Source of the DNA: Ignavibacteriales bacterium | GTDB taxonomy: Bacteria > Bacteroidota > Ignavibacteria > Ignavibacteriales > SURF-24 | Length of the DNA: 64,000 nucleotides | Reading direction: 5' to 3' | NCBI GenBank assembly: GCA_003599415.1 | Contig: QZKB01000055.1 | Coordinates: forward strand, 1 to 64,000 | In this document: positions 1 to 64,000 of the stretch, piece after piece | Numbering within the stretch: the stretch's first letter is position 1 | How the letters are laid out: each line of letters begins with the position of its first letter | The notes under the pieces: model-generated | What the model was told of the DNA's origin: nothing | Seen by the model: only the letters and a program-made list of their open reading frames with translations | Databases searched by the model: none | Program-made: the position numbers and the translations under genes

Positions 1-1237
1 TACATTAACAACCGGTGCCGCATTAAAAACACAAACCGGTTCGATTGGTTCTAAGGTTGCATATTGTACTTCAACTTCAGGATCAATTAACTTTGATGTT
101 ACCTTTGCACAGGCTGCTGAATATTATGTCTGGGGCAGATTCTATTTTGAAGGCGCAAAACCTGATGCAAACTGTTTTCAGTTTAGTGTAGACGGCGGTT
201 ACAAACGTAAATTCGGTAACAACCAGGATTATTATAACCAGTGGCATTGGGGCGGTTACGGAAATGTTGAAAGTGGTACACTTACAAGACTTTCAATCGG
301 CAGGTTCGGGGCAGGACAACATAAAATTACAATATCCGGTTACGAAGTTGGCCAGACAGTTATGGTTGATATGGTTTTAATTACTGCTGATTCTTCGTAC
401 GTACCTAATGATAAAGAATTTAAACCCGCTGCAGCTCTGCCATTGGGCAATAATTACCTGCTTGTTGCTGAACAAGGTACATTAACAACCGGTGCAGCAT
501 TAAAAACACAAACCGGTTCGATTGGTTCTAAGGTTGCATATTGTACTTCAACTTCCGGTTCAATTAACTTTAATGTAAACTTTGCACAGGCTGCCGAGTA
601 TTACGTCTGGGGCAGATTCTATTTTGAAGGTACAAAACCAGATGCAAACAGTTTTCAGTTTAGTGTAGATGGCGGTTACAAACGTAAATTCGGTAACAAC
701 CAGGATTATTATAACCAGTGGCACTGGGGCGGTTACGGAAATGTTGAAAGCGGTACACTTACAAGACTTTCAATTGGAAGGTTTGGTGCCGGTCAACATA
801 AGATTACAATTTCCGGTTACGAAGTTGGTCAGACAGTTATGGTTGATATGGTTTTAATTACTACTGATTCTGCTTATGTACCGACTGACGCTACAATCAG
901 TTTGTTAAAGAATAGCGGTTCTGCAGAACTTTCTCTTCCGGACGATTTTGAATTAAAACAAAATTATCCGAATCCATTTAATCCTTCCACAAGAGTAAAA
1001 TACTCTGTTCCAATGAACGCCCATGTAACAATTAAAGTATTTGATATGCTGGGCAAGGAAGTGGCTATGCTTGTTAATGAAAATAAGAATGCCGGGTACT
1101 ATGAGCTGAATTTTGATGCAGGCTCATTAAATGGCGGACTTGCAAGCGGAATATATATTTACCAGATGCGGGCTGAGGGAATTGAATCATCAGGTAATGT
1201 TTTTACCGAAAGTAAAAAGATGGTTCTCGTTAAATAA
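1..1237 (+). CDS. Secreted protein with tandem CBM6/35-like domains and C-terminal T9SS type A sorting domain (5' truncated by window edge)
   Basis: Frame 2 is open from base 2 through the listed ORF. Two near-identical copies of a 159-aa module (TLTTGAALKTQTGSIGSKVAYC...MVDMVLIT) are followed by 'FELKQNYPNPFNPSTRVKYSVP...GIYIYQM...ESKKMVLVK'. Confidence 0.85.
   Translation, partial: TLTTGAALKTQTGSIGSKVAYCTSTSGSINFDVTFAQAAEYYVWGRFYFEGAKPDANCFQFSVDGGYKRKFGNNQDYYNQWHWGGYGNVESGTLTRLSIGRFGAGQHKITISGYEVGQTVMVDMVLITADSSYVPNDKEFKPAAALPLGNNYLLVAEQGTLTTGAALKTQTGSIGSKVAYCTSTSGSINFNVNFAQAAEYYVWGRFYFEGTKPDANSFQFSVDGGYKRKFGNNQDYYNQWHWGGYGNVESGTLTRLSIGRFGAGQHKITISGYEVGQTVMVDMVLITTDSAYVPTDATISLLKNSGSAELSLPDDFELKQNYPNPFNPSTRVKYSVPMNAHVTIKVFDMLGKEVAMLVNENKNAGYYELNFDAGSLNGGLASGIYIYQMRAEGIESSGNVFTESKKMVLVK
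2..955 (+). repeat. 477-bp tandem coding repeat (2 copies visible, first cut by window edge)
   Basis: 'acattaacaaccggtgc' at 2 recurs at 479; copies are near-identical by eye. Confidence 0.85.
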
Positions 1238-1264
1238 AATACCTATATAGTTCTCTTCTCAAAA

Positions 1265-1304
1265 AAAAGCCTTAACAAAGTAACAATACCAAGTTAAGGC
1301 TTTT
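1265..1304. terminator. Intrinsic terminator hairpin
   Basis: AAAAGCCTTAAC ... GTTAAGGCTTTT perfect dyad with A/T tracts. Confidence 0.85.
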
Positions 1305-1410
1305 CTTATTCATATTGCTGTTCAGTATTTCATAAACTTAACTTTATTGTTTAATTGGAAAACAATATATTACCGTCAGCGCAATCAGAAAAAAGTAGTA
1401 ACGAATTAAA

Positions 1411-1959
1411 ATGAACAAAATAATTTTAACTGTAATATTTATTTTGCTCTTTACAAATACACTTTTTTTACAAATACACCATAGAGGAAAAAAGATGGGT
1501 GTTAAAATAACAAGTGCTGCTTTTGCAGACAGCGGAATGATTCCATCTAAATATACCTGCGATGGAATTAATGTTTCTCCTCCGCTTGCATGGCAAACCG
1601 AAGCTAATGGAATTAAATCTTTTGTGCTTATCTGTGATGATCCTGATGCGCCTGCGGGCGACTGGGTTCATTGGATACTTTATGACCTGCCGGCTGCAAG
1701 CCGGGAAATAAAAGAAGATTGTAATGCCAATAGAAATTTACCGGATGGCGCACTTATGGGAGTAAATGATTTCCATAAAATTTCTTATGGCGGTCCCTGT
1801 CCTCCTTCGGGTACGCATAAGTATCATTTTAAAATTTACGCGTTGGATAAAATATTACATCTTAATGCAGGCGCTACTAAAAGAACTATCCTTGAAGCGA
1901 TGAAAGGTCATGTTGTTGACCATGGTTTATTAGTAGGCAAATACAAAAGAACTAAATAA
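1411..1959 (+). CDS. YbhB/YbcL family Raf-kinase-inhibitor-like (PEBP) protein
   Basis: 'SKYTCDGINVSPPLAW...CDDPDAPAGDWVHWILYDLP...YGGPCPPSGTHKYHFKIYALD' is PEBP; start could be internal M at 1495. Confidence 0.9.
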   Translation: MNKIILTVIFILLFTNTLFLQIHHRGKKMGVKITSAAFADSGMIPSKYTCDGINVSPPLAWQTEANGIKSFVLICDDPDAPAGDWVHWILYDLPAASREIKEDCNANRNLPDGALMGVNDFHKISYGGPCPPSGTHKYHFKIYALDKILHLNAGATKRTILEAMKGHVVDHGLLVGKYKRTK

Positions 1960-2018
1960 TCAGCTTAGAAATTCCTGCGGCCGCTCTACCCGGGATTATC
2001 AGAACTGAATTCCAATCC

Positions 2019-2234
2019 CTATAAATTACCCGACCCGGAAAACTCCGATGCAACTTTTGTTCTTAATGTATCCGAATTCTTTTGAGCCAAAGAATCTTTG
2101 CTGATGCTAACCGGAATACTGCCGGTCCTCACTTTTGAATTACTCCCGAAATCCATATTTCCAATTAAAAGAAACAAGCCGGTAATTAATAACAATAAAA
2201 CCCAGAAATAAACTCTTGCAAAGCTACCCTTCAT
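2019..2234 (-). CDS. Small hypothetical protein with one TM segment
   Basis: 71 aa, hydrophobic 'VYFWVLLLLITGLFLLIG'. Confidence 0.4.
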   Translation of the reverse strand: MKGSFARVYFWVLLLLITGLFLLIGNMDFGSNSKVRTGSIPVSISKDSLAQKNSDTLRTKVASEFSGSGNL

Positions 2235-2333
2235 ATTATCTCCGAAGGTTAATGATAATATATTAATAAGTAAAAATTTCTAAAGAAGGAAATAATGAAG
2301 TTAAGGAATGATATAAATCAATTTATAGTAAAC

Positions 2334-3233
2334 TTATTTTAATTTTGAAGGAAGGCAGCGCCTGATTGTAAGATCACCTGATCTTGCAAATATTTCTATT
2401 GCTTCAGCAGCTTTATAAGGATTACCATCTCCGTATCTGGGAACAACCCAGCCGCCGGATTCAAGATAAAATAATTCTTTATTTATCTGAACAAGTATTC
2501 CAATATGACCTGACCGGCCAACCAGATCGCCGGCCTGTAACATTTTAAGTTGTTCGGAATTTATTGATGAGCCTTGCGGCACAGATAAAATTTCCCTGCC
2601 AAGAAGAACCAAATCCCTTGTATCTAGCCTGAAATTATTGGAGGTACCGCTAAGTCCGTCTTTGTCTGTAAAATTATTTGCTTCACAAAAAATTTTAAAT
2701 CCACCGGATGAGAATGGTGTTTGTTCCGGTGTTATAAGATTATAATGAACTGCAAGTTCATAAGGAGTTGAAGCGAATCCCGAGCAATCCAAACCAAAAC
2801 TTTTTTTATATCCTGAACCTTTAGGCTGAGGATCATCCAGATCAAAAATATCTCCTGCCCACCGGTAAAAATCTTTTCCAAAATACTGCTGGTAGATATC
2901 GAAGACAAAAAGAGCAAGTTCATTTACTGCATCAACCGGATGGAGCTTTTTTAAAGTATCAAGTTTTACAGAAATGAGCGGATCGATTATTTCTTTAAAG
3001 AATAGTTTATTTTTTGTTTTAAAGCCTGTAAAGTTTATTCCCTCTTTAACTGTTGTCGTCTCTTCCGATTCAACATTTTCATTGAATTTACTTTTTTGAA
3101 TATCAGTCGGATCAGGAATTGTGATCAGCTTTTCTACCGATGTCATTTCATAAATATTTTCCTTTACCAGGTTCTTGTCAGAACAGGAAACAAGTATTAA
3201 GGAAAATAATATGATGGAGATATTCAGTTTCAT
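2334..3233 (-). CDS. Lipoprotein, NlpC/P60-like cysteine peptidase fold
   Basis: Lipobox 'LILVSCSDK'; 'GLDCSGFAS...LQAGDLVGRSGHIGILVQI' resembles NlpC/P60 Cys and His motifs. Confidence 0.6.
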   Translation of the reverse strand: MKLNISIILFSLILVSCSDKNLVKENIYEMTSVEKLITIPDPTDIQKSKFNENVESEETTTVKEGINFTGFKTKNKLFFKEIIDPLISVKLDTLKKLHPVDAVNELALFVFDIYQQYFGKDFYRWAGDIFDLDDPQPKGSGYKKSFGLDCSGFASTPYELAVHYNLITPEQTPFSSGGFKIFCEANNFTDKDGLSGTSNNFRLDTRDLVLLGREILSVPQGSSINSEQLKMLQAGDLVGRSGHIGILVQINKELFYLESGGWVVPRYGDGNPYKAAEAIEIFARSGDLTIRRCLPSKLK

Positions 3234-3282
3234 TTTTATAAAAAGAGATTCCCGCCAGATACGGACGGGAATCTAATAAAAT

Positions 3283-4215
3283 TTATTTTGTTGTTTTAGG
3301 CGACTGATCTTTAATAACAGTCAGTGCTGTTGAAATCATTCCTGCAATATCTGATAAATTTGAAGGTATGATTACCGAATTATTTGTCTTAGCAAGATTT
3401 CCAAAAGCATTTACATATTGTTCGGCAATTCGAAGATTAACGGCATTAATACCTCCTTCTTCGTTTATTGCAGTAGCAATTTCTCTGATTCCTTTTGCAG
3501 TAGCAAAAGCCACGCGTTCAATCTCGGCGGCACGACCTTCAGCTTCGTTAATTCGTTTCTGTTTTTCACCTTCGGATTTTGCTATCATTTCCTGCTTGTC
3601 GCCTTCTGCACGGTTTATTTTTGCCTGTTTATCACCTTCGGATTCTGCGATTAATGCACGCTTCTCTCTTTCTGCACGCATCTGTTTTTCCATTGCATCT
3701 TTAATGCTTTGCGGAGGAACTATATTTTTAACTTCATAACGTGTTACTTTTACTCCCCAGGGTTCGCTTGCTTTATCAACTGCCTCAACTATTGTTACAT
3801 TTATAGTATCGCGCTCTTCAAAAGTTTTATCGAGTTCAAGTTTACCCATAACGCTTCGCATTGTAGTTTGTGCAAGCTGGGTTGCGGCAAACTGATAGTT
3901 ATTAATTCCATAAGATGCTTTCATAGGATCAATAACCTGAAGGTAGAGAATACCATCAACTTCAACTGAAATGTTATCCTTTGTAATACACATTTGCGAT
4001 GGTACATCCAGTGCCTGTTCTTTAAGCGTATGCTTGTAGGAAATTTTATCCACAAAAGGAATAAGGATATGAAAACCGGCTTCCAATGTTGCATTATATT
4101 TACCAAGCCGTTCAACAATAAAAGCAGAACGCTGGGGAACCGTTCTTATGGTTTTTAGAAAAACAATGAACGCAAAAAATATAATACCTATAAGAATGAC
4201 CGTTAAAGCATCCAT
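3283..4215 (-). CDS. SPFH/band 7 protein (stomatin/QmcA-like)
   Basis: 'IRTVPQRSAFIVERLGKYNATLEAGFHILIPFVDKISYKHTLKEQALDVPSQ'. Confidence 0.9.
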   Translation of the reverse strand: MDALTVILIGIIFFAFIVFLKTIRTVPQRSAFIVERLGKYNATLEAGFHILIPFVDKISYKHTLKEQALDVPSQMCITKDNISVEVDGILYLQVIDPMKASYGINNYQFAATQLAQTTMRSVMGKLELDKTFEERDTINVTIVEAVDKASEPWGVKVTRYEVKNIVPPQSIKDAMEKQMRAEREKRALIAESEGDKQAKINRAEGDKQEMIAKSEGEKQKRINEAEGRAAEIERVAFATAKGIREIATAINEEGGINAVNLRIAEQYVNAFGNLAKTNNSVIIPSNLSDIAGMISTALTVIKDQSPKTTK

Positions 4216-4269
4216 ATGAACTCCTATGTTATCTAATAATTCGAAATCAAACAGTTAATTAATATTCTT

Positions 4270-4716
4270 TCAGACCTTTCTTACTTTTAATGTAAGATTA
4301 TCCTTCCCGATTATTTCAATAGTAGCGCCTTGTTCTATTTGTTCATCGGCTTCAGCGTTCCAGTTGGTTCCATGAAATTCTACTTTTCCTTTTTTAGGGG
4401 GAATTATTGATTCTACTACAACGGCTTTCTCTCCGGCATAATCGTCAATGTTCTCGCCGTTGTTTGTTTCGGTTTTCTTTCTGCCGCTGAATAACTTGTT
4501 AACATACTTTCTTAGAGAGACAAGGAATATTACAGACGACAAAATAAACACAAGCAACTGAACATCAAGTGAAGGAGAGGCAACAAGACAAATTATTGCC
4601 GTAAGCCATGCTCCCATTCCGAAGAAAAGAAGCACCAAACCAGGAACAGCTAATTCTAAAAGGAAGAGAACTAAACCAATAACGAACCAAATAACAGCAG
4701 GATGACTCCAATCCAT
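4270..4716 (-). CDS. NfeD family membrane protein
   Basis: TM segments plus C-terminal OB-like 'GEKAVVVESIIPPKKGKVEFHGTNWNAEAD', adjacent to SPFH gene. Confidence 0.88.
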   Translation of the reverse strand: MDWSHPAVIWFVIGLVLFLLELAVPGLVLLFFGMGAWLTAIICLVASPSLDVQLLVFILSSVIFLVSLRKYVNKLFSGRKKTETNNGENIDDYAGEKAVVVESIIPPKKGKVEFHGTNWNAEADEQIEQGATIEIIGKDNLTLKVRKV

Positions 4717-4832
4717 ATTAGCTCCATTAAGTGTTTTTCAATCCGGCATTAAATTACAAAGAATAAAATTTCCATTCAAACAGAATCAGTACGAAATAAT
4801 TGATTTATGTTTATTTAAAATAGTTGTAAATT

Positions 4833-5078
4833 GTGCTACAAAAATTCAATTTGAGGTTACTAATGATTAGCAAAGATTTATTGGATATTCTATGCTGCCC
4901 GGAGACAAAAGCCGACCTGGTTTTAGACGACAACTTCCTGGTTTCGGTAGATAAAAATACAAGACGAAGATACAGGATTGAAGATGATATCCCCGTTATG
5001 TTAATTGAGGAGTCTGAACAGCTTGATGTTGAAACCTGGAAAGAGATTATGACTAAACATGGAAAACCAGTTGAGTAA
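4833..5078 (+). CDS. Trm112 family protein
   Basis: 'KDLLDILCCPETKADLVLDDN...YRIEDDIPVMLIEES'; start probably 4863. Confidence 0.85.
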   Translation: MLQKFNLRLLMISKDLLDILCCPETKADLVLDDNFLVSVDKNTRRRYRIEDDIPVMLIEESEQLDVETWKEIMTKHGKPVE

Positions 5079-5154
5079 GTTTTTACTCTTAGGAGATCGT
5101 TTTGTTTGATCTGCGCCCCATCATTTAAATTTATAATTAATCCGGAAGAACTTT

Positions 5155-6642
5155 ATGGTAATTAAAACTAATCCCGACGAAATACAAAGTTTTCTTGTTG
5201 ATGCCGCAAATTATAAAGGTACGTGCGATGCCGTCTATTTCCCTGAAACGGAAAGTGAGATTGCAGAGATTGTAAAAGAAGCTAATCAAAAGGGATTACG
5301 GATTACTGTTGCCGGAAACGGAACAGGTTTAACGGGAGCAAGAGTGCCTGAAAGTGGAATCGTTATTTCTACGGAGAAGTTAAACAAAATTTTTGAGATC
5401 AATGCTGACGATGATTTTGCTATAGTTCAGCCCGGGGTAATACTTAAAGATTTCCAGGATGAAGTTGAAAGAAAAGGATATTTCTATCCTCCAGATCCTA
5501 CAGAAAGAAATTGTTTTGTAGGTGCTACAATTGCAACAAACGCTTCCGGCGCAAAAACATTTAAGTATGGACCAACAAGAGATTATGTCGTCGGATTACG
5601 TTTAGTTCTTCCTGACGGTGAAGTTTTAAAGCTTGAACGCGGCCAGTATTTAGCAAAAGAAAATCTTCTTGAAATTAAAACTGAATCAGGGAAAGTGACT
5701 AACCTGGAAATTCCTGATTATAAAATGCCGGAAACAAAACATGCAGCCGGATATTACTGCCACGCTAATATGGATGCAATTGATTTGTTTATTGGCAGTG
5801 AAGGAACACTTGGAATAATTACAGAAGCAAAATTGAAACTGCTGGATATGCCGGATAATATTTTATCGGCAGTGATCTTTTTTGACAGTGAAGATGATGC
5901 ACTGCTCTTCCTTACAGAAGCGAGACATATAAGCTATAAAACAAGAGAAGATAAAACCCCGGATGAAATTGATGCTCGCGGCTTAGAATATTTTGATCAT
6001 AATTCCTTATTGTTTCTTGCTGACGAATATTCTCAGATACCAAAAGAGAAGAAAGCGGCTGTTTGGTTTGAGCAGGAATTTGAATCACAGTACGAAGAAA
6101 CAATGTTTGAAAAATGGATTGAACTGCTTGTAATGCATAATGGTGATGAAGAAACGGCGTGGATGGCTACAGATAGTATTGATATGCAGAAGCTGAAAGA
6201 TTTCCGTCATGCAATTTCCTGGAAAGTGAACGAGTACATTTCACGAATGCATATAACTAAGGTTGGAACTGACATTGCCGTTCCTGACGATAAGTTTATT
6301 GAATTCTACAAATGGATTAGACACGAAGTTGTTAAGACCGACCTTGATTTTGTTATCTATGGTCATTTTGGTGATTGTCATGTTCATCTGAATATGTTAC
6401 CTAAAGATCAGAAGGAACATCACCTTGCAAAAACATTTTACAAACTGATTTGCGAAAAGGCTGTTTCTTTAGGCGGAACAGTTTCTGCGGAACATGGAAT
6501 TGGTAAATTAAAAAGAGATTACTTATTAAGAATGTTTGGCGAAGAAAACATAAAACAAATGGCTAAGCTTAAATTATCTTTAGACCCGAACAAAGTATTA
6601 GGAATCGGGAATATTTTTGAAGAGAAATATTTGAACCAATAG
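5155..6642 (+). CDS. FAD-binding oxidase (GlcD/D-lactate dehydrogenase-like)
   Basis: 'GNGTGLTGARVPESGIVIS', 'ERNCFVGATIATNASGAKTFKYGPTRDYV', C-term 'SAEHGIGKLKRDYL...DPNKVLGIGNIF'. Confidence 0.9.
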   Translation: MVIKTNPDEIQSFLVDAANYKGTCDAVYFPETESEIAEIVKEANQKGLRITVAGNGTGLTGARVPESGIVISTEKLNKIFEINADDDFAIVQPGVILKDFQDEVERKGYFYPPDPTERNCFVGATIATNASGAKTFKYGPTRDYVVGLRLVLPDGEVLKLERGQYLAKENLLEIKTESGKVTNLEIPDYKMPETKHAAGYYCHANMDAIDLFIGSEGTLGIITEAKLKLLDMPDNILSAVIFFDSEDDALLFLTEARHISYKTREDKTPDEIDARGLEYFDHNSLLFLADEYSQIPKEKKAAVWFEQEFESQYEETMFEKWIELLVMHNGDEETAWMATDSIDMQKLKDFRHAISWKVNEYISRMHITKVGTDIAVPDDKFIEFYKWIRHEVVKTDLDFVIYGHFGDCHVHLNMLPKDQKEHHLAKTFYKLICEKAVSLGGTVSAEHGIGKLKRDYLLRMFGEENIKQMAKLKLSLDPNKVLGIGNIFEEKYLNQ

Positions 6643-6722
6643 AACACTGATAACGCAGATTGATCAGATTTACACGGATAAGAATATGTGCTGATCAGTT
6701 GAATCCGCGTCATCAGTATTCA
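6643..6722. repeat. Long imperfect inverted repeat between convergent genes
   Basis: 'gaacactgataacgcagattgatca' vs reverse complement of right arm 'gaatactgatgacgcggattcaactgatca'. Confidence 0.75.
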
Positions 6723-6752
6723 GTTAGCTTTATTGTTTTACAAACTATGCAA

Positions 6753-7319
6753 CTAAAAAACTATTTCGAAATTAAAATCTTTAATTTTTACAAAGATGTC
6801 TTTTTCGTTCGTTAGTTTATCTGTCTCACTCCGGAAATTAAATATCTCACTGCTTATAACTAAAGAATTATCTATGAAATTTAACTTTGTGCCTACCATT
6901 TGCAGACTATAAAACTTTACTTCCCAGCTCTTCTTTTCATCGTCGCATTCTTTACTATAATACACCAATTCCTTAAGGCGGTCATATCTAAATTCTTCCC
7001 GAGAACCTTTCTGTCCTTCAATTTTGTGACTATTACTAATACTTAATTGTAAGTCATTTGGATAAGGATACGGATCCTTTTCACTATAGGGCAACCAATT
7101 TTTATAGTGCAGGTCCATGGAAATCATTTGTTGTATACTATCATTATTTCTTTCTGCTCTTACACTCACAATAATTTCATCATCTTTCCTAAGTATAACG
7201 CTAACGATTGGAATTTCAATTTTCTCTCCATTAAAAGTTAAACTGATTTTCCCCTTGTTGTTTTCCTCTGCAGAAATGTTTATGATAAACAAAAGCATCA
7301 TAAAAAATATTTTTTTCAT
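6753..7319 (-). CDS. Hypothetical exported protein
   Basis: 188 aa with signal peptide 'MKKIFFMMLLFIINISAEE'. Confidence 0.6.
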   Translation of the reverse strand: MKKIFFMMLLFIINISAEENNKGKISLTFNGEKIEIPIVSVILRKDDEIIVSVRAERNNDSIQQMISMDLHYKNWLPYSEKDPYPYPNDLQLSISNSHKIEGQKGSREEFRYDRLKELVYYSKECDDEKKSWEVKFYSLQMVGTKLNFIDNSLVISSEIFNFRSETDKLTNEKDIFVKIKDFNFEIVF

Positions 7320-7331
7320 CTACAGCTCCAT

Positions 7332-8564
7332 TTAGTTTTCAAAATTTATAATTATGGATTCGTTTACAAACCTTTCGTAATCAGAATAACCGAATATCTC
7401 GTACTTCTCGCCGCTCCGTGTAAAGTTTGCGCTCCAGTTTTCTTTGGGCAGACTAATTCTTGTTCCAACATCTTTTTGAATCGTTATTCTTTTTTTAATC
7501 GGTGTCCATCTTTCAGTTTCATCCGGATTTATCTTTTTGTAATTTATAAACAGGTCGGCTTTTAGAACATCCTCCTTATAAGAAATTGGAACAAGAATAA
7601 TGTTATACGTGGACTTGAATATTTCTTCTCTTGTTTTGTAGTTCTTATATGCTTCTTCTTTCTGAGTATTGTATAGATGAAACGGCGGCTCCAAAACACA
7701 ACGATAAATATCTACAGGCAACTCTGTTTTGTTAAAATCATTTTGCAGGCTTTTAAAGCTTTCAATTCCCTTTTGTTTTACGCTGGTAACAATATCGCCA
7801 AAAGTAGTTCGGTTATTATATAGCTGTTTAAGTGAATCAATTGACAGAAACTCAACATCGAATTTCAGATTTGTTTTACGCGGCTTAGATTGAGACGCTG
7901 AATTGATTAGTTCATTCTCAAGGAGAGAATTCTTTTCAACATAAATTGAATTTTCATCCTTGTTTTTTTTCTTAACACAAACGGTAATCTTAAACGGATT
8001 AAAATCTTTATCAAGAAAATCAAACGATACCTGTTTGCCAAATGGAATTTTTATTAGCTTATAATGAATATCAATATTAAAATCTGAATTCAGATAATTG
8101 CCGTTATTCCACTTTATGTTGCTAAAAATTGCGTACTTAAAAAACAAGCTTACGGAATCTTTATTGTTGTTATTTCCCTGCGGTAAAATGTTAAACGAAA
8201 TCGCCTTCTCCACATCAAGCGGACTTGTCATCGTTTCCAAATCCTGCAAAGGTAAATTATTATTTACCCATTGCTCTCTTAAAAATGATGAGCCGGTTAG
8301 ACCACCGATAATTTCAGGATCAAGAAAGTTGAATCCACCTTTAACAATTTTTCCGTCAAGCAGTTTATCGTACGATGTAAAAAGAAAATAGCCTTCAAGT
8401 GCTTCACCATTATTCTGGTTTTTATTCAGACTAACTTTCTGCAAATCATCCGCTGTGCAAATTGTAAAATTCCACTCAAATTCATTTGAAGAGCTTTGAG
8501 CAAATCCTCTTGTTAGAAATAGAATTATACTTACAAGCAATAACTTCTTCATATCAGTTTCCAA
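7332..8564 (-). CDS. Hypothetical exported protein
   Basis: 410 aa, signal peptide; overlaps the anti-sigma gene by 11 bp. Confidence 0.65.
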   Translation of the reverse strand: METDMKKLLLVSIILFLTRGFAQSSSNEFEWNFTICTADDLQKVSLNKNQNNGEALEGYFLFTSYDKLLDGKIVKGGFNFLDPEIIGGLTGSSFLREQWVNNNLPLQDLETMTSPLDVEKAISFNILPQGNNNNKDSVSLFFKYAIFSNIKWNNGNYLNSDFNIDIHYKLIKIPFGKQVSFDFLDKDFNPFKITVCVKKKNKDENSIYVEKNSLLENELINSASQSKPRKTNLKFDVEFLSIDSLKQLYNNRTTFGDIVTSVKQKGIESFKSLQNDFNKTELPVDIYRCVLEPPFHLYNTQKEEAYKNYKTREEIFKSTYNIILVPISYKEDVLKADLFINYKKINPDETERWTPIKKRITIQKDVGTRISLPKENWSANFTRSGEKYEIFGYSDYERFVNESIIINFEN

Positions 8565-9489
8565 TTACCTGCGGAGTCATGAAATCATTCTTTGTAACCC
8601 TTTCGGTCTTTAATGATTTCAGATATTGTTCATAACCGGAAGCCGGTTCTTCGGTCCCACGTTTTGTATAAACAATGTCATTCTTATTCAGCTTATCAAA
8701 AACAATTTTATCTTTACCGTACCGAAGGTATAAATCTCTGATCATTGCAGTATCTGTTTTAACTTTTCCCTGGCTTAAGTACGGACTGCGGGGCTGGAGC
8801 AGATCCCTTGCTTCATATTTGTTTTTAATTTGTTTGCCTCGGTATTGAATGCTTACTGAATCAGAACTTACATCGCTTATTTGTACCCTTTCACCTATAA
8901 TGTTGTCATCCCTATAATTGGTTTGAATATATTTACCAGGAGCTTTACGAATTGCATTGTAAGCCATCTCTTCATTTGGTTTGTTCTCTTTGGCTAACTT
9001 TTGTATTTCTGCTTTCGAAAATTCCTCCGACTTCTGTTTTGAATCCTCTTTATTTATTGCGCCTGTTTTATTTTCCCCGAAAGATTTTTCTTTATCTGTA
9101 GTAACCACGTGACTTTTATAATTCTTTTGAAGTGATGAATACTCTGCATTTAGTTTGCTTAATTTATTCAGCAGTTCTGTCTCTTCTGTTTTATTAAGCA
9201 GGAAAAGAAATCCAAGCAAAAGGCAAGCTGCCGCAGCAAAGTAAAATGCTTCCCTGTAATAATTCCTTTTATTCGTTTGGGTTTGTTTAAACAATGGAAT
9301 AACAGCCCTTTCACTTTCAGGCAATTGCTCTGCAAAATATTTTTTTGATTTATCTTTTAGGTTCATCAACTCCACTAAAGTATCTCTGCATTCCAAGCAT
9401 TCTGCAAGATGCTCAAACAATTTATCCTGCTCAGAATCCCGGAGCTCCCCATCAACAAACAAGCTTAATTCATAGTCATAGTGTTTCAT
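8554..9489 (-). CDS. Anti-sigma factor, zf-HC2 type, single TM
   Basis: 'MKHYDYELSLFVDGELRDSEQDKLFEHLAECLECRDTL' plus TM 'AAACLLLGFLFLL'; downstream of ECF sigma. Confidence 0.8.
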   Translation of the reverse strand: MKHYDYELSLFVDGELRDSEQDKLFEHLAECLECRDTLVELMNLKDKSKKYFAEQLPESERAVIPLFKQTQTNKRNYYREAFYFAAAACLLLGFLFLLNKTEETELLNKLSKLNAEYSSLQKNYKSHVVTTDKEKSFGENKTGAINKEDSKQKSEEFSKAEIQKLAKENKPNEEMAYNAIRKAPGKYIQTNYRDDNIIGERVQISDVSSDSVSIQYRGKQIKNKYEARDLLQPRSPYLSQGKVKTDTAMIRDLYLRYGKDKIVFDKLNKNDIVYTKRGTEEPASGYEQYLKSLKTERVTKNDFMTPQVIGN

Positions 9490-9492
9490 TCT

Positions 9493-9993
9493 TTAGCTCT
9501 CTTTCAAATAATTTCTTAATTCCTGCCTCGCACGGAAGATTTTTATTTTCACATTTTCCAAAGATAGATTTGTCAGTTCTGCAATTTCCTTATACGTATA
9601 ACCGGCATAATCAACAAGAAAGATTAATTCGTTCTGCTCCCGGTTTAGTTTCATCAATGCATCGCTAATGCTGATTTTCCAATCGACATTAAATTCATAT
9701 TCTTCCTTTATTTCTTCTTCTGAATAATCCCGGCATTTATAATCCGAACTCTTCAACCTGTTGTAGCAGTAATTTCTTGCAATAATAAAAAGCCATGTTT
9801 TCTGTGAACATTGTTCTTTGAATGAATTCTCATGCTCAACATACTTTACGAATACTTCCTGCATTGCATCTTTAGCTTCTTCCCTGTTTTTAAGCAAGCT
9901 AAATGCATAGCGGTAGATATCCAAAGAGAATCTATCATAAAGCGTTGAGATGGATAGTTTTTCTATTTTATCTTCCAATGGATTTTTACTCAT
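9493..9993 (-). CDS. ECF RNA polymerase sigma factor
   Basis: 'YAFSLLKNREEAKDAMQEVFVKYVEH', 'YTYKEIAELTNLSLENVKIKIFRARQELRNYL'. Confidence 0.92.
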   Translation of the reverse strand: MSKNPLEDKIEKLSISTLYDRFSLDIYRYAFSLLKNREEAKDAMQEVFVKYVEHENSFKEQCSQKTWLFIIARNYCYNRLKSSDYKCRDYSEEEIKEEYEFNVDWKISISDALMKLNREQNELIFLVDYAGYTYKEIAELTNLSLENVKIKIFRARQELRNYLKES

Positions 9994-10198
9994 TCATACA
10001 AATAGACAATTAAGTACGCGGGAAGTTACAAACAAGGTTATATACTTAAAAGACATTTTTCAAGCTATAGACTAATGAAGTAATCATTTTTGATAAAAAG
10101 TAAATAAAGGAGGAATAAACTAGTAGAAATACAAGAATAGAATTACTATTATACAACCGCTTCCTTTTGCTTTTCAATAAAAATTTCGGGAGATAAAT

Positions 10199-10564
10199 AT
10201 GTTAACTGCAAAAAGAGTCATTATTGCTACTATCTGTGGAGTCGTGTTCGGATTTGTATGTTTAGGTTTAGCTTCTTCAAATCCAAATCCAGCAGAACAA
10301 CTGCCGGCATCTACCAAATTGCTAATTGTTATCAGCAGAACAATGCTTGGTTTTACAATCGGCATTAGTGCATTAAGATTAAAATGGTGGCTTCATGGAA
10401 TTGTTCTAGGAATTATTGCAAGCATCCCAATGGCTGTGCCGGTCTTTAACAATACACCTATCTTTATAGGCACATTCATAATGGGAATTATTTACGGAGT
10501 ATTAATTGAATTGATAACTTCGATTCTATTTAAAGCCAGACAGCCGTTTGAAGCAAAGGTTTAA
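10199..10564 (+). CDS. Hypothetical membrane protein
   Basis: 121 aa, several TM segments. Confidence 0.6.
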   Translation: MLTAKRVIIATICGVVFGFVCLGLASSNPNPAEQLPASTKLLIVISRTMLGFTIGISALRLKWWLHGIVLGIIASIPMAVPVFNNTPIFIGTFIMGIIYGVLIELITSILFKARQPFEAKV

Positions 10565-10638
10565 TATTCCGGGAGTAAAATTTATGGCCAGGGGCGAAGT
10601 ATATTTTAATCTTCGCCCTGTTAATAATAAAATTTAAT

Positions 10639-11316
10639 TCACTCAACCAGGTATAGATAATTCGGAAGTTTTATTTTTAATCCTGTATTGTCACCGGAAA
10701 AGTCGGTTTGCTGATCACCGATTGATGCAATAATATTATAACCCATTTCAGTCAACACAAATCTTTCGACATTTTTATAGTCGGGAGTTTTTGTATCTAT
10801 CATTATTTCTGATTTGACTATTAGCGTATCGAATTTTGTGTAACCCGCATTTATAAGATTCTTGTAAGTTGCAGCATAATGTTTATAATTTCTTCCGGTA
10901 AGAAAAATTACTTTAATACGCCGGTCAATTAGAAAATCATAAAAATCCTTTACGCTTGGAATTGCAGGCGCTGATGCTTTATCCATAAATTCATCCCACA
11001 TTGCATCATCATTACCAAAATCCAAGCTTTTTGAAAACTCATAATTTGAGATTGCTGTTTCATCCACATCAAAAACAACGGCGGAATTTTTACCAATATC
11101 CATGCTCTTAAAATCAGCGATGGCATCCCGGATAATTTTCTTTACGTCTTCATCATACTGACCCGTTTCATAATATTTTTTTAGCTGCTTTTTTGTTTCC
11201 GCAATATTCACAAGCGAAGAGGAGCAACTAACAGTTACAAAAAGTAAAACTAAGGTAATACCATATTTGAGTAATATTTTAATTATGTTCATAAGGTTTT
11301 GTTTTATCTGGTGCAA
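10639..11316 (-). CDS. HAD-superfamily acid phosphatase lipoprotein (class B/OlpA-like)
   Basis: 'VTVSCSSS' lipobox; 'AVVFDVDETAISNYEFSK', 'IKVIFLTGRN', 'IIASIGDQQTDFSG'. Confidence 0.85.
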   Translation of the reverse strand: MHQIKQNLMNIIKILLKYGITLVLLFVTVSCSSSLVNIAETKKQLKKYYETGQYDEDVKKIIRDAIADFKSMDIGKNSAVVFDVDETAISNYEFSKSLDFGNDDAMWDEFMDKASAPAIPSVKDFYDFLIDRRIKVIFLTGRNYKHYAATYKNLINAGYTKFDTLIVKSEIMIDTKTPDYKNVERFVLTEMGYNIIASIGDQQTDFSGDNTGLKIKLPNYLYLVE

Positions 11317-11489
11317 AAATCTCTATTAGAAATGTATTCAATTTCCGGCGATCTACAAAAATGATTTGTATATGTATTGTTCGTAATTCCGATTTAAAAT
11401 TATAGAAATAGAATAATCAGTAAGTAATGAAGAGAAGAGATGAAGAAAAAGAATTCACCAATTAGATTAAAAACAAAAGTAGTATTTTA

Positions 11490-11572
11490 ACTCACCCCTC
11501 ACTAATGAAACGACAAAAATCCCCTCTCTTGGCAAGAGAGGGGAAAACCTGCGATAGCAGGTTCGGGTGAGT
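11490..11572. repeat. Composite inverted-repeat element in divergent intergenic region
   Basis: Outer ACTCACCC/GGGTGAGT, inner CCCCTCTCTTGGCAAGAGAGGGG and AACCTGCGATAGCAGGTT. Confidence 0.8.
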
Positions 11573-11670
11573 TTGGTTTAAAATAAAGCAGTGTTTTCTT
11601 TTCCTATATTGGAATTAAAGTATTGTAACTTTTCAACAACTACACCGTCTACGTTGCTGTTATAAAAATT

Positions 11671-12159
11671 ATGTATAAGTCAGAGAAAGAAAATATTCCC
11701 ATTGCTGATGTATTCAAGCTTTATGCAGAAGATATTTTCAGATACTCTTACAGTATTCTCAGAAATGCTTACGAAGCTCGGGATGCTGTACAGGAAGTTT
11801 TTCTAAAGTATGCCGAAAGCAAAAACATTTTTAGAGAAGAATGCAGCATTAAAACCTGGCTGTTCACTATAACAAGAAATTATTGTTACGATATTACCAG
11901 AAAGAAAAAGCATTCGGCAGAAAAAATTCAAGAAGACTTTCTATTGCCAGTAAATAACCCGGATTATGAAAATCTGATTTCACTTAAAGAAGCAATGAAA
12001 GAATTAACTCCCGACCAAAATGAAATTATTTATCTACGTGATTACGAGGGTTACTCTTACAAAGAAATTGCAGAATTAACAGGCCAGTCACTTGAGAATG
12101 TTAAGATAAAACTCTTCAGAGCTAAACAAAGTTTAAGAAAAATACTTTTGGAAGGATAA
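11671..12159 (+). CDS. ECF RNA polymerase sigma factor (paralogue of 9493..9993)
   Basis: 'AYEARDAVQEVFLKYAESKN', 'YSYKEIAELTGQSLENVKIKLFRAKQSLRKIL'. Confidence 0.92.
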   Translation: MYKSEKENIPIADVFKLYAEDIFRYSYSILRNAYEARDAVQEVFLKYAESKNIFREECSIKTWLFTITRNYCYDITRKKKHSAEKIQEDFLLPVNNPDYENLISLKEAMKELTPDQNEIIYLRDYEGYSYKEIAELTGQSLENVKIKLFRAKQSLRKILLEG

Positions 12160-12165
12160 GTAAAT

Positions 12166-12711
12166 ATGTGTGATAATGAATTTACAATATTCCAATATGT
12201 TGAGGGTGAGTTAGATAAGAATGATGAAGCTAAACTTATAAATCATCTTGCCGGTTGCGAAGACTGCCGGAAAATATTATCTGATTATGTTGATATGAAA
12301 AGCCAGGCAGGCGCTTTTTACAAAACAGTTAAGCAGGATTCTATTGTTGCCCCGGAAACGAAAGCAATAAAGACTAAATTTACATTCAGACGAATTGTTG
12401 CTTATTCCGCAGCAGCAGCAATAGTTATAATTGGATTTCTATTGATCGCTTTCCCCGTAAAGGAAAACGATGTTATTAATAAAAGCAGGACAGACTCCGT
12501 TACGGAAGTTAAAACCGGAAAAACTGAAAACAATATTCTGCTAACTGAAAATAAGCCTGTTAAAAAAATAATCCAATCAAATCTGAAAAGAAAAATTAAA
12601 AGAAAAAGTTATGATGAGTTCATTACTAATCAAAAATGGAGAACAGAGGCAGATACAATTATGTCCATAATTCTTTCTATGCAGAAAACCTTTGAACAAA
12701 AACCATTATAA
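12166..12711 (+). CDS. Anti-sigma factor, zf-HC2 type
   Basis: 'MCDNEFTIFQYVEGELDKNDEAKLINHLAGCEDCRKIL' plus TM. Confidence 0.8.
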   Translation: MCDNEFTIFQYVEGELDKNDEAKLINHLAGCEDCRKILSDYVDMKSQAGAFYKTVKQDSIVAPETKAIKTKFTFRRIVAYSAAAAIVIIGFLLIAFPVKENDVINKSRTDSVTEVKTGKTENNILLTENKPVKKIIQSNLKRKIKRKSYDEFITNQKWRTEADTIMSIILSMQKTFEQKPL

Positions 12712-12780
12712 TCTTATTCAATTAAAATATGAGAAACTCTGGAATATTTACATCTTATATAAAACAAAGGAATAAATTTT

Positions 12781-13506
12781 ATGAAACGATTTTGGTTACT
12801 TACATTTTTATTTACTTCGTCCATACTAGTAAATGCTCAAACGGGCAAGTTGGTTGGAGTAGTAGAAGACGGAGAATTTGGTAATCCAATTTCTTATGCT
12901 AACATTATTATCAAAGGAACTGAGCTTGGCGCTGCAACTAATTCAAGCGGTAAATATATTATGCTCAAAATCCCTGCTGGTAAATATGATGTGAGCTGCT
13001 CACTATACGGATATTATAAATTAACTGTGGAGAATGTAACAATTAACGAGAATGACACTACAGAAGTGAATTTTAATCTGTTATTGGATAAAAAGCTATT
13101 TGAGAAACTTCCGCTTCAGACACAGAATGATATGAGAGATATCAGGAAAGATGATCCTGGGAAATTTGCAAATTTATATTACCGGAAATCGTTTGAATAT
13201 TCTTCCGGCAGATATATACCACCTGATGATGAAGCAGATAAAAGAAGCATCGAACTTTTCTCATTGGATATGAAAGCGGAGTTGCTTGGAATGCAATATA
13301 AGAAAGCTAATGATACTGAGAAGCAACAAATAAAATTGCAACTGGAGGCAACTTTAAAACAATTAATTTCTTCATTGGAAGTTGCAAGAAAAAATGATGT
13401 TAACGAAATAGAAAAACGTCTGAACGATCTCAAAAAATCCTTAGACAATATTACCAATAACAAAAATAAGGTTATAAAAGAGCGGATAGACGAGCTGCTC
13501 AAATAA
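12781..13506 (+). CDS. CarboxypepD_reg-like domain exported protein
   Basis: 'GKLVGVVEDGEFGNPISYANIIIKGTELGAATNSSGKYIMLKIPAGKYDV' after signal peptide. Confidence 0.8.
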   Translation: MKRFWLLTFLFTSSILVNAQTGKLVGVVEDGEFGNPISYANIIIKGTELGAATNSSGKYIMLKIPAGKYDVSCSLYGYYKLTVENVTINENDTTEVNFNLLLDKKLFEKLPLQTQNDMRDIRKDDPGKFANLYYRKSFEYSSGRYIPPDDEADKRSIELFSLDMKAELLGMQYKKANDTEKQQIKLQLEATLKQLISSLEVARKNDVNEIEKRLNDLKKSLDNITNNKNKVIKERIDELLK

Positions 13507-13507
13507 A

Positions 13508-13529
13508 AAAGGCGGGAAAACCCGCCTTT
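13508..13529. terminator. Bidirectional intrinsic terminator
   Basis: AAAGGCGGGAAAACCCGCCTTT between convergent genes. Confidence 0.9.
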
Positions 13530-13534
13530 ATTTT

Positions 13535-14905
13535 CTATAAAATATATTTACTAAGATCCCTGTTAGTTACAATTCTTTCAAGTTTTTCTTTAACCATACT
13601 TCCGCTGATATTTACTTTTGTGCTCGGCAGTTTATCCGGTACATCAAAAAGAATATCATCAAGCAAAGTGGTAAGGATTGTATGAAGTCTTCTTGCACCA
13701 ATGTTTTCAACCTGTTCATTAACAATGGTAGCAATACGCGCAATTTCAGTTATTGCATCATCATTAAATTCAATTGTAACACCTTCGGTTTCAAGCAAAG
13801 CAGTATATTGTTTCAGCAATGCGTTCTGCGGCAGTGTAAGAATCTTTATAAAATCATCTTCGGTTAAACTTTTCAACTCAACGCGTATTGGAAATCTTCC
13901 CTGCAGTTCAGGAATTAAATCCGAAGGTTTGGAAACATGAAACGCACCGGAAGCAACAAACAAAATATGATCTGTTTTAACAACGCCGTATTTTGTATTA
14001 ACGCTTGAGCCTTCAACTATGGGTAGCAAATCTCTCTGCACACCTTCGCGGGAAACATCAGGTCCCTGTCCTTTACCGCCGCCTGCAATTTTATCAATCT
14101 CATCAATAAACACAATTCCGGAATCCTGCACTCTTTCAATCGCTTCTCTCTGCACTGCTTCCATATCAATCAGCTTCTGCGCTTCTTCCTGTGCAAGCAC
14201 TGTTCTTGCTTCACGAATTGTGGTTTTTCTCTTCTTCTTTTTCTTGGGCATAATACTGCTCATAATTTCCTGGATGTTAATACCCATATCATCCATACCG
14301 AACGGGCCAAGCACCTGCATTCCAATAGCATTAGGAGCGGCAGTATCAAACTCAACTAATTTTTCGTCGAGTTCACCGTTCTCAAGTTTTTGTCTCATCC
14401 ACTCACGTGTTTTTTTATTCTGGTATGCTTCATCACCATCATTGTTTTCTTCACTTGCGGCTACAGGTTTTTTTACGGGTGGAATAAGAATATCAAGAAT
14501 TTTTTCATCTGCAATCTTCTCGGCTTTTTCCTGAACCTGACCTGTCTTTTCGCTTTTAACCATGTTAACCGCAATTTCAGTTAAATCTCTTATCATTGAT
14601 TCAACATCTCTACCGACATAACCGACCTCGGTAAATTTTGAAGCCTCAACTTTTACAAAAGGAGCTCCTGCAAGCTTCGAAAGTCTTCTTGCAATTTCAG
14701 TTTTGCCAACGCCGGTTGGTCCAATAAGAATTATATTGTTAGGAAAAATTTCTTCTTTAAGTCCTTCGCCAACCTGCTGCCTGCGCCACCTGTTTCTAAG
14801 CGCAATAGCCACGGCACGTTTGGCGTCATCCTGACCAATTATATATCTGTCCAACTCTTTTACAATCTGCGTTGGAGTCAGATTACGCATTAAATCATTT
14901 TTCAT
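13535..14905 (-). CDS. hslU: ATP-dependent protease ATPase subunit HslU
   Basis: '[34 protein letters not shown]', Walker A 'GPTGVGKTE'. Confidence 0.97.
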
Positions 14906-14906
14906 T

Positions 14907-15458
14907 TTAAGCCTGTTTATTTTCTATAATTTCAACATTTATTTTATCGTTTGTGTAAATACAAATTTCCGAAGCCGTCTTTAAGGCTTCTTCAACAATT
15001 TCTTTTGCATTAAGCTTACTATATTTCTTAAGCATTTTAGCAGCAGATAATGCATACATACCGCCAGAACCAATTGCAACAATTTTATCATCAGGTTCAA
15101 TTATATCTCCGGTTCCGGAAACAATTAGAGCCTGATCCTCTGAAATAATTGCAAGCATTGCTTCAAGCCGGCGGAGATATTTATCCGTTCGCCAGTCTTT
15201 TGCCAGCTCAACCGCAGCGCGGCTAACATTTCCGCGATACTGTTCAAGCTTCTCTTCAAATCTTTCAAGAAGAGTAAAGGCATCTGCAGCGGCGCCGGCA
15301 AACCCGCAAAGAACTTTGCCGTTATATAGTTTTCTAATCTTAGTTGAGTTATGTTTCATTACGGTGTTGCCAAGCGTAACCTGTCCATCGCCGCCGATTG
15401 CAGCTTGCCCGTCATGTATAACACCAACTATTGTTGTCGATTTAATATCTCGTTTCAA
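14907..15458 (-). CDS. hslV: ATP-dependent protease subunit HslV
   Basis: '[38 protein letters not shown]'; adjacent to hslU. Confidence 0.97.
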
Positions 15459-15496
15459 TTTTTCTCCGTTCTAAAAATTTATTACATATAAAAATT

Positions 15497-17317
15497 TTAG
15501 GGTAAATCCTTTTTACTTTTTTGCCATAGTTCATACCATTCGCCGTAAGGTGTTGTTAAAGGAACGCCAAGAATTCTTCCGCCAAAACCCATATACCTGT
15601 AAGCTATCATTGCAAGGTTTGTAACTTTAAGAGCATTAAAAACTCCATCGTCAACCTTTAAACCGAATTCTTTGGCAAGTTTAACAGTCTGTGCATTTAC
15701 CTTATCTTCAAGTTTATTAGCCATCAGTTTATTTTTAACATCATCCTTTACATCTTCAAAGGGTTTTGGTTCCTGGATAGTCTCTTCCTTTTTATCAATC
15801 AATTTAAATATTGAATAACCTTCGGGTACTTTAAGCGGCCCATATACTTCCCCGATCTCCATCGTGGAAGCTATCTTACCGATTTCTCCATACATTGTAA
15901 CCGGAAAGAATCCGAATTCACCGTTCTTCTCTTTCGTCCAGACGCGTTTTGTATATTGTTTTGCAACAGCGCCAAGGTCTTGTCCTTCTTTAAGTAAGTC
16001 AAGCACTTTCTCAATAACCTCAAGGCTGTCTGTCAGAACCTCAACAATGTTCACCTGCATTGGAATTGTAATTTCCCTGTTCCTGCTTTTATAATAATTG
16101 AAGACTTCATCATCGGAAACTTTAGCGGAATCAATGTAGCTGCGTTTATAAAGCTGGGACATATAATAATTTTTCCACATATCAACATAATATTTTACCT
16201 CGGGAAGATTTTGCATTCCACGTTTATCTGCTTCGCGAACGACAAGTTCTCTCTCAATAAAATATCTTACCCTGCTGTTTAATTTTGAACGCACAGCATT
16301 TGAATCTGTGCTTGTTGTAAAGAAACTTTCAAATGCAAGGTCTTCAAGAAAATCTTTCAGGTCTACCGGGTCCTGTTCAAATTTAATAAATACTACTTTA
16401 AGTGAATCGGGACCGAATTCCTTTTGAATATCCCTGAAGTCTGTTTCAGATAAATATATTTTTTCATTATCGGCAATCTTATCTTTTTCTTTCTTCTCTT
16501 TAATTTTCCCGATTATTTTTTCTGATAAACTCCAGAACACTGTACCATCTGCATTAACTTTTTGCCCCACAAAAAATTTCCTGTAGAAATTCTGGTAAGC
16601 CCGGTCTTCTTCCCTTTGCTCAACAACTTTTTTAACTCTTGAAGAAACATCATCTGTCTGTTTCGAATTTTTTCCTAATGCATCAACCCTTTTTATAACC
16701 CTGAAAATAAACCAGTTCTCATCTTTTCTTGGAGATTTGATTGGATAAGTAAACTCACCGGGTTTTAATTTATAAAGTGAATCCTCAACTGTTTCATCAA
16801 GCTGACCATAAGAAACCTGGATAACGGAATCCCTGCCAACAATTAAGGAATCAAACGGATATCCTTTCTGTAAAAGAGCATGGATATTCTTAATATTCTC
16901 TTCATTTGACGAAACAATAAAATCAATTTCGAGATTAATATTGGCGCGCGCATGCCCCTGTATAATTTTGATATCGGGAATAACCATTTTATCTTTCACT
17001 TCAATCTTATAAAGAGCATCTCTTATATACATCTTTTCAAGTATCTTCATTGCAGATTTTACATAGGCGGTGGTATCATATCCAATTTCTTTTGCTTTTA
17101 ACGCCCAAAGCTTTTCGGCAATAAGAGAATACAGAAACTCATATTTGCTTTTATCATCAAGAACTCCAAGATGCGGAGTCAGTTCATACCTTTCCTTAAA
17201 TTCATTTGTAGTTATTGAAGTATTTCCTATCACTGCGATAGCTTTATCTTCAACCTGCTGAGCGGTTAATTTTAATGCCGGTATAAGAAGAACGAGAAAC
17301 AGAAGTATTTTTTTCAT
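15497..17317 (-). CDS. Parvulin-type peptidylprolyl isomerase (SurA/PrsA-like)
   Basis: Signal peptide; 'KNGEFGFFPVTMYGEIGKIASTMEIGEVYGPLKVPEGYSIFKLIDKKE' is a rotamase domain. Confidence 0.85.
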   Translation of the reverse strand: MKKILLFLVLLIPALKLTAQQVEDKAIAVIGNTSITTNEFKERYELTPHLGVLDDKSKYEFLYSLIAEKLWALKAKEIGYDTTAYVKSAMKILEKMYIRDALYKIEVKDKMVIPDIKIIQGHARANINLEIDFIVSSNEENIKNIHALLQKGYPFDSLIVGRDSVIQVSYGQLDETVEDSLYKLKPGEFTYPIKSPRKDENWFIFRVIKRVDALGKNSKQTDDVSSRVKKVVEQREEDRAYQNFYRKFFVGQKVNADGTVFWSLSEKIIGKIKEKKEKDKIADNEKIYLSETDFRDIQKEFGPDSLKVVFIKFEQDPVDLKDFLEDLAFESFFTTSTDSNAVRSKLNSRVRYFIERELVVREADKRGMQNLPEVKYYVDMWKNYYMSQLYKRSYIDSAKVSDDEVFNYYKSRNREITIPMQVNIVEVLTDSLEVIEKVLDLLKEGQDLGAVAKQYTKRVWTKEKNGEFGFFPVTMYGEIGKIASTMEIGEVYGPLKVPEGYSIFKLIDKKEETIQEPKPFEDVKDDVKNKLMANKLEDKVNAQTVKLAKEFGLKVDDGVFNALKVTNLAMIAYRYMGFGGRILGVPLTTPYGEWYELWQKSKKDLP

Positions 17318-17337
17318 TGCTAAAATAATTTTGTGAT

Positions 17338-17991
17338 TTAATTAATTTCTACACGATTATATTTTTTAAACAGGATTCTGCCAAACGAAAAAAACCTTGG
17401 TACGGTTAACTGATAATTCTTATATGCATCACCATACTTAACAAGCAGTTTTTTTTCTTCGTAAACAGAACCGATATAAAAATATGCAACAATGCAGATA
17501 AAAGTAACTAAGTAGAATAAACTCATAGTCGGGCGCAAACCAAGAAAGAGAATAGAAAAAAGATAAATCGGGTGACGGCTGAACATAAAAGGTCCGTCGG
17601 TTTTCAACTCACTCTTTTCATCCAAATCTGTTACAGAATACTGTTTGTTTTTCCATCTGTATACCTGAGAAACACCAATAAATTCTTTCCAGTCCACAAA
17701 CTTAGCCGCCCAAAGCAATCCGGCTAAACTTAAAATCTGCAGGATAAAGATAATAATATCGAAAGGAAAATTAAGGTCATAAATGATGATATCCGGTTTT
17801 GGAGAAAGAACGACAAACAGATAAAAACAAAGCAATGAGATAATATTATAGGCAATTCTGTAGAAAGCTATTTTATCTCCACACCAAAGTAAAACTTTTT
17901 CTTTTAATAATTTTGAAGCCAGCAAAGTGTGTGACAAACCAAAAAGAAAAAAAAGCAGAACAATGATAACAACATCAAAGAGAATTTTCAT
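17338..17991 (-). CDS. Isoprenylcysteine methyltransferase-/NnrU-like membrane protein
   Basis: Multi-TM; 'LKTDGPFMFSRHPIYLFSILFLGLRPTMS'. Confidence 0.7.
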   Translation of the reverse strand: MKILFDVVIIVLLFFLFGLSHTLLASKLLKEKVLLWCGDKIAFYRIAYNIISLLCFYLFVVLSPKPDIIIYDLNFPFDIIIFILQILSLAGLLWAAKFVDWKEFIGVSQVYRWKNKQYSVTDLDEKSELKTDGPFMFSRHPIYLFSILFLGLRPTMSLFYLVTFICIVAYFYIGSVYEEKKLLVKYGDAYKNYQLTVPRFFSFGRILFKKYNRVEIN

Positions 17992-19481
17992 ATTTCCTTA
18001 CGAAGCCGGGCAACGGGAATTCTGAGTTGTTCCCTGTATTTTGCAACTGTTCTTCTTGCTATATGAATGCCTTTCTGATTAAGCAGCTCAGCAATTTTAT
18101 CATCACTATAAGGAGCGTTTTTAGGTTCCGTGCTGCAGATATCCTTTATCAGTTCTTTAATATGCTTGTTGGATATTTCTGTTCCTTCATCGGTGGACAA
18201 ACCTTCGCTGAAGAAATATTTCAATTCATGAATGCCGACCGGGCTCTGCACGTATTTGCCATTCACAACACGGCTTATAGTTGAAATGTCCATTCCTATT
18301 TCTTCTGCAATGTCTTTGTAAATCATCGGTTTCAATGCTTTTGGTCCGGTTTCAAAAAACCTGTACTGCTTTTCCAGAATTGCCCGCATTATTTTCATTA
18401 ATGTTTCTCTTCTCTGCTGGATTGAAGCGATAAACCATTTTGCAGATTCAAATTTTTCTCTAAGGAATTTATGAGTTTCCTTTTCTCTTTTTGAAATATT
18501 TCTTCTGCGTTTGTTCGTGTTGAGCATTTCAAGATATGTCTGGCTTATTGTTACCGAAGGAACGTTTCTATCATTTAACGTGATAATAAAGTTATGGTCA
18601 ATTTTCTCAATCAGAAAATCCGGAGTTACCTGGTTTGCCTGGTCAGATTCGATATTGCCTTCACCCGGTTTAGGATTAAGCTTATGAATTAATGCAAGGA
18701 CTGCTTTAAGAGTTTCAAGGCTAAGGTTCATATCCCGCTGAATATTTTCAAACCGCTTGTTAACAAAATCGGAGAAATGCTTTTCAAGTAAATTCTCTGC
18801 AAGATAAGTATAATAAGGATCGAACGAACTGTGCCTGAGCTGAACGAGCAGACATTCCTTTAAATTTCTTGAAGCTATTCCAACCGGATCGAATGATTGA
18901 ATTTCTTTAAGCACTTTTTCGGCATCGGCTTCACTTATTTCAAGATGCTCAAACATTACAAGTTCCTGCCGGATATCTTCAAGGCCGCGTTTAAGGTAAC
19001 CATCCTCATTCAAATTACCAATAATCTCTTCACCTAAACGAATAAGCGGTTCACTAAGATCAAGAAAATAAAGTTGATTTAAGAGATGTTCATTCAGGGT
19101 TTCTCTTAATGGTGCAACGGGCTGTGATTTTTCCTCTTCAAAATTTCTTGTCTTATAATCGTTATCAAGTTCTTCAACATCATTTATATAATCTTCAACA
19201 CTGAATTCGTCTTCTGGATTTTTTTCATCTTTAATTACTTCTTCGCTGTCGCTTTCATTCTCTATTTCAATTTCCTCATTTGCTTCCGGCTCGTTGCTGT
19301 CTTCTTTAATCTCAAGGTCATACTCCTGGTCAAGAGATTCCTCAAGTATAGGATTAAGTTCAAGTTCTGTCTTTATTCTTTGTTCCAGCGCCAAAGTATT
19401 TAGCTGCAGTAATTTTTGATACTGGATTTGCTGCGGCGATAATTTTTGTAATTGTGCTAATCGTTGGTTTAGTTGTAACAT
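17988..19481 (-). CDS. rpoN: RNA polymerase sigma-54 factor
   Basis: N-term 'LNQRLAQLQKLSPQQIQYQKLLQLNTLALEQRI'; C-term RpoN box-like 'GIHIARRTVAKYREQLRIPVARLRK'. Confidence 0.96.
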   Translation of the reverse strand: MLQLNQRLAQLQKLSPQQIQYQKLLQLNTLALEQRIKTELELNPILEESLDQEYDLEIKEDSNEPEANEEIEIENESDSEEVIKDEKNPEDEFSVEDYINDVEELDNDYKTRNFEEEKSQPVAPLRETLNEHLLNQLYFLDLSEPLIRLGEEIIGNLNEDGYLKRGLEDIRQELVMFEHLEISEADAEKVLKEIQSFDPVGIASRNLKECLLVQLRHSSFDPYYTYLAENLLEKHFSDFVNKRFENIQRDMNLSLETLKAVLALIHKLNPKPGEGNIESDQANQVTPDFLIEKIDHNFIITLNDRNVPSVTISQTYLEMLNTNKRRRNISKREKETHKFLREKFESAKWFIASIQQRRETLMKIMRAILEKQYRFFETGPKALKPMIYKDIAEEIGMDISTISRVVNGKYVQSPVGIHELKYFFSEGLSTDEGTEISNKHIKELIKDICSTEPKNAPYSDDKIAELLNQKGIHIARRTVAKYREQLRIPVARLRKEI

Positions 19482-19483
19482 GG

Positions 19484-20053
19484 CTAACTCCTAAAAAATG
19501 CGCTTAACTTTTCATACCAGGTTTCTCCATAATGTCTCATTAATGAATCTTTACAAAATTCAGCAACCGTGGTGTTCATTTTTTTTCCATTTTCAATAGC
19601 AGGCGCGCATTCGTTAAATTTTTCATATCGCAGCACGTCTCCGCCAAAGCGTGAAATCCGAATCGGGAAAAGGTGACAAGAGATTGGTTTCCTGAAATCT
19701 ATTTTATTATCGAAATAGCCTTTTTCAATACCGCATTTAGCAATGCCGTTTTCGCGGAATGAAAAAACGCAATCCCGGTTATTTAAACTACGAATCATCA
19801 ACTCTTCATCTTTGTTTTCCCAGAATCCTTTCCGTTCAATCTCCTGTTTGTGTTCAACGGGAATATAATTTAAAATTTCAGTCAGGTTATTTTCAATTAT
19901 TTTTATTTCTTCTTCGGTTATAGGTGCACCAAACTGACTTTCGAGTGTACAGCAAGCGCCTTTACATTTATTAAGATCACAGGAAAAAGGAGAATCGAGA
20001 ATTTCTTCTCTAACCATAATTCCCTCTATTTCCAACGAGTTCTGCAAATACAT
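19484..20053 (-). CDS. DUF3109 family protein
   Basis: Cys-rich 'FSCDLNKCKGACCTLESQFGAPITEEE'. Confidence 0.8.
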   Translation of the reverse strand: MYLQNSLEIEGIMVREEILDSPFSCDLNKCKGACCTLESQFGAPITEEEIKIIENNLTEILNYIPVEHKQEIERKGFWENKDEELMIRSLNNRDCVFSFRENGIAKCGIEKGYFDNKIDFRKPISCHLFPIRISRFGGDVLRYEKFNECAPAIENGKKMNTTVAEFCKDSLMRHYGETWYEKLSAFFRS

Positions 20054-20341
20054 GTTTACATTTCCAAAATGCTTTGATAACTAAAAACCGTGACAGAATT
20101 TATAAATTCACAGTTATAAATTACGGGATTAAAAAATAATAAATTTGTCCTCCACTACAAACCGGGCTGCATTCATATTTTACAGAAACAAACCGGAAAG
20201 CGCATATTTACCTGACAAACTCAACAATAAAATAATATTCTTTGTTTTAATCGTCAACTGTAATTACCGCACAAAAACACAATAAACAGGCATCTAAGCA
20301 ACTATTAATTATTACACCTATACAAGTTTGAACAATAAAGA

Positions 20342-21823
20342 TTAAAACCTGAATATATGGCTTTGATATGGCTGCAGTTCAATAAAAAGACCAACACGAT
20401 TTACTTCATCCCGGGATCTTACATAAGAGCAATTATTAAGAAGATCGTAAAGCTCAAAGTTCTCAGGATAACTTCGTAAATCTATTTTCACCCGGCACTG
20501 GGCTTTTGAATCCGAATAATTAACTACAACCAAACGCCGTTCAATTTTATAGCTCCACAACCAGCAAATCATTTTCTCATTGGTATAGTTGTTTTCCCAA
20601 ACTTTTAACGGCTCAATTAGTTTCCATTCCCCGCTTTTAAATATTTGTGCTGAGGTAATGTCTAACAATTTATTGTAAAAATCAGGAAGGCACTCATCGG
20701 TTTTCTCAACCGGTTCTCTTCCAAGCTGAACAGGAAGTTTAATTTTTTTCCCTTCAAACTGACCGTCATGGAAGAGATGCATTCCCGGTAATGTACTCAT
20801 TATTATTGCTGCCGCTTTATTTTTATTCTTCCCCAAAATAAGCGCTGCTCTTTCCTCGTCATGGTTTTCAATAAAGCGCACCAGCTTTTCCTGGAATACA
20901 ATTTCTGCTGACAGGTGACTTTTAACATCATAGATATTACCAAGTTTTAACCTGTCTGTAAGTCTTTTGTCATAAGTAAAATCAAAACCCAGCTGCTGAA
21001 GATCCCATTCAAGGTCCCAATATGTTTCGGCAATAAAAAGGAATTCTGGAAATTTCTGTTTAATGCGTTTAATTGCAACCTGCCAAAACTCGCGCTCCGG
21101 TTTTGAGAAACCGACTTTATTAAGAACACCGCGCCAGGTGTTATAAAAAACATTGCTAAGCGCAAGCATCGCCATATCACATCTAACCCCGTCGCAACAA
21201 TCGGCAATGTGAAGCAGCGAATCTATCATATAAACAATTGCATCCGGGCTGATATAATTTATCTGTACGGTATCCTGCCATGCGGGAAAGAAAGGATCTC
21301 TTCCATGGGCAAAAATTTTACCGTTCTCTTCATGCTTGAAGAAAGTGTATTGATCACGTTCATAAATATCTTCATCTGCCTGAAGAAATATTTCCGGTTT
21401 TGAAACAAGCAGTGGTGAGGCTGCAGAAAAATGATTTGGTATAAAATCCAGGAAAAGTTTTAATCCCAACGAATTAAGTTTTTTTCTAAGTTCAGGAATT
21501 GTGTCGTGGTCTCCAAGTTCTGGATTTATGCTGTACTCTTCAATTGCATATGGAGAACCGATTACGTCTTCTTCTTTCCAGTCTTTTAGCGCTTTATCAT
21601 AATTCCTCTTTAAGAAATCCTCGAAGCAATATTTTTTAACCGCTTCTTTATTAATTTTCCAAACGCCCATAAGCCAGATAATATCAATGTTCTTCTTAGC
21701 AAGCTGCTCCCAATATGCATCAGGAACATCAGTTAGTTTGGGTTTAGGATTCTCAGCCGTTGCAAATCTTTTAATCCATACCCTTGTGTTAATTTCATAT
21801 AAATTTGGAAATTTATTTTCCAT
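20342..21823 (-). CDS. GH13 alpha-amylase family protein
   Basis: 'LKLFLDFIPNHFS', 'DGVRCDMAMLAL', 'IAETYWD', 'RFIENHDEERAA'. Confidence 0.9.
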   Translation of the reverse strand: MENKFPNLYEINTRVWIKRFATAENPKPKLTDVPDAYWEQLAKKNIDIIWLMGVWKINKEAVKKYCFEDFLKRNYDKALKDWKEEDVIGSPYAIEEYSINPELGDHDTIPELRKKLNSLGLKLFLDFIPNHFSAASPLLVSKPEIFLQADEDIYERDQYTFFKHEENGKIFAHGRDPFFPAWQDTVQINYISPDAIVYMIDSLLHIADCCDGVRCDMAMLALSNVFYNTWRGVLNKVGFSKPEREFWQVAIKRIKQKFPEFLFIAETYWDLEWDLQQLGFDFTYDKRLTDRLKLGNIYDVKSHLSAEIVFQEKLVRFIENHDEERAALILGKNKNKAAAIIMSTLPGMHLFHDGQFEGKKIKLPVQLGREPVEKTDECLPDFYNKLLDITSAQIFKSGEWKLIEPLKVWENNYTNEKMICWLWSYKIERRLVVVNYSDSKAQCRVKIDLRSYPENFELYDLLNNCSYVRSRDEVNRVGLFIELQPYQSHIFRF

Positions 21824-21847
21824 TTGATTTTCCGTTATTAATATTTT

Positions 21848-23707
21848 TTATTCTTCTTTCTGAACAAGTCTTCTTTCATGAATTAAGCGCTGCTTCGTTT
21901 CAAGCAGTTCCTGTGTTTCGCTTTCCGTTTTGCTGGATATAATCTGGTTGTGAAGATTTTCAAGTTCGGTTTCAATCAGATTCAATCTGAAGTTACGAAC
22001 GGTATCCCTGGCAAATTTCTGCAGGATAATATTTTCTGCAGTTCCCGGGCGAACATCTTCCCATGTTTTACTTAAAACATATTTATCAAAGGAAATGTTG
22101 ATGATATATTCTTTTACCTTCTCATCTGTAATTTTTTCAATCAGCACAGCAGGAAGAATATTTTCTCCGTGAAGGTTAGCCTCGTGAACAACTTCTGCTA
22201 ATTCTCTTACTGTAGAATTGGAAAAATCTTCCGGTTTGATGTATGTGAAAATATAATTTACAATTTCCTTATCCCCTTCAAAAAGAAGCTTTATCAAATC
22301 CCGCTCAACAGGGCTTGCGCTTTTTTCTTTAACCACGGCAATTTTATCTAATGAGCGTTCCTGTTCAATTGCCACTTCTTTAACGGCAGGTTTAAGTTCA
22401 CTTCTGTGCTTTGATACAGCAAGAACTTTCTCAAGTTCAGATTCCAAAAGCTTCTCACGCAAATTAAATTTCTTTGCCACAGACTTGATAAGTATGCTTC
22501 GTTTAAGTTCATCATTAACAAATGAAACCGACTGAACCAATTCTCTTATTGCATCGGTCTGTTGTGCGGGGTCTTCAAACTTACCTTGTTTTTCAAGCTG
22601 CGCTGTTTGATATTCAAGAAAGTTCTGGGCACGTTTTATATATTCATCAAATTCATCCTTACCGTACTTCTGCACAAACGAGTCCGGATCTTCCCCGGTG
22701 GGAAGTTCTGCAATCTTAACATAGAAATCCTGTCTTACCAAAAGCTCAATACTTCTTAGTGAAGCTTTAACTCCGGCAGTGTCGGCATCATAAAACACAA
22801 CAATATTTTTAGTATAGCGCGAAAGCATCTGAACCTGCTCCTCGGTTAGCGCAGTACCCGAAGAAGCAACGACGTTTTTAATTCCATGCTGAAAGAGAGA
22901 AATCAAATCCATGTATCCTTCAACAAGAATTGCCTTGTCTAATCTTCTTATTTCATCTTTTGAATGAGACAAACCATAAAGTGATTTTCGCTTTGAGTAG
23001 ATTGAAGATTCAGGCGAATTAAGATACTTGGCTACTGCCGCTTTATCCATTATTCTTCCGCCAAAGGCAATCACTCTTCCATTAGGAGAAAATATCGGGA
23101 AGATAATTCTGCTGCGGAATTTATCGTAATAATCACCGTTATCTTTCCTGTCAATTAAACCAAGGTATTTTGCTTTCTCAAGATCGATGTTGTTCTCTTT
23201 AAGGAATTTTACAGTATGATCCCAGTCCTGCAATGCATAACCAAGTCCGAATATTCTCTGCGTCTGAACTTTTATTTTTCTATCCTCAAAATAGCTTCGT
23301 GCAATTTCACCGGGTAAACTTTGTAAAAGGTTGTTTGAAAAATATCTTGCCGCAACAGTATTTATGTCGTATAAAATTTCCTGTTCGGTTTGTTCCTCGG
23401 TCGGGGGCGCTTCGTGGTATTCTATTGTTATACCAACTCGTTCAGCTATTGCTTTTACAGCTTCAACGAAGGAAACATTTTGGTAATCCATAAGAAACTT
23501 AAAAACATTACCCCCGGCATGGCAGCCGAAACAATGATAGATTTGTTTTTCACTGCTTACAGTAAAAGAAGGCGTCTTTTCCTGGTGAAAAGGACATAAG
23601 CCGATATAGTTTTTGCCCCGCTTGCGCAGTTGAACAGTTTCGGCGATAATATCAACAATATTTACCGCTGAACGGACTTCTTCTATTTTTCTTTCAGGAA
23701 TTACCAT
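21848..23707 (-). CDS. dnaG: DNA primase
   Basis: 'NYIGLCPFHQEKTPSFTVSSEKQIYHCFGCHAGGNVFKFL', Toprim 'AILVEGYMDLISLFQHGIKNVVASSGTALT'. Confidence 0.97.
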   Translation of the reverse strand: MVIPERKIEEVRSAVNIVDIIAETVQLRKRGKNYIGLCPFHQEKTPSFTVSSEKQIYHCFGCHAGGNVFKFLMDYQNVSFVEAVKAIAERVGITIEYHEAPPTEEQTEQEILYDINTVAARYFSNNLLQSLPGEIARSYFEDRKIKVQTQRIFGLGYALQDWDHTVKFLKENNIDLEKAKYLGLIDRKDNGDYYDKFRSRIIFPIFSPNGRVIAFGGRIMDKAAVAKYLNSPESSIYSKRKSLYGLSHSKDEIRRLDKAILVEGYMDLISLFQHGIKNVVASSGTALTEEQVQMLSRYTKNIVVFYDADTAGVKASLRSIELLVRQDFYVKIAELPTGEDPDSFVQKYGKDEFDEYIKRAQNFLEYQTAQLEKQGKFEDPAQQTDAIRELVQSVSFVNDELKRSILIKSVAKKFNLREKLLESELEKVLAVSKHRSELKPAVKEVAIEQERSLDKIAVVKEKSASPVERDLIKLLFEGDKEIVNYIFTYIKPEDFSNSTVRELAEVVHEANLHGENILPAVLIEKITDEKVKEYIINISFDKYVLSKTWEDVRPGTAENIILQKFARDTVRNFRLNLIETELENLHNQIISSKTESETQELLETKQRLIHERRLVQKEE

Positions 23708-23772
23708 TACAAACTTGATGTTTTTGTTTACCTAAATATAGAAAAATTTAGTTATGGAAAGAGTAGAAAAGA

Positions 23773-23940
23773 AAATGTGAAATGGCAGATGTGAAATGGA
23801 ATATGGAAAATGGGAAATGTCCCGAAATGGGGGATCAGCCGAAGGCTGAGGATACGGAATATGGAAAATGTGAAATGGAAAATGGAAAAAGTTCGCAAGT
23901 GGCGGATCAGCCGCAGACTGAGATAAAGGCTGAGTCAAGT
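23773..23940. repeat. Heptad-periodic element R1 (AAATGKN units) with CAGCCGAAGGCTG core
   Basis: Seven in-register heptads 23773-23821 (aaatgtg aaatggc agatgtg aaatgga atatgga aaatggg aaatgtc), core 'ggatcagccgaaggctgag', then further ATGGAAA units. Confidence 0.85.
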
Positions 23941-24244
23941 AAAACGGAGATGGGAGAAATAGAGACTCGTTATTTTGTAGTCATTCGCTTCGCGTCTTTT
24001 TTTGTCATTCAATTGTCAGCGTGGCGAAGGAGGAAGCGGAGAATGGGAGAGGGAGCGAAATGGTAGCAGTTTAGTAAACCTGCCGATGTCAGGTGTATTG
24101 AAATTAGGTTTTTAAGAAGAACGGCTTTAGCCGGACATATCGAAACAACCGTACAAAGATAAATTTACAACCAATGGATTTATTAATGCTGCTGAATTAC
24201 ATTTTATTAAATGCTAAATTTGATTCAGTTAAAATGAAAGCTTT

Positions 24245-26188
24245 ATGATACAACCCAATACAAATTATTGCGAAAGCCTTACATCCTATAAAAGATGGAA
24301 AACAAGAGAAGTTAAAGTAGGAAATGTTCCTCTTGGAGGAGACAACCCTATACGCATTCAATCCATGACTACAACAGATACGATGAATACAATTGCCACG
24401 GTTGAACAGACGATAAGAATGGTTAATGCCGGATGTGAATATGTTAGAATAACTGCCCCAAGTATAAACGAGGCAAACAATCTTGCGGAGATAAAAAAGG
24501 AATTGAAGAAGCGCGGGTGCAATGTTCCGCTAATTGCAGATATTCATTTTACTCCTAACGCAGCAGAAGCAGCAGCACGCATTGTTGAAAAGGTTAGAGT
24601 TAATCCCGGTAATTATGCGGATAAGAAAAAATTCCAGCAGATTGAATATACCGATGCAGAATATGAAGCCGAGCTTGAAAGAATAAGGATTAAGTTTACT
24701 CCGCTTGTTAATATTTGCAAAGAGTACGGCACAGCGATGCGAATAGGAACAAACCATGGATCGCTATCGGACAGGATAATGAGCCGCTACGGCGATACGC
24801 CCCTTGGAATGGTTGAATCCGCTTTCGAGTTCCTGCGCATTTGTGAAGACTTAAATTATTATGATATAGTTTTAAGTATGAAAGCAAGCAATCCACAGGT
24901 AATGGTGCAGGCTTACCGTATGCTTGTAAGCAGAATGAAAGAGGCCGGAATGAATTACCCGCTTCATCTTGGAGTAACAGAGGCCGGAGACGGTGAGGAC
25001 GGAAGAATAAAATCTGCACTTGGAATTGGTGCGCTGCTTGAGGATGGACTTGGCGACACAATAAGAGTTTCACTAACTGAAGAACCTGAATTTGAAGCGC
25101 CCGTTGCAATATCTCTTGCATCAAGATATGAAAAGAGAAATGAACATCTACCCATTCCTGCTGCAAAGGAAATTTGTTTTAATCCGTATTCATATAAAAG
25201 AAGAGAAACAATTGCGGTTATAAATATTGGCTCCGGAAATGTGCCTGTTGTTGCAGCAGATTTCAGTTCGCTTCAGCTAAATGATTATAAAGCATTACAG
25301 ACAATCGGTTATTACTATTCCGCAGAAACAGATAAATGGAATATGACCGACTACGCAGCGGATTTTATATATGCGGGAGATAATTTTATTCCTTATGAAC
25401 TGCCGGGCAGTTTGAAAGTAATTTATAATTACTCAACCTGGAAAAATTTTGACAACAAGACAAAAGGATTCCCTCTTTATAATTTAAGTGAATATAAATC
25501 TGCAGAAACAAAATCACAGTTCCTGAATTTTGTTTCTGTTGATATTAGTAATCTTGATGAAGTTGATGTACTAAAGAATGCAGCGAAAGTTGTACTGGTA
25601 CTGCATACAAATAACTTGCATGGTATGGCCGAGCAAAGAAGATTTTTATCTGAACTTGTCAAAAAAGAAATAACTCTGCCCGTCATTCTAAAAAGAAGTT
25701 ACGATAATATTGATTCTGAGAAACTTATGCTTTATGGTTCAACAGATCTTGGTTCACTTCTGATCGACGGTTTTGGCGATGGTGTTTGGATTGAAGCAAA
25801 TAATTCCGGTACAGTTAATCCGGAAACAGTTAACAGAATCCTGTTTGGTATTCTTCAGGCTGCAAGATTAAGGATTTCCAAAACAGAATATATTGCCTGT
25901 CCTTCCTGCGGCCGCACTTTATTTGATCTTCAGGAAGTTACGGCAAAAATAAGGAGCAGAACTTCTCATCTAAAAGGAGTTAAGATTGCAATTATGGGCT
26001 GCATTGTAAACGGTCCGGGAGAAATGGCAGATGCGGATTACGGATACGTTGGCTCTGGTCTTGGAAAGATAACTTTATATAAAGGGAAAGAAGTTGTAAA
26101 GAGAAGTATTGATTCGGAATTGGCGGTAGATGCGCTTATTAACTTGATAAAGGAGAACGGCGACTGGGTTGAACCGATAAAAAATTAG
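24245..26188 (+). CDS. ispG: 4-hydroxy-3-methylbut-2-enyl-diphosphate synthase, long domain-inserted form
   Basis: 'VKVGNVPLGGDNPIRIQSMTTTDT', 'ACPSCGRTLFDLQEV', 'IAIMGCIVNGPGEMADADYGYVG'; 647 aa. Confidence 0.96.
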   Translation: MIQPNTNYCESLTSYKRWKTREVKVGNVPLGGDNPIRIQSMTTTDTMNTIATVEQTIRMVNAGCEYVRITAPSINEANNLAEIKKELKKRGCNVPLIADIHFTPNAAEAAARIVEKVRVNPGNYADKKKFQQIEYTDAEYEAELERIRIKFTPLVNICKEYGTAMRIGTNHGSLSDRIMSRYGDTPLGMVESAFEFLRICEDLNYYDIVLSMKASNPQVMVQAYRMLVSRMKEAGMNYPLHLGVTEAGDGEDGRIKSALGIGALLEDGLGDTIRVSLTEEPEFEAPVAISLASRYEKRNEHLPIPAAKEICFNPYSYKRRETIAVINIGSGNVPVVAADFSSLQLNDYKALQTIGYYYSAETDKWNMTDYAADFIYAGDNFIPYELPGSLKVIYNYSTWKNFDNKTKGFPLYNLSEYKSAETKSQFLNFVSVDISNLDEVDVLKNAAKVVLVLHTNNLHGMAEQRRFLSELVKKEITLPVILKRSYDNIDSEKLMLYGSTDLGSLLIDGFGDGVWIEANNSGTVNPETVNRILFGILQAARLRISKTEYIACPSCGRTLFDLQEVTAKIRSRTSHLKGVKIAIMGCIVNGPGEMADADYGYVGSGLGKITLYKGKEVVKRSIDSELAVDALINLIKENGDWVEPIKN

Positions 26189-26340
26189 CATTATAAGCTG
26201 AAATCAAGGTTCCTGCAAAAAGAATTTGAATAATTCCCGGCAATCCAATATATTTTGTACAGAAATATATGAGATTTTTAAAGTTAATATATAAATACCT
26301 GCTTTCTTACAACGCAGCAAAAATTTAGATTTTTTATATG

Positions 26341-26375
26341 AAAATGCACTCCAACAAAGGGGTGCATTTTTTTTT
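26341..26375 (+). terminator. Intrinsic terminator directly upstream of the Nif3-like gene
   Basis: ATGCACTCC-AACAAA-GGGGTGCAT followed by T9. Confidence 0.85.
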
Positions 26376-26378
26376 GTT

Positions 26379-27494
26379 ATGACAGGAAAAGAATTAATTA
26401 AATATCTGGAAGAGTGGATACCTAAAGCAGTTGCGTGGCAAAAAGATAACGTTGGCTTACAAGTAGGTAATCCCGCAAGAAAGGTGAGTGGCGTCTTACT
26501 CTGCTTAGAACTTACAGAGAAGACGCTAAAACAGGCTCTTAGACAAAGATGCAATTTTATCTTCTCTCATCACCCGCTTCTCTTTCAACCGCTTAAAAGC
26601 ATAAACACCTTTAACGATAAAAATTCCCGGCTAATTGAACTTCTTATTAAAAATGACCTTACTCTCTACTCGGCACATACAAACCTTGATTATGCAAAAG
26701 ACGGAGTAAGCTTTGAATTAGCTAAAACAATCGGCCTTTCAAATATTAAATTCCTTAAGAAGTTAGACAGCAACCAATTCAAGTTGGTTGTTTTCGTTCC
26801 GGAAACTCATATTGATAAAGTATCCGAAGCAATATTTAATGCCGGCGGCGGAGTAATTGGCGAATATAAAAAGTGCAGCTTTAGTGCAAGCGGAAGCGGA
26901 ACATTTGAAGGTTCGGAGAATTCAAATCCTTTTACAGGTAATGCCGGCAAATTTGAAAAAGTAAACGAAATTCGGATAGAAGTTCTTGTGGATTCCTGGA
27001 AATTAAAAAGTGTAATAGCCGCGATGCTAAAAAATCATCCTTACGAAGAACCGGCTTACGATGTTTATCCCCTGGCAAATGAAAATGTAAATTACGGAAT
27101 AGGTGCTATAGGAGAATTTGAAAAGCCACTTTCACAAAAAGAATTCCTTGAGCTGCTTGAAAAGAAATTAGGATTACAGAACTTCAGGTATTGTTCCGGC
27201 AGCAATAATAAAATTAAAACTGTGGCAGTATGCGGCGGAAGTGGAGCCGAGTACATTAACACGGCAATATCTGCCAATGCAGATGCCTATATTACAGCAG
27301 ATGTTAAATATCACTCGTTCCAGGATGCTGAGGGAAAAATTCTTTTAATTGATGCCGGCCACTTTGAAACAGAAATTCATTCTTTGAAAAAAGTAAAAAA
27401 ATATATAGATGATTACCTTAAAACCATAAACTTGGAAATTCCCGTGTATGCGGCTAAGGATTCATCTAACCCAATAAAGTTTTATAAAATATAA
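26379..27494 (+). CDS. Nif3-like dinuclear metal center protein with inserted CutA1/YqfO-like domain
   Basis: 'LEEWIPKAVAWQKDNVGLQVGNP', 'IFSHHPLLFQPLKSI', 'SAHTNLDYAKDGVS'. Confidence 0.93.
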   Translation: MTGKELIKYLEEWIPKAVAWQKDNVGLQVGNPARKVSGVLLCLELTEKTLKQALRQRCNFIFSHHPLLFQPLKSINTFNDKNSRLIELLIKNDLTLYSAHTNLDYAKDGVSFELAKTIGLSNIKFLKKLDSNQFKLVVFVPETHIDKVSEAIFNAGGGVIGEYKKCSFSASGSGTFEGSENSNPFTGNAGKFEKVNEIRIEVLVDSWKLKSVIAAMLKNHPYEEPAYDVYPLANENVNYGIGAIGEFEKPLSQKEFLELLEKKLGLQNFRYCSGSNNKIKTVAVCGGSGAEYINTAISANADAYITADVKYHSFQDAEGKILLIDAGHFETEIHSLKKVKKYIDDYLKTINLEIPVYAAKDSSNPIKFYKI

Positions 27495-27507
27495 CCAGGA
27501 GAAAACC

Positions 27508-28230
27508 GTGTATAACAGATTAAAAACATTATATGAATTGCAAATTATTGATAACCAGCTTGATGTTCTTGAAGAACTGCGGGGCGATCTTCCAAATGCA
27601 GTAAATGAACTTCAAAGTAGAATTAATGGGTTAAGAACACAGATTGAACAAAAAGAATCCGAACAGAAAAACTCCCGTTCCAAAATAATAGAGAATGAAG
27701 ACGAAGTAGAAAGACTTAAAAACAGCCAGAAAAAATTTAAAACCCAGTTATACCAGGTTAGAAATAATAAAGAGTACGATGCGCTTACAAAAGAAATTGA
27801 TCATACCGAAGAACAGATAACTAAACTTGAAGCAGAGAACCAGGCGCTTGATGATCTTGAACAGAAACTTAAAATCGACCTTCAGGAAATCCTTCCCCAG
27901 ATTGAATTATTAAAATCGGAACTGAAAGTAAAGGAAACCGAACTAAAGGAAATTGTTAAAGCTAACGAAAAGGAAGAAGCTAAATTAAAAACCAAGCGTG
28001 CAGAAGTTGAAGTAAACGTTAAGAAACCTGATTACGCTTCGTACATGAGAATAAGGAAAGCTAAAGGCGGACAGGCTGTTTCAACAATTAGAAGATCTGC
28101 CTGCTCAGGTTGCCATAATATTGTTCCTCCTCAAAGACAATTTGAAATAAGACAGAACAGAAGAATTTTTAACTGCGAATACTGCGGCAGAATTTTAGTT
28201 AGTGCAGAAATTGCCGGCGAAGTAGAATAG
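27508..28230 (+). CDS. C4-type zinc-ribbon coiled-coil protein
   Basis: Coiled coil plus 'ACSGCHNIVPPQRQFEIRQNRRIFNCEYCGRIL'; GTG start with AGGAG upstream. Confidence 0.85.
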   Translation: MYNRLKTLYELQIIDNQLDVLEELRGDLPNAVNELQSRINGLRTQIEQKESEQKNSRSKIIENEDEVERLKNSQKKFKTQLYQVRNNKEYDALTKEIDHTEEQITKLEAENQALDDLEQKLKIDLQEILPQIELLKSELKVKETELKEIVKANEKEEAKLKTKRAEVEVNVKKPDYASYMRIRKAKGGQAVSTIRRSACSGCHNIVPPQRQFEIRQNRRIFNCEYCGRILVSAEIAGEVE

Positions 28231-28396
28231 AGCACTAAAAGTTCTGTACTGCATCTGGTTCAGAATTTGAATTTCTTGTTGTTGACCAAACTTACAGCCA
28301 TTTTAATAATTGTCTGAATGCGAATTAAACTATCCGATGGCATCGTTTGTTAGAATATTTTGAGATGTTCAACAGAAGCTTTGCAGATAGGATTGA

Positions 28397-30484
28397 ATGA
28401 AGAAATACGAGTTAAAGAACTTAGATTGTGCAAATTGCGCCGTTAAAATTGAAGAGAATTTAAGAAACCTTAATACTACCAGATTTGTTTCTGTTAACTT
28501 TGCGGACTCATCCCTGATTATTGATACCGAAGACATTGCAATGGCAAAATCAAAGATCAAAGAGATTGAACCAGGCATTGAACTTATTGAATCATTACCT
28601 GAAAACACATCTGCCGGAATACCGGTTTTCTTCAATAAAGATTTTTATTTCCTTCTCTCTATAGTTCTTGTTTACCTTTCCGGTTTAATCTTTCAAAACG
28701 AGATAACATCTTTGGGAAACGGTATTCCTAAAATCATCATTTTTATTTCTGTCTATATTCTTGCGGGCTGGAGAGTTTTATTTAACGCAGGCAGGAAAAT
28801 AATCAGGGGAAGTTTATTCGATGAAAATTTTCTTATGTCAGTTGCTACGCTTGGAGCAATTATAATTGGTGATTTGGCCGAGGCTGCCGGAGTAATGATT
28901 TTTTATAAGGTTGGCGAATACCTGCAGCAACTTTCTCTTCAGAAATCACGGAGATCAATAAAGTCATTATTAGAAATAAAACCTTCTTATGCTAATCTTA
29001 AGCTGAACGGAGAAGTTCAAAAAGTAAATCCGGAAGCAGTTAAAATTAACCAAACAATTCTTGTTAAGCCCGGAGAAAAAATTCCTTTGGATGGAGAAAT
29101 TATTGATGGCAGTTCTCAATTAGATACTTCACCTTTAACCGGGGAATCATTACCTAAAGATGTAAATAAAGGCGATATTGTGCTGTCAGGTACTATAAAT
29201 AAATCCGGCTTGCTCCTTGTAAAAGTAACAAAACTTTTCAGGGATTCTTCTGTTGCAAAGATGCTTGAACTTATTGAGAATGCAACAAACAAAAAGGCCG
29301 AAACCGAAAAATTCATAACAAGCTTTTCCAGGTATTATACTCCGGTTGTAACAGGAATAGCTTTAGCTGTTGCATTTTTTCCTCCACTGCTGTTTGGTTA
29401 TAATTTAAGTGAATGGGTTTATCGTGCTCTTGTTCTGCTTGTAATTTCATGTCCCTGTGCATTGGTTATTAGTATACCGCTCGGATATTTCGGTGGAATT
29501 GGCGCATCATCAAGGAAAGGGATTCTTATCAAAGGATCTAATTTTTTAGATGCACTCACAGAAGTTAAAACAGTTGTATTCGATAAAACAGGTACACTTA
29601 CAAAGGGATCCTTTAAGGTTACTGATATAATTACAAAAAACGGGTTTGATAAAGATGAACTACTAAGATTAGCAGCTATTGCAGAATCTCAGTCAAATCA
29701 TCCTCTTGCTAAATCAATTAAAGATGCCTACGGAAAAGAACAATCGAATCTTAAACCAGAACAATATACAGAACTGCCTGGGTTTGGTATTCTTACCTGG
29801 ATTGATGGGAAAAAACTTTTAGCGGGAAATGATTTGCTTCTTCATAAGGAAAATATTGAACATTACGATTGCAATCTGAATAAATCTGTTGTTCATATTG
29901 CTGTTGATAATAAATATGCCGGGTACATTGCAATATCAGACGAAGTAAAGGATGACGCTATAGCTGCCGTAACAAATTTAAGAAAAGACGGTGTTGATAA
30001 AATTTATATGCTTACCGGTGATAATCAATTTATTGCTAAAAGCATTTCAGAAGAATTAAAACTTGATGGTTATTTCGCTGAACTTCTGCCCGAACAAAAA
30101 GTAACCATACTGGAAACACTTACAAGCAAACATACGGACAAACACAAAACAGCATTTGTGGGCGACGGGATTAATGATGCTCCTGTTATTGCACGCGCAG
30201 ATGTTGGAATTGCAATGGGAGCTTTCGGCTCAGACCTTGCGATTGAAACTGCGGATGTCGTTCTTATGACAGATAAACCATCAAAGGTTGCTGAGGCAAT
30301 TAAGATTGCAAAACGAACAAGAACAATTGTTTTGCAGAATATTTTCTTTGCTCTATTTGTAAAAGCAGTTTTTATTGTGATGGGATCATTTGGAGAAGCA
30401 ACTATGTGGGAGGCAGTATTTGCCGATATGGGCGTGGCTCTTTTAGCTATTCTTAATTCGTTGAGAGTCCTTAAAGTAGAGTAA
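28397..30484 (+). CDS. Heavy-metal translocating P-type ATPase (Zn/Cd/Pb type)
   Basis: 'LDCANCAVKIEENL', 'SCPCALVISIPLGYFGGIGASSRKGILIKGSNFLDAL', 'VFDKTGTLT'. Confidence 0.93.
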   Translation: MKKYELKNLDCANCAVKIEENLRNLNTTRFVSVNFADSSLIIDTEDIAMAKSKIKEIEPGIELIESLPENTSAGIPVFFNKDFYFLLSIVLVYLSGLIFQNEITSLGNGIPKIIIFISVYILAGWRVLFNAGRKIIRGSLFDENFLMSVATLGAIIIGDLAEAAGVMIFYKVGEYLQQLSLQKSRRSIKSLLEIKPSYANLKLNGEVQKVNPEAVKINQTILVKPGEKIPLDGEIIDGSSQLDTSPLTGESLPKDVNKGDIVLSGTINKSGLLLVKVTKLFRDSSVAKMLELIENATNKKAETEKFITSFSRYYTPVVTGIALAVAFFPPLLFGYNLSEWVYRALVLLVISCPCALVISIPLGYFGGIGASSRKGILIKGSNFLDALTEVKTVVFDKTGTLTKGSFKVTDIITKNGFDKDELLRLAAIAESQSNHPLAKSIKDAYGKEQSNLKPEQYTELPGFGILTWIDGKKLLAGNDLLLHKENIEHYDCNLNKSVVHIAVDNKYAGYIAISDEVKDDAIAAVTNLRKDGVDKIYMLTGDNQFIAKSISEELKLDGYFAELLPEQKVTILETLTSKHTDKHKTAFVGDGINDAPVIARADVGIAMGAFGSDLAIETADVVLMTDKPSKVAEAIKIAKRTRTIVLQNIFFALFVKAVFIVMGSFGEATMWEAVFADMGVALLAILNSLRVLKVE

Positions 30485-30597
30485 GAATAAGAGTAAGATA
30501 AAGATTAAGAGCAAGAAAGTATAGAACGTCTTACTCCAGCCTGCGGCTGGTAAACTTGCTCTTAATCTTACTCTTTCTTCCAATCTTACTCTTAGAA
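30478..30597. repeat. Hexad-periodic inverted-repeat element filling a convergent intergenic region
   Basis: In-register AGANNA hexads at 30478-30519; complementary arm 30556-30595; central CCAGCCTGCGGCTGG. Confidence 0.85.
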
Positions 30598-32094
30598 TTA
30601 TTTCTCTCCGTTCATCAGCTTATGCATAACGCTGTGTTTCCTTCCGTAGAAGACATATATGACTGCACCAATAGCTAACCAGCCAAATAATCTTAACCAG
30701 TTCTCACCCGGTAAAGAAAACATCAGGACGAGACAAGTTATTATTCCAAGTATCGGCACTAAAGGTACAAACGGAGCGCGGAAAGGTCTTTCTGCATTAG
30801 GATGAGTCCTGCGCATTATTAAAACAGCAGAACATACAATAACAAAAGCGAATAACGTTCCAATATTTACAAGCTCTGCTAATATTCTTAACGGAAGAAA
30901 TCCTGCAAGAACAGCAACAAAAATTCCTGTTAGAATTGTAGACTTCCATGGCGTTCTGAATTTTTCATGTACTGCACCAAAAACACTCGGGGGAACCAGT
31001 CCGTCTCTTGCCATTGCAAGAAATATTCTTGGCTGACTTAACATCATCACCAGCAGAACAGATGTAATTCCGGCGAGCGCACCAAATGAAATTAAGAATT
31101 GCGCCCAGGGCAAGCCAACCTGTGCAAATGCATTTGATACGGGAGCATCAATATTAATTTTATCGGAAGGAACCATACCGGTTAAAACTGCAGATACGGC
31201 AATATATAAAACCGTACAAATTAACAATGATGCAATTATTCCAATCGGTACATCTCTTTTAGGATTCTTAGCTTCTTCTGCGTGAGTTGAAATAGAATCG
31301 AAACCGATGTAAGCAAAAAATATGGTAGCGGCTGCGGCAAGCATTCCAACCGGCGCACCGCCCAATCCTGTTTGACCAAATATTGTTTTACCAAAAAAAC
31401 TTATTCCTGTGTAACCAAACGGAGCAAAAGGTTTCCAGTTTTCCGGTACTATATAAAAGGCACCAACCACAATAACAAACAAAACAATAACAAGTTTTAT
31501 TATAACCATAGTAGAATTAAAGCCTGCGCTTTCTCTTATTCCTTTTACAAGAATAATAGTTACAATTGCAGCAATTATAATAGCCGGTAAATCAATAAAA
31601 GTACCCGTGGAGGAAAGTAATCCCGTATCGGGATTAAAATCAAACGGCGCCCGTTGCATTGCAAAAGGAATTTTAAGACCAAAGATTCCAATAAAGTCCT
31701 GGAAGTAATGCGACCATCCATGCGCAACAGTAGCAGAAGCAACAGCGTATTCCAATATCAAATCCCAGCCAATAATCCATGCAAACATTTCTCCAAGCGT
31801 AGCATAAGCATAAGTATAGGCTGAGCCTGCTACCGGAACCATCGAAGCAAATTCAGCATAACACAATGCGGCAAACACGCAGGCCAAACCTGCAAATACG
31901 AACGATAAAATTATTGCCGGGCCTGCTTTATCGTGTGCGGCAATTCCGGTTAGCACAAATATCCCCGTTCCTATAATAGCGCCCACACCAAGACTTGTTA
32001 AAGCAACAGGACCAAGAATGCGGCGAAGACGGTTTTCCCCTTTCATTTCTTCAAGCAGAAGCTCAAGAGGTTTCTTTGCAAAAAGCTGCTTCAT
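30598..32094 (-). CDS. APC family amino acid permease
   Basis: 'LTSLGVGAIIGTGIFVLTGIAAHDKAGPAIILSFVFAGLACVFAALCYAEFASMVPVAGSAYTYAY'. Confidence 0.92.
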   Translation of the reverse strand: MKQLFAKKPLELLLEEMKGENRLRRILGPVALTSLGVGAIIGTGIFVLTGIAAHDKAGPAIILSFVFAGLACVFAALCYAEFASMVPVAGSAYTYAYATLGEMFAWIIGWDLILEYAVASATVAHGWSHYFQDFIGIFGLKIPFAMQRAPFDFNPDTGLLSSTGTFIDLPAIIIAAIVTIILVKGIRESAGFNSTMVIIKLVIVLFVIVVGAFYIVPENWKPFAPFGYTGISFFGKTIFGQTGLGGAPVGMLAAAATIFFAYIGFDSISTHAEEAKNPKRDVPIGIIASLLICTVLYIAVSAVLTGMVPSDKINIDAPVSNAFAQVGLPWAQFLISFGALAGITSVLLVMMLSQPRIFLAMARDGLVPPSVFGAVHEKFRTPWKSTILTGIFVAVLAGFLPLRILAELVNIGTLFAFVIVCSAVLIMRRTHPNAERPFRAPFVPLVPILGIITCLVLMFSLPGENWLRLFGWLAIGAVIYVFYGRKHSVMHKLMNGEK

Positions 32095-32310
32095 AATTCT
32101 CCAACAAATTTTAAATTATCCGGTTTAGAAAGAATGTTGCGAAAATCGCAATTATAATCTTTATAAGCAATACACATTTCAAATTAACAAAATGATTTAT
32201 TTCAAGAATATCACTCCTTACATTTTTATAAAACTTTCTTCTACTATTTCAGGAGATTTTCTTACAGCTTATACTTGGAATAAATTTTTTAAATATTTAT
32301 ATCGGAAGGC

Positions 32311-32356
32311 TTGACAAGTTAAATAAAGCAATTTATATTTCGATGAGTAACGAAAT
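32311..32356 (+). promoter_or_regulatory. Candidate arsR promoter (TTGACA-N17-TATATT) with overlapping operator-like dyad ATTTCG-N8-CGAAAT
   Basis: TTGACA 32311-32316, TATATT 32334-32339, ATTTCG 32337-32342, CGAAAT 32351-32356; arsR ATG at 32363. Confidence 0.7.
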
Positions 32357-32362
32357 GAGATT

Positions 32363-32710
32363 ATGTTACAGGAAAAAATAAAAATATTCAAAGCGCTGTC
32401 GGACGCAAACCGTTTGCGCATTCTTAAGATGCTTCAGGGTAAAACTTTATGCGTCTGTGAAATTACAGCAATACTTAAACTTGCAACATCAACCGTTTCC
32501 AGCCACTTAAGTATGCTAAAGGAATTAGGCTTTATTATTGAGGAAAAGGACGGTAAATGGGTTAATTATAAATTAAACCCACATCCTTCGAATCAGATAG
32601 TGGCAAACTGTCTTTCACAGATTCCTTTCTGGCTTGAAGGTGAAGCAGTTGTTAAAGCCGATTCTGAATGCTGTAAATCCGTAGATAGAAATACTCTTTG
32701 CAGTAAATAA
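32363..32710 (+). CDS. arsR: ArsR/SmtB family transcriptional repressor
   Basis: 'FKALSDANRLRILKMLQGKTLCVCEITAILKLATSTVSSHLSMLKELGFI' with ELCVCE-like metal site. Confidence 0.95.
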   Translation: MLQEKIKIFKALSDANRLRILKMLQGKTLCVCEITAILKLATSTVSSHLSMLKELGFIIEEKDGKWVNYKLNPHPSNQIVANCLSQIPFWLEGEAVVKADSECCKSVDRNTLCSK

Positions 32711-32725
32711 ATTTTTTATTCAATA

Positions 32726-32743
32726 TTTCGATGAAAGGCGAAA
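32726..32743 (+). promoter_or_regulatory. Second ArsR operator-like dyad TTTCG-N8-CGAAA upstream of arsC
   Basis: 'tatttcgatgaaaggcgaaac' parallels 'tatttcgatgagtaacgaaat' upstream of arsR, same 8-nt spacer. Confidence 0.6.
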
Positions 32744-32752
32744 CGTTTTCTT

Positions 32753-33187
32753 ATGAAGAAAAGAATTCTGATACTTTGTACAGGCAATAGCTGCCGCAGC
32801 CAGATGGCAGAAGGTTTCTTAAAATCATTTGATTCTGAGCTGGAAGTATTTTCTGCCGGCACTTATCCCGCAAGCAGAGTAAGCAATCATGCAATTAAAG
32901 TTATGAATGAATTGGGAATTGATATAAGCAAGGGTTATCCAAAAGATGTAAGTACGTTTCTTACCGAATCATTTGATTACGTTATTACCGTTTGCGATAA
33001 TGCAAAAGAATCCTGCCCTGTTTTTACCGGCAAGGTTGGCAAGCAATTGCATATTGGATTTGAAGACCCGGCAGATGCAACAGGAACTGAAGAAGAAATT
33101 CTTTCTGAATTCAGAAGAGTAAGAGACGAAATTAAAGAACAATTTTATAAATTCTACAAAGAAGTAATGGAACACGGAGCGTTATGA
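32753..33187 (+). CDS. arsC: Arsenate reductase (low-MW PTPase type, thioredoxin-linked)
   Basis: 'ILILCTGNSCRSQMAEGFLK', 'YVITVCDNAKESCPVF'. Confidence 0.95.
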   Translation: MKKRILILCTGNSCRSQMAEGFLKSFDSELEVFSAGTYPASRVSNHAIKVMNELGIDISKGYPKDVSTFLTESFDYVITVCDNAKESCPVFTGKVGKQLHIGFEDPADATGTEEEILSEFRRVRDEIKEQFYKFYKEVMEHGAL

Positions 33188-33260
33188 TGATTATTATTTT
33201 TTATGATTATAACAAATCATAAAGATCATAATAATCAGTGTTTTATTCTTTAGAGAAAAT

Positions 33261-34334
33261 ATGCAACACTCAACAAAAAGACTTTCTTTCTTAGACCGGT
33301 ATCTTACTCTCTGGATATTCCTTGCAATGTTCATTGGAGTATTTTCCGGTTACCTCTTCCCCGGAATAGTAAACTTTTGGAATTCATTTCAGATTGGCAC
33401 CACAAATATTCCAATTGCAATCGGGCTTATCCTGATGATGTATCCTCCGCTGGCAAAGGTAAAGTATGAAGAGTTTGGCGATGTTTTCAAAAACATAAAA
33501 ATTCTTTCTCTCTCGCTTGTTCAGAACTGGATTATCGGACCAGTGTTAATGTTTGTACTTGCAATAATTTTCCTGCAGGATTTTCCTGAATATATGGCCG
33601 GATTAATCATGATTGGACTTGCACGCTGCATTGCAATGGTTATTGTATGGAACGAACTTGCCAAAGGCGATACGGAATATGCTGCCGGTCTTGTTGCATT
33701 TAATTCGATTTTCCAGGTTCTTTTCTTTTCTGTTTATGCTTATGTGTTCTTAACCATTCTTCCTGGCTGGCTCGGCCTGCAGTCATTCAGGGTTGATGTA
33801 ACGATTGGACAAATTGCCGAAAGTGTTTTTGTTTATCTTGGTATTCCTTTCCTTGCGGGAATCATAACCCGCTTCACTTTAATTAAGCTGAAGAACAAAG
33901 AATGGTACCAAAGTAAATTTATCCCAAAGATAAGCCCAATAACTTTAATTGCCCTGCTGTTCACCATCTTCGTAATGTTCTCTCTTAAAGGAGAGTATAT
34001 TGTAAAGATTCCGCTCGATGTTTTAAGAATTGCTGTTCCCCTTGTAATCTATTTTATAATAATGTTTCTTGTTTCATTTTACCTTGGAAGAAAAGTTGGA
34101 GCAGATTATTCCAAGACAGCAACGCTTTCATTTACTGCCGCAAGCAATAATTTTGAACTTGCTATAGCTGTTGCAATTGCAGTATTCGGAATTAACAGCG
34201 GAGAAGCTTTTGCTGCTGTTATCGGTCCTCTTGTAGAAGTGCCCGTTTTAATTAGCCTTGTTAATGTTGCTCTTTCATTTCAGAGAAAATATTTTTCCCC
34301 ACAAAACACCAAAGAAATTTTAGCCGGGGAGTGA
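33261..34334 (+). CDS. acr3: ACR3 family arsenite efflux permease
   Basis: '[25 protein letters not shown]', '[35 protein letters not shown]'. Confidence 0.95.
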
Positions 34335-34342
34335 GAAGGTAA

Positions 34343-34909
34343 ATGAAAGCAAGAGAAAGCGGAATGCCTGAAGAAAAAATATGGGAGCAGTTCTTTGATA
34401 CAGAAAAAATTCTGACCGAATTGAATATTGACGATGATATTTTAAAGCTGGTTGATTTGGGTTTTGGTTACGGCACATTTACTGTCCCGGCAAGTAAAAG
34501 GATCAAAGGAAATATTTACGCTTACGATATCGAGGAAAATTTAACAACTGAACTTCTTCTAAAATTGAAAGCGAACAACATCAGCAATGTTCTTCTGTTC
34601 ACCAAGGATTTTATAAAAGAAGGCACAGGCTTGCAAAACGAAGAAGCAGATTATGTAATGCTGTTTAATATTCTTCACGCGGAAAAGGCTGATGATATTC
34701 TGAACGAAACATACAGAATACTTAGAAAGAACGGAAAGGTTGGTGTCATTCACTGGAATTACGACTCCAGTACTCCAAGAGGTCCGGCTATGTCTATACG
34801 GCCCAAACCGGAAGAGTTAAAGAATTTATTGATCAAAAGCGGTTTTTCAATTTTAAAATACAATGTGAATTTACCACCGTATCATTACGGCATATTAGCC
34901 GAAAAGTAA
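34343..34909 (+). CDS. Class I SAM-dependent methyltransferase
   Basis: 'LVDLGFGYGTFTVPASKRIKGNIYAYDIEEN...ETYRILRKNGKVGVIHW'. Confidence 0.85.
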   Translation: MKARESGMPEEKIWEQFFDTEKILTELNIDDDILKLVDLGFGYGTFTVPASKRIKGNIYAYDIEENLTTELLLKLKANNISNVLLFTKDFIKEGTGLQNEEADYVMLFNILHAEKADDILNETYRILRKNGKVGVIHWNYDSSTPRGPAMSIRPKPEELKNLLIKSGFSILKYNVNLPPYHYGILAEK

Positions 34910-34921
34910 AAGAGAAACTTT

Positions 34922-35242
34922 ATGAAATTAGGAATTATAATTTATTCAACGGATGCTGAAACAGTATGGAATTCATTCCGTCTTGGAGTATTTTCACTTA
35001 AAGAAGGGGATGAAGTAAAAGCGTTTTTACTTGCAAAAGGAGTTGAATGTGAAAAACTTTCCGACAGCAGGTTCAACGTCTTAGAGCAAATGCAGTTGTT
35101 TGTTGATAACGGCGGTAAAATCTTAGCTTGCGGAACCTGTCTTAAAATCCGGAACTCTGAAGGTTCTGAATTATGTCCGATGTCTACAATGAAAGACCTT
35201 TATGAAATGATAAGAGACTCTGATAAAGTCATCAGCATATGA
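34922..35242 (+). CDS. DsrE family sulfur-carrier-like protein
   Basis: 'KLGIIIYSTDAETVWNSFRLGVFSLKEGDEVKAFLLAKGVE...ILACGTCLKIRNSEGSELCPMSTM'. Confidence 0.8.
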   Translation: MKLGIIIYSTDAETVWNSFRLGVFSLKEGDEVKAFLLAKGVECEKLSDSRFNVLEQMQLFVDNGGKILACGTCLKIRNSEGSELCPMSTMKDLYEMIRDSDKVISI

Positions 35243-35295
35243 TATTTGCTTAATCGAAAAATGAAATCAGATAGCGTTCTTGATCCTGAAGTAAT

Positions 35296-36387
35296 ATGAA
35301 AGAAGAAAATACAAAACCTGAAGTAATAAAAATACCAAACAAGAATTTTATAAATATCCTTCCTATGGTTAAAAGATTGGATGGAATTGTAATTCCGTTA
35401 CTGCTTTTACCGATATGGCTGCTACTTTATTTTAATCTTGAAAACATCACAAACTTTATTGTGTATGATGTTGTGAATCTTACCAAGGGAACACACTTAA
35501 TGGATGCAATCTGGTTTTTCATATTCGAAGTGCCAAAGGTTTTGCTTCTTCTTACTATAATTGTTTTTGTTGTTGGAATCGTAAGGTCTTACTTCTCGCC
35601 GGAAAGAACAAGAAAAATTCTTGGCGGTAAAAAATTATTTGTCGGAAATGTAATGGCAAGCCTCCTGGGAATTGTTACTCCCTTTTGTTCGTGTTCTGCA
35701 ATTCCATTGTTTCTTGGATTTGTAGAAAGCGGTGTTCCGCTTGGTGTAACATTTTCATTTTTAATTGCAGCACCAATGATAAATGAAGTCGCTCTTGTTC
35801 TGCTCTTCGGATTATTCGGATGGCAAACCGCACTGCTCTATGCTTCAACAGGATTAATAATTGCAATGGCTGCCGGTTACATAATCGGAAGATTAAAACT
35901 TGAAAAGCACGTTGAGCCATGGGTTTATGAAATGAAAGCAGGTATTGCAGATTTGCCCGATGAAAAAATTCCTTTTGCAAATAGAATTGAAGCAGGAATT
36001 AACGCAGTAAAAGAAATTGTAGGTAAGGTCTGGATTTATATCGTTCTTGGAATTGCGGTTGGCGCTGGTATTCACGGTTATGTGCCGGAAAATTTCATGG
36101 CATCCTTTATGGGTAAATCCGCGTGGTGGTCTGTTCCTGCCGCAGTATTGCTTGGCGTACCAATGTACTCAAATGCCGCGGGAATTATCCCAATCGTTCA
36201 GGCTCTTCTTGAAAAGGGCGCTTCACTTGGAACCGTGCTTGCATTTATGATGAGTGTTATCGGTTTATCACTTCCTGAGGCAATAATTCTAAGAAAGGTT
36301 TTAAAATTAAAGTTGATCTTTACCTTTGTTGGAGTTGTAGCAACAGGAATTATAATTGTCGGATTTCTATTTAACCTGGTTTATTAA
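35296..36387 (+). CDS. DUF318/ArsP-like permease
   Basis: 'FFSPERTRKILGGK'-type region (YFSPERTRKILGGKK), 'GIVTPFCSCSAIPLFLGFVESGVPLGVTFSFLIAAPMINEVAL'. Confidence 0.9.
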   Translation: MKEENTKPEVIKIPNKNFINILPMVKRLDGIVIPLLLLPIWLLLYFNLENITNFIVYDVVNLTKGTHLMDAIWFFIFEVPKVLLLLTIIVFVVGIVRSYFSPERTRKILGGKKLFVGNVMASLLGIVTPFCSCSAIPLFLGFVESGVPLGVTFSFLIAAPMINEVALVLLFGLFGWQTALLYASTGLIIAMAAGYIIGRLKLEKHVEPWVYEMKAGIADLPDEKIPFANRIEAGINAVKEIVGKVWIYIVLGIAVGAGIHGYVPENFMASFMGKSAWWSVPAAVLLGVPMYSNAAGIIPIVQALLEKGASLGTVLAFMMSVIGLSLPEAIILRKVLKLKLIFTFVGVVATGIIIVGFLFNLVY

Positions 36388-36409
36388 AAAAAATTCTGTT
36401 GAGGAAAAA

Positions 36410-36646
36410 ATGATTATCAAAATACTTGGAATGGGCTGCGCCAAATGCAACAAGCTCGAAGAAAAAGTAAAAGAAATTGCAATGGACAATAACATTGAAG
36501 CAACTTTCCAGAAGGTAACGGACATTCAGGAAATCATGAAATATAAAATTATGATGACTCCCGGCCTGGTTATTAATGAGCGCGTTATGAGCAGCGGTGT
36601 TATTCCTAAGGATGAACTTATACTTCAGTGGCTGAAGGAAAATTAA
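36410..36646 (+). CDS. Thioredoxin-fold redox-active disulfide protein (MTH895-like)
   Basis: 'MIIKILGMGCAKCNKLEEKVKEIA...PGLVINERVMSSG'; listed ORF start 36356 probably upstream of true start. Confidence 0.88.
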   Translation: MIIKILGMGCAKCNKLEEKVKEIAMDNNIEATFQKVTDIQEIMKYKIMMTPGLVINERVMSSGVIPKDELILQWLKEN

Positions 36647-36680
36647 ATGATGGAAAATGGCAAATGGTTAATGGATGATA
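36647..36680 (+). repeat. Heptad element R2 (short)
   Basis: Immediately after stop codon: 'atg atggaaa atggcaa atggtta atggatg'. Confidence 0.7.
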
Positions 36681-36724
36681 TAAATAAGTATTCATCTGTA
36701 ATTAATATAAACTTTAGAGTGTTA

Positions 36725-37132
36725 ATGTTGATCAAGAATTATTTCAGCCTCTTTATCATCTTTTTATTTCTCTTTGTACAGGTAAATGGACAAGACAAAA
36801 TTAAAAACAAGACCGAAAATAAAATCAGTAATAAGCCCAAAGTTACTTTTGTAGAGCTTGGCTCAGTAAATTGCATTCCCTGCAAAAAGATGCAACCGAT
36901 AATGAAATCAATTGAAGAAAGGTACGGTAAACAGGTTAAAGTTGTTTTTCATGATGTCTGGAAGGAAGACCAGAAACATTACGGTGAGAAGTACAGAATA
37001 AAATTAATTCCAACCCAGGTCTTTCTTGATGAGAACGGCAAGGAGTTTTTCCGCCACGAAGGATTTTACCCTGAAGCAGAAATTGATAAGCTTCTTGAAA
37101 AGAGAGGAGTGAAAGCAAAGGAAAATAAATGA
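36725..37132 (+). CDS. Exported thioredoxin family protein
   Basis: Signal anchor 'MLIKNYFSLFIIFLFLFVQVNG', 'VELGSVNCIPCKKMQPIM'; listed ORF start 36647 lies in the repeat. Confidence 0.85.
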   Translation: MLIKNYFSLFIIFLFLFVQVNGQDKIKNKTENKISNKPKVTFVELGSVNCIPCKKMQPIMKSIEERYGKQVKVVFHDVWKEDQKHYGEKYRIKLIPTQVFLDENGKEFFRHEGFYPEAEIDKLLEKRGVKAKENK

Positions 37133-37191
37133 AAGGATAATAATGTGTCCTACTTGTCAGCTGGTAAGGTGAGCAACTGCGGAAATAATAA

Positions 37192-37482
37192 ATGAAACAA
37201 TATTACGTTTACATATTAGCAAGCAAGAAAAACGGAACTCTATACATTGGTATCACAAATGATTTGATGAGAAGAGTATATGAACACAGAGAAGGATTAA
37301 TTGATGGCTTCACCAAGAAATATAATGTTAAAAATCTCGTTTATTTCGAAATTATAAGCAATGTAACTGAAGCAATAAAAAGAGAAAAAGCAATGAAGAA
37401 ATGGCTCAGGAAGTGGAAGATAGAATTAATCGAGAAGTCAAATCCTGAATGGAAAGATTTATATCTCGAAATAATTAACTAG
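37192..37482 (+). CDS. Single-domain GIY-YIG nuclease
   Basis: 'YYVYILASKKNGTLYIGITNDLMRRVYEHREG'. Confidence 0.92.
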   Translation: MKQYYVYILASKKNGTLYIGITNDLMRRVYEHREGLIDGFTKKYNVKNLVYFEIISNVTEAIKREKAMKKWLRKWKIELIEKSNPEWKDLYLEIIN

Positions 37483-37503
37483 AGACTTATGAAAATTTAA
37501 AAT

Positions 37504-37571
37504 GTCATTCCCGTGTAAACGGGAATCTAAATTCTGTTTTGTTAATGGATACCCGCTTAAGCGGGTATGAC
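37504..37571. repeat. Inverted pair of REP-like hairpins (REPIN-like)
   Basis: GTCATTCCCGTGTAAACGGGAATCT (37504-37528) and inverted GTCATACCCGCTTAAGCGGGTATCC (37547-37571). Confidence 0.8.
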
Positions 37572-37654
37572 ACAAAAGCTAAAAATCAGAGTGCGGAAAT
37601 ATAAAATGAATAGGCCATTGTCCCTATTCCCTTTCACTTTTAACTTGGTGGCAA

Positions 37655-38353
37655 ATGATTGACGATATTTTCAACTTACTTTACAATGCTATGTATGAAT
37701 CCGCCTGGATTGCTGTGCTGGCATCATTCGGCTGGGGAATTTTATCTATACTACTTTCTCCATGTCATTTATCCAGCATCCCTCTTGTAGTTGGATTTAT
37801 TACTTCGCAGGGAAAAATTTCTGTGGCAGGAACGTTTATTATCTCTTTGGTATTCTCAACAGGAATTTTAATTACAATTGCAGTCATAGGAATTATCACT
37901 GCTTTACTCGGAAGATTAATGGGCGACATCGGTAGCGTTGGAAATTATCTTGTAGCAGGAATTTTCCTTGTAGTCGGTCTTTATCTATTAGGCCTTATAA
38001 AATTTGATTGGAATTTTGGATTGAAGCAAACCCAATCCAAAGGATTAGCTGCTGCTTTATTACTTGGTTTGCTTTTCGGACTTGCATTAGGTCCTTGCAC
38101 ATTCGCATTTATGGCACCTGTTCTTGGTGTTGTTTTTGAAACAGCACAAACAAATTATTTGCTCGCAGTAATTTTCCTTCTTGCATTTGCAGTAGGACAT
38201 TGTTCTGTAATTGTTGGCGCCGGAACATTAACCGGCAAAGTTCAGAAATACTTAAACTGGTCGGAAGAATCAAAAGTAATTTTATGGATTAAAAGAATCT
38301 GCGGTATACTCGTAATACTTGGCGGAGTGTACTTAGTCTATACATCAAACTAA
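37655..38353 (+). CDS. CcdA/DsbD-like cytochrome c biogenesis/thiol electron transfer membrane protein
   Basis: 'WGILSILLSPCHLSSIPLVVGFI', 'GLALGPCTFAFMAPVLGV'. Confidence 0.9.
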   Translation: MIDDIFNLLYNAMYESAWIAVLASFGWGILSILLSPCHLSSIPLVVGFITSQGKISVAGTFIISLVFSTGILITIAVIGIITALLGRLMGDIGSVGNYLVAGIFLVVGLYLLGLIKFDWNFGLKQTQSKGLAAALLLGLLFGLALGPCTFAFMAPVLGVVFETAQTNYLLAVIFLLAFAVGHCSVIVGAGTLTGKVQKYLNWSEESKVILWIKRICGILVILGGVYLVYTSN

Positions 38354-38371
38354 AATAAACTGAGGTGGCAA

Positions 38372-38638
38372 ATGCTTTATTTAGTAACAAGTAACCCGTT
38401 ATATTCAAAACCCGGCGATATTGAAGAAGCAAAAGTTGAGTTTAAAGAATGGCTAAGCGGGTTACATTCAAAAGGAAAAGTTATTAACGCTTTTCAGAAA
38501 ATCGGCAAAGGCTCTGTTATTGTTTTCAACCTTGAATCAAACGAAGAGTTGAACGAGGTTATGTCCAAATGGTTAAGTATCGTTCCGGTACCAATCACTT
38601 ACGAGATTACGCCATTGGTTAATTCCGGATTAGAATGA
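38372..38638 (+). CDS. Small dimeric alpha-beta barrel-like protein (muconolactone isomerase-like), hypothetical
   Basis: 88 aa 'MLYLVTSNPLYSKPGDIEEAKVEFKEWL...PVPITYEITPLV'; family tentative. Confidence 0.5.
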   Translation: MLYLVTSNPLYSKPGDIEEAKVEFKEWLSGLHSKGKVINAFQKIGKGSVIVFNLESNEELNEVMSKWLSIVPVPITYEITPLVNSGLE

Positions 38639-38839
38639 AAAGCCGTTAAATAAAAAACATTTACAGTTAAGTTCTGAATTGCTGATAAACAGAAGTAAGT
38701 ATAAATGAAATTTTTAATTCAAGATTGATACAGTACTTAATTAGAATACGCACTTATCCAACTCTCCTCCAAAAGAGAGTGCAATTAAGATTGTCGTAAT
38801 GATTGAAAGCAACAAATAATTATTTTTCAAAATAAAAAA

Positions 38840-38888
38840 ATTACTACTAAACTCCCTCTTCCTTTGGAAGAGGGTTGGGGAGTAGGCT
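38840..38888. repeat. Inverted-repeat element CCCTCTTCC-TTT-GGAAGAGGG
   Basis: 'aactccctcttcctttggaagagggttggggagt' perfect inner dyad. Confidence 0.7.
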
Positions 38889-38897
38889 GGAGATATA

Positions 38898-39704
38898 ATG
38901 AACCCGGACAAAGAAATAAAAGAAGTAGTAAAAGACAAATATGCTGAGATAGCCATTCGCAGTGATATTAAATCCGGTTGCGGATGCGGCTGTGGCTGCG
39001 GACCAGAGTCGGACACAGAATTCACAATTATGAGCGATGAGTATTCATCACTTGACGGTTATGTGCCGGATGCAGATTTAAAATTAGGCTGCGGCATTCC
39101 AACTGAACATGCAGGAATAAAACAAGGCGACACCGTGCTCGATCTTGGATCGGGTGCAGGCAACGATGTTTTTGTTGCAAGAGTCCTTGTTGGTGAAACC
39201 GGCAAAGTTATAGGAATTGATTTTACTCCTGAAATGATAGCCAAAGCAGAACGGAACAAACAAAAGCTTGGATATAAGAATGTTGAATTCCGTCCTGGCG
39301 AAATTGAAAACATACCTGTTGAAGATAATTCAATTGATGTTGTAATAAGCAACTGCGTTTTAAATCTTGTACCCGACAAAGATAAGGCGTTCGGTGAAAT
39401 TTTCAGGGTGTTAAAATCAGGCGCACATTTCTGTGTTTCCGATATTGTACTTAAAGGTGAATTACCGGAGAGTATTCAGAAGTCCGCTGCAATGTATGCG
39501 GGGTGCGTTGCCGGCGCCTTACAGATGGAAGATTATCTTGGTGTAATAAAAAAATCTGGATTCAAAAATATTGAAGTGAAGACAGAGAAGAAAATTACTG
39601 TTCCTGATGAGGTTCTATTACAATTTCTTTCAAGGGAAGAATTAAGCACATATAGAAATTCCGGTGTAGGCATTTATAGTATTACTGTGAATGCGGAAAA
39701 GTAG
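38898..39704 (+). CDS. arsM: Arsenite S-adenosylmethyltransferase
   Basis: 'GCGCGCGCGPES', 'ADLKLGCGIPTEHAGIKQGDTVLDLGSGAGNDVFVARVLVG', 'ISNCVLNLVPDKDKAFGEIFRVLKSGAHFCVSDIV', 'AGCVAGALQMEDYLG'. Confidence 0.93.
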   Translation: MNPDKEIKEVVKDKYAEIAIRSDIKSGCGCGCGCGPESDTEFTIMSDEYSSLDGYVPDADLKLGCGIPTEHAGIKQGDTVLDLGSGAGNDVFVARVLVGETGKVIGIDFTPEMIAKAERNKQKLGYKNVEFRPGEIENIPVEDNSIDVVISNCVLNLVPDKDKAFGEIFRVLKSGAHFCVSDIVLKGELPESIQKSAAMYAGCVAGALQMEDYLGVIKKSGFKNIEVKTEKKITVPDEVLLQFLSREELSTYRNSGVGIYSITVNAEK

Positions 39705-39710
39705 ATTCTT

Positions 39711-39917
39711 ATGGAAGATGGTAAATGGTTAATGGAAGATGTATGAACGCTTTTCGCTATGAAGATGAATACTGATTGATGGTAAATGGAGGATGGAAGA
39801 TGGTTAATGGAAGATGTACAAAATCCATTTTCCATTTCACATTTTCCATTTTCTCAGCCAAAGGCTGATCCCGCCTTGCGGGACATTTTACATCTCCCAT
39901 TTTCCATTATCCATATT
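39711..39917. repeat. Heptad element R3 with CAGCCAAAGGCTG-ATCCCGCCTTGCGGGAC core
   Basis: In-register ATGGAAG/ATGGTAA heptads at 39711-39745 and 39779-39820, complementary CCATTTT/ACATTTT heptads 39825-39852 and 39883-39917. Confidence 0.9.
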
Positions 39918-39949
39918 TTCTTCTTATTTTTGCCTCGAACAATTGGGTT

Positions 39950-41482
39950 ATGACAATGAACTCTCTTTATCTTGGCGATTGTCTTTACGTTTTAAGGGAT
40001 AACATTCCGGACAAATCAGTTGATCTTGTTTATATCGATCCCCCGTTTAACAGCAAACGCGATTACAATATTTTCTTTGACGATAAAGAAATACAAACGC
40101 AGCGCATTGCTTTTGAAGATACGTGGAGCTTAAAGAATATTCAGGATTCGCTAACAGAGTTACACACTTTGCAAACCGATAACCTTTATTTTCTTTTGCT
40201 TACTTACCAGAAAGTTGCGCCCCACGCATTCCCCTATTTAACAATGATGGCACTGCGTATTTTAGAACTGCACAGGGTTCTTAAAGATACCGGCAGTTTT
40301 TATCTGCATTGCGACCCAACCATGAGCCATTATTTGAAAACGGTTTGTGATATAATTTTTGGAGAAGAAAATTTCAGGAATGATATCGTATGGGAAAGAA
40401 CATTTGGTTCTGGTAGTAGTAAATCAATCGCGAAGAAATTTCCTGTAAATACTGATAACCTTTTATTTTATTCAAAATCAAATGTTTATTCTTTTCATCA
40501 CGAATTTAAAGCATATGAAGAAGCTACAATAAAAAGATATGATAAAATCGATGAAAATGGAAAAAGATATAAATGGGAAAATTTAAAAACATATTCGAAG
40601 GAAACACTAACAGAGTTAATTCAGAAGGGTGAGGCAAAATTTAATCCCAAATCGAAATACCCTGTTTATAAAAGTTATCTTGATGAAAGCAAGGGTACAA
40701 TTATTTCTAACTTGTGGTATGATCTTAAATTTATTGGAACAAAATCACCTGAGCGTCTTGGTTATCCAACACAAAAGCCAAAAGCATTGCTTGAAAGAAT
40801 AATTAAAGCAAGCAGCAATGAGGGCGATATTGTTTTAGATGGTTTCTGCGGCTGCGGCACCGCTTTGGATGCAGCGGAATCTCTTAACCGCAAATGGATT
40901 GGAATTGATATTTCTCCAATTGCAATTTCATTAATTAAAAGAAGACTGAAAGACACTTATGGTAAACAGTTAAGTAAGTTCGAGATTCGCGGTGTACCTA
41001 CGGATGAAGCCTCTGCAAAAAAACTGTGGGAAGAAAATCCGTTTGCTTTCCAGGACTGGTGGCTTACTGAATTTGAAGTATTCTCTACAACCTACGGTAC
41101 AAAAGGTGCAGATAAAGGAGTTGACGGAATTGGTCAGTACATTGCAGATCACCAGGGAAATACTTTGCGTGCTGCTTTCCAGGTTAAGGGCGGTGGAAAG
41201 GTTAAATCTTCAGAGATTGATTCACTGCTTGGAATTTTAGAAAAGCATAAATGCCAGTTGGGAGTTTTTCTGACTATTGCAGAACCGACAAAACCAATGA
41301 TGGAAACAGCAACCGCATCAGGATTTTTTGAAGCGGGTGGATTTCAATATCCCAGGATTCAGATTTTAACTTTGGAAGAATTCTTTGCCGGTAAACGTCC
41401 AAAGCTTCCAACGGAAAATGTTACGTTTAAATCTGCTCAACTGAAAGGAAAGAAAGTTCAGCAAATATCTCTGGAGTTGTGA
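39950..41482 (+). CDS. Beta-class DNA adenine/cytosine-N methyltransferase with C-terminal Mrr-like PD-(D/E)xK domain
   Basis: 'DLVYIDPPFNSKRDYNIFF', 'GDIVLDGFCGCGTALDAAESLNRKWIGIDISP'; C-term 'GADKGVDGIGQYIADHQGNTLRAAFQVKGG'. Confidence 0.88.
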   Translation: MTMNSLYLGDCLYVLRDNIPDKSVDLVYIDPPFNSKRDYNIFFDDKEIQTQRIAFEDTWSLKNIQDSLTELHTLQTDNLYFLLLTYQKVAPHAFPYLTMMALRILELHRVLKDTGSFYLHCDPTMSHYLKTVCDIIFGEENFRNDIVWERTFGSGSSKSIAKKFPVNTDNLLFYSKSNVYSFHHEFKAYEEATIKRYDKIDENGKRYKWENLKTYSKETLTELIQKGEAKFNPKSKYPVYKSYLDESKGTIISNLWYDLKFIGTKSPERLGYPTQKPKALLERIIKASSNEGDIVLDGFCGCGTALDAAESLNRKWIGIDISPIAISLIKRRLKDTYGKQLSKFEIRGVPTDEASAKKLWEENPFAFQDWWLTEFEVFSTTYGTKGADKGVDGIGQYIADHQGNTLRAAFQVKGGGKVKSSEIDSLLGILEKHKCQLGVFLTIAEPTKPMMETATASGFFEAGGFQYPRIQILTLEEFFAGKRPKLPTENVTFKSAQLKGKKVQQISLEL

Positions 41483-41491
41483 GAAAAGCTG

Positions 41492-41605
41492 ATGGAAACT
41501 GACTAATGGTAAATGGAAGATGGTAGATGGTAAATGTTTAAGAACTGTTTCTCCATTTCCCATTTTACATATTCCATATACCATTTTACATCTTACATTT
41601 TTCAT
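41492..41605. repeat. Heptad element R4
   Basis: atggtaa atggaag atggtag atggtaa atgttta / ccatttc ccatttt acatatt ccatata ccatttt acatctt acatttt. Confidence 0.9.
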
Positions 41606-41632
41606 ATTAATTCTTAAATAAAGGAGGGGAAA

Positions 41633-41998
41633 ATGAATCCTAAAACAGAAGAACTGTTAGACAGAACATTTCAATTTGGAATTAAGTGCTTAAGATTACT
41701 ACAAGAACTTCCGCAGAACCAAATTTTTGCTGTGCTAACTTATCAATTGGCTAAAGCTTCCACATCAGTCGGAGCCAATTATGAAGAAGCACAAGGTGCA
41801 GAATCCAAAAAGGATTTCGTCCATAAAATCGGGATTGTTCTTAAAGAAATTCGGGAAAGCAATTATTGGTTGCGCGTCTTAAATGAGATTTTAATTAAGC
41901 CCTCTTTGAATGAAGAAGCGGAATCTCTTATAAAAGAAAGCAGTGAATTAAAGAGCATTTTCAGCTCAATTAAAATTAAAGCAGGAAAAGGAGAATGA
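41633..41998 (+). CDS. Four-helix bundle (S23/bAvd-like) protein
   Basis: 'YQLAKASTSVGANYEEAQGAESKKDFVHKIGIVLKEIRESNYWLRVL'. Confidence 0.92.
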   Translation: MNPKTEELLDRTFQFGIKCLRLLQELPQNQIFAVLTYQLAKASTSVGANYEEAQGAESKKDFVHKIGIVLKEIRESNYWLRVLNEILIKPSLNEEAESLIKESSELKSIFSSIKIKAGKGE

Positions 41999-42004
41999 TG
42001 TTAA

Positions 42005-42096
42005 ATGGAAGATGGAGGCTGTTTGATGGTAAATGGAAGATGGAAAATGGAAGATGTATAAAATCTATATTCCATCTCACATTTTACATTTTACAT
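42005..42096. repeat. Heptad element R5
   Basis: atggaag atggagg ... atggtaa atggaag atggaaa atggaag atgtata / ccatctc acatttt acatttt acat. Confidence 0.9.
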
Positions 42097-42113
42097 AAAA
42101 AGGAATATACACT

Positions 42114-42488
42114 ATGCTCAAATACATTTTAGTTTCCCTTGGTGCGGCAATCGGAGGTGCGCTTAGATACTGGCTCTCAAATTATGTTTATAAATTTCTG
42201 CCGGAAAATTTTCCCTACGGAACATTAACAGTAAATGTTGCGGGAAGTTTTCTTGTAGGCTTTTTTATTTTTTACCTAAGCGACAGAGAAATCATCAGCT
42301 CAAATCTGAAATTATTTTTAACCGTTGGTTTCTGCGGAGGGTTTACAACATTCTCAACTTTCTCGCTTGAGACAATGAATCTCTTCCGCGATTCGGAATT
42401 CCTGCTTGCAGGCTTTAACATACTGCTCAATCTTTTTCTATGCCTGCTTGGTGTTTATTTGGCTTATATAATTTTTAAAGCTAATTAG
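42114..42488 (+). CDS. crcB: Fluoride channel CrcB/Fluc
   Basis: 'GAAIGGALRYWLSNYVYKFLPENFPYGTLTVNVAGSFLVGFF', 'GFCGGFTTFSTFSLE'. Confidence 0.96.
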   Translation: MLKYILVSLGAAIGGALRYWLSNYVYKFLPENFPYGTLTVNVAGSFLVGFFIFYLSDREIISSNLKLFLTVGFCGGFTTFSTFSLETMNLFRDSEFLLAGFNILLNLFLCLLGVYLAYIIFKAN

Positions 42489-42497
42489 GAGTTTACC

Positions 42498-42848
42498 ATG
42501 CATATAAAAGGTGAAGCGAAACTTCTTAGAATATTTATTGGTGAATCCGATAAAAGCCATTCGACAAACGTATATGAAAAAATAGTACTTGAAGCACGTA
42601 AGGCAGGATTAGCCGGGGCAACAGTGTTCAAAGGAATTATGGGCTTTGGCGGAACAAGCAGGATACACACCTCAAAAATATTAAGACTGTCTGAAGACCT
42701 TCCGCTTATCATTGAGATAGTTGATGAGGAAGCAAAGATTGAAAGTTTTATCCCGGTTGTAGATAAGATATTTGAAGAATCAAATTGCGGCGGACTTATT
42801 ACTTTGGAAAAAGCGGAAATCATTAAGTATACGTCCGTAAAGAAATAG
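42498..42848 (+). CDS. DUF190 family protein
   Basis: 'AKLLRIFIGESDKSHSTNVYEKIVLEARKAGLAGATVFKGIMGFG'. Confidence 0.92.
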   Translation: MHIKGEAKLLRIFIGESDKSHSTNVYEKIVLEARKAGLAGATVFKGIMGFGGTSRIHTSKILRLSEDLPLIIEIVDEEAKIESFIPVVDKIFEESNCGGLITLEKAEIIKYTSVKK

Positions 42849-42855
42849 CTTTAAA

Positions 42856-43103
42856 TGGAAGTGGATTAATGGTAAATGGCAAATGTGAGATGGTAGATGT
42901 CCGCCAAAGGCGGAGCAGCCTAAGCCAGATTTATCAACCTTTGGTTGAGGCTTATAAATCCGGCTGAGAAGATGGTATCGGGTTAATGGTAAAGGGATGA
43001 TGGAAGATGGTAAATGTTTAAGAACTGTTTTTCCATCTCACATTTTACATCTCACATTTCACATTTTCCATCTACCATTTTACATTTCCCATTTTCCATC
43101 ATG
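42856..43103. repeat. Composite heptad element R6 with nested hairpins
   Basis: ATGG heptads, TCCGCCAAAGGCGGA (42901-42915), CAACC-TTT-GGTTG hairpin, second ATGG array, CCATCTC/ACATTTT array to 43103. Confidence 0.88.
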
Positions 43104-43158
43104 AACTATTTCTTTCAACATCCTGTTATCTAATTAAACTTAAAAAGACACGAATACT

Positions 43159-43878
43159 ATGTACCAGACAAAAAAGACTTATATAAAACCGGAAATGAAA
43201 ATGGCCGGGCTTATTTTTGAAAACCCTGCCCTGCAGCTTATGATGGAACACTTCGAGCTAAATTATCTTGTGCGCGAAAAGAATGTACAGCAGTACTGTG
43301 AAGAGAATAATATAGGTGTGGAATTATTCCTTTCAATAGCCAATCTCTATAACGGATTCTTTGCAATAGAAGAAAAAAATTTTTCAACTAATGATCTGTT
43401 AAGAATTTTAAAATACCTTAAAAACTCTCACAACTACTACGAGAATGAAAAATATCCCGAAATAAGATCTTTGATTGACCAGCTTTATCTTAAAAATGAT
43501 ACGCCGGAAATAAAACTTATCGGGAAGTTCTTTGATGAATATTTCGAGGAAGTGAAAGAACATCTTTCCTATGAGAACATAACGGTATTTCCTTACTTTA
43601 ATAAATTATTAAGTGTTGTTGCCGGCACCAAAAATTTTAAAACTTCATTTTCGGTTAACGAGTACAGTGAACATCATACGGACATAGAATCTAAACTAAA
43701 TGATCTGAAAGAACTTCTGCTTAAGCATATCCCGGTTAAGAACGATAGGGTGTTAAGGAGAAAAATAGTTTTAAGTTTGTTTGAACTTGAATACGATTTA
43801 AATGTGCATTCCTTAATTGAGGAAATGATTCTAATTCCCGCAATAAGAAAACTTGAGAACAAAGAACCGGTTGAATAA
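43159..43878 (+). CDS. Hemerythrin-domain protein
   Basis: 'NSHNYYENEKYPEIRSLIDQL', 'EVKEHLSYENITVFPYFNKLL', 'EYSEHHTDIE', 'HSLIEEMILIPAI' give HHE-type ligand spacing. Confidence 0.75.
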   Translation: MYQTKKTYIKPEMKMAGLIFENPALQLMMEHFELNYLVREKNVQQYCEENNIGVELFLSIANLYNGFFAIEEKNFSTNDLLRILKYLKNSHNYYENEKYPEIRSLIDQLYLKNDTPEIKLIGKFFDEYFEEVKEHLSYENITVFPYFNKLLSVVAGTKNFKTSFSVNEYSEHHTDIESKLNDLKELLLKHIPVKNDRVLRRKIVLSLFELEYDLNVHSLIEEMILIPAIRKLENKEPVE

Positions 43879-44473
43879 AAGAATACTAAATATAGCAGTA
43901 CTGGAACCATCCCAGATAATTTTTGAAGGACTAACTAACATACTTTCAAAGTCTGGTTGTTATTTTAAACTCTTCCGGCTGGATTCACTTGCCGAAATTG
44001 AAAATCTTTACAAGGCGGAAAAACTTAATCTTGTTATAATTAATCCCACTCAAATCCAGAACAGAACCAGGGAATTCACTTCAATTAAAAAAAACCTTAC
44101 GGAAATTGCATGGGTAGGATTTGTTTACACGTTTATAGATAATCATCTTCTTTCATTGTTTGATAAAATAATTCACATTACGGATTCCCAGGAAAGCATA
44201 GTGGATTTTATTTGCCGGTTAGTTAAGGAAGAACATCATTCATCTCAGTTAAATGAACAGGAACCGCTTACCGACCGCGAGACTGAAGTTTTGAAATCGA
44301 TTGTGGCGGGTTTATCCAACAAGGAAATTGCAGATAAATTATTTATAAGTATACATACCGTTATCAGCCACAGGAAAAACATTTCACAAAAAACCGGAAT
44401 TAAAAGCCAGGCCGGTCTTACCATTTACGCCATCTCAAACAAAATAATTCAAATTGAAGATTATCAGAGTTAA
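43871..44473 (+). CDS. LuxR-type transcriptional regulator with degenerate receiver domain
   Basis: C-term 'LTDRETEVLKSIVAGLSNKEIADKLFISIHTVISHRKNISQKTGIKS'; N-term receiver-like 'NLVIINPTQI'. Proposed TTG start 43871 (ORF track 43853). Confidence 0.85.
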   Translation: MNKRILNIAVLEPSQIIFEGLTNILSKSGCYFKLFRLDSLAEIENLYKAEKLNLVIINPTQIQNRTREFTSIKKNLTEIAWVGFVYTFIDNHLLSLFDKIIHITDSQESIVDFICRLVKEEHHSSQLNEQEPLTDRETEVLKSIVAGLSNKEIADKLFISIHTVISHRKNISQKTGIKSQAGLTIYAISNKIIQIEDYQS

Positions 44474-44490
44474 GGTTTTGTTGCACTAAC

Positions 44491-44530
44491 TATAAAATGG
44501 GATCATACACTTAAAATATCCCGCTTTATA
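44491..44530. other. Hairpin downstream of luxR-type gene (terminator or leader structure)
   Basis: TATAAAATGGGAT ... ATCCCGCTTTATA, 12 of 13 paired (counting G-U). Confidence 0.6.
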
Positions 44531-44598
44531 GCGATTGAACAAGGCGGATTAGCTGCATAATTTTCTTATAGATTTAGTAAGAAAATTAATGTGCTGTT

Positions 44599-45780
44599 AT
44601 GAATCGCGAATTTTTACTCTTAACAATAATCATCTTTTTTGCAGGCTTACTTTACTGCCAGCAACCTGGTTTTGATACTACAGTTAGAAATCCTGATTCG
44701 GTTTATTTTTCAACCGGCTCAAAATGGTTAACACAGGAAGCCTCGTACTTGGGAGATTTTGTAACGAACTTACATGGCGGTATAAAAACCGGTTCGCTGT
44801 ATCTCGGTATGGCTAATATTAAATTAGGGTTTGAAACTAAGAATATCGGGTTATGGAATGGCGGAGAATTTTTTGTTAACGGCGCAGCTACGCATGGCGG
44901 AACTCCTTCCGAAAATCTTTTCGGTGACTTTCAGGTTGCATCTAATATTGAGGCAGGCAACCATATCTATCTCCACGAATTGTGGTATAAACATGCATCC
45001 GGCAGTTTTCAATTTAAAGTTGGTTTACAGGATCTTAATACCGAATTTCTGACGAATGATCATACCGGCTCATTTATAAACAGTTCGTTTGGAATTCCTT
45101 CACTTATATCCGGTAATATCCCTGTTCCTATTTTCCCTCTTACCGCTTTGGGAGTTTTGGGAATTTATGAATTAAATGATAAAGTCACTTTACAAGCTGC
45201 AATTTTTGACGGGCTTCCGGAATCATTTGAAAGCAACCAGTATAATTTAAATTGGAGTTTGAAAAGTGACGACGGGGTACTAGTGTTTACGGAGCTGCAA
45301 TACTTATCCGATATTGCATCTCTGCCCGGTAAAATTAAAGCGGGTTGCTATTATCATTCACATCTTAAAGAGACTTCTCCTGAAACAGGAATTGCAGAGA
45401 CAGTGTTTGAGAAAAATTATGGTTTTTATGCTCTTGCAGATCAAACGATATTAGAGACGGGAAAAAACAAATCTCTTGGATTATTTACTCAGCTTGCATT
45501 TTGCCCGGGTAACATTAATTTTCATAACTACTATGTAGGCGGCGGTTTGAACTATTGCGGCATTTACTCAAGCGATGAGATGGGAATTGCATTTGCCTAT
45601 GCACATTTCAACAATAAATTACTTGATGACGAAGCGACAGTTGAACTGTTTTACAAAAAAACCATTTCTGAAAACTTGTTTATTCAACCTGACATTCAAT
45701 ACATAATCAATCCTGCAGGTGCGGATATAAACCATCCGGATGCACTTGCAGCTTTAATAAGATTTGGAATTAATTTTTAA
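44599..45780 (+). CDS. OprB-like carbohydrate-selective porin family
   Basis: 'WLTQEASYLGDFVTNLHGGIKTGSLYLGMANIKLGFETKNIGLWNGGEFFVNGAATHGGTPSENLFGDFQVASNIEAGNHIYLHELWY'. Confidence 0.82.
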   Translation: MNREFLLLTIIIFFAGLLYCQQPGFDTTVRNPDSVYFSTGSKWLTQEASYLGDFVTNLHGGIKTGSLYLGMANIKLGFETKNIGLWNGGEFFVNGAATHGGTPSENLFGDFQVASNIEAGNHIYLHELWYKHASGSFQFKVGLQDLNTEFLTNDHTGSFINSSFGIPSLISGNIPVPIFPLTALGVLGIYELNDKVTLQAAIFDGLPESFESNQYNLNWSLKSDDGVLVFTELQYLSDIASLPGKIKAGCYYHSHLKETSPETGIAETVFEKNYGFYALADQTILETGKNKSLGLFTQLAFCPGNINFHNYYVGGGLNYCGIYSSDEMGIAFAYAHFNNKLLDDEATVELFYKKTISENLFIQPDIQYIINPAGADINHPDALAALIRFGINF

Positions 45781-45789
45781 AAAGTCATT

Positions 45790-48288
45790 ATGATTACCCA
45801 GACAATTGATACAACCAAAGTTTTACATTTAGCAGATCTTAGGAACAACGAAACCGGAATTATTACAAAAGTAAAAGGTCATGGTTCTTTCAGAAAACGA
45901 ATTACGGAAATGGGTTTTGTTAAAGGCAAATCCGTTAAGGTAATTAAGAATGCGCCACTGCAGGATCCTATTGAATACCAGGTAATGGATTTCCGTGTTT
46001 CTCTCCGCAGAAGCGAAGCCGGTTTGATAGAAGTAATATTAAAGGATGACTTAATTCAACAAGAAAACAATGGTTTTAACGGAACAATCTCTTATGATAA
46101 CTATGAACGGGTCATAGAAGAAAAGACTAAAACTATAAATGTAGCTTTAGTCGGTAACCCTAATTGCGGAAAGACAACTTTGTTTAACCATGCAACCGGC
46201 AAGCATGAGCGCGTTGGCAATTACGGCGGTGTAACCGTTGATACAAAAGAAGCTCATCTTGATTTTAACGGTTACAGAATAAATCTTACAGATCTTCCCG
46301 GCACTTATTCAATTTCAGAATATTCGCCGGAGGAATTGTACGTCCGCAATCACCTTGTTGAAAATATGCCGGACATTGTTCTAAATGTAATCGATTCATC
46401 TAACATAGAGAGAAATCTTTTTCTTACTTCTCAATTGATGGACATGAATATCAAAGTCATTATTGCGCTTAATATGTACGATGAGTTGTTAGTAACGGGA
46501 GATAAGTTTGATTACAATGCTCTTGCCGGGATTATCGGCATTCCGATAGTTACTACTGTTGCTTCAAAGGGAGAAGGAATAAAAGAGCTTGTTTCCGCCA
46601 TAATTGATTTATACGAAGACAGGACTAAGGTTTTCAGGCATGCACACATAGATTACGGCGCCAACATCGAAGAATCAATTAAACGAATAAAAGAAGAAGT
46701 TAAAAAAAATAAAAGGATTTGCGATTTATATTATCCCCGCTTTACCGCACTTAAACTACTTGAGAATGACAAGGCATTCAGTAACCAGGTTGCTGCATAT
46801 CCCGGCACAGAAACAATATTAGCTGTAGCCAAAAATGAAATTGCATCTCTTGAAAAAGAATATAAAGAAAAATCCGATACAATTATTGCCGACGCCAAAT
46901 ACGGCTTTATAAACGGCATCTTAAAGGAAACATATAAGCGCCAGCCGATGAACAAAAGGCAGCGTAGTCATGCAATCGATTCAATTCTTACCCATAAATA
47001 TTTTGGCTTCCCTGTTTTCATTTTCTTTTTATGGGTAATGTTCCAGTTAACATTTTCACTCGGTAGTTATCCAATGGACTGGATTGATGCAGGCGTTGCG
47101 TGGGTTGGAAATTTTATAGGCACAGTCATACCGGAGGGTTCCTTGCATGATCTAATTGTTGACGGAATTATCGGTGGCGTTGGTGGTGTAATAGTTTTTC
47201 TTCCAAATATTTTAATTCTGTTCTTCTGCATTTCATTAATGGAAGATACCGGTTATATGGCAAGAGCAGCATTCATTATGGATAAGCTTATGCACAAGAT
47301 GGGATTGCATGGTAAATCATTTATACCGCTTATTATGGGCTTTGGTTGTAATGTGCCTGCAGTAATGGCAACACGAACGCTGGAAAACAGGAAAGACAGA
47401 ATACTAACGATGCTTATTATTCCGTTTATGTCATGTAGCGCGCGCCTGCCCGTTTATGTTTTATTAATTTCAGCTTTCTTTCCTGCCAACCAGGGACTAG
47501 TGCTTCTTTCCATTTATTTCATTGGGATTATGCTTGCAGTTTTTGTTGCTCTTGTTTTCAAAAAAGTATTTTTTGCCAAGCAGGATATTCCTTTCGTTAT
47601 GGAGCTTCCGCCGTACAGAATTCCGACATTAAGAAATACAATTGTTCATATGTGGAATAAGAGTGTACAGTATCTTACTAAAATGGGAACAATAATTTTA
47701 TCGGCTTCAATAATAATCTGGGCCTTGGGTTATTTTCCCCGGAATGTTGAATACACAAAGGATTATGACTCATTGAGCACAAAAATTTCTTCCGATAATT
47801 CTCTTCCAGACAAAGTTAAGGAAGAGAAACTTTCACAGATTGAAATTGATAAAGCATCTGAGAGAATGGAAAAATCATACATTGGCCAGCTTGGACATTT
47901 TATTACACCGGTTATTCAACCGCTTGGCTGGGACTGGAAAATTGGTGTAAGTATAATTACAGGTCTTGCCGCAAAAGAAATTGTTGTTGGATCAATGGGA
48001 GTTCTTTACCAGTCCGGTATTGAAGATGATGAAAATTCAGTAAACCTTAAAACAAAATTACAGCAGCAGGTTTTTACAAGCGGACCAATGATAGGTCAGA
48101 AAGTATTTTCTCCAATAGTAGCTTACTCGCTTATGGTTTTTATTCTAATCTATTTTCCATGCGTTGCTGTTGTTGCAGCAATAAGAAAAGAAGCAAGCTG
48201 GAACTGGGCAATATTTACGATGACTTACACTACAATTTTAGCCTGGCTGCTTGCGTACGGAGTTTACAAATTAGGAGGAATTTTTTAG
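45790..48288 (+). CDS. feoB: Fused FeoA-FeoB ferrous iron transporter
   Basis: N-term FeoA 'ITEMGFVKGKSVKVIKNAPLQDPIEYQVMDFRVSLRRSEAGLIEV'; G domain 'VALVGNPNCGKTTLFNHATG...NYGGVTVDTKEA'. Confidence 0.96.
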   Translation: MITQTIDTTKVLHLADLRNNETGIITKVKGHGSFRKRITEMGFVKGKSVKVIKNAPLQDPIEYQVMDFRVSLRRSEAGLIEVILKDDLIQQENNGFNGTISYDNYERVIEEKTKTINVALVGNPNCGKTTLFNHATGKHERVGNYGGVTVDTKEAHLDFNGYRINLTDLPGTYSISEYSPEELYVRNHLVENMPDIVLNVIDSSNIERNLFLTSQLMDMNIKVIIALNMYDELLVTGDKFDYNALAGIIGIPIVTTVASKGEGIKELVSAIIDLYEDRTKVFRHAHIDYGANIEESIKRIKEEVKKNKRICDLYYPRFTALKLLENDKAFSNQVAAYPGTETILAVAKNEIASLEKEYKEKSDTIIADAKYGFINGILKETYKRQPMNKRQRSHAIDSILTHKYFGFPVFIFFLWVMFQLTFSLGSYPMDWIDAGVAWVGNFIGTVIPEGSLHDLIVDGIIGGVGGVIVFLPNILILFFCISLMEDTGYMARAAFIMDKLMHKMGLHGKSFIPLIMGFGCNVPAVMATRTLENRKDRILTMLIIPFMSCSARLPVYVLLISAFFPANQGLVLLSIYFIGIMLAVFVALVFKKVFFAKQDIPFVMELPPYRIPTLRNTIVHMWNKSVQYLTKMGTIILSASIIIWALGYFPRNVEYTKDYDSLSTKISSDNSLPDKVKEEKLSQIEIDKASERMEKSYIGQLGHFITPVIQPLGWDWKIGVSIITGLAAKEIVVGSMGVLYQSGIEDDENSVNLKTKLQQQVFTSGPMIGQKVFSPIVAYSLMVFILIYFPCVAVVAAIRKEASWNWAIFTMTYTTILAWLLAYGVYKLGGIF

Positions 48289-48296
48289 GTGAAAAT

Positions 48297-48497
48297 ATGA
48301 ATCAGGATTTTATTGTATTTGCAATAATTGCGTTAACTGTTTTTTATGTGGCATTCGGATTTGTAAAAAATCTGAAGACAAAAAAAGTTAAAAGTTCTTG
48401 TGGTGGTTGCACCGGCTGCGATTTATCCAGAACACAGAATAATGTTGCGGGATGCAGCCCGGTGAAAAAATTTGAAAGACGAGTAGTCAATTCTTAA
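48297..48497 (+). CDS. FeoB-associated Cys-rich small membrane protein
   Basis: 'MNQDFIVFAIIALTVFYVAFGFVKNLKTKKVKSSCGGCTGCDLS'; listed ORF start 48159 is antecedent. Confidence 0.85.
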   Translation: MNQDFIVFAIIALTVFYVAFGFVKNLKTKKVKSSCGGCTGCDLSRTQNNVAGCSPVKKFERRVVNS

Positions 48498-48544
48498 CTC
48501 CCGCCTTTGATTTTAATGGCGAGAATCTTTTGCGAAAAAAAAAT

Positions 48545-48907
48545 CTACTGCTTTTCCATAAATAATTTAATAGCATAAAAAAGCAGCAGCACAGCAAAGC
48601 CTTTCTTCAGCCAGTACTCCGGCAATTCAATGGCTACTTTTGATGAGAAATAACTGCCGACAACAAAGGTAATGGTCATTATAAGAACAGCTTGAATATT
48701 AACCAGTCCGGCTTTATAATAATTTATCGCCGCTAAAATTCCAATAGGTAAAAGTAAAAAACCAATAGATGTTCCCTGCGCCTGCTTTTGGTTCATTCCC
48801 ATAAAAGCAACAAGTGCGGGAATTATAATTATACCTCCGCCCACGCCAAGAAATCCGCTAAGCAAACCCGCAGCAAGACCGATTAACAACAGTATTACTA
48901 TTTCCAC
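48545..48907 (-). CDS. TauE/SafE family sulfite exporter-like permease
   Basis: 'LLSGFLGVGGGIIIIPALVAFMGMNQKQAQGTSIGFLLLPIG'. Confidence 0.92.
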   Translation of the reverse strand: MEIVILLLIGLAAGLLSGFLGVGGGIIIIPALVAFMGMNQKQAQGTSIGFLLLPIGILAAINYYKAGLVNIQAVLIMTITFVVGSYFSSKVAIELPEYWLKKGFAVLLLFYAIKLFMEKQ

Positions 48908-48968
48908 TAATTCTCCGTTTTTTAGTTAAAAAGATAGCAAAAGAAAATACAAGCAGGAAGAAAGTTTT

Positions 48969-49145
48969 ATGGTAAATGGAAAATGGAAAATGGTAAATGT
49001 TTAATAGTAAACAATATATGTAAGAAGGTTCTTCACATCTCACATTTACCATCTCACATCTCACATTTACCATCTCACATCTCACATTTACCATCTCACA
49101 TCTTACATTTACCATCTCACATCTCACATTTACCATCTTACATTA
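48969..49145. repeat. Heptad element R7 with 21-bp higher-order tandem repeat
   Basis: atggtaa atggaaa atggaaa atggtaa atgttta, then 15 in-register heptads 49035-49139 as five (acatcYc acattta ccatctY) 21-mers. Confidence 0.95.
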
Positions 49146-49481
49146 CTTAACCTTGTAACCGTTATTAACAAGATTTTCTTTAACCTTCACAACCGTAAAC
49201 TCTTCCAGGTCCATTCCACATGTTGGGCAGGAGTTTGGCTTATCATCAATTACATTCCAATCCATCGGGCACTCAAACAACATTCCATTCATATTAACAT
49301 CAATCGCGCCGACATCAATTATTTCATCTTCTCTTACGATATTTTCTTTCTTCTCCGTTTTTGTTTGTTCCTTTGTTTGTTTGTCTTGTTTCTTTTCACC
49401 GCAGGCGGTTAAAAATCCGGCTATCATAAAAACCAAAAACAAAATGAAATACTTGTTTGAATTCATGTTTCCTCCATTCAA
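49143..49481 (-). CDS. Lipoprotein with heavy-metal-binding (HMBD-like) Cys motif
   Basis: 'IAGFLTACGEKK' lipobox; 'MLFECPMDWNVIDDKPNSCPTCGMDLEEF'. Confidence 0.85.
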   Translation of the reverse strand: MNGGNMNSNKYFILFLVFMIAGFLTACGEKKQDKQTKEQTKTEKKENIVREDEIIDVGAIDVNMNGMLFECPMDWNVIDDKPNSCPTCGMDLEEFTVVKVKENLVNNGYKVK

Positions 49482-49497
49482 CTAAAAATAAATCTGG

Positions 49498-49608
49498 TTA
49501 TAATTTATAGTTTGTAAGTATAGCAATCAACATTATAATTGCCATAATTAGTACTATCCATGCGCTAAACCGGTTACATGGTGATCTATTATCTTTATCG
49601 CATTGCAT
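49498..49608 (-). CDS. 36-aa single-TM microprotein with N-terminal Cys pair (not in ORF track)
   Basis: Read by hand: MQCDKDNRSPCNRFSAWIVLIMAIIMLIAILTNYKL*; preceded on the minus strand by 'ctggaggtaat' (GGAGG) then ATG. Confidence 0.6.
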   Translation of the reverse strand: MQCDKDNRSPCNRFSAWIVLIMAIIMLIAILTNYKL

Positions 49609-49697
49609 ATTACCTCCAGTATTTAATAATTATTTTAAAACTTTATTCCGCTCGTTAAGGTTATTTTCTTCTGATTATATAGTTTTTGATTCAATAA

Positions 49698-51227
49698 TTA
49701 ATTAGATGCTTTATTACCTAAAAAGATTTTACCGTCTTCGCTTAAATTTTTCATGTACTTTTCAGGATTCTCAATAAATTTCCTGTCGCACCCGGGGCAG
49801 CAAAAACCAATTAGTTTTCCCTTATATTCAACCGGCTTTACTTTTAATGATACTTTATTGCCAAGCACCGGGCACACTGCATTAAAAATACCTGCTTTAC
49901 CGGATTGTTCTTCATTTTTACCAGACATATTATTTTTATTATGATTATGAAGTTTTTCCTGGTCAGTATCTTCCATCTTTTTTATTTCACTATGCTGATG
50001 TGCCGGCATTGTACTACTTCTAAGCTGACTTTCGGAATCAATAAGGAACCCACCGGTAGCAACAATTTCTTCGCCTTCCTTAAGTCCGGAAACAATCTGG
50101 TATTTATCTTCAAAACGATTTCCTAATACCACATTGCGTGCTTCGAACATTCCGTTACTATCCTTTATCCAAACAACAGAGCGTTTGCCGGCAATAATTA
50201 CGGCATCAACAGGAACGAGCAAACCTTCTCCTTCAGCACTGCGGAATACTGTTTCCCCGTACATCTGCGGTTTTAATTTTCCACCATTGCTTGAGAATTC
50301 ACTTCTTACTTTTACGGTTCTTGTCTGTGGATTAATTACCGGGTAAATAAAAGTCACCTTGCCTTCAAATTCCTGGCCGGGATATGCTCTGAGTTTCAGC
50401 TTTACAGTATTTCCAACTTTAATGTTTGCCAGATCTTTTTCGTACACTTCAGCAATATTCCATAGAGTTGAAAGTTCTGCAATGTCATAAATTGAAGTTC
50501 CTTCATTGACGTACATTCCTTCCTGTACTTCCTTTTCAATTACTGTCCCGCTGAAAGGTGAATAGTAAGTAAGAGTAATACTCGCTTCTTCCCTTTTCTC
50601 CAATTCATTAATCTGGTTTGAGGTTAATCCGAAAATTTCAAGTTTCTTTCTGGCAGCATTTAACAGGTTAGACGAACTAGAAGAATTGTTCAAAGCAATC
50701 AGATAATCATTTTGAGCCTGTACTAAATCAGGACTGTAAATTTCAAATAACGGTTCACCCTTTTTAATATAGTCGCCGGTTTTATCAACGAATAGCTTTT
50801 CTATTCTACCGTTAAAACGTGCAGAAATAGTTTTGCGGTTGTTCTCGGCAAAATCCATATAGCTGTAAGCAACAACATCATTCTGGTATTTCTCCTTCTT
50901 TACAACTACCGTAGATACATTTGCAAGCACCTGTTTTCTGCCGCTTAAGTTTAAAAGGCCGCTTGTGTCACTATCAATTTCTGTTTCTGTTTTTTTAACA
51001 AGATCCATGTGGCAGATTGGACAAACACCTGGCCTGTCTGAAATTACCTGCGGGTGCATTGGGCAGGTCCAGACTTCCTGCATATTTGCAGCTTGATGAT
51101 TCTGTTCATCATTCTTTTCATTACCCGAACATCCTGCTATTACAAATACAGTGGCAAGCAGAATTAAAGTTACAACACCGAGAGTTTTTAATTTAGTTAT
51201 CTGATTTTTTCTTATTCTGTTTTTCAT
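49698..51227 (-). CDS. cusB: CusB-type RND periplasmic adaptor with N-terminal HMBD and C-terminal YHS-like domain
   Basis: 'VWTCPMHPQVISDRPGVCPICHMDLVKK'; adaptor core; C-term 'NAVCPVLGNKVSLKVKPVEYKGKLIGFCCPGCDRKFIENPEKY'. Confidence 0.92.
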   Translation of the reverse strand: MKNRIRKNQITKLKTLGVVTLILLATVFVIAGCSGNEKNDEQNHQAANMQEVWTCPMHPQVISDRPGVCPICHMDLVKKTETEIDSDTSGLLNLSGRKQVLANVSTVVVKKEKYQNDVVAYSYMDFAENNRKTISARFNGRIEKLFVDKTGDYIKKGEPLFEIYSPDLVQAQNDYLIALNNSSSSSNLLNAARKKLEIFGLTSNQINELEKREEASITLTYYSPFSGTVIEKEVQEGMYVNEGTSIYDIAELSTLWNIAEVYEKDLANIKVGNTVKLKLRAYPGQEFEGKVTFIYPVINPQTRTVKVRSEFSSNGGKLKPQMYGETVFRSAEGEGLLVPVDAVIIAGKRSVVWIKDSNGMFEARNVVLGNRFEDKYQIVSGLKEGEEIVATGGFLIDSESQLRSSTMPAHQHSEIKKMEDTDQEKLHNHNKNNMSGKNEEQSGKAGIFNAVCPVLGNKVSLKVKPVEYKGKLIGFCCPGCDRKFIENPEKYMKNLSEDGKIFLGNKASN

Positions 51228-51252
51228 TTTGTTACCTATAAATTTTTACGAC

Positions 51253-52695
51253 TTACCTGCCGGTAATCAAGTTAGTACCAATCATCATTTCTATTTCGGC
51301 AATTGCCATACGGCTGTCTGCCCGCGCCATATAGTAATTCATCTGCTGCATTAAAAGCATACGGTATGAATCAATTATAGTTGTTACACTCGTCCTGTTA
51401 TTCTGAAATGCCGAAGTCTGTGCTTCAATGGCTTTTTCATTCAGAGGAATAACTTTTTCATTGTAAAGTTTTATCAGATCAAGAGCCGTTTTGTATTTAA
51501 GAATTGATTCATTCAGCTTTGAAATCATATCTCTCCGCATATCTTCTTTTTCATATTCAAAACTGCTTATGCCGGCATATAATTCTTCTTCCTTTGCTTT
51601 AAATTTATTTGCAGACCAAGGAGCGAAAGGGAGATTAATTGAAGCCATAATCCCGTACATCAGTTCTGTTTCACCTTTTCCATCAATCATCATCGGATCT
51701 GTTTTGGATGTAAGCAGCATTCCGCGCGGCATCCGCATCAGCATACCCTGAACCATCAGATCGGGAATCAGCTCGCGGTTGTTCGCGTCAATCATTGCTT
51801 TGTTCATATCAATCATACTATTCATTTTTTTTAACGATGGATTTTCTTCAGTAAGAATTTCTTCAAGCTTTGATTGCGGAATAATCAATGAATCGCTTGC
51901 AATTTCCTTTTCAGCATATATGTCTTTGGAATTCAGCTCTCTGCCGAGAAGTTTATTCAGTTTGTATATCTCTGTACTTTTCTGATTTTGAAGTGTAAGT
52001 ATTTGCGTTTCACCGGAGGCTATTTCACTTTGCAGCGTTAGCAAATCCGCCTGGTTAATTCTGTTTGTAATGTAAACGGATTCGACTGATCTGATTAAAT
52101 TATTCAACAGCTCAATTTGTTTTTGCTGGATTTCAATTTTCCTATCCAACAGCCAGAGATTGTAATAGGACATTTTAAGCTGGGCAATCAAATTCGTTTT
52201 ATATGATTCATAATTATTGCCTTCAACTTTCATGTTTTGTCTTTCAACTTCAGACATTGCATTTAATTTCCCTCCTATGGGAAACATTTGCGAAAGACTG
52301 AAATTGTTCGAAACGGATTTGTTAAGAACATTCAAAGTATTTATCGGTACCTGCGAAAACTCAACAGAAAAGCTCGGTGGAGGCATTGTATTAACTGACT
52401 CACTTCTTCTTTCCGCAGCAGTAATTTTATACTGTAAAGATTTTAACTGCGGATTATTTCTAACTGCTTCATTAACTAAAGAATCAATTGATTGAGCAGT
52501 TGAAATGTTAGTGATAAAAACAAGAGCAACAAATAAGTAACAATAGATCAAACTCTTCCCTCGACTACGCTCGGGATGAGTTATAATAAAGTTATGCAAT
52601 CCTATTCGAAGGACATTTCCCATCAACCATCTTCTCAGCCAAAGGCTGATCCCGCTTCGCGGGACATCTTCCATCATACATCTTCCATCTTCCAT
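51253..52695 (-). CDS. cusC: TolC family outer membrane efflux protein (CusC-like); true start likely near 52555
   Basis: 'NPQLKSLQYKITAAERRSESVNTMPPPSFSVEFSQVPIN'; the first ~50 aa of the ORF are repeat-derived. Confidence 0.88.
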   Translation of the reverse strand: MEDGRCMMEDVPRSGISLWLRRWLMGNVLRIGLHNFIITHPERSRGKSLIYCYLFVALVFITNISTAQSIDSLVNEAVRNNPQLKSLQYKITAAERRSESVNTMPPPSFSVEFSQVPINTLNVLNKSVSNNFSLSQMFPIGGKLNAMSEVERQNMKVEGNNYESYKTNLIAQLKMSYYNLWLLDRKIEIQQKQIELLNNLIRSVESVYITNRINQADLLTLQSEIASGETQILTLQNQKSTEIYKLNKLLGRELNSKDIYAEKEIASDSLIIPQSKLEEILTEENPSLKKMNSMIDMNKAMIDANNRELIPDLMVQGMLMRMPRGMLLTSKTDPMMIDGKGETELMYGIMASINLPFAPWSANKFKAKEEELYAGISSFEYEKEDMRRDMISKLNESILKYKTALDLIKLYNEKVIPLNEKAIEAQTSAFQNNRTSVTTIIDSYRMLLMQQMNYYMARADSRMAIAEIEMMIGTNLITGR

Positions 52696-52698
52696 TTT
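52613..52698. repeat. Heptad element R8 with CAGCCAAAGGCTG-ATCCCGCTTCGCGGGAC core
   Basis: acatttc ccatcaa ccatctt [core] acatctt ccatcat acatctt ccatctt ccatttt; core nearly identical to R3. Confidence 0.9.
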
Positions 52699-55600
52699 AT
52701 TCTCCCTCCTTCATCCATACGGCCATTTTTGAAATTTCAAGTTTTCCTTTTTTAAGAGCGTGCTCTTTCATAATTGCAAAAAGAATCGGCGTTACTACAA
52801 GAACGTGTATTGCAGAAGTAAGCAATCCTCCAATTAGTGGAGCGGTTAAAGGTTTCATTACATCGGAACCGGTTCCTGTTGCCCACATTACCGGAATCAA
52901 TCCAACCATTGATGTGCCTACTGTCATCAACTTAGGACGCAGCCGTAATACCGAACCTTCAACTGTTGCTTCATAAATATCTTTGTTAGTTATTGGCCCG
53001 CGTTCACCTTTTTTATGTGACCTTAATCTTTTATCAAGTGCTTCGTGAAGATAAACAACCATTACAACACCTGTTTCAACAGCAACACCGTAGAGAGCAA
53101 TGAATCCTACCCACACAGCTACAGAAAAATTATAGCCGAGCGCATAGATTGTGTACATACCACCGATAAGTGCAAAAGGAACAGACAGCATTACGACGGC
53201 AGCTTCAAGGTAATCTTTAAGTGTAAAGAACAATAGAAGAAAGATTAGCAGAAACACAACAGGCATTATAATTTGAATCGTTTGTTGGGCGCGTACTTTA
53301 CTTTCATACTGCCCGCTCCAGGCATAGGTATAACCGTATGGCAATTTCAATTCCTTCTCAATTGCTCCTTTTGCATCAACCAAAACACTGCCCATATCCC
53401 GTCCTCTTGTGTTCATAAAAACAATGGATCGAAGCATACCGTTTTCACTGCTTATCATTGGCGGACCAGTAACAAGATTTATTTCTGCCAGTTCGTTTAA
53501 TGGCAAATAAGTAACCGCATTTTCGTTTGTACTTAGTAATGAGTAGTCATTCGGTTGAGAAGCCTGGGATTGCGATGCATAATTTAATGGTGTATTACTT
53601 CCGCTCATTGAAGACATTCCACCTGAACTTCCTCCGCTCATACCTCCACTCATTGAGCCGGTGTTTATTGCCGAAGAAGATTGACCTGCCATAGGATTTG
53701 ATAATGCAACCGGTACAATCAAACTTTTCAGTTCATCAATATTGTCACGGTAATCTTTCTGGTAACGCATTCGTATCGGAAAACGCATTCTGCCATTAAT
53801 TACAACTCCAAGATTTTGTCCGCCGATAGCAGTTTCAATTATATCCTGCAGACCACTTATATTCACTCCGTAACGTGCTGCTATTTCTCTTTTAATATTT
53901 ATATCGAGATAATAGCCGTTCTGAACGCGTTCTGCAACAACATCAGCAGCGCCATCAACTTTCTTAAGAATATTTTCTGCTTTAATAGCATACTCTTCAA
54001 GTGTATCCAGGTTGGGACCAAAAATCTTAAATCCAATATCAGTTCTTACACCTGTGGCAAGCATGTTTATTCTGTTGATAATAGGTTGAGTCCAGCCGTT
54101 CTGTACTCCGGGGATTTGTAGTTTTGCATCGAGTTCAGAAATTATATCCTGCTTTGTAATACCCGGCCGCCATTCATCTTTTGGTTTTAAAAGAATTATT
54201 GTTTCAATCATACTTAAAGGAGCATTATCAGTTGCTGTTTCTGCCCGTCCTGTTTTACCAAGAACATGATGCACTTCAGGAATTGATTTGATAATCTTAT
54301 CCTGCTCCTGTAAAATTCTGTTCACTTCTGTTATTGAAGCGCCGGGCAAAGTAACCGGCATATAAAGAATTGAACCCTCATCAAGCGGAGGCATAAATTC
54401 ACTTCCGGTATTCATTATCATCGGAACAGTTATTAGAAGAGCAATTACATTTAATGCAATTGTAGTTTTCCTATGCTTAAGCACCCAATGTATTACGGGT
54501 TCATAAATCCTGATGAAAAATCTTGTGGTTGGATTTTTTTCTTCCGGTTTGAATTTACCTCTCATTAAGAACGTCATCAAAACCGGTATAAGTGAAATTA
54601 CGACAAACGCCGCTCCCAGCATTGTAAAAGATTTTGTGAATGCGAGCGGCTTGAAGAGTTTCCCTTCCTGTCCTGTTAAAAGAAATACAGGCAGGAATGA
54701 AACAAGTATGATGAGATCAGAAAAGAAAATTGCACGCCCAACCTGCTTTGCGGAATCGATAGAGATTTTTTTGTACTCCTCACTCGTAAGTTTTCCTTTT
54801 TCTTCAATTGCTTTGGCAATGTTACGATATGCGTTTTCTACAAGTACAACTGAAGAATCAACAATAACTCCTATGGCTAAAATAATTCCGCCGAGAGACA
54901 TTATGTTTGAAGTGATATTAAAAGCGTACATAAGAATAAAGGAAATTAAAACCGCAACCGGAATCTCGATTAGAATTCGTACTATACTTCTCCAATGCAA
55001 AAGGAAGATTGCAACTATAATCGATACAATAATTGCCGCTTCAATTAATGCGCGGTCCAGTGTTCCTATTGCTTCTTTAATTAAAATACTTCTGTCATAT
55101 GAAGGAACAATCTCAATTCCTTTCGGAAGGCCCGGTTCAATTTCTTTTATCTTTTCTTTTATTCTATCAATAACTTTCTGGGCGTTCTCACCTGTTCTCA
55201 TTACTACAATACCGCCGACAACTTCACCCTCGCCATTTTTATCAAGTGCCCCGCGGCGTATATCTCCGCCCAAATCAACTGAAGCAATATTTTTAATAAA
55301 CATTGGAATGCCGTTCGTACCAGTCCTTATAACTGTATTTTCAATATCTTCTTTTGATTGAATATATCCCTGACCACGAACAAAATACTCAGCATCACTT
55401 ATCTCAAGCAATTTACCGCCAACTTCATTATTGCTCCGTTGTATTGCGTTAACTACATCTGATATTGTTAAATTGTAAGCGCGTAAATCATTTGGACTAA
55501 CATTTACCTGGTATTGTCTTACAAACCCACCAATGCTTGCAACCTCAGCAACTCCCTCAACTGATGAAAGCTTATACCGGATATACCAATCCTGCACAGC

Positions 55601-56065
55601 ACGCAGAGTTCCAAGATCAATTCCCTTACCTTCAACAGTATACCAGTAAACATGACCGACACCAGTTCCATCAGGACCAAGAGTTGGAACAACTCCTGAC
55701 GGTAGCTGTGCCTGGATTGTATTCATTCTTTCTAGAACACGTGTGCGGGCAAAGTAGGCATCTACCCCATCATCAAAAATTACGAACACGAAGGACATAC
55801 CAAACATTGATGAAGCGCGCACGGCTTTAACCTGCGGTAATCCCTGTAAACCTGAGACAATTGGAAATGTTACCTGGTCTTCAATTATCTGTGGTGAGCG
55901 ACCCATCCATTCTGTAAAAATAATAACCTGATTATCAGATAGGTCCGGAATTGCATCTACTGGCAGGTTGGCAACACTGTAAATGCCGAAACCAATTACT
56001 ATCAGGTAAATGAGGATAACAATAAATCTGTTATTGGCTGACCAATCAATAATTTTTTCTATCAT
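52697..56065 (-). CDS. cusA: CusA-type heavy-metal RND transporter
   Basis: 'SANNRFIVILIYLIVIGFGIYSVANLPVDAIPDLSDNQVIIFTEWMGRSPQIIEDQVTFPIVSGLQGLPQVKAVRASSMFGMSFVFVIFDDG'. Confidence 0.96.
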   Translation of the reverse strand: MIEKIIDWSANNRFIVILIYLIVIGFGIYSVANLPVDAIPDLSDNQVIIFTEWMGRSPQIIEDQVTFPIVSGLQGLPQVKAVRASSMFGMSFVFVIFDDGVDAYFARTRVLERMNTIQAQLPSGVVPTLGPDGTGVGHVYWYTVEGKGIDLGTLRAVQDWYIRYKLSSVEGVAEVASIGGFVRQYQVNVSPNDLRAYNLTISDVVNAIQRSNNEVGGKLLEISDAEYFVRGQGYIQSKEDIENTVIRTGTNGIPMFIKNIASVDLGGDIRRGALDKNGEGEVVGGIVVMRTGENAQKVIDRIKEKIKEIEPGLPKGIEIVPSYDRSILIKEAIGTLDRALIEAAIIVSIIVAIFLLHWRSIVRILIEIPVAVLISFILMYAFNITSNIMSLGGIILAIGVIVDSSVVLVENAYRNIAKAIEEKGKLTSEEYKKISIDSAKQVGRAIFFSDLIILVSFLPVFLLTGQEGKLFKPLAFTKSFTMLGAAFVVISLIPVLMTFLMRGKFKPEEKNPTTRFFIRIYEPVIHWVLKHRKTTIALNVIALLITVPMIMNTGSEFMPPLDEGSILYMPVTLPGASITEVNRILQEQDKIIKSIPEVHHVLGKTGRAETATDNAPLSMIETIILLKPKDEWRPGITKQDIISELDAKLQIPGVQNGWTQPIINRINMLATGVRTDIGFKIFGPNLDTLEEYAIKAENILKKVDGAADVVAERVQNGYYLDINIKREIAARYGVNISGLQDIIETAIGGQNLGVVINGRMRFPIRMRYQKDYRDNIDELKSLIVPVALSNPMAGQSSSAINTGSMSGGMSGGSSGGMSSMSGSNTPLNYASQSQASQPNDYSLLSTNENAVTYLPLNELAEINLVTGPPMISSENGMLRSIVFMNTRGRDMGSVLVDAKGAIEKELKLPYGYTYAWSGQYESKVRAQQTIQIIMPVVFLLIFLLLFFTLKDYLEAAVVMLSVPFALIGGMYTIYALGYNFSVAVWVGFIALYGVAVETGVVMVVYLHEALDKRLRSHKKGERGPITNKDIYEATVEGSVLRLRPKLMTVGTSMVGLIPVMWATGTGSDVMKPLTAPLIGGLLTSAIHVLVVTPILFAIMKEHALKKGKLEISKMAVWMKEGE

Positions 56066-56203
56066 TTGATTTCTCCTAAGGCCAAATGCAGAACAAAGAT
56101 TTTTCTTCCATGTGCTGCAGTTTATTTATTTAAAAAGAAATTGGGATCAAAGATTAAAGTTCATTGCCTTAATCTTTAATCAAAGAAGTTCCTTTGAGAG
56201 AAA

Positions 56204-56605
56204 TCAGATCAGTAATTGTAGGTTAGAAATATAATCTGGTGTGTTAAGATTACCGGGCGGAGAATTTTCATTTAACTCCGGATTTAAACCGGCATAATTA
56301 AAAAAGTCATAATTATTAGGAAAGATAAAATTAATTATATCTGAAATTCTAACATCATTAAGATTTGCTTTCTGAGAGAGGTATTCATCCTTAATTGGTT
56401 TAGCCACAATGTGGTTTTCACAGCAGCTGTTTATTTTGGAAATTGCTACCTGATCTGTAGGGGAAGTATTTGTGCACATACCGCAGGATTCAAGGGATAC
56501 TTTCCGCATCGATTTACAGAAATGCAGACTTAACGGTACTCCTATATTGGACAATGTAAAGAATACAAGTAAAACGGGTAATATTTTCTTTCTTAGCTTT
56601 TTCAC
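56204..56605 (-). CDS. HYC_CC_PP-like small exported Cys protein
   Basis: 'LSLHFCKSMRKVSLESCGMCT...NSCCENHIV...NSPPGNL'. Confidence 0.65.
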   Translation of the reverse strand: MKKLRKKILPVLLVFFTLSNIGVPLSLHFCKSMRKVSLESCGMCTNTSPTDQVAISKINSCCENHIVAKPIKDEYLSQKANLNDVRISDIINFIFPNNYDFFNYAGLNPELNENSPPGNLNTPDYISNLQLLI

Positions 56606-56827
56606 TTAGAGAAATATATATAAAGATCTCAAATTTTCTATTCTTATTTCTTTTGAAACACTGTTTTCCGGAGTTTTGTTCCGGCGCTGCTTCAAACCTG
56701 GAAATTGTCTAATGACTTAAGGATTAAATTTTCTTATATTGCTATCCGGATCTATAAGAACTTTATCGCTATTCATAAAATTGTAATTAACTATATTATA
56801 TAAATAAATTAAGCAGTCAGTAAATAA

Positions 56828-57286
56828 GGATAAGTCAAGTTGGGTAATTGCTGTTCCAACAATACTAATAATTTAGGATTGTCGGGGTAGAGGAAAGTCC
56901 GAACTCCAAGAACAATGGTGCCGGGTAACGCCCGGGTATCCCGATTTAATCGGGGTAACGGAAAGTGCCACAGAAAAGAAACTACCCCGATTTAGTCGGG
57001 GCAAAGGTGAAACGGCAGGGTAAGAGCCTACCGCTCCGGTAGTAATACCGGGGGTCCCGAATAAATTCGGGATCTCGCCCCGGATTTATCCGGGACGGGA
57101 CAAGGCAAACCCCACCTGGAGCAAGATCAAGTAGAGAAGCTTCCCAATTAATTTTGGGAACAGCTGTTCGGCATGCGCTTCTCGGGTAGATCGCTTGACC
57201 CTGATGGTAACATCCGGGCTAGACAAATAATTACCGTCCCGACTTAGTCGGGATTACAGAATTCGGCTTATAGACGTGGCTTATCC
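56828..57286 (+). ncRNA. rnpB: RNase P RNA, class A
   Basis: GAGGAAAGTCCGAACTCC, GCCGGGTAACGCCCGG, GTGCCACAGAAA, GGTGAAACGGCAGGGTAAGAGCCTACCG, GGCAAACCCCACCTGGAGCAAG, GGGTAGATCGCTTGA, ACAGAATTCGGCTTATAG; P1 GGATAAG/CTTATCC closes the ends. Confidence 0.96.
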
Positions 57287-57318
57287 TAATTTACACTTCT
57301 GCTTACGTGGGATTTACC

Positions 57319-59037
57319 ATGTTGTCTAAAAACTGGAAGCTTAAAGAGAGAGCAGACGAGAAAGAAATAAAACTTTTTGCAGATTCTCTTAGGATTTCTA
57401 ATGTTCTTGCAAGTTTACTTATAAACCGGGGCGTTGTAAACTACCATCAGGCTAAATCATTCTTCAGACCAAATCTGGATGAACTGCACAATCCTTATTT
57501 AATGAATGGAATGGAAGAGGCTTCCTTAAGAATTATTAAAGCTTTAACAAGTAACGAGTTAATATATGTGTACGGAGATTATGATGTAGACGGCACTTGT
57601 TCTGCGGCTTTATTCTACCTTTTTATAAAAGAACTTGGTGGCAATGCAGGAATTTATATTCCAAACAGATTAACCGAAGGTTACGGAATTTCTACAACCG
57701 GAATAGATTTTATTAAGAATAAAGGCACTTCATTAATTGTAACAGTTGATTGCGGTATTACTGCTGTTGAAGAAACAGAATATGCAAAATCACTCGGAAT
57801 GGAAATGATCATTTGCGATCATCATCAGCCCGGTGATATAATACCAAAGGCTTACGCTGTACTTGACGCACTTAAACCAAACTGCAATTATCCTTTCAAA
57901 CATCTTTCAGGTGCAGGGGTTGCATTCAAACTTGCACAGGCAATAAGCGAAAGAATAGGTAAAAGAGAATTGCCATTTAAATATCTTGATCTTGTTGCTA
58001 TTGCAGGAGCGGCAGACATAGTACCTCTTCTGGATGAAAACAGAATTTTAGTAAAGAAAGGATTGGAGTACGTAAATAATAACGCACGCCCTGGCATTGC
58101 TGCATTAATAAGAAGCGCAGGAATGGAGCCTGGAAACCTTACTGCGGGTAATGTTGTGTTTACAATTGCTCCTAGAATTAATGCAGTTGGCAGATTAGGA
58201 GACGCTAACCCGGCTGTTGACCTTTTTATTACAGATGACGAACAGGAAGCAACAAGACTTGCACAGGTTCTTGAAGGAGAAAATTACCAGAGAAGAAAAA
58301 TTGATGAAGTAACTTTTGCTCATGCTGTTAACATCGTAGAAGATTCTTTTAAACTTGATGATGAGCTTGCAATTGTATTGCACGAAGAAAACTGGCACCC
58401 GGGAGTTATTGGAATTGTTGCCTCCAGATTAGTTGAGAAGTATTACAGGCCGACAGTTATGTTGACAACAATTGACGGTGTTGCAAAAGGTTCTGCAAGA
58501 AGTATAAACGGCTTTAATATTTTTGAAGCGCTTAAACAATGTGATGATATTCTTCTTCAGTTTGGCGGACATGAAGCAGCTGCCGGGTTGGCGGTTAACA
58601 TAGAAAATCTGGATGAATTCAGAAAAAGATTTAATAACATTGTTAAAACATCCGTTAAACCGGGCGAGTTTTCACCTGATCTTGTTATTGATGAAAAAAT
58701 AACTTTAGCGGAAATTACATCTAAGTTTATCAGGATACTTGATGAGTTTGCACCTTTCGGCCCAGGCAATATGCGCCCTGTTTTTATGGCAGAAAACGTT
58801 GAATTTGTTTATCCGCCAAGAGTGGTTGGTGCAAACCATATTGTTGCTGCAGTAAAACAAAACGGCAGCGACCGTGTGTTTGATGCTATTGGATTTAACC
58901 TGGGAAGTTTCGCTTCACTTATTGATAAAGACAAAAATTTAATTGATATTGCGTTCACAATTGAAAAGACTGATAGAGACGGACGTTCTTTTCCCCAACT
59001 CCGGTTTAAAGATATCCGTCTTAAACCAAAAGTTTAA
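57319..59037 (+). CDS. recJ: Single-stranded-DNA-specific exonuclease RecJ
   Basis: 'YVYGDYDVDGTCSAALFYLFIKELG', 'VDCGITAVEE', 'ICDHHQPG', 'FGGHEAAAGLAV'; ORF track start 57307. Confidence 0.96.
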   Translation: MLSKNWKLKERADEKEIKLFADSLRISNVLASLLINRGVVNYHQAKSFFRPNLDELHNPYLMNGMEEASLRIIKALTSNELIYVYGDYDVDGTCSAALFYLFIKELGGNAGIYIPNRLTEGYGISTTGIDFIKNKGTSLIVTVDCGITAVEETEYAKSLGMEMIICDHHQPGDIIPKAYAVLDALKPNCNYPFKHLSGAGVAFKLAQAISERIGKRELPFKYLDLVAIAGAADIVPLLDENRILVKKGLEYVNNNARPGIAALIRSAGMEPGNLTAGNVVFTIAPRINAVGRLGDANPAVDLFITDDEQEATRLAQVLEGENYQRRKIDEVTFAHAVNIVEDSFKLDDELAIVLHEENWHPGVIGIVASRLVEKYYRPTVMLTTIDGVAKGSARSINGFNIFEALKQCDDILLQFGGHEAAAGLAVNIENLDEFRKRFNNIVKTSVKPGEFSPDLVIDEKITLAEITSKFIRILDEFAPFGPGNMRPVFMAENVEFVYPPRVVGANHIVAAVKQNGSDRVFDAIGFNLGSFASLIDKDKNLIDIAFTIEKTDRDGRSFPQLRFKDIRLKPKV

Positions 59038-59070
59038 TAACAAAAAATAATTTCATATAGGAGTAACAGT

Positions 59071-59808
59071 ATGTCCGGGCATTCAAAATGGGCTACCATA
59101 CGCAGAAAGAAAGGCGCCCTAGATGCAAAAAGAGGTAAGCTTTTTACAAAGCTGATTAAGGAAATAACAATAGCAGCCAGAGACGGCGGCGGCGATCCGA
59201 ACGGAAATCCGCGATTAAGACTGGCAATCGATAATGCTAAATCTGCTAATATGCCGGCAGATAATGTTGAGCGCGCAATAAAAAAAGCTACGGGTGAACT
59301 TGAAGGTCATCGTTACGAAGAAGTGACTTATGAGGGATATGGTGCTGCGGGTGTAGCTGTTCTTGTAGAAGTAGTAACCGATAATAAAAAAAGAACAGTA
59401 GCAGAAGTTCGTCATCTGTTCAGCAAAGGCGGTGGCAATATGGGTGAAGCCGGCTCGGTTGCCTGGATGTTCGAAAGAAAAGGTGTGATCACTTTACCGA
59501 AGCAGGGCAAATCTGAAGATGATATGATGGAAATAGTATTGGATGCCGGCGCAGATGATTTGCAAACCGAAGAAGATATTTTTGTGGTGCAAACTTCTCT
59601 CGAATCGTTTGAACCGGTAAGAAGATCTTTGCTAGATAAAAAACTTACTGTTGAAAATGCATCCTTGCAATGGGTTGCTAAGAATAATATTTCTGTGGCT
59701 GGTGAAGAAGCTGAAAAGATTATGAAACTGATTGAGCTTCTTGAAGATAATGATGATGTTCAGAATGTTTACACTAACGCGGACATTGACGAGAGTTCAA
59801 TACAATAG
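59071..59808 (+). CDS. yebC: YebC/PmpR family regulator
   Basis: 'MSGHSKWATIRRKKGALDAKRGKLFTKLIKEI'. Confidence 0.97.
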   Translation: MSGHSKWATIRRKKGALDAKRGKLFTKLIKEITIAARDGGGDPNGNPRLRLAIDNAKSANMPADNVERAIKKATGELEGHRYEEVTYEGYGAAGVAVLVEVVTDNKKRTVAEVRHLFSKGGGNMGEAGSVAWMFERKGVITLPKQGKSEDDMMEIVLDAGADDLQTEEDIFVVQTSLESFEPVRRSLLDKKLTVENASLQWVAKNNISVAGEEAEKIMKLIELLEDNDDVQNVYTNADIDESSIQ

Positions 59809-59816
59809 AATATAAA

Positions 59817-59872
59817 TCGCCGAAGGCGAACAGAGATCAGAATTCAGAATTTTTTCTGAGTTCTGGTTTCTG
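59817..59872. repeat. CAGAATT-heptad inverted repeat with CGCCGAAGGCG hairpin
   Basis: cagagat cagaatt cagaa(tt) / ttctgag ttctggt ttctg; TCGCCGAAGGCGA at 59817-59829. Confidence 0.75.
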
Positions 59873-59901
59873 TATGTTTTTAAATATCGGTAAAGTCTAT
59901 A

Positions 59902-60438
59902 ATGATAATAATCGGAGTTGATCCCGGGACAATAATTACAGGTTATGGTATTATTGAATATGCCCGCAACAGCCTTACAACTATTGAACATGGAGCTATA
60001 AAGCTTCCTTCGGTCGCTTCCCTTCCGCAAAAACTTGATATCATTTACAAAAAATTATGTGAACTTCTGGAGCAATATCATCCTGATGAACTTGCTATTG
60101 AAACTGCTTTTTATGGTAAGAATGTTCAGTCTGCTATGAAGATTGGTTATGCGCGTGGCGTATCAATTCTTGCTGCTGTTCATAATAAAATACCGGTTGC
60201 AGAATATTCACCAAGAGAAGTTAAAAAATCTGTTGTAGGAAACGGCGCCGCGTCCAAAGAACAGGTTCAATATATGATTAACAGTTTATTATCGATCAAA
60301 AAGAAAAAAATGCCCTTTGATGAAAGTGACGCGCTTGCGGTTGCGTTGTGTCATTCATTCAGAATAAAATCCCTTATACCAAAAAGCAAAAGCTGGAAAG
60401 ATTTTATTAAAGCAAACCCGGAGAGAGTTCTGGAATAG
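59902..60438 (+). CDS. ruvC: Holliday junction resolvase RuvC
   Basis: 'IIIGVDPGTIITGYGIIEY', 'AIETAFYGKNVQSAMKIGYARGV', 'DESDALAVALCH'. Confidence 0.97.
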   Translation: MIIIGVDPGTIITGYGIIEYARNSLTTIEHGAIKLPSVASLPQKLDIIYKKLCELLEQYHPDELAIETAFYGKNVQSAMKIGYARGVSILAAVHNKIPVAEYSPREVKKSVVGNGAASKEQVQYMINSLLSIKKKKMPFDESDALAVALCHSFRIKSLIPKSKSWKDFIKANPERVLE

Positions 60439-60512
60439 GAAGTATCTTCTATTGATTTTGAATCATTAAATATTTTAATTTGCATTTAGATAAACTTGAG
60501 AAGGATACACTG

Positions 60513-60794
60513 ATGGGAAAAGCTGACACTAACAATTCAAAGATAAAAAAAGAGATGTACTTACTGCTTGATAAGCTGCCACAAGAGGAAATTTCCGGCG
60601 TAAAAAGATATTTGCAATATGTAATAGATAAAGCACAGGAAGAAAGACTAAATGATATTTTGGAGAATGCCCCGATAGATGATGAACCCCTGACAAAGAG
60701 AGAAATTAAAGCAATTGAAACATCAATGGCACAAATTGCACGTGGTGAGTATATTACATTCGAACAGTATCTGAAGAAAAGAAATAGTAAATGA
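60513..60794 (+). CDS. Putative antitoxin (RelB-like)
   Basis: Overlaps downstream RelE-like ORF by ATGA; C-term 'TSMAQIARGEYITFEQYLKKRNSK'. ORF track start 60480. Confidence 0.7.
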   Translation: MGKADTNNSKIKKEMYLLLDKLPQEEISGVKRYLQYVIDKAQEERLNDILENAPIDDEPLTKREIKAIETSMAQIARGEYITFEQYLKKRNSK

Positions 60795-61045
60795 AATTAA
60801 TTCTTTCAAAATCAGTTATAAGAGAATTAGATAATTTACCGGATACAGAAATTGAAAAAGTTTATAATCATTTTCAAAAGTTATTAAGCGGCGCATCAAA
60901 TCTTGATATTAAAAAGCTACGTGATTCGGAAAACTACAGACTTCGCATAGGCAATTACAGGGCAATCTTCAGTATAAATCAGAAACAAAAAACAATCGAA
61001 ATTCTTGACCTGCTTCACCGCAAAGATATTTATAAGAAGAAATAA
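60791..61045 (+). CDS. RelE/ParE family toxin-like protein
   Basis: 'IRELDNLPDTEIEKVYNHFQKL...KKLRDSENYRLRIGNYRAIFSI...IEILDLLHRKDIYKK'. Confidence 0.85.
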   Translation: MKLILSKSVIRELDNLPDTEIEKVYNHFQKLLSGASNLDIKKLRDSENYRLRIGNYRAIFSINQKQKTIEILDLLHRKDIYKKK

Positions 61046-61047
61046 TT

Positions 61048-61632
61048 ATGATTGGCTATTTAACCGGGAAAATAATCTCTAAAAAACCAACCAGAATTTT
61101 GCTTGATGTAAATGGCGTTGGTTACATCCTGAATATCTCAGTAAATACATTTGAAAAACTTCCGGATGAAAATTCTATTACTTCGCTTTATACTTACCTG
61201 GCAGTACGTGAGGATTCTCTTACACTATTCGGTTTTTCATCTGAGGCAGAAAAACATATGTTTGAGCTGCTTATATCTGTAAATGGCATTGGTCCTAAGC
61301 TTGCCCAGAGTGTACTTTCTGGAATTCAGATTGATGATTTGAAAAATGCATTGATAACAGGAAATATTAACAGGATAATTGCAATACCGGGAATTGGAAG
61401 AAAAACTGCAGAACGAATGATGCTTGACCTGAAGGATAAAGTTGATGCGATAAGCGAAGAAAGAGAATTGCCGGCTTCATTCAAAATAAAAGACGATGCA
61501 ATTGCAGCATTAACAACTTTAGGATATAACAGCAAAACTGCCGATAAGATTATCAGGGATATTTTAACAGCAAATCCGTCAATTCAAATTGAGGAGCTTA
61601 TTAAACAGGCGCTGGCACAATTGAATAAGTAA
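61048..61632 (+). CDS. ruvA: Holliday junction helicase subunit RuvA
   Basis: 'MIGYLTGKIISKKPTRILLDVNGVGYILNIS', 'ISVNGIGPKLAQSVLSG', 'IPGIGRKTAERMMLDLKDK'. Confidence 0.97.
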   Translation: MIGYLTGKIISKKPTRILLDVNGVGYILNISVNTFEKLPDENSITSLYTYLAVREDSLTLFGFSSEAEKHMFELLISVNGIGPKLAQSVLSGIQIDDLKNALITGNINRIIAIPGIGRKTAERMMLDLKDKVDAISEERELPASFKIKDDAIAALTTLGYNSKTADKIIRDILTANPSIQIEELIKQALAQLNK

Positions 61633-61684
61633 GATTTGATTTTACCATTCGCTTCTTTTTTATTACCGATTTTTTTCTTAATGG

Positions 61685-62341
61685 TTATGTTATTGCAGTT
61701 TCAAGTTTAGCCACAGATGTTAGCTCAGCTTCCAGTTTATCTCCAATAATCACCTTACCAACGCCTGCAGGAGTTCCGGTAAAAATCAAATCACCTTTCT
61801 CAAGCTTCATTATTCCGGAGATATAACTTACAATATCCGCCGGTTTAAATATCATTTTATTCAACTGCGAATTTTGTTTTACTTCTCCGTTCACTTTCAG
61901 AATAATTGATTCATCAAAATTTAATTCATAATCTTTTCTTAATATGAAATCCGAAAGCACCGCGGAGGTATCAAAGCATTTTGCAATTGTCCAGGGATGT
62001 CCTTTCTTAGCCAATTCATTCTGTACATCGCGTGCGGTCATATCAAGTCCAACCGTGTAACCGGCAATTGTTTTATCAGCTTTTTCTTTATCTGCTTTAC
62101 TAACCTCTTCACCAATCAATAAAACAAGTTCAGCTTCATAATGCAGGTTTTGCGAAAAAGAAGGATGAATTACATTTTCTCCGCTTAGAATAATTGAAGA
62201 AGCCGGTTTAAGAAATATCAAAGGAAATTCCGGCAGCTCATTGCCGAGTTCTTTTGCATGTTCAACATAATTTCTTCCGACACATACAATTTTGCCGCAG
62301 TAATATTCCTCGGTAGAATTTCTGATTTGTAATTTCTTCAT
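61685..62341 (-). CDS. Fumarylacetoacetate hydrolase family protein
   Basis: 'KIVCVGRNYVEHAKELGNELPEFPLIFLKPASSII', 'GDLIFTGTPAGVG'. Confidence 0.93.
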   Translation of the reverse strand: MKKLQIRNSTEEYYCGKIVCVGRNYVEHAKELGNELPEFPLIFLKPASSIILSGENVIHPSFSQNLHYEAELVLLIGEEVSKADKEKADKTIAGYTVGLDMTARDVQNELAKKGHPWTIAKCFDTSAVLSDFILRKDYELNFDESIILKVNGEVKQNSQLNKMIFKPADIVSYISGIMKLEKGDLIFTGTPAGVGKVIIGDKLEAELTSVAKLETAIT

Positions 62342-62416
62342 AACTACTCCAGTGAATTATATTAACCTTGCATTCTTGCCATCTTTCAACCTTGTAAACA
62401 TAACGATTTCACGGGT

Positions 62417-63670
62417 TTAAGTTTTTTGCTTTTTCTTTTTTGCAGCAGGAAATAAAACATTGTTAAGTATCAGCCTGTAACCGGGAGAATTTTTGTAAAG
62501 CGACAAATCCGTCGGCGGATCCTGAACGGCATGCTGGTAATCTTCGGGATCGTGCCCGCCGTAAAAAGTAAATGTTCCTCTTCCAAAATTACCATGGATG
62601 TACCTTACCTGGTCTGTGCCCGCTCTTTCTCCAAGAACAATTACAGATTTCTTAATAAACTTCTTATGAAACATTGTTGTCTGTCCCATAAATCCACGGA
62701 CAACATTTACATGATCCTGTGTAAGCATTGTCGGAACGGGATCATACTTGGCCGAGAAATCAAATAATGTAAAGTAATCGTTTTGAGGATTACCGATCTC
62801 AGGCTGCTGTATGTCAATATCACTATACTCATAAACGAAAGGATTCATTTCAAGATTAAAATTTTCAAAAGCAAAAGTTTTACTGAAATCGAGTTTCTTT
62901 TGCGCGTCCGGATCTGCTGCATCACCGTCAAACATTTTATCGCAGATGTCTGTGTTCTCTGCTGCAAGAGCAATATCATACGAATCGGTTGCAGAACACA
63001 TTGCAAACATAAAACCACCGTTGGCAACATAATTTTTTATTGCCTGCACAACATCTAGCTCCATCTTTGATACTTTTCTGTACCCAAGTTTCTTTGCTTC
63101 AGTTTCGTAAATTATCTGCTGGTCTACATACCATTGAGCACTTGCAAAGCTTGCATAGAATTTTCCATACTGCCCGGTAAAATCCTCATGGTGTAAATGT
63201 AACCAATCATATTTATCAAGGTCGCCTCGTAAAACTTCTTCTACCCACACCTTTGTATAAGGAACCTCGGCATATTCAAGTGCAAGAGTTACTGCATCAT
63301 CCCATGGTCTGAATCCCGGCGGAACATATACTGCAATATTCGGAGCTTTCTCTAAACGCATGACTTCCATATTCTGATCTTCACTTTGAACAAGCGAAAG
63401 AATATCAACAGCCTGAACAGACGACAATGCATCAAAGGCAACACCTTTGATTCTGCACGTTGCAGCAAGCTTATCAGAATAATTTAACAGAAACGAACCG
63501 CCGCGGTAATTTAAAAGCCAGTCACCTGTTTCTCCTTCTTTCAAATAATTAAAAGTTATTCCGTAAGCCTTCAAATGGTCCGTCTGCTGCAAATCCATAT
63601 AGATAAGCAACTTTGTTTGTGCAGCAATAACCGAAGCGGTAAAGAAGAATATTATTCTAAGTAATTTCAT
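62417..63670 (-). CDS. Exported protein of the family often labelled 'asparagine synthetase B' in Bacteroidota
   Basis: Signal peptide 'LLRIIFFFTASVIAAQ'; 'LLIYMDLQQTDHLKAYGITFNYL', 'GTFTFYGGHDPEDYQHAVQDPPTDLSLYKNSPGYRLILNNVLFPAAKKK'. Confidence 0.7.
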   Translation of the reverse strand: MKLLRIIFFFTASVIAAQTKLLIYMDLQQTDHLKAYGITFNYLKEGETGDWLLNYRGGSFLLNYSDKLAATCRIKGVAFDALSSVQAVDILSLVQSEDQNMEVMRLEKAPNIAVYVPPGFRPWDDAVTLALEYAEVPYTKVWVEEVLRGDLDKYDWLHLHHEDFTGQYGKFYASFASAQWYVDQQIIYETEAKKLGYRKVSKMELDVVQAIKNYVANGGFMFAMCSATDSYDIALAAENTDICDKMFDGDAADPDAQKKLDFSKTFAFENFNLEMNPFVYEYSDIDIQQPEIGNPQNDYFTLFDFSAKYDPVPTMLTQDHVNVVRGFMGQTTMFHKKFIKKSVIVLGERAGTDQVRYIHGNFGRGTFTFYGGHDPEDYQHAVQDPPTDLSLYKNSPGYRLILNNVLFPAAKKKKQKT

Positions 63671-63701
63671 TTAACCAAATGTTCAATCAAATAAAAAAAA
63701 T

Positions 63702-63730
63702 GCTCCTTATAAAACTACGCTATAAGGAGC
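63702..63730 (-). terminator. Terminator for the clpX-like gene
   Basis: GCTCCTTATA ... TATAAGGAGC with T-tract on the minus strand. Confidence 0.85.
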
Positions 63731-63752
63731 TTTGTTCCATCATTAACTTTCT

Positions 63753-64000
63753 TTATGCTGATTTGCGGTCAGCCTCAATATAAATTGGTTTCTCACCGTT
63801 AAGTACTGTATCGCGCGTAATAACACATTTCTCAACAGTTTCCAGTGACGGCAGTTCATACATTACATCGGTTAGAAACTCTTCCACTATTGAACGAAGA
63901 GCTCTTGCGCCGGTTTTTCTTTCGATTGCTTTATCAACAATTGAATCAACAGCAAAGGGGTCAAACTCAAGTTCAATTCCTTCCATAAGGAATAATTTCT
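63753..64000 (-). CDS. clpX: ClpX C-terminal portion (truncated by window edge)
   Basis: 'LEFDPFAVDSIVDKAIERKTGARALRSIVEEFLTDVMYELPS'. Confidence 0.88.
   Translation of the reverse strand, partial: KLFLMEGIELEFDPFAVDSIVDKAIERKTGARALRSIVEEFLTDVMYELPSLETVEKCVITRDTVLNGEKPIYIEADRKSA

Follow-up and report, generated by a model that had tools for sequence, protein, structure and literature searches.

We describe tandem arrays of a degenerate 7-nt unit (ATGKNAR). Their G-richer strand has its 5' end at the border of a gene, most commonly immediately past a stop codon on the same strand, and its 3' end faces the gap. This rule of placement and strand is genuine and holds generally, and an array site may persist between species despite complete turnover of its units. 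The arrays are probably non-mobile repeats, expanded by slippage and fixed by their 5' edge to the end of a coding sequence.

Heptamer arrays in the window

The window, i.e. the whole 64,000-nt stretch of Ignavibacteriales DNA analysed here, contains the arrays R1-R8:

23754..23889, + strand: R1, divergent-gap array containing a nested double hairpin; stop-codon rule broken
36647..36679, + strand: R2, one-armed ATGGNAR array, 0 nt past the preceding stop; in-frame N-terminal extension (MMENGKWLMDD..) of a secreted thioredoxin
39711..39818, + strand: R3 left (ATG) arm, 6 nt past the arsM-like stop (39704)
39824..39914, - strand: R3 right (CCAT) arm, antisense to both genes and split by the nested double hairpin
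39854..39883, - strand: double hairpin nested in the R3 right arm, TCCCGC-N3-GCGGGA-TCAGCC-N3-GGCTGA
41491..41536, + strand: R4 left arm, 8 nt past the DNA methylase stop (41482)
41549..41605, - strand: R4 right arm; loop TTTAAGAACTGTTTCT, common to R4 and R6 only
41997..42061, + strand: R5 left arm; its first ATG shares bases with the TGA stop of the 23S_rRNA_IVP gene
42067..42099, - strand: R5 right arm; loop related to the R3 loop
42853..42899, + strand: R6 left arm, first block, 4 nt past the DUF190 stop (42848)
42900..42967, + strand: R6 compound hairpin insert, nested between two array blocks
42968..43016, + strand: R6 left arm, second block
43029..43100, - strand: R6 right arm
48966..49006, + strand: R7 right arm
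49032..49145, - strand: R7 left arm, 16 units, from the stop codon of the HMBD protein gene
52614..52634, - strand: R8 units beyond the double hairpin
52635..52664, - strand: R8 double hairpin, inserted at the ATG/GAAG phase; cusC frame open through it too
52665..52698, - strand: R8 array, beginning at the cusA stop; in frame within the cusC ORF (51253-52695)

R2-R8 are period-7 arrays scoring 33-132 bits, against 21 bits for the best array in five 64-kb first-order Markov shuffles. Genome-wide, a loose heptamer pattern has 154 matches versus 6 with a reversed control. The unit is degenerate, tandemly repeated and mostly intergenic, and nearly all ATGKNAR units contain GG at most. Neighbouring genes checked against Pfam include thioredoxin, a class-I methyltransferase (arsM-like), an N6/N4 DNA methylase, 23S_rRNA_IVP, CrcB, DUF190, hemerythrin, HMBD and OEP (cusC-like).

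A preliminary description of this DNA held that the arrays directly follow stop codons. The distances bear this out: 0 nt for R2 (stop 36646, ATG 36647), 6 for R3, 8 for R4, 4-7 for R6, -2 for R7 and -2/+1 for R8; R5 overlaps its stop (TGATG) and has its first full ATGG at 42005. It was equally right that the ATGG arm lies on the coding strand of the preceding gene (7/7, R2-R8). An ATGG arm combined with a CCAT arm, as described there, is seen in R3-R7; R2 and R8 have no CCAT arm. The strict 7-nt register has to be given up, as nested hairpin inserts break it in R1, R3, R6 and R8. The view of the elements as separating genes needs restriction as well: R2 and R8 are not purely intergenic, and the downstream gene reads both of them in frame.

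Placement and orientation of the arrays

Six genomes of the order yielded 88 ATGKNAR arrays. An array was taken as near a stop codon when its 5' end lay at most 16 nt from one on the same strand, with genes called by a home-made codon-usage caller. Arrays in the relatives were found by pattern, which under-samples weak arrays; the present genome was covered by stretches around pattern matches and five control stretches, and the contig pattern scan is a sample, not a census.

Forty of the 88 arrays are stop-adjacent in sense, against 9.0±2.5 when arrays are placed randomly in the same gaps (maximum 18 across 2000 runs); the antisense counterpart is seen a single time. The earlier statement that the rule is not expected of a random simple repeat is thus strongly supported, and the comparison proposed with it, of distance and strand in related genomes against randomised positions, reveals both enrichment at stops and strand bias. 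The rule is kept without the window (34/74 arrays). The 5' end is closer to its gene than the 3' end in 72/88 arrays (p=1e-9). Median distances are 2 nt to the upstream stop versus 117 nt from the 3' end to the next start. In convergent gaps 7 of 8 arrays follow the stop rule, which therefore excludes the start codon of the next gene as the only anchor, as do the 26 of 36 stop-adjacent arrays that are out of frame with a following co-directional gene. Antisense arrays tend to lie closer to a start codon (14/19; median 58 vs 114 nt), a tendency weaker than the stop rule.

The same placement is found outside the order. Other orders of the phylum gave 4 sense and 0 antisense cases, and an 80-locus GTDB sample of other phyla gave 18 sense and 5 antisense among 103 (null about 5%). 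Unrelated heptamers showed 34 sense (within 25 nt) versus 7 antisense cases among 101 (null 6-7%); in those obeying the rule, the G-rich strand is the sense strand.

Pairing of the arms

Two-armed elements point inward without exception (14/14, i.e. 9/9 in relatives and 5/5 in the window). The arms, however, do not co-vary, a finding that the preliminary description had itself named as speaking against its reading of the elements as hairpin "punctuation". That reading fails because RNA duplex energies of the 14 two-armed elements show cognate arms pairing worse than swapped (permuted) ones, and outside the window the arrays are mostly one-armed. A selected hairpin was rejected on the same energies, and the arrays have no conserved palindromic stem kept by base pairing of the REP/BIME kind. 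Searching the window against Rfam returned RNase P as the sole match and nothing at R1-R8.

Orthologous sites and mobility

Orthologous intergenic regions with and without the element, whose comparison had also been proposed, display empty sites, filled sites and full turnover of units. Empty and filled states were compared for R2 against the genome G001 and for the loci L105/L332, L098/L327 and L104/L337/L341; between L105 and L332 the gap goes from 10 nt to about 115 nt. Filled and empty pairs are too diverged for a target-site duplication to be defined. Genomes G007 and G051 retain the site with its units turned over. The overall distribution is patchy, with arrays present in 16/96 relatives.

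Loops are unique or locally copied (that of R4 and R6 has 2 copies in 5 Mb, 1.5 kb apart), so the arrays are not a dispersed transposon, and MITE-like dispersed copies of one body sequence were not found. The mobile element considered earlier is thereby not supported in its dispersed form, and no examined RAYT gene is flanked by arrays or by the double hairpin. Neither stands alongside the 14 Y1_Tnp loci inspected, four of them in this genome, and a REP/RAYT source of the nested double hairpin was accordingly discarded. Nor are joints of accessory gene cassettes, another early suggestion, supported in general: the 30 IVP (S23) loci hold only 3 arrays, on which an IVP cassette was rejected. IVP-flanking arrays are found in the cus operon of 5 genomes.

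In-frame leaders

R2 extends the thioredoxin ORF, and the G001 ortholog has the empty site TAAAATGAATAAAATATT and the native thioredoxin start. In 29/29 genomes the cusC reading frame runs open right from the cusA stop, and the first ATG past this stop is the in-frame cusC start in all 29, many of which carry arrays. What R2 and cusA-cusC show is thus opposite to an interference with re-initiating ribosomes, as had once been considered. Some operon junctions have the array placed between the start codon and the signal peptide of the next gene, where it is read in frame. R2 and R8/cusC are non-triplet repeats within a 5' coding region, as are phase-variable contingency SSRs; each species was covered by a single genome. 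Before a co-directional gene, 10/36 stop-adjacent arrays are in frame; besides these 36, 7 more face a convergent gene.

Origin of the arrays

According to the slippage model, an array would nucleate where the border of a coding region happens to resemble the unit, ATG and purines being most abundant there on the sense strand. At the stops of genes that lack arrays, similarity to the unit peaks on the sense strand and dips on the antisense strand (2.85 vs -0.74 bits). Growth and shrinkage would proceed by 7-nt slippage or unequal exchange, and extension would be possible only away from the coding sequence, so that the stop codon would hold the 5' edge in place. A further array may often arise, inversely oriented, from the far side of the gap, giving an inward pair that resembles a hairpin. 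The commonest units (ATGGAAR) are stop-free in every frame and bring one ATG per 7 nt; an array can therefore become the N-terminal leader of the next gene, and R2 and R8 would be arrays converted in this way. The model would not need a general regulatory function.

The seed bias is about 1.4 bits, which may be too weak for such tight anchoring and counts against the slippage model. The 14/14 inward arm pairs are described by the model, not strictly derived from it. One-ended growth was sought in unit quality and neighbour identity, which are equal at both ends (p=0.38 and 0.17), and polar growth was dropped, both ends being alike.

Several other explanations deserve attention. A putative REP-like element, placed within about 15 nt past the stop, might stall or recycle ribosomes or shield the 3' end through mRNA structure or a ribosome-binding sequence. 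Its spacing fits the ribosome-stalling window of E. coli REPs (at most 15 nt; PMC12306157), its sense RNA is fixed as AUGGAAG, and G007 and G051 keep the site while units turn over. We nevertheless regard it as unlikely, given that cognate arms pair no better than swapped ones, most arrays are one-armed, the gene classes appear arbitrary and R1-R8 lack an Rfam match. Also improbable is a selected translation-coupling leader, which would offer an ATG in every frame past the stop for ribosomes to restart into the next gene, and could be phase-variable through changes in unit number. It would suit the cusC start of all 29 genomes, many with arrays, the R2 leader opposite the empty G001 site and the 10/36 arrays in frame. 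With 26/36 out of frame and 7 facing a convergent gene, however, it cannot explain the general rule, and retention of the cusC frame shows selection on the start codon and not on the array.

The strictly inward arms, the change from 10 to about 115 nt between L105 and L332, the patchy presence (16/96) and the loops common to R4/R6 and to R3/R5 would agree with a two-armed mobile element, bounded by heptamer terminal inverted repeats and inserting beside stops, with one-armed arrays as remnants. We consider it very unlikely: the R4/R6 loop is confined to its two neighbouring copies, loops and units differ from site to site, no linked transposase was seen, and unrelated heptamers obey the same rule. 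Little probability is likewise given to a transcription-coupled origin, in which purine-rich sense repeats would expand just past the stop, where the nascent transcript goes untranslated, via RNA:DNA hybrids, orientation and start thus following transcription and not selection. This would account for the sense strand, for arrays beginning at stop codons, for their independence of the unit with the G-rich strand in sense and for the convergent gaps, but it leaves unexplained the antisense right arms near starts of co-directional genes (14/19 nearer the start).

Beyond the slippage model itself, we tentatively suggest that stop-anchored heptamer arrays with the G-rich strand in sense might be a general, unit-independent feature of many bacterial phyla, produced by a process that senses the 3' limit of translated genes, and might repeatedly supply new N-terminal leaders of exported proteins; the G-quadruplex heptamers of Xanthomonas and Nostoc might be one special case. 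If so, quadruplex formation in the latter would be incidental. The same grammar occurs without GGG tracts and in many unrelated heptamers, which argues that neither quadruplexes nor hairpins are the cause; this would have to sit in gene-end replication, transcription or constraint. Such a process would concern the commonest longer-unit simple repeats in bacteria. The arrays also show a route from a non-coding repeat to an N-terminal leader, and the cusA-cusC junction provides a natural series of empty, filled and turned-over sites.

Comparison with known repeats

Cyanobacterial STRRs were reportedly described by Mazel in 1990. STRRs and long simple sequence repeats (SSRs) are defined by repetition alone, and a stop-codon anchor is not known to be part of this definition. 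As far as the account of prokaryotic long SSRs cited in PMC4679880 goes (Mrazek 2007), heptanucleotide tandem repeats, to which our arrays belong, are the commonest longer-unit class, and slippage has been proposed for them. TAACTGA heptamers of Beggiatoaceae, Cyanobacteria and some Bacteroidetes (MacGregor 2015, PMC4679880) likewise form degenerate 7-nt arrays between genes, spread patchily over unrelated lineages; some are mixed with other heptamers and some are reversed beside a stop codon. Their unit is different, however, and in Beggiatoaceae they mostly lie just upstream of starts and not after stops, whereas our arrays do not sit forward just upstream of start codons (medians 117 nt vs 2 nt). 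Inverted repeats near stop codons are shared with REPs, often found at most 15 nt from the stop (PMC12306157), but a conserved palindrome, arm covariation and a RAYT link are absent here.

The closest counterparts are the GGGAATC heptamers of Xanthomonas and the GGGGA(C/T)T heptamers of Nostoc (Rehm et al. 2015, PMC4692102). Both are degenerate 7-nt repeats, mostly intergenic, with the 5' side of the G-rich strand close to an ORF and with much variation in length and sequence at conserved sites. Upstream of genes they lie on the non-coding strand, as our antisense arrays tend to (14/19 nearer the start), and convergent pairs form inverted repeats. A three-quartet G-quadruplex was stressed for them (PMC4692102); ATGKNAR has no tract of three G, and such a quadruplex is therefore not required. 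The arrays thus share the grammar of the Xanthomonas and Nostoc heptamers but are not part of these G-quadruplex families. Our analysis adds to that work the use of arrays as in-frame leaders, the arm-pairing test, orthologous empty sites and unit independence across phyla.

Heptamer arrays in the window and in the source genome

R2-R8 are degenerate heptamer arrays with the ATG-strand consensus ATGKNAR, scoring 33-132 bits in a period-7 profile versus 21 bits for the best segment of 5x64 kb of first-order Markov sequence. The source genome (G000; 5.03 Mb, 173 contigs, 88.5% complete, 7.3% contamination) contains about 25 array places, and a loose four-unit pattern matches it 154 times, versus 6 matches with the reversed control. 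Array density in the window is exceptionally high within this genome. Counted by hand from the sequence, R2-R8 start at -2 to +8 nt relative to the preceding gene's stop codon and carry the ATG strand on its sense strand, broadly as claimed in the preliminary description; R1, located in a divergent gap, is the exception to this stop rule. Of the two arms described there (ATGG and CCAT), the CCAT arm is present only in R3-R7, R2 and R8 being one-armed. Nested hairpins occur in R1, R3, R6 and R8. Other features associated with the arrays or located between them are:

37192-37482, small ORF, presumably resembling a GIY-YIG protein
37503-37575, long inverted repeat GTCATTCCCGTGTAAACGGGAAT...TACCCGCTTAAGCGGGTATGAC after this ORF, another REP-like element
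41633-41998, 23S_rRNA_IVP (PF05635) gene with R4 and R5 on either side
48545-48907, minus strand, gene after R7 whose match to TauE/SafE is confined to the second half (profile 127-237 of 237); it may be truncated, with its 5' end at the R7 array

Genomes of this order each carry 6-20 members of the 23S_rRNA_IVP family. Five relatives (L097, L109, L384, L385, L386) have such a gene between cusC and cusB, preceded by a sense array and followed by an antisense one.

Placement of arrays relative to stop codons

The stop rule extends beyond the window. It was evaluated on arrays of G000 and five array-rich relatives (G007, G024, G061, G037, G074), one genome per species, with context noted for each array and genes called by a purpose-written codon-usage caller, whose stops are certain and starts uncertain. 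Since arrays were located by pattern, short or decayed ones were missed. Among 88 arrays with two flanking genes, 40 have a same-strand stop no more than 16 nt from the 5' end, whereas the 3' end lies within 16 nt of an antisense stop in only one; random position and strand within each array's own gap gives 9.0±2.5 (maximum 18 over 2000 runs). With the window left out, 34 of 74 are sense-stop-adjacent (null 7.4±2.3). In convergent gaps, 7/8 are sense-stop-adjacent, versus 0.9 expected. The neighbouring gene is closer to the 5' than to the 3' end in 72/88 arrays (p=1e-9). A GTDB sample of many phyla (80 loci among the matches listed by a pattern scan) yielded 18 sense and 5 antisense cases among 103 arrays, with a null of about 5% each; other orders of the same phylum added 4 sense arrays and no antisense one.

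The rule is also independent of the ATGG unit, as it is seen for 101 arrays built from other heptamers (AAAGTGA, TAATTGA, TAAGAAT, GTTGTCT, TAGGGAT and so on), in whose choice position played no part: 34 sense and 7 antisense lie within 25 nt of a stop (null 6.7% and 6.0%); restricting the count to stops that precede the array leaves 19 and 7. In G074, a heptamer array lies no more than a few hundred bases from the start of contigs C112, C143, C170 and C190; such arrays may thus fragment assemblies, and draft genomes may give too low a count of them.

Turnover, hairpins and mobility

Array sites last between species while array contents change. At the cusA-cusC junction of 30 relatives, array, other-heptamer and simple junctions all follow one conserved cusA C-terminus. 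The pyrB-like junction bears a two-armed array of different units in G007 and G051 and none in G032. One gene pair is separated by 10 nt in G051 versus about 115 nt, with an array pair, in G007, and at another G007 site the array starts at a Met codon two codons upstream of the old stop and now provides the stop itself.

All two-armed elements point inward (ATG arm, loop, CCAT arm), 9/9 in relatives and 5/5 in the window, and they had been described as hairpin elements. If a hairpin were under maintenance, an arm's best pairing partner should be its own. Over 14 elements, however, cognate arms pair worse than permuted ones: the summed duplex energy is -329 kcal/mol versus -380±22, and pairing as weak as that observed occurs in 0.3% of permutations. 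Arm complementarity is thus a product of the shared unit and not of co-evolution; selection could disfavour long perfect palindromes, which might be why cognate arms pair more weakly.

A separate double hairpin, TCCCGC-N3-GCGGGA-TCAGCC-N3-GGCTGA, has about 25 matches genome-wide in G000 (up to 3 mismatches) and is almost missing from relatives. Its copies include:

52635-52664, window
39854-39883, window
about 23820-23849, window
C3, C13, C42, C50, C53, C124, C139 and others, contigs of G000

At least half of the copies lie within or next to arrays, always in ATG-strand direction and in constant phase (ATG, hairpin, GAAGATG); loops of some hold further nested hairpins. Linkage of the double hairpin to RAYT genes was looked for and not found.

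R4 and R6 share a loop sequence with no further copy elsewhere in G000. R3 and R5 have, by inspection, another loop in common; otherwise, loops and units vary from site to site. A dispersed family was rejected, loop sharing being attributed to local copying. The ATGKNAR unit family is patchy (16/96 relatives; 28/396 genomes of the phylum).

Arrays as protein leaders

Wherever cusC was recognisable at the cusA-cusC junction (29 genomes), its reading frame is open starting at the cusA stop, and the next ATG, located after this stop or overlapping it, lies in that frame, with or without an array. Arrays therefore encode peptides, for example MEDGRCMMEDV.. and MVDGKWKMVDGG.., before the signal peptide. 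R2 is likewise an in-frame leader of a thioredoxin, whose ortholog in G001 represents an empty site (TAA-A-ATGAATAAAATATT) with normal signal peptide. Thirty-six stop-adjacent arrays have a co-directional gene next; 10 of them are in frame with it and 26 are not, and 7 further arrays face a convergent gene. The stop rule is not caused by the leader role, which is instead a consequence seen at some sites.

CusC signal-peptide regions of several relatives (L265-L277) consist of a ACTCTGTG/CTTTGCG-like repeat adjoining GAATGWA or GAATTGA heptamers, the entire CusC N-terminus accordingly evolving through repeat turnover. In L109 (6131-6183, G024) and L384 (G022), the CusB N-terminus is apparently encoded by an antisense (CCAT) array (for example MFKKLKIHFPSAIYHLPLVII..), and from sequence the repeat's other strand also appears to become a leader.

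Probable origin of arrays

At stops of array-free genes, similarity to the unit is highest on the sense strand (2.85 bits) and lowest on the antisense strand (-0.74 bits), compared with about 1.4 and 0.4 bits further downstream; purines make up 61% of their final 15 coding bases. In the most likely mechanism, arrays would nucleate from such unit-like, purine-rich sequence at stop codons and grow in 7-nt steps, putatively by slippage and perhaps with an R-loop contribution, growth being possible only away from coding sequence. Nucleation with expansion of this kind would explain strand and start point as well as unit-independence and turnover; alone, it does not account for the tightness of stop anchoring. 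Polarity within arrays was looked for and none was seen.

Relationship to known repeats

No description of the ATGGAAR family was found in the open-licence papers searched. The closest placement grammar is that of GGGAATC heptamers from two species of Xanthomonas and of GGGGA(C/T)T heptamers from Nostoc (Rehm et al. 2015, PMC4692102). These lie close to the 5' ORF (28 vs 160 nt); arrays on the coding strand sit at the stop or overlap it, and those on the non-coding strand are near the start. Each Xanthomonas genome has 70-75 convergent pairs. The authors stressed quadruplexes and found no function. ATGKNAR arrays share this grammar, but their unit, unlike those heptamers, has no GGG, so quadruplexes of that type are not their cause. 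TAACTGA arrays favour start codons (MacGregor 2015, PMC4679880). ATGKNAR arrays lack the defining features of REPs; REPs of E. coli located no more than 15 nt from a stop cause ribosome stalling, according to work cited in PMC12306157, and the arrays may have a similar effect.
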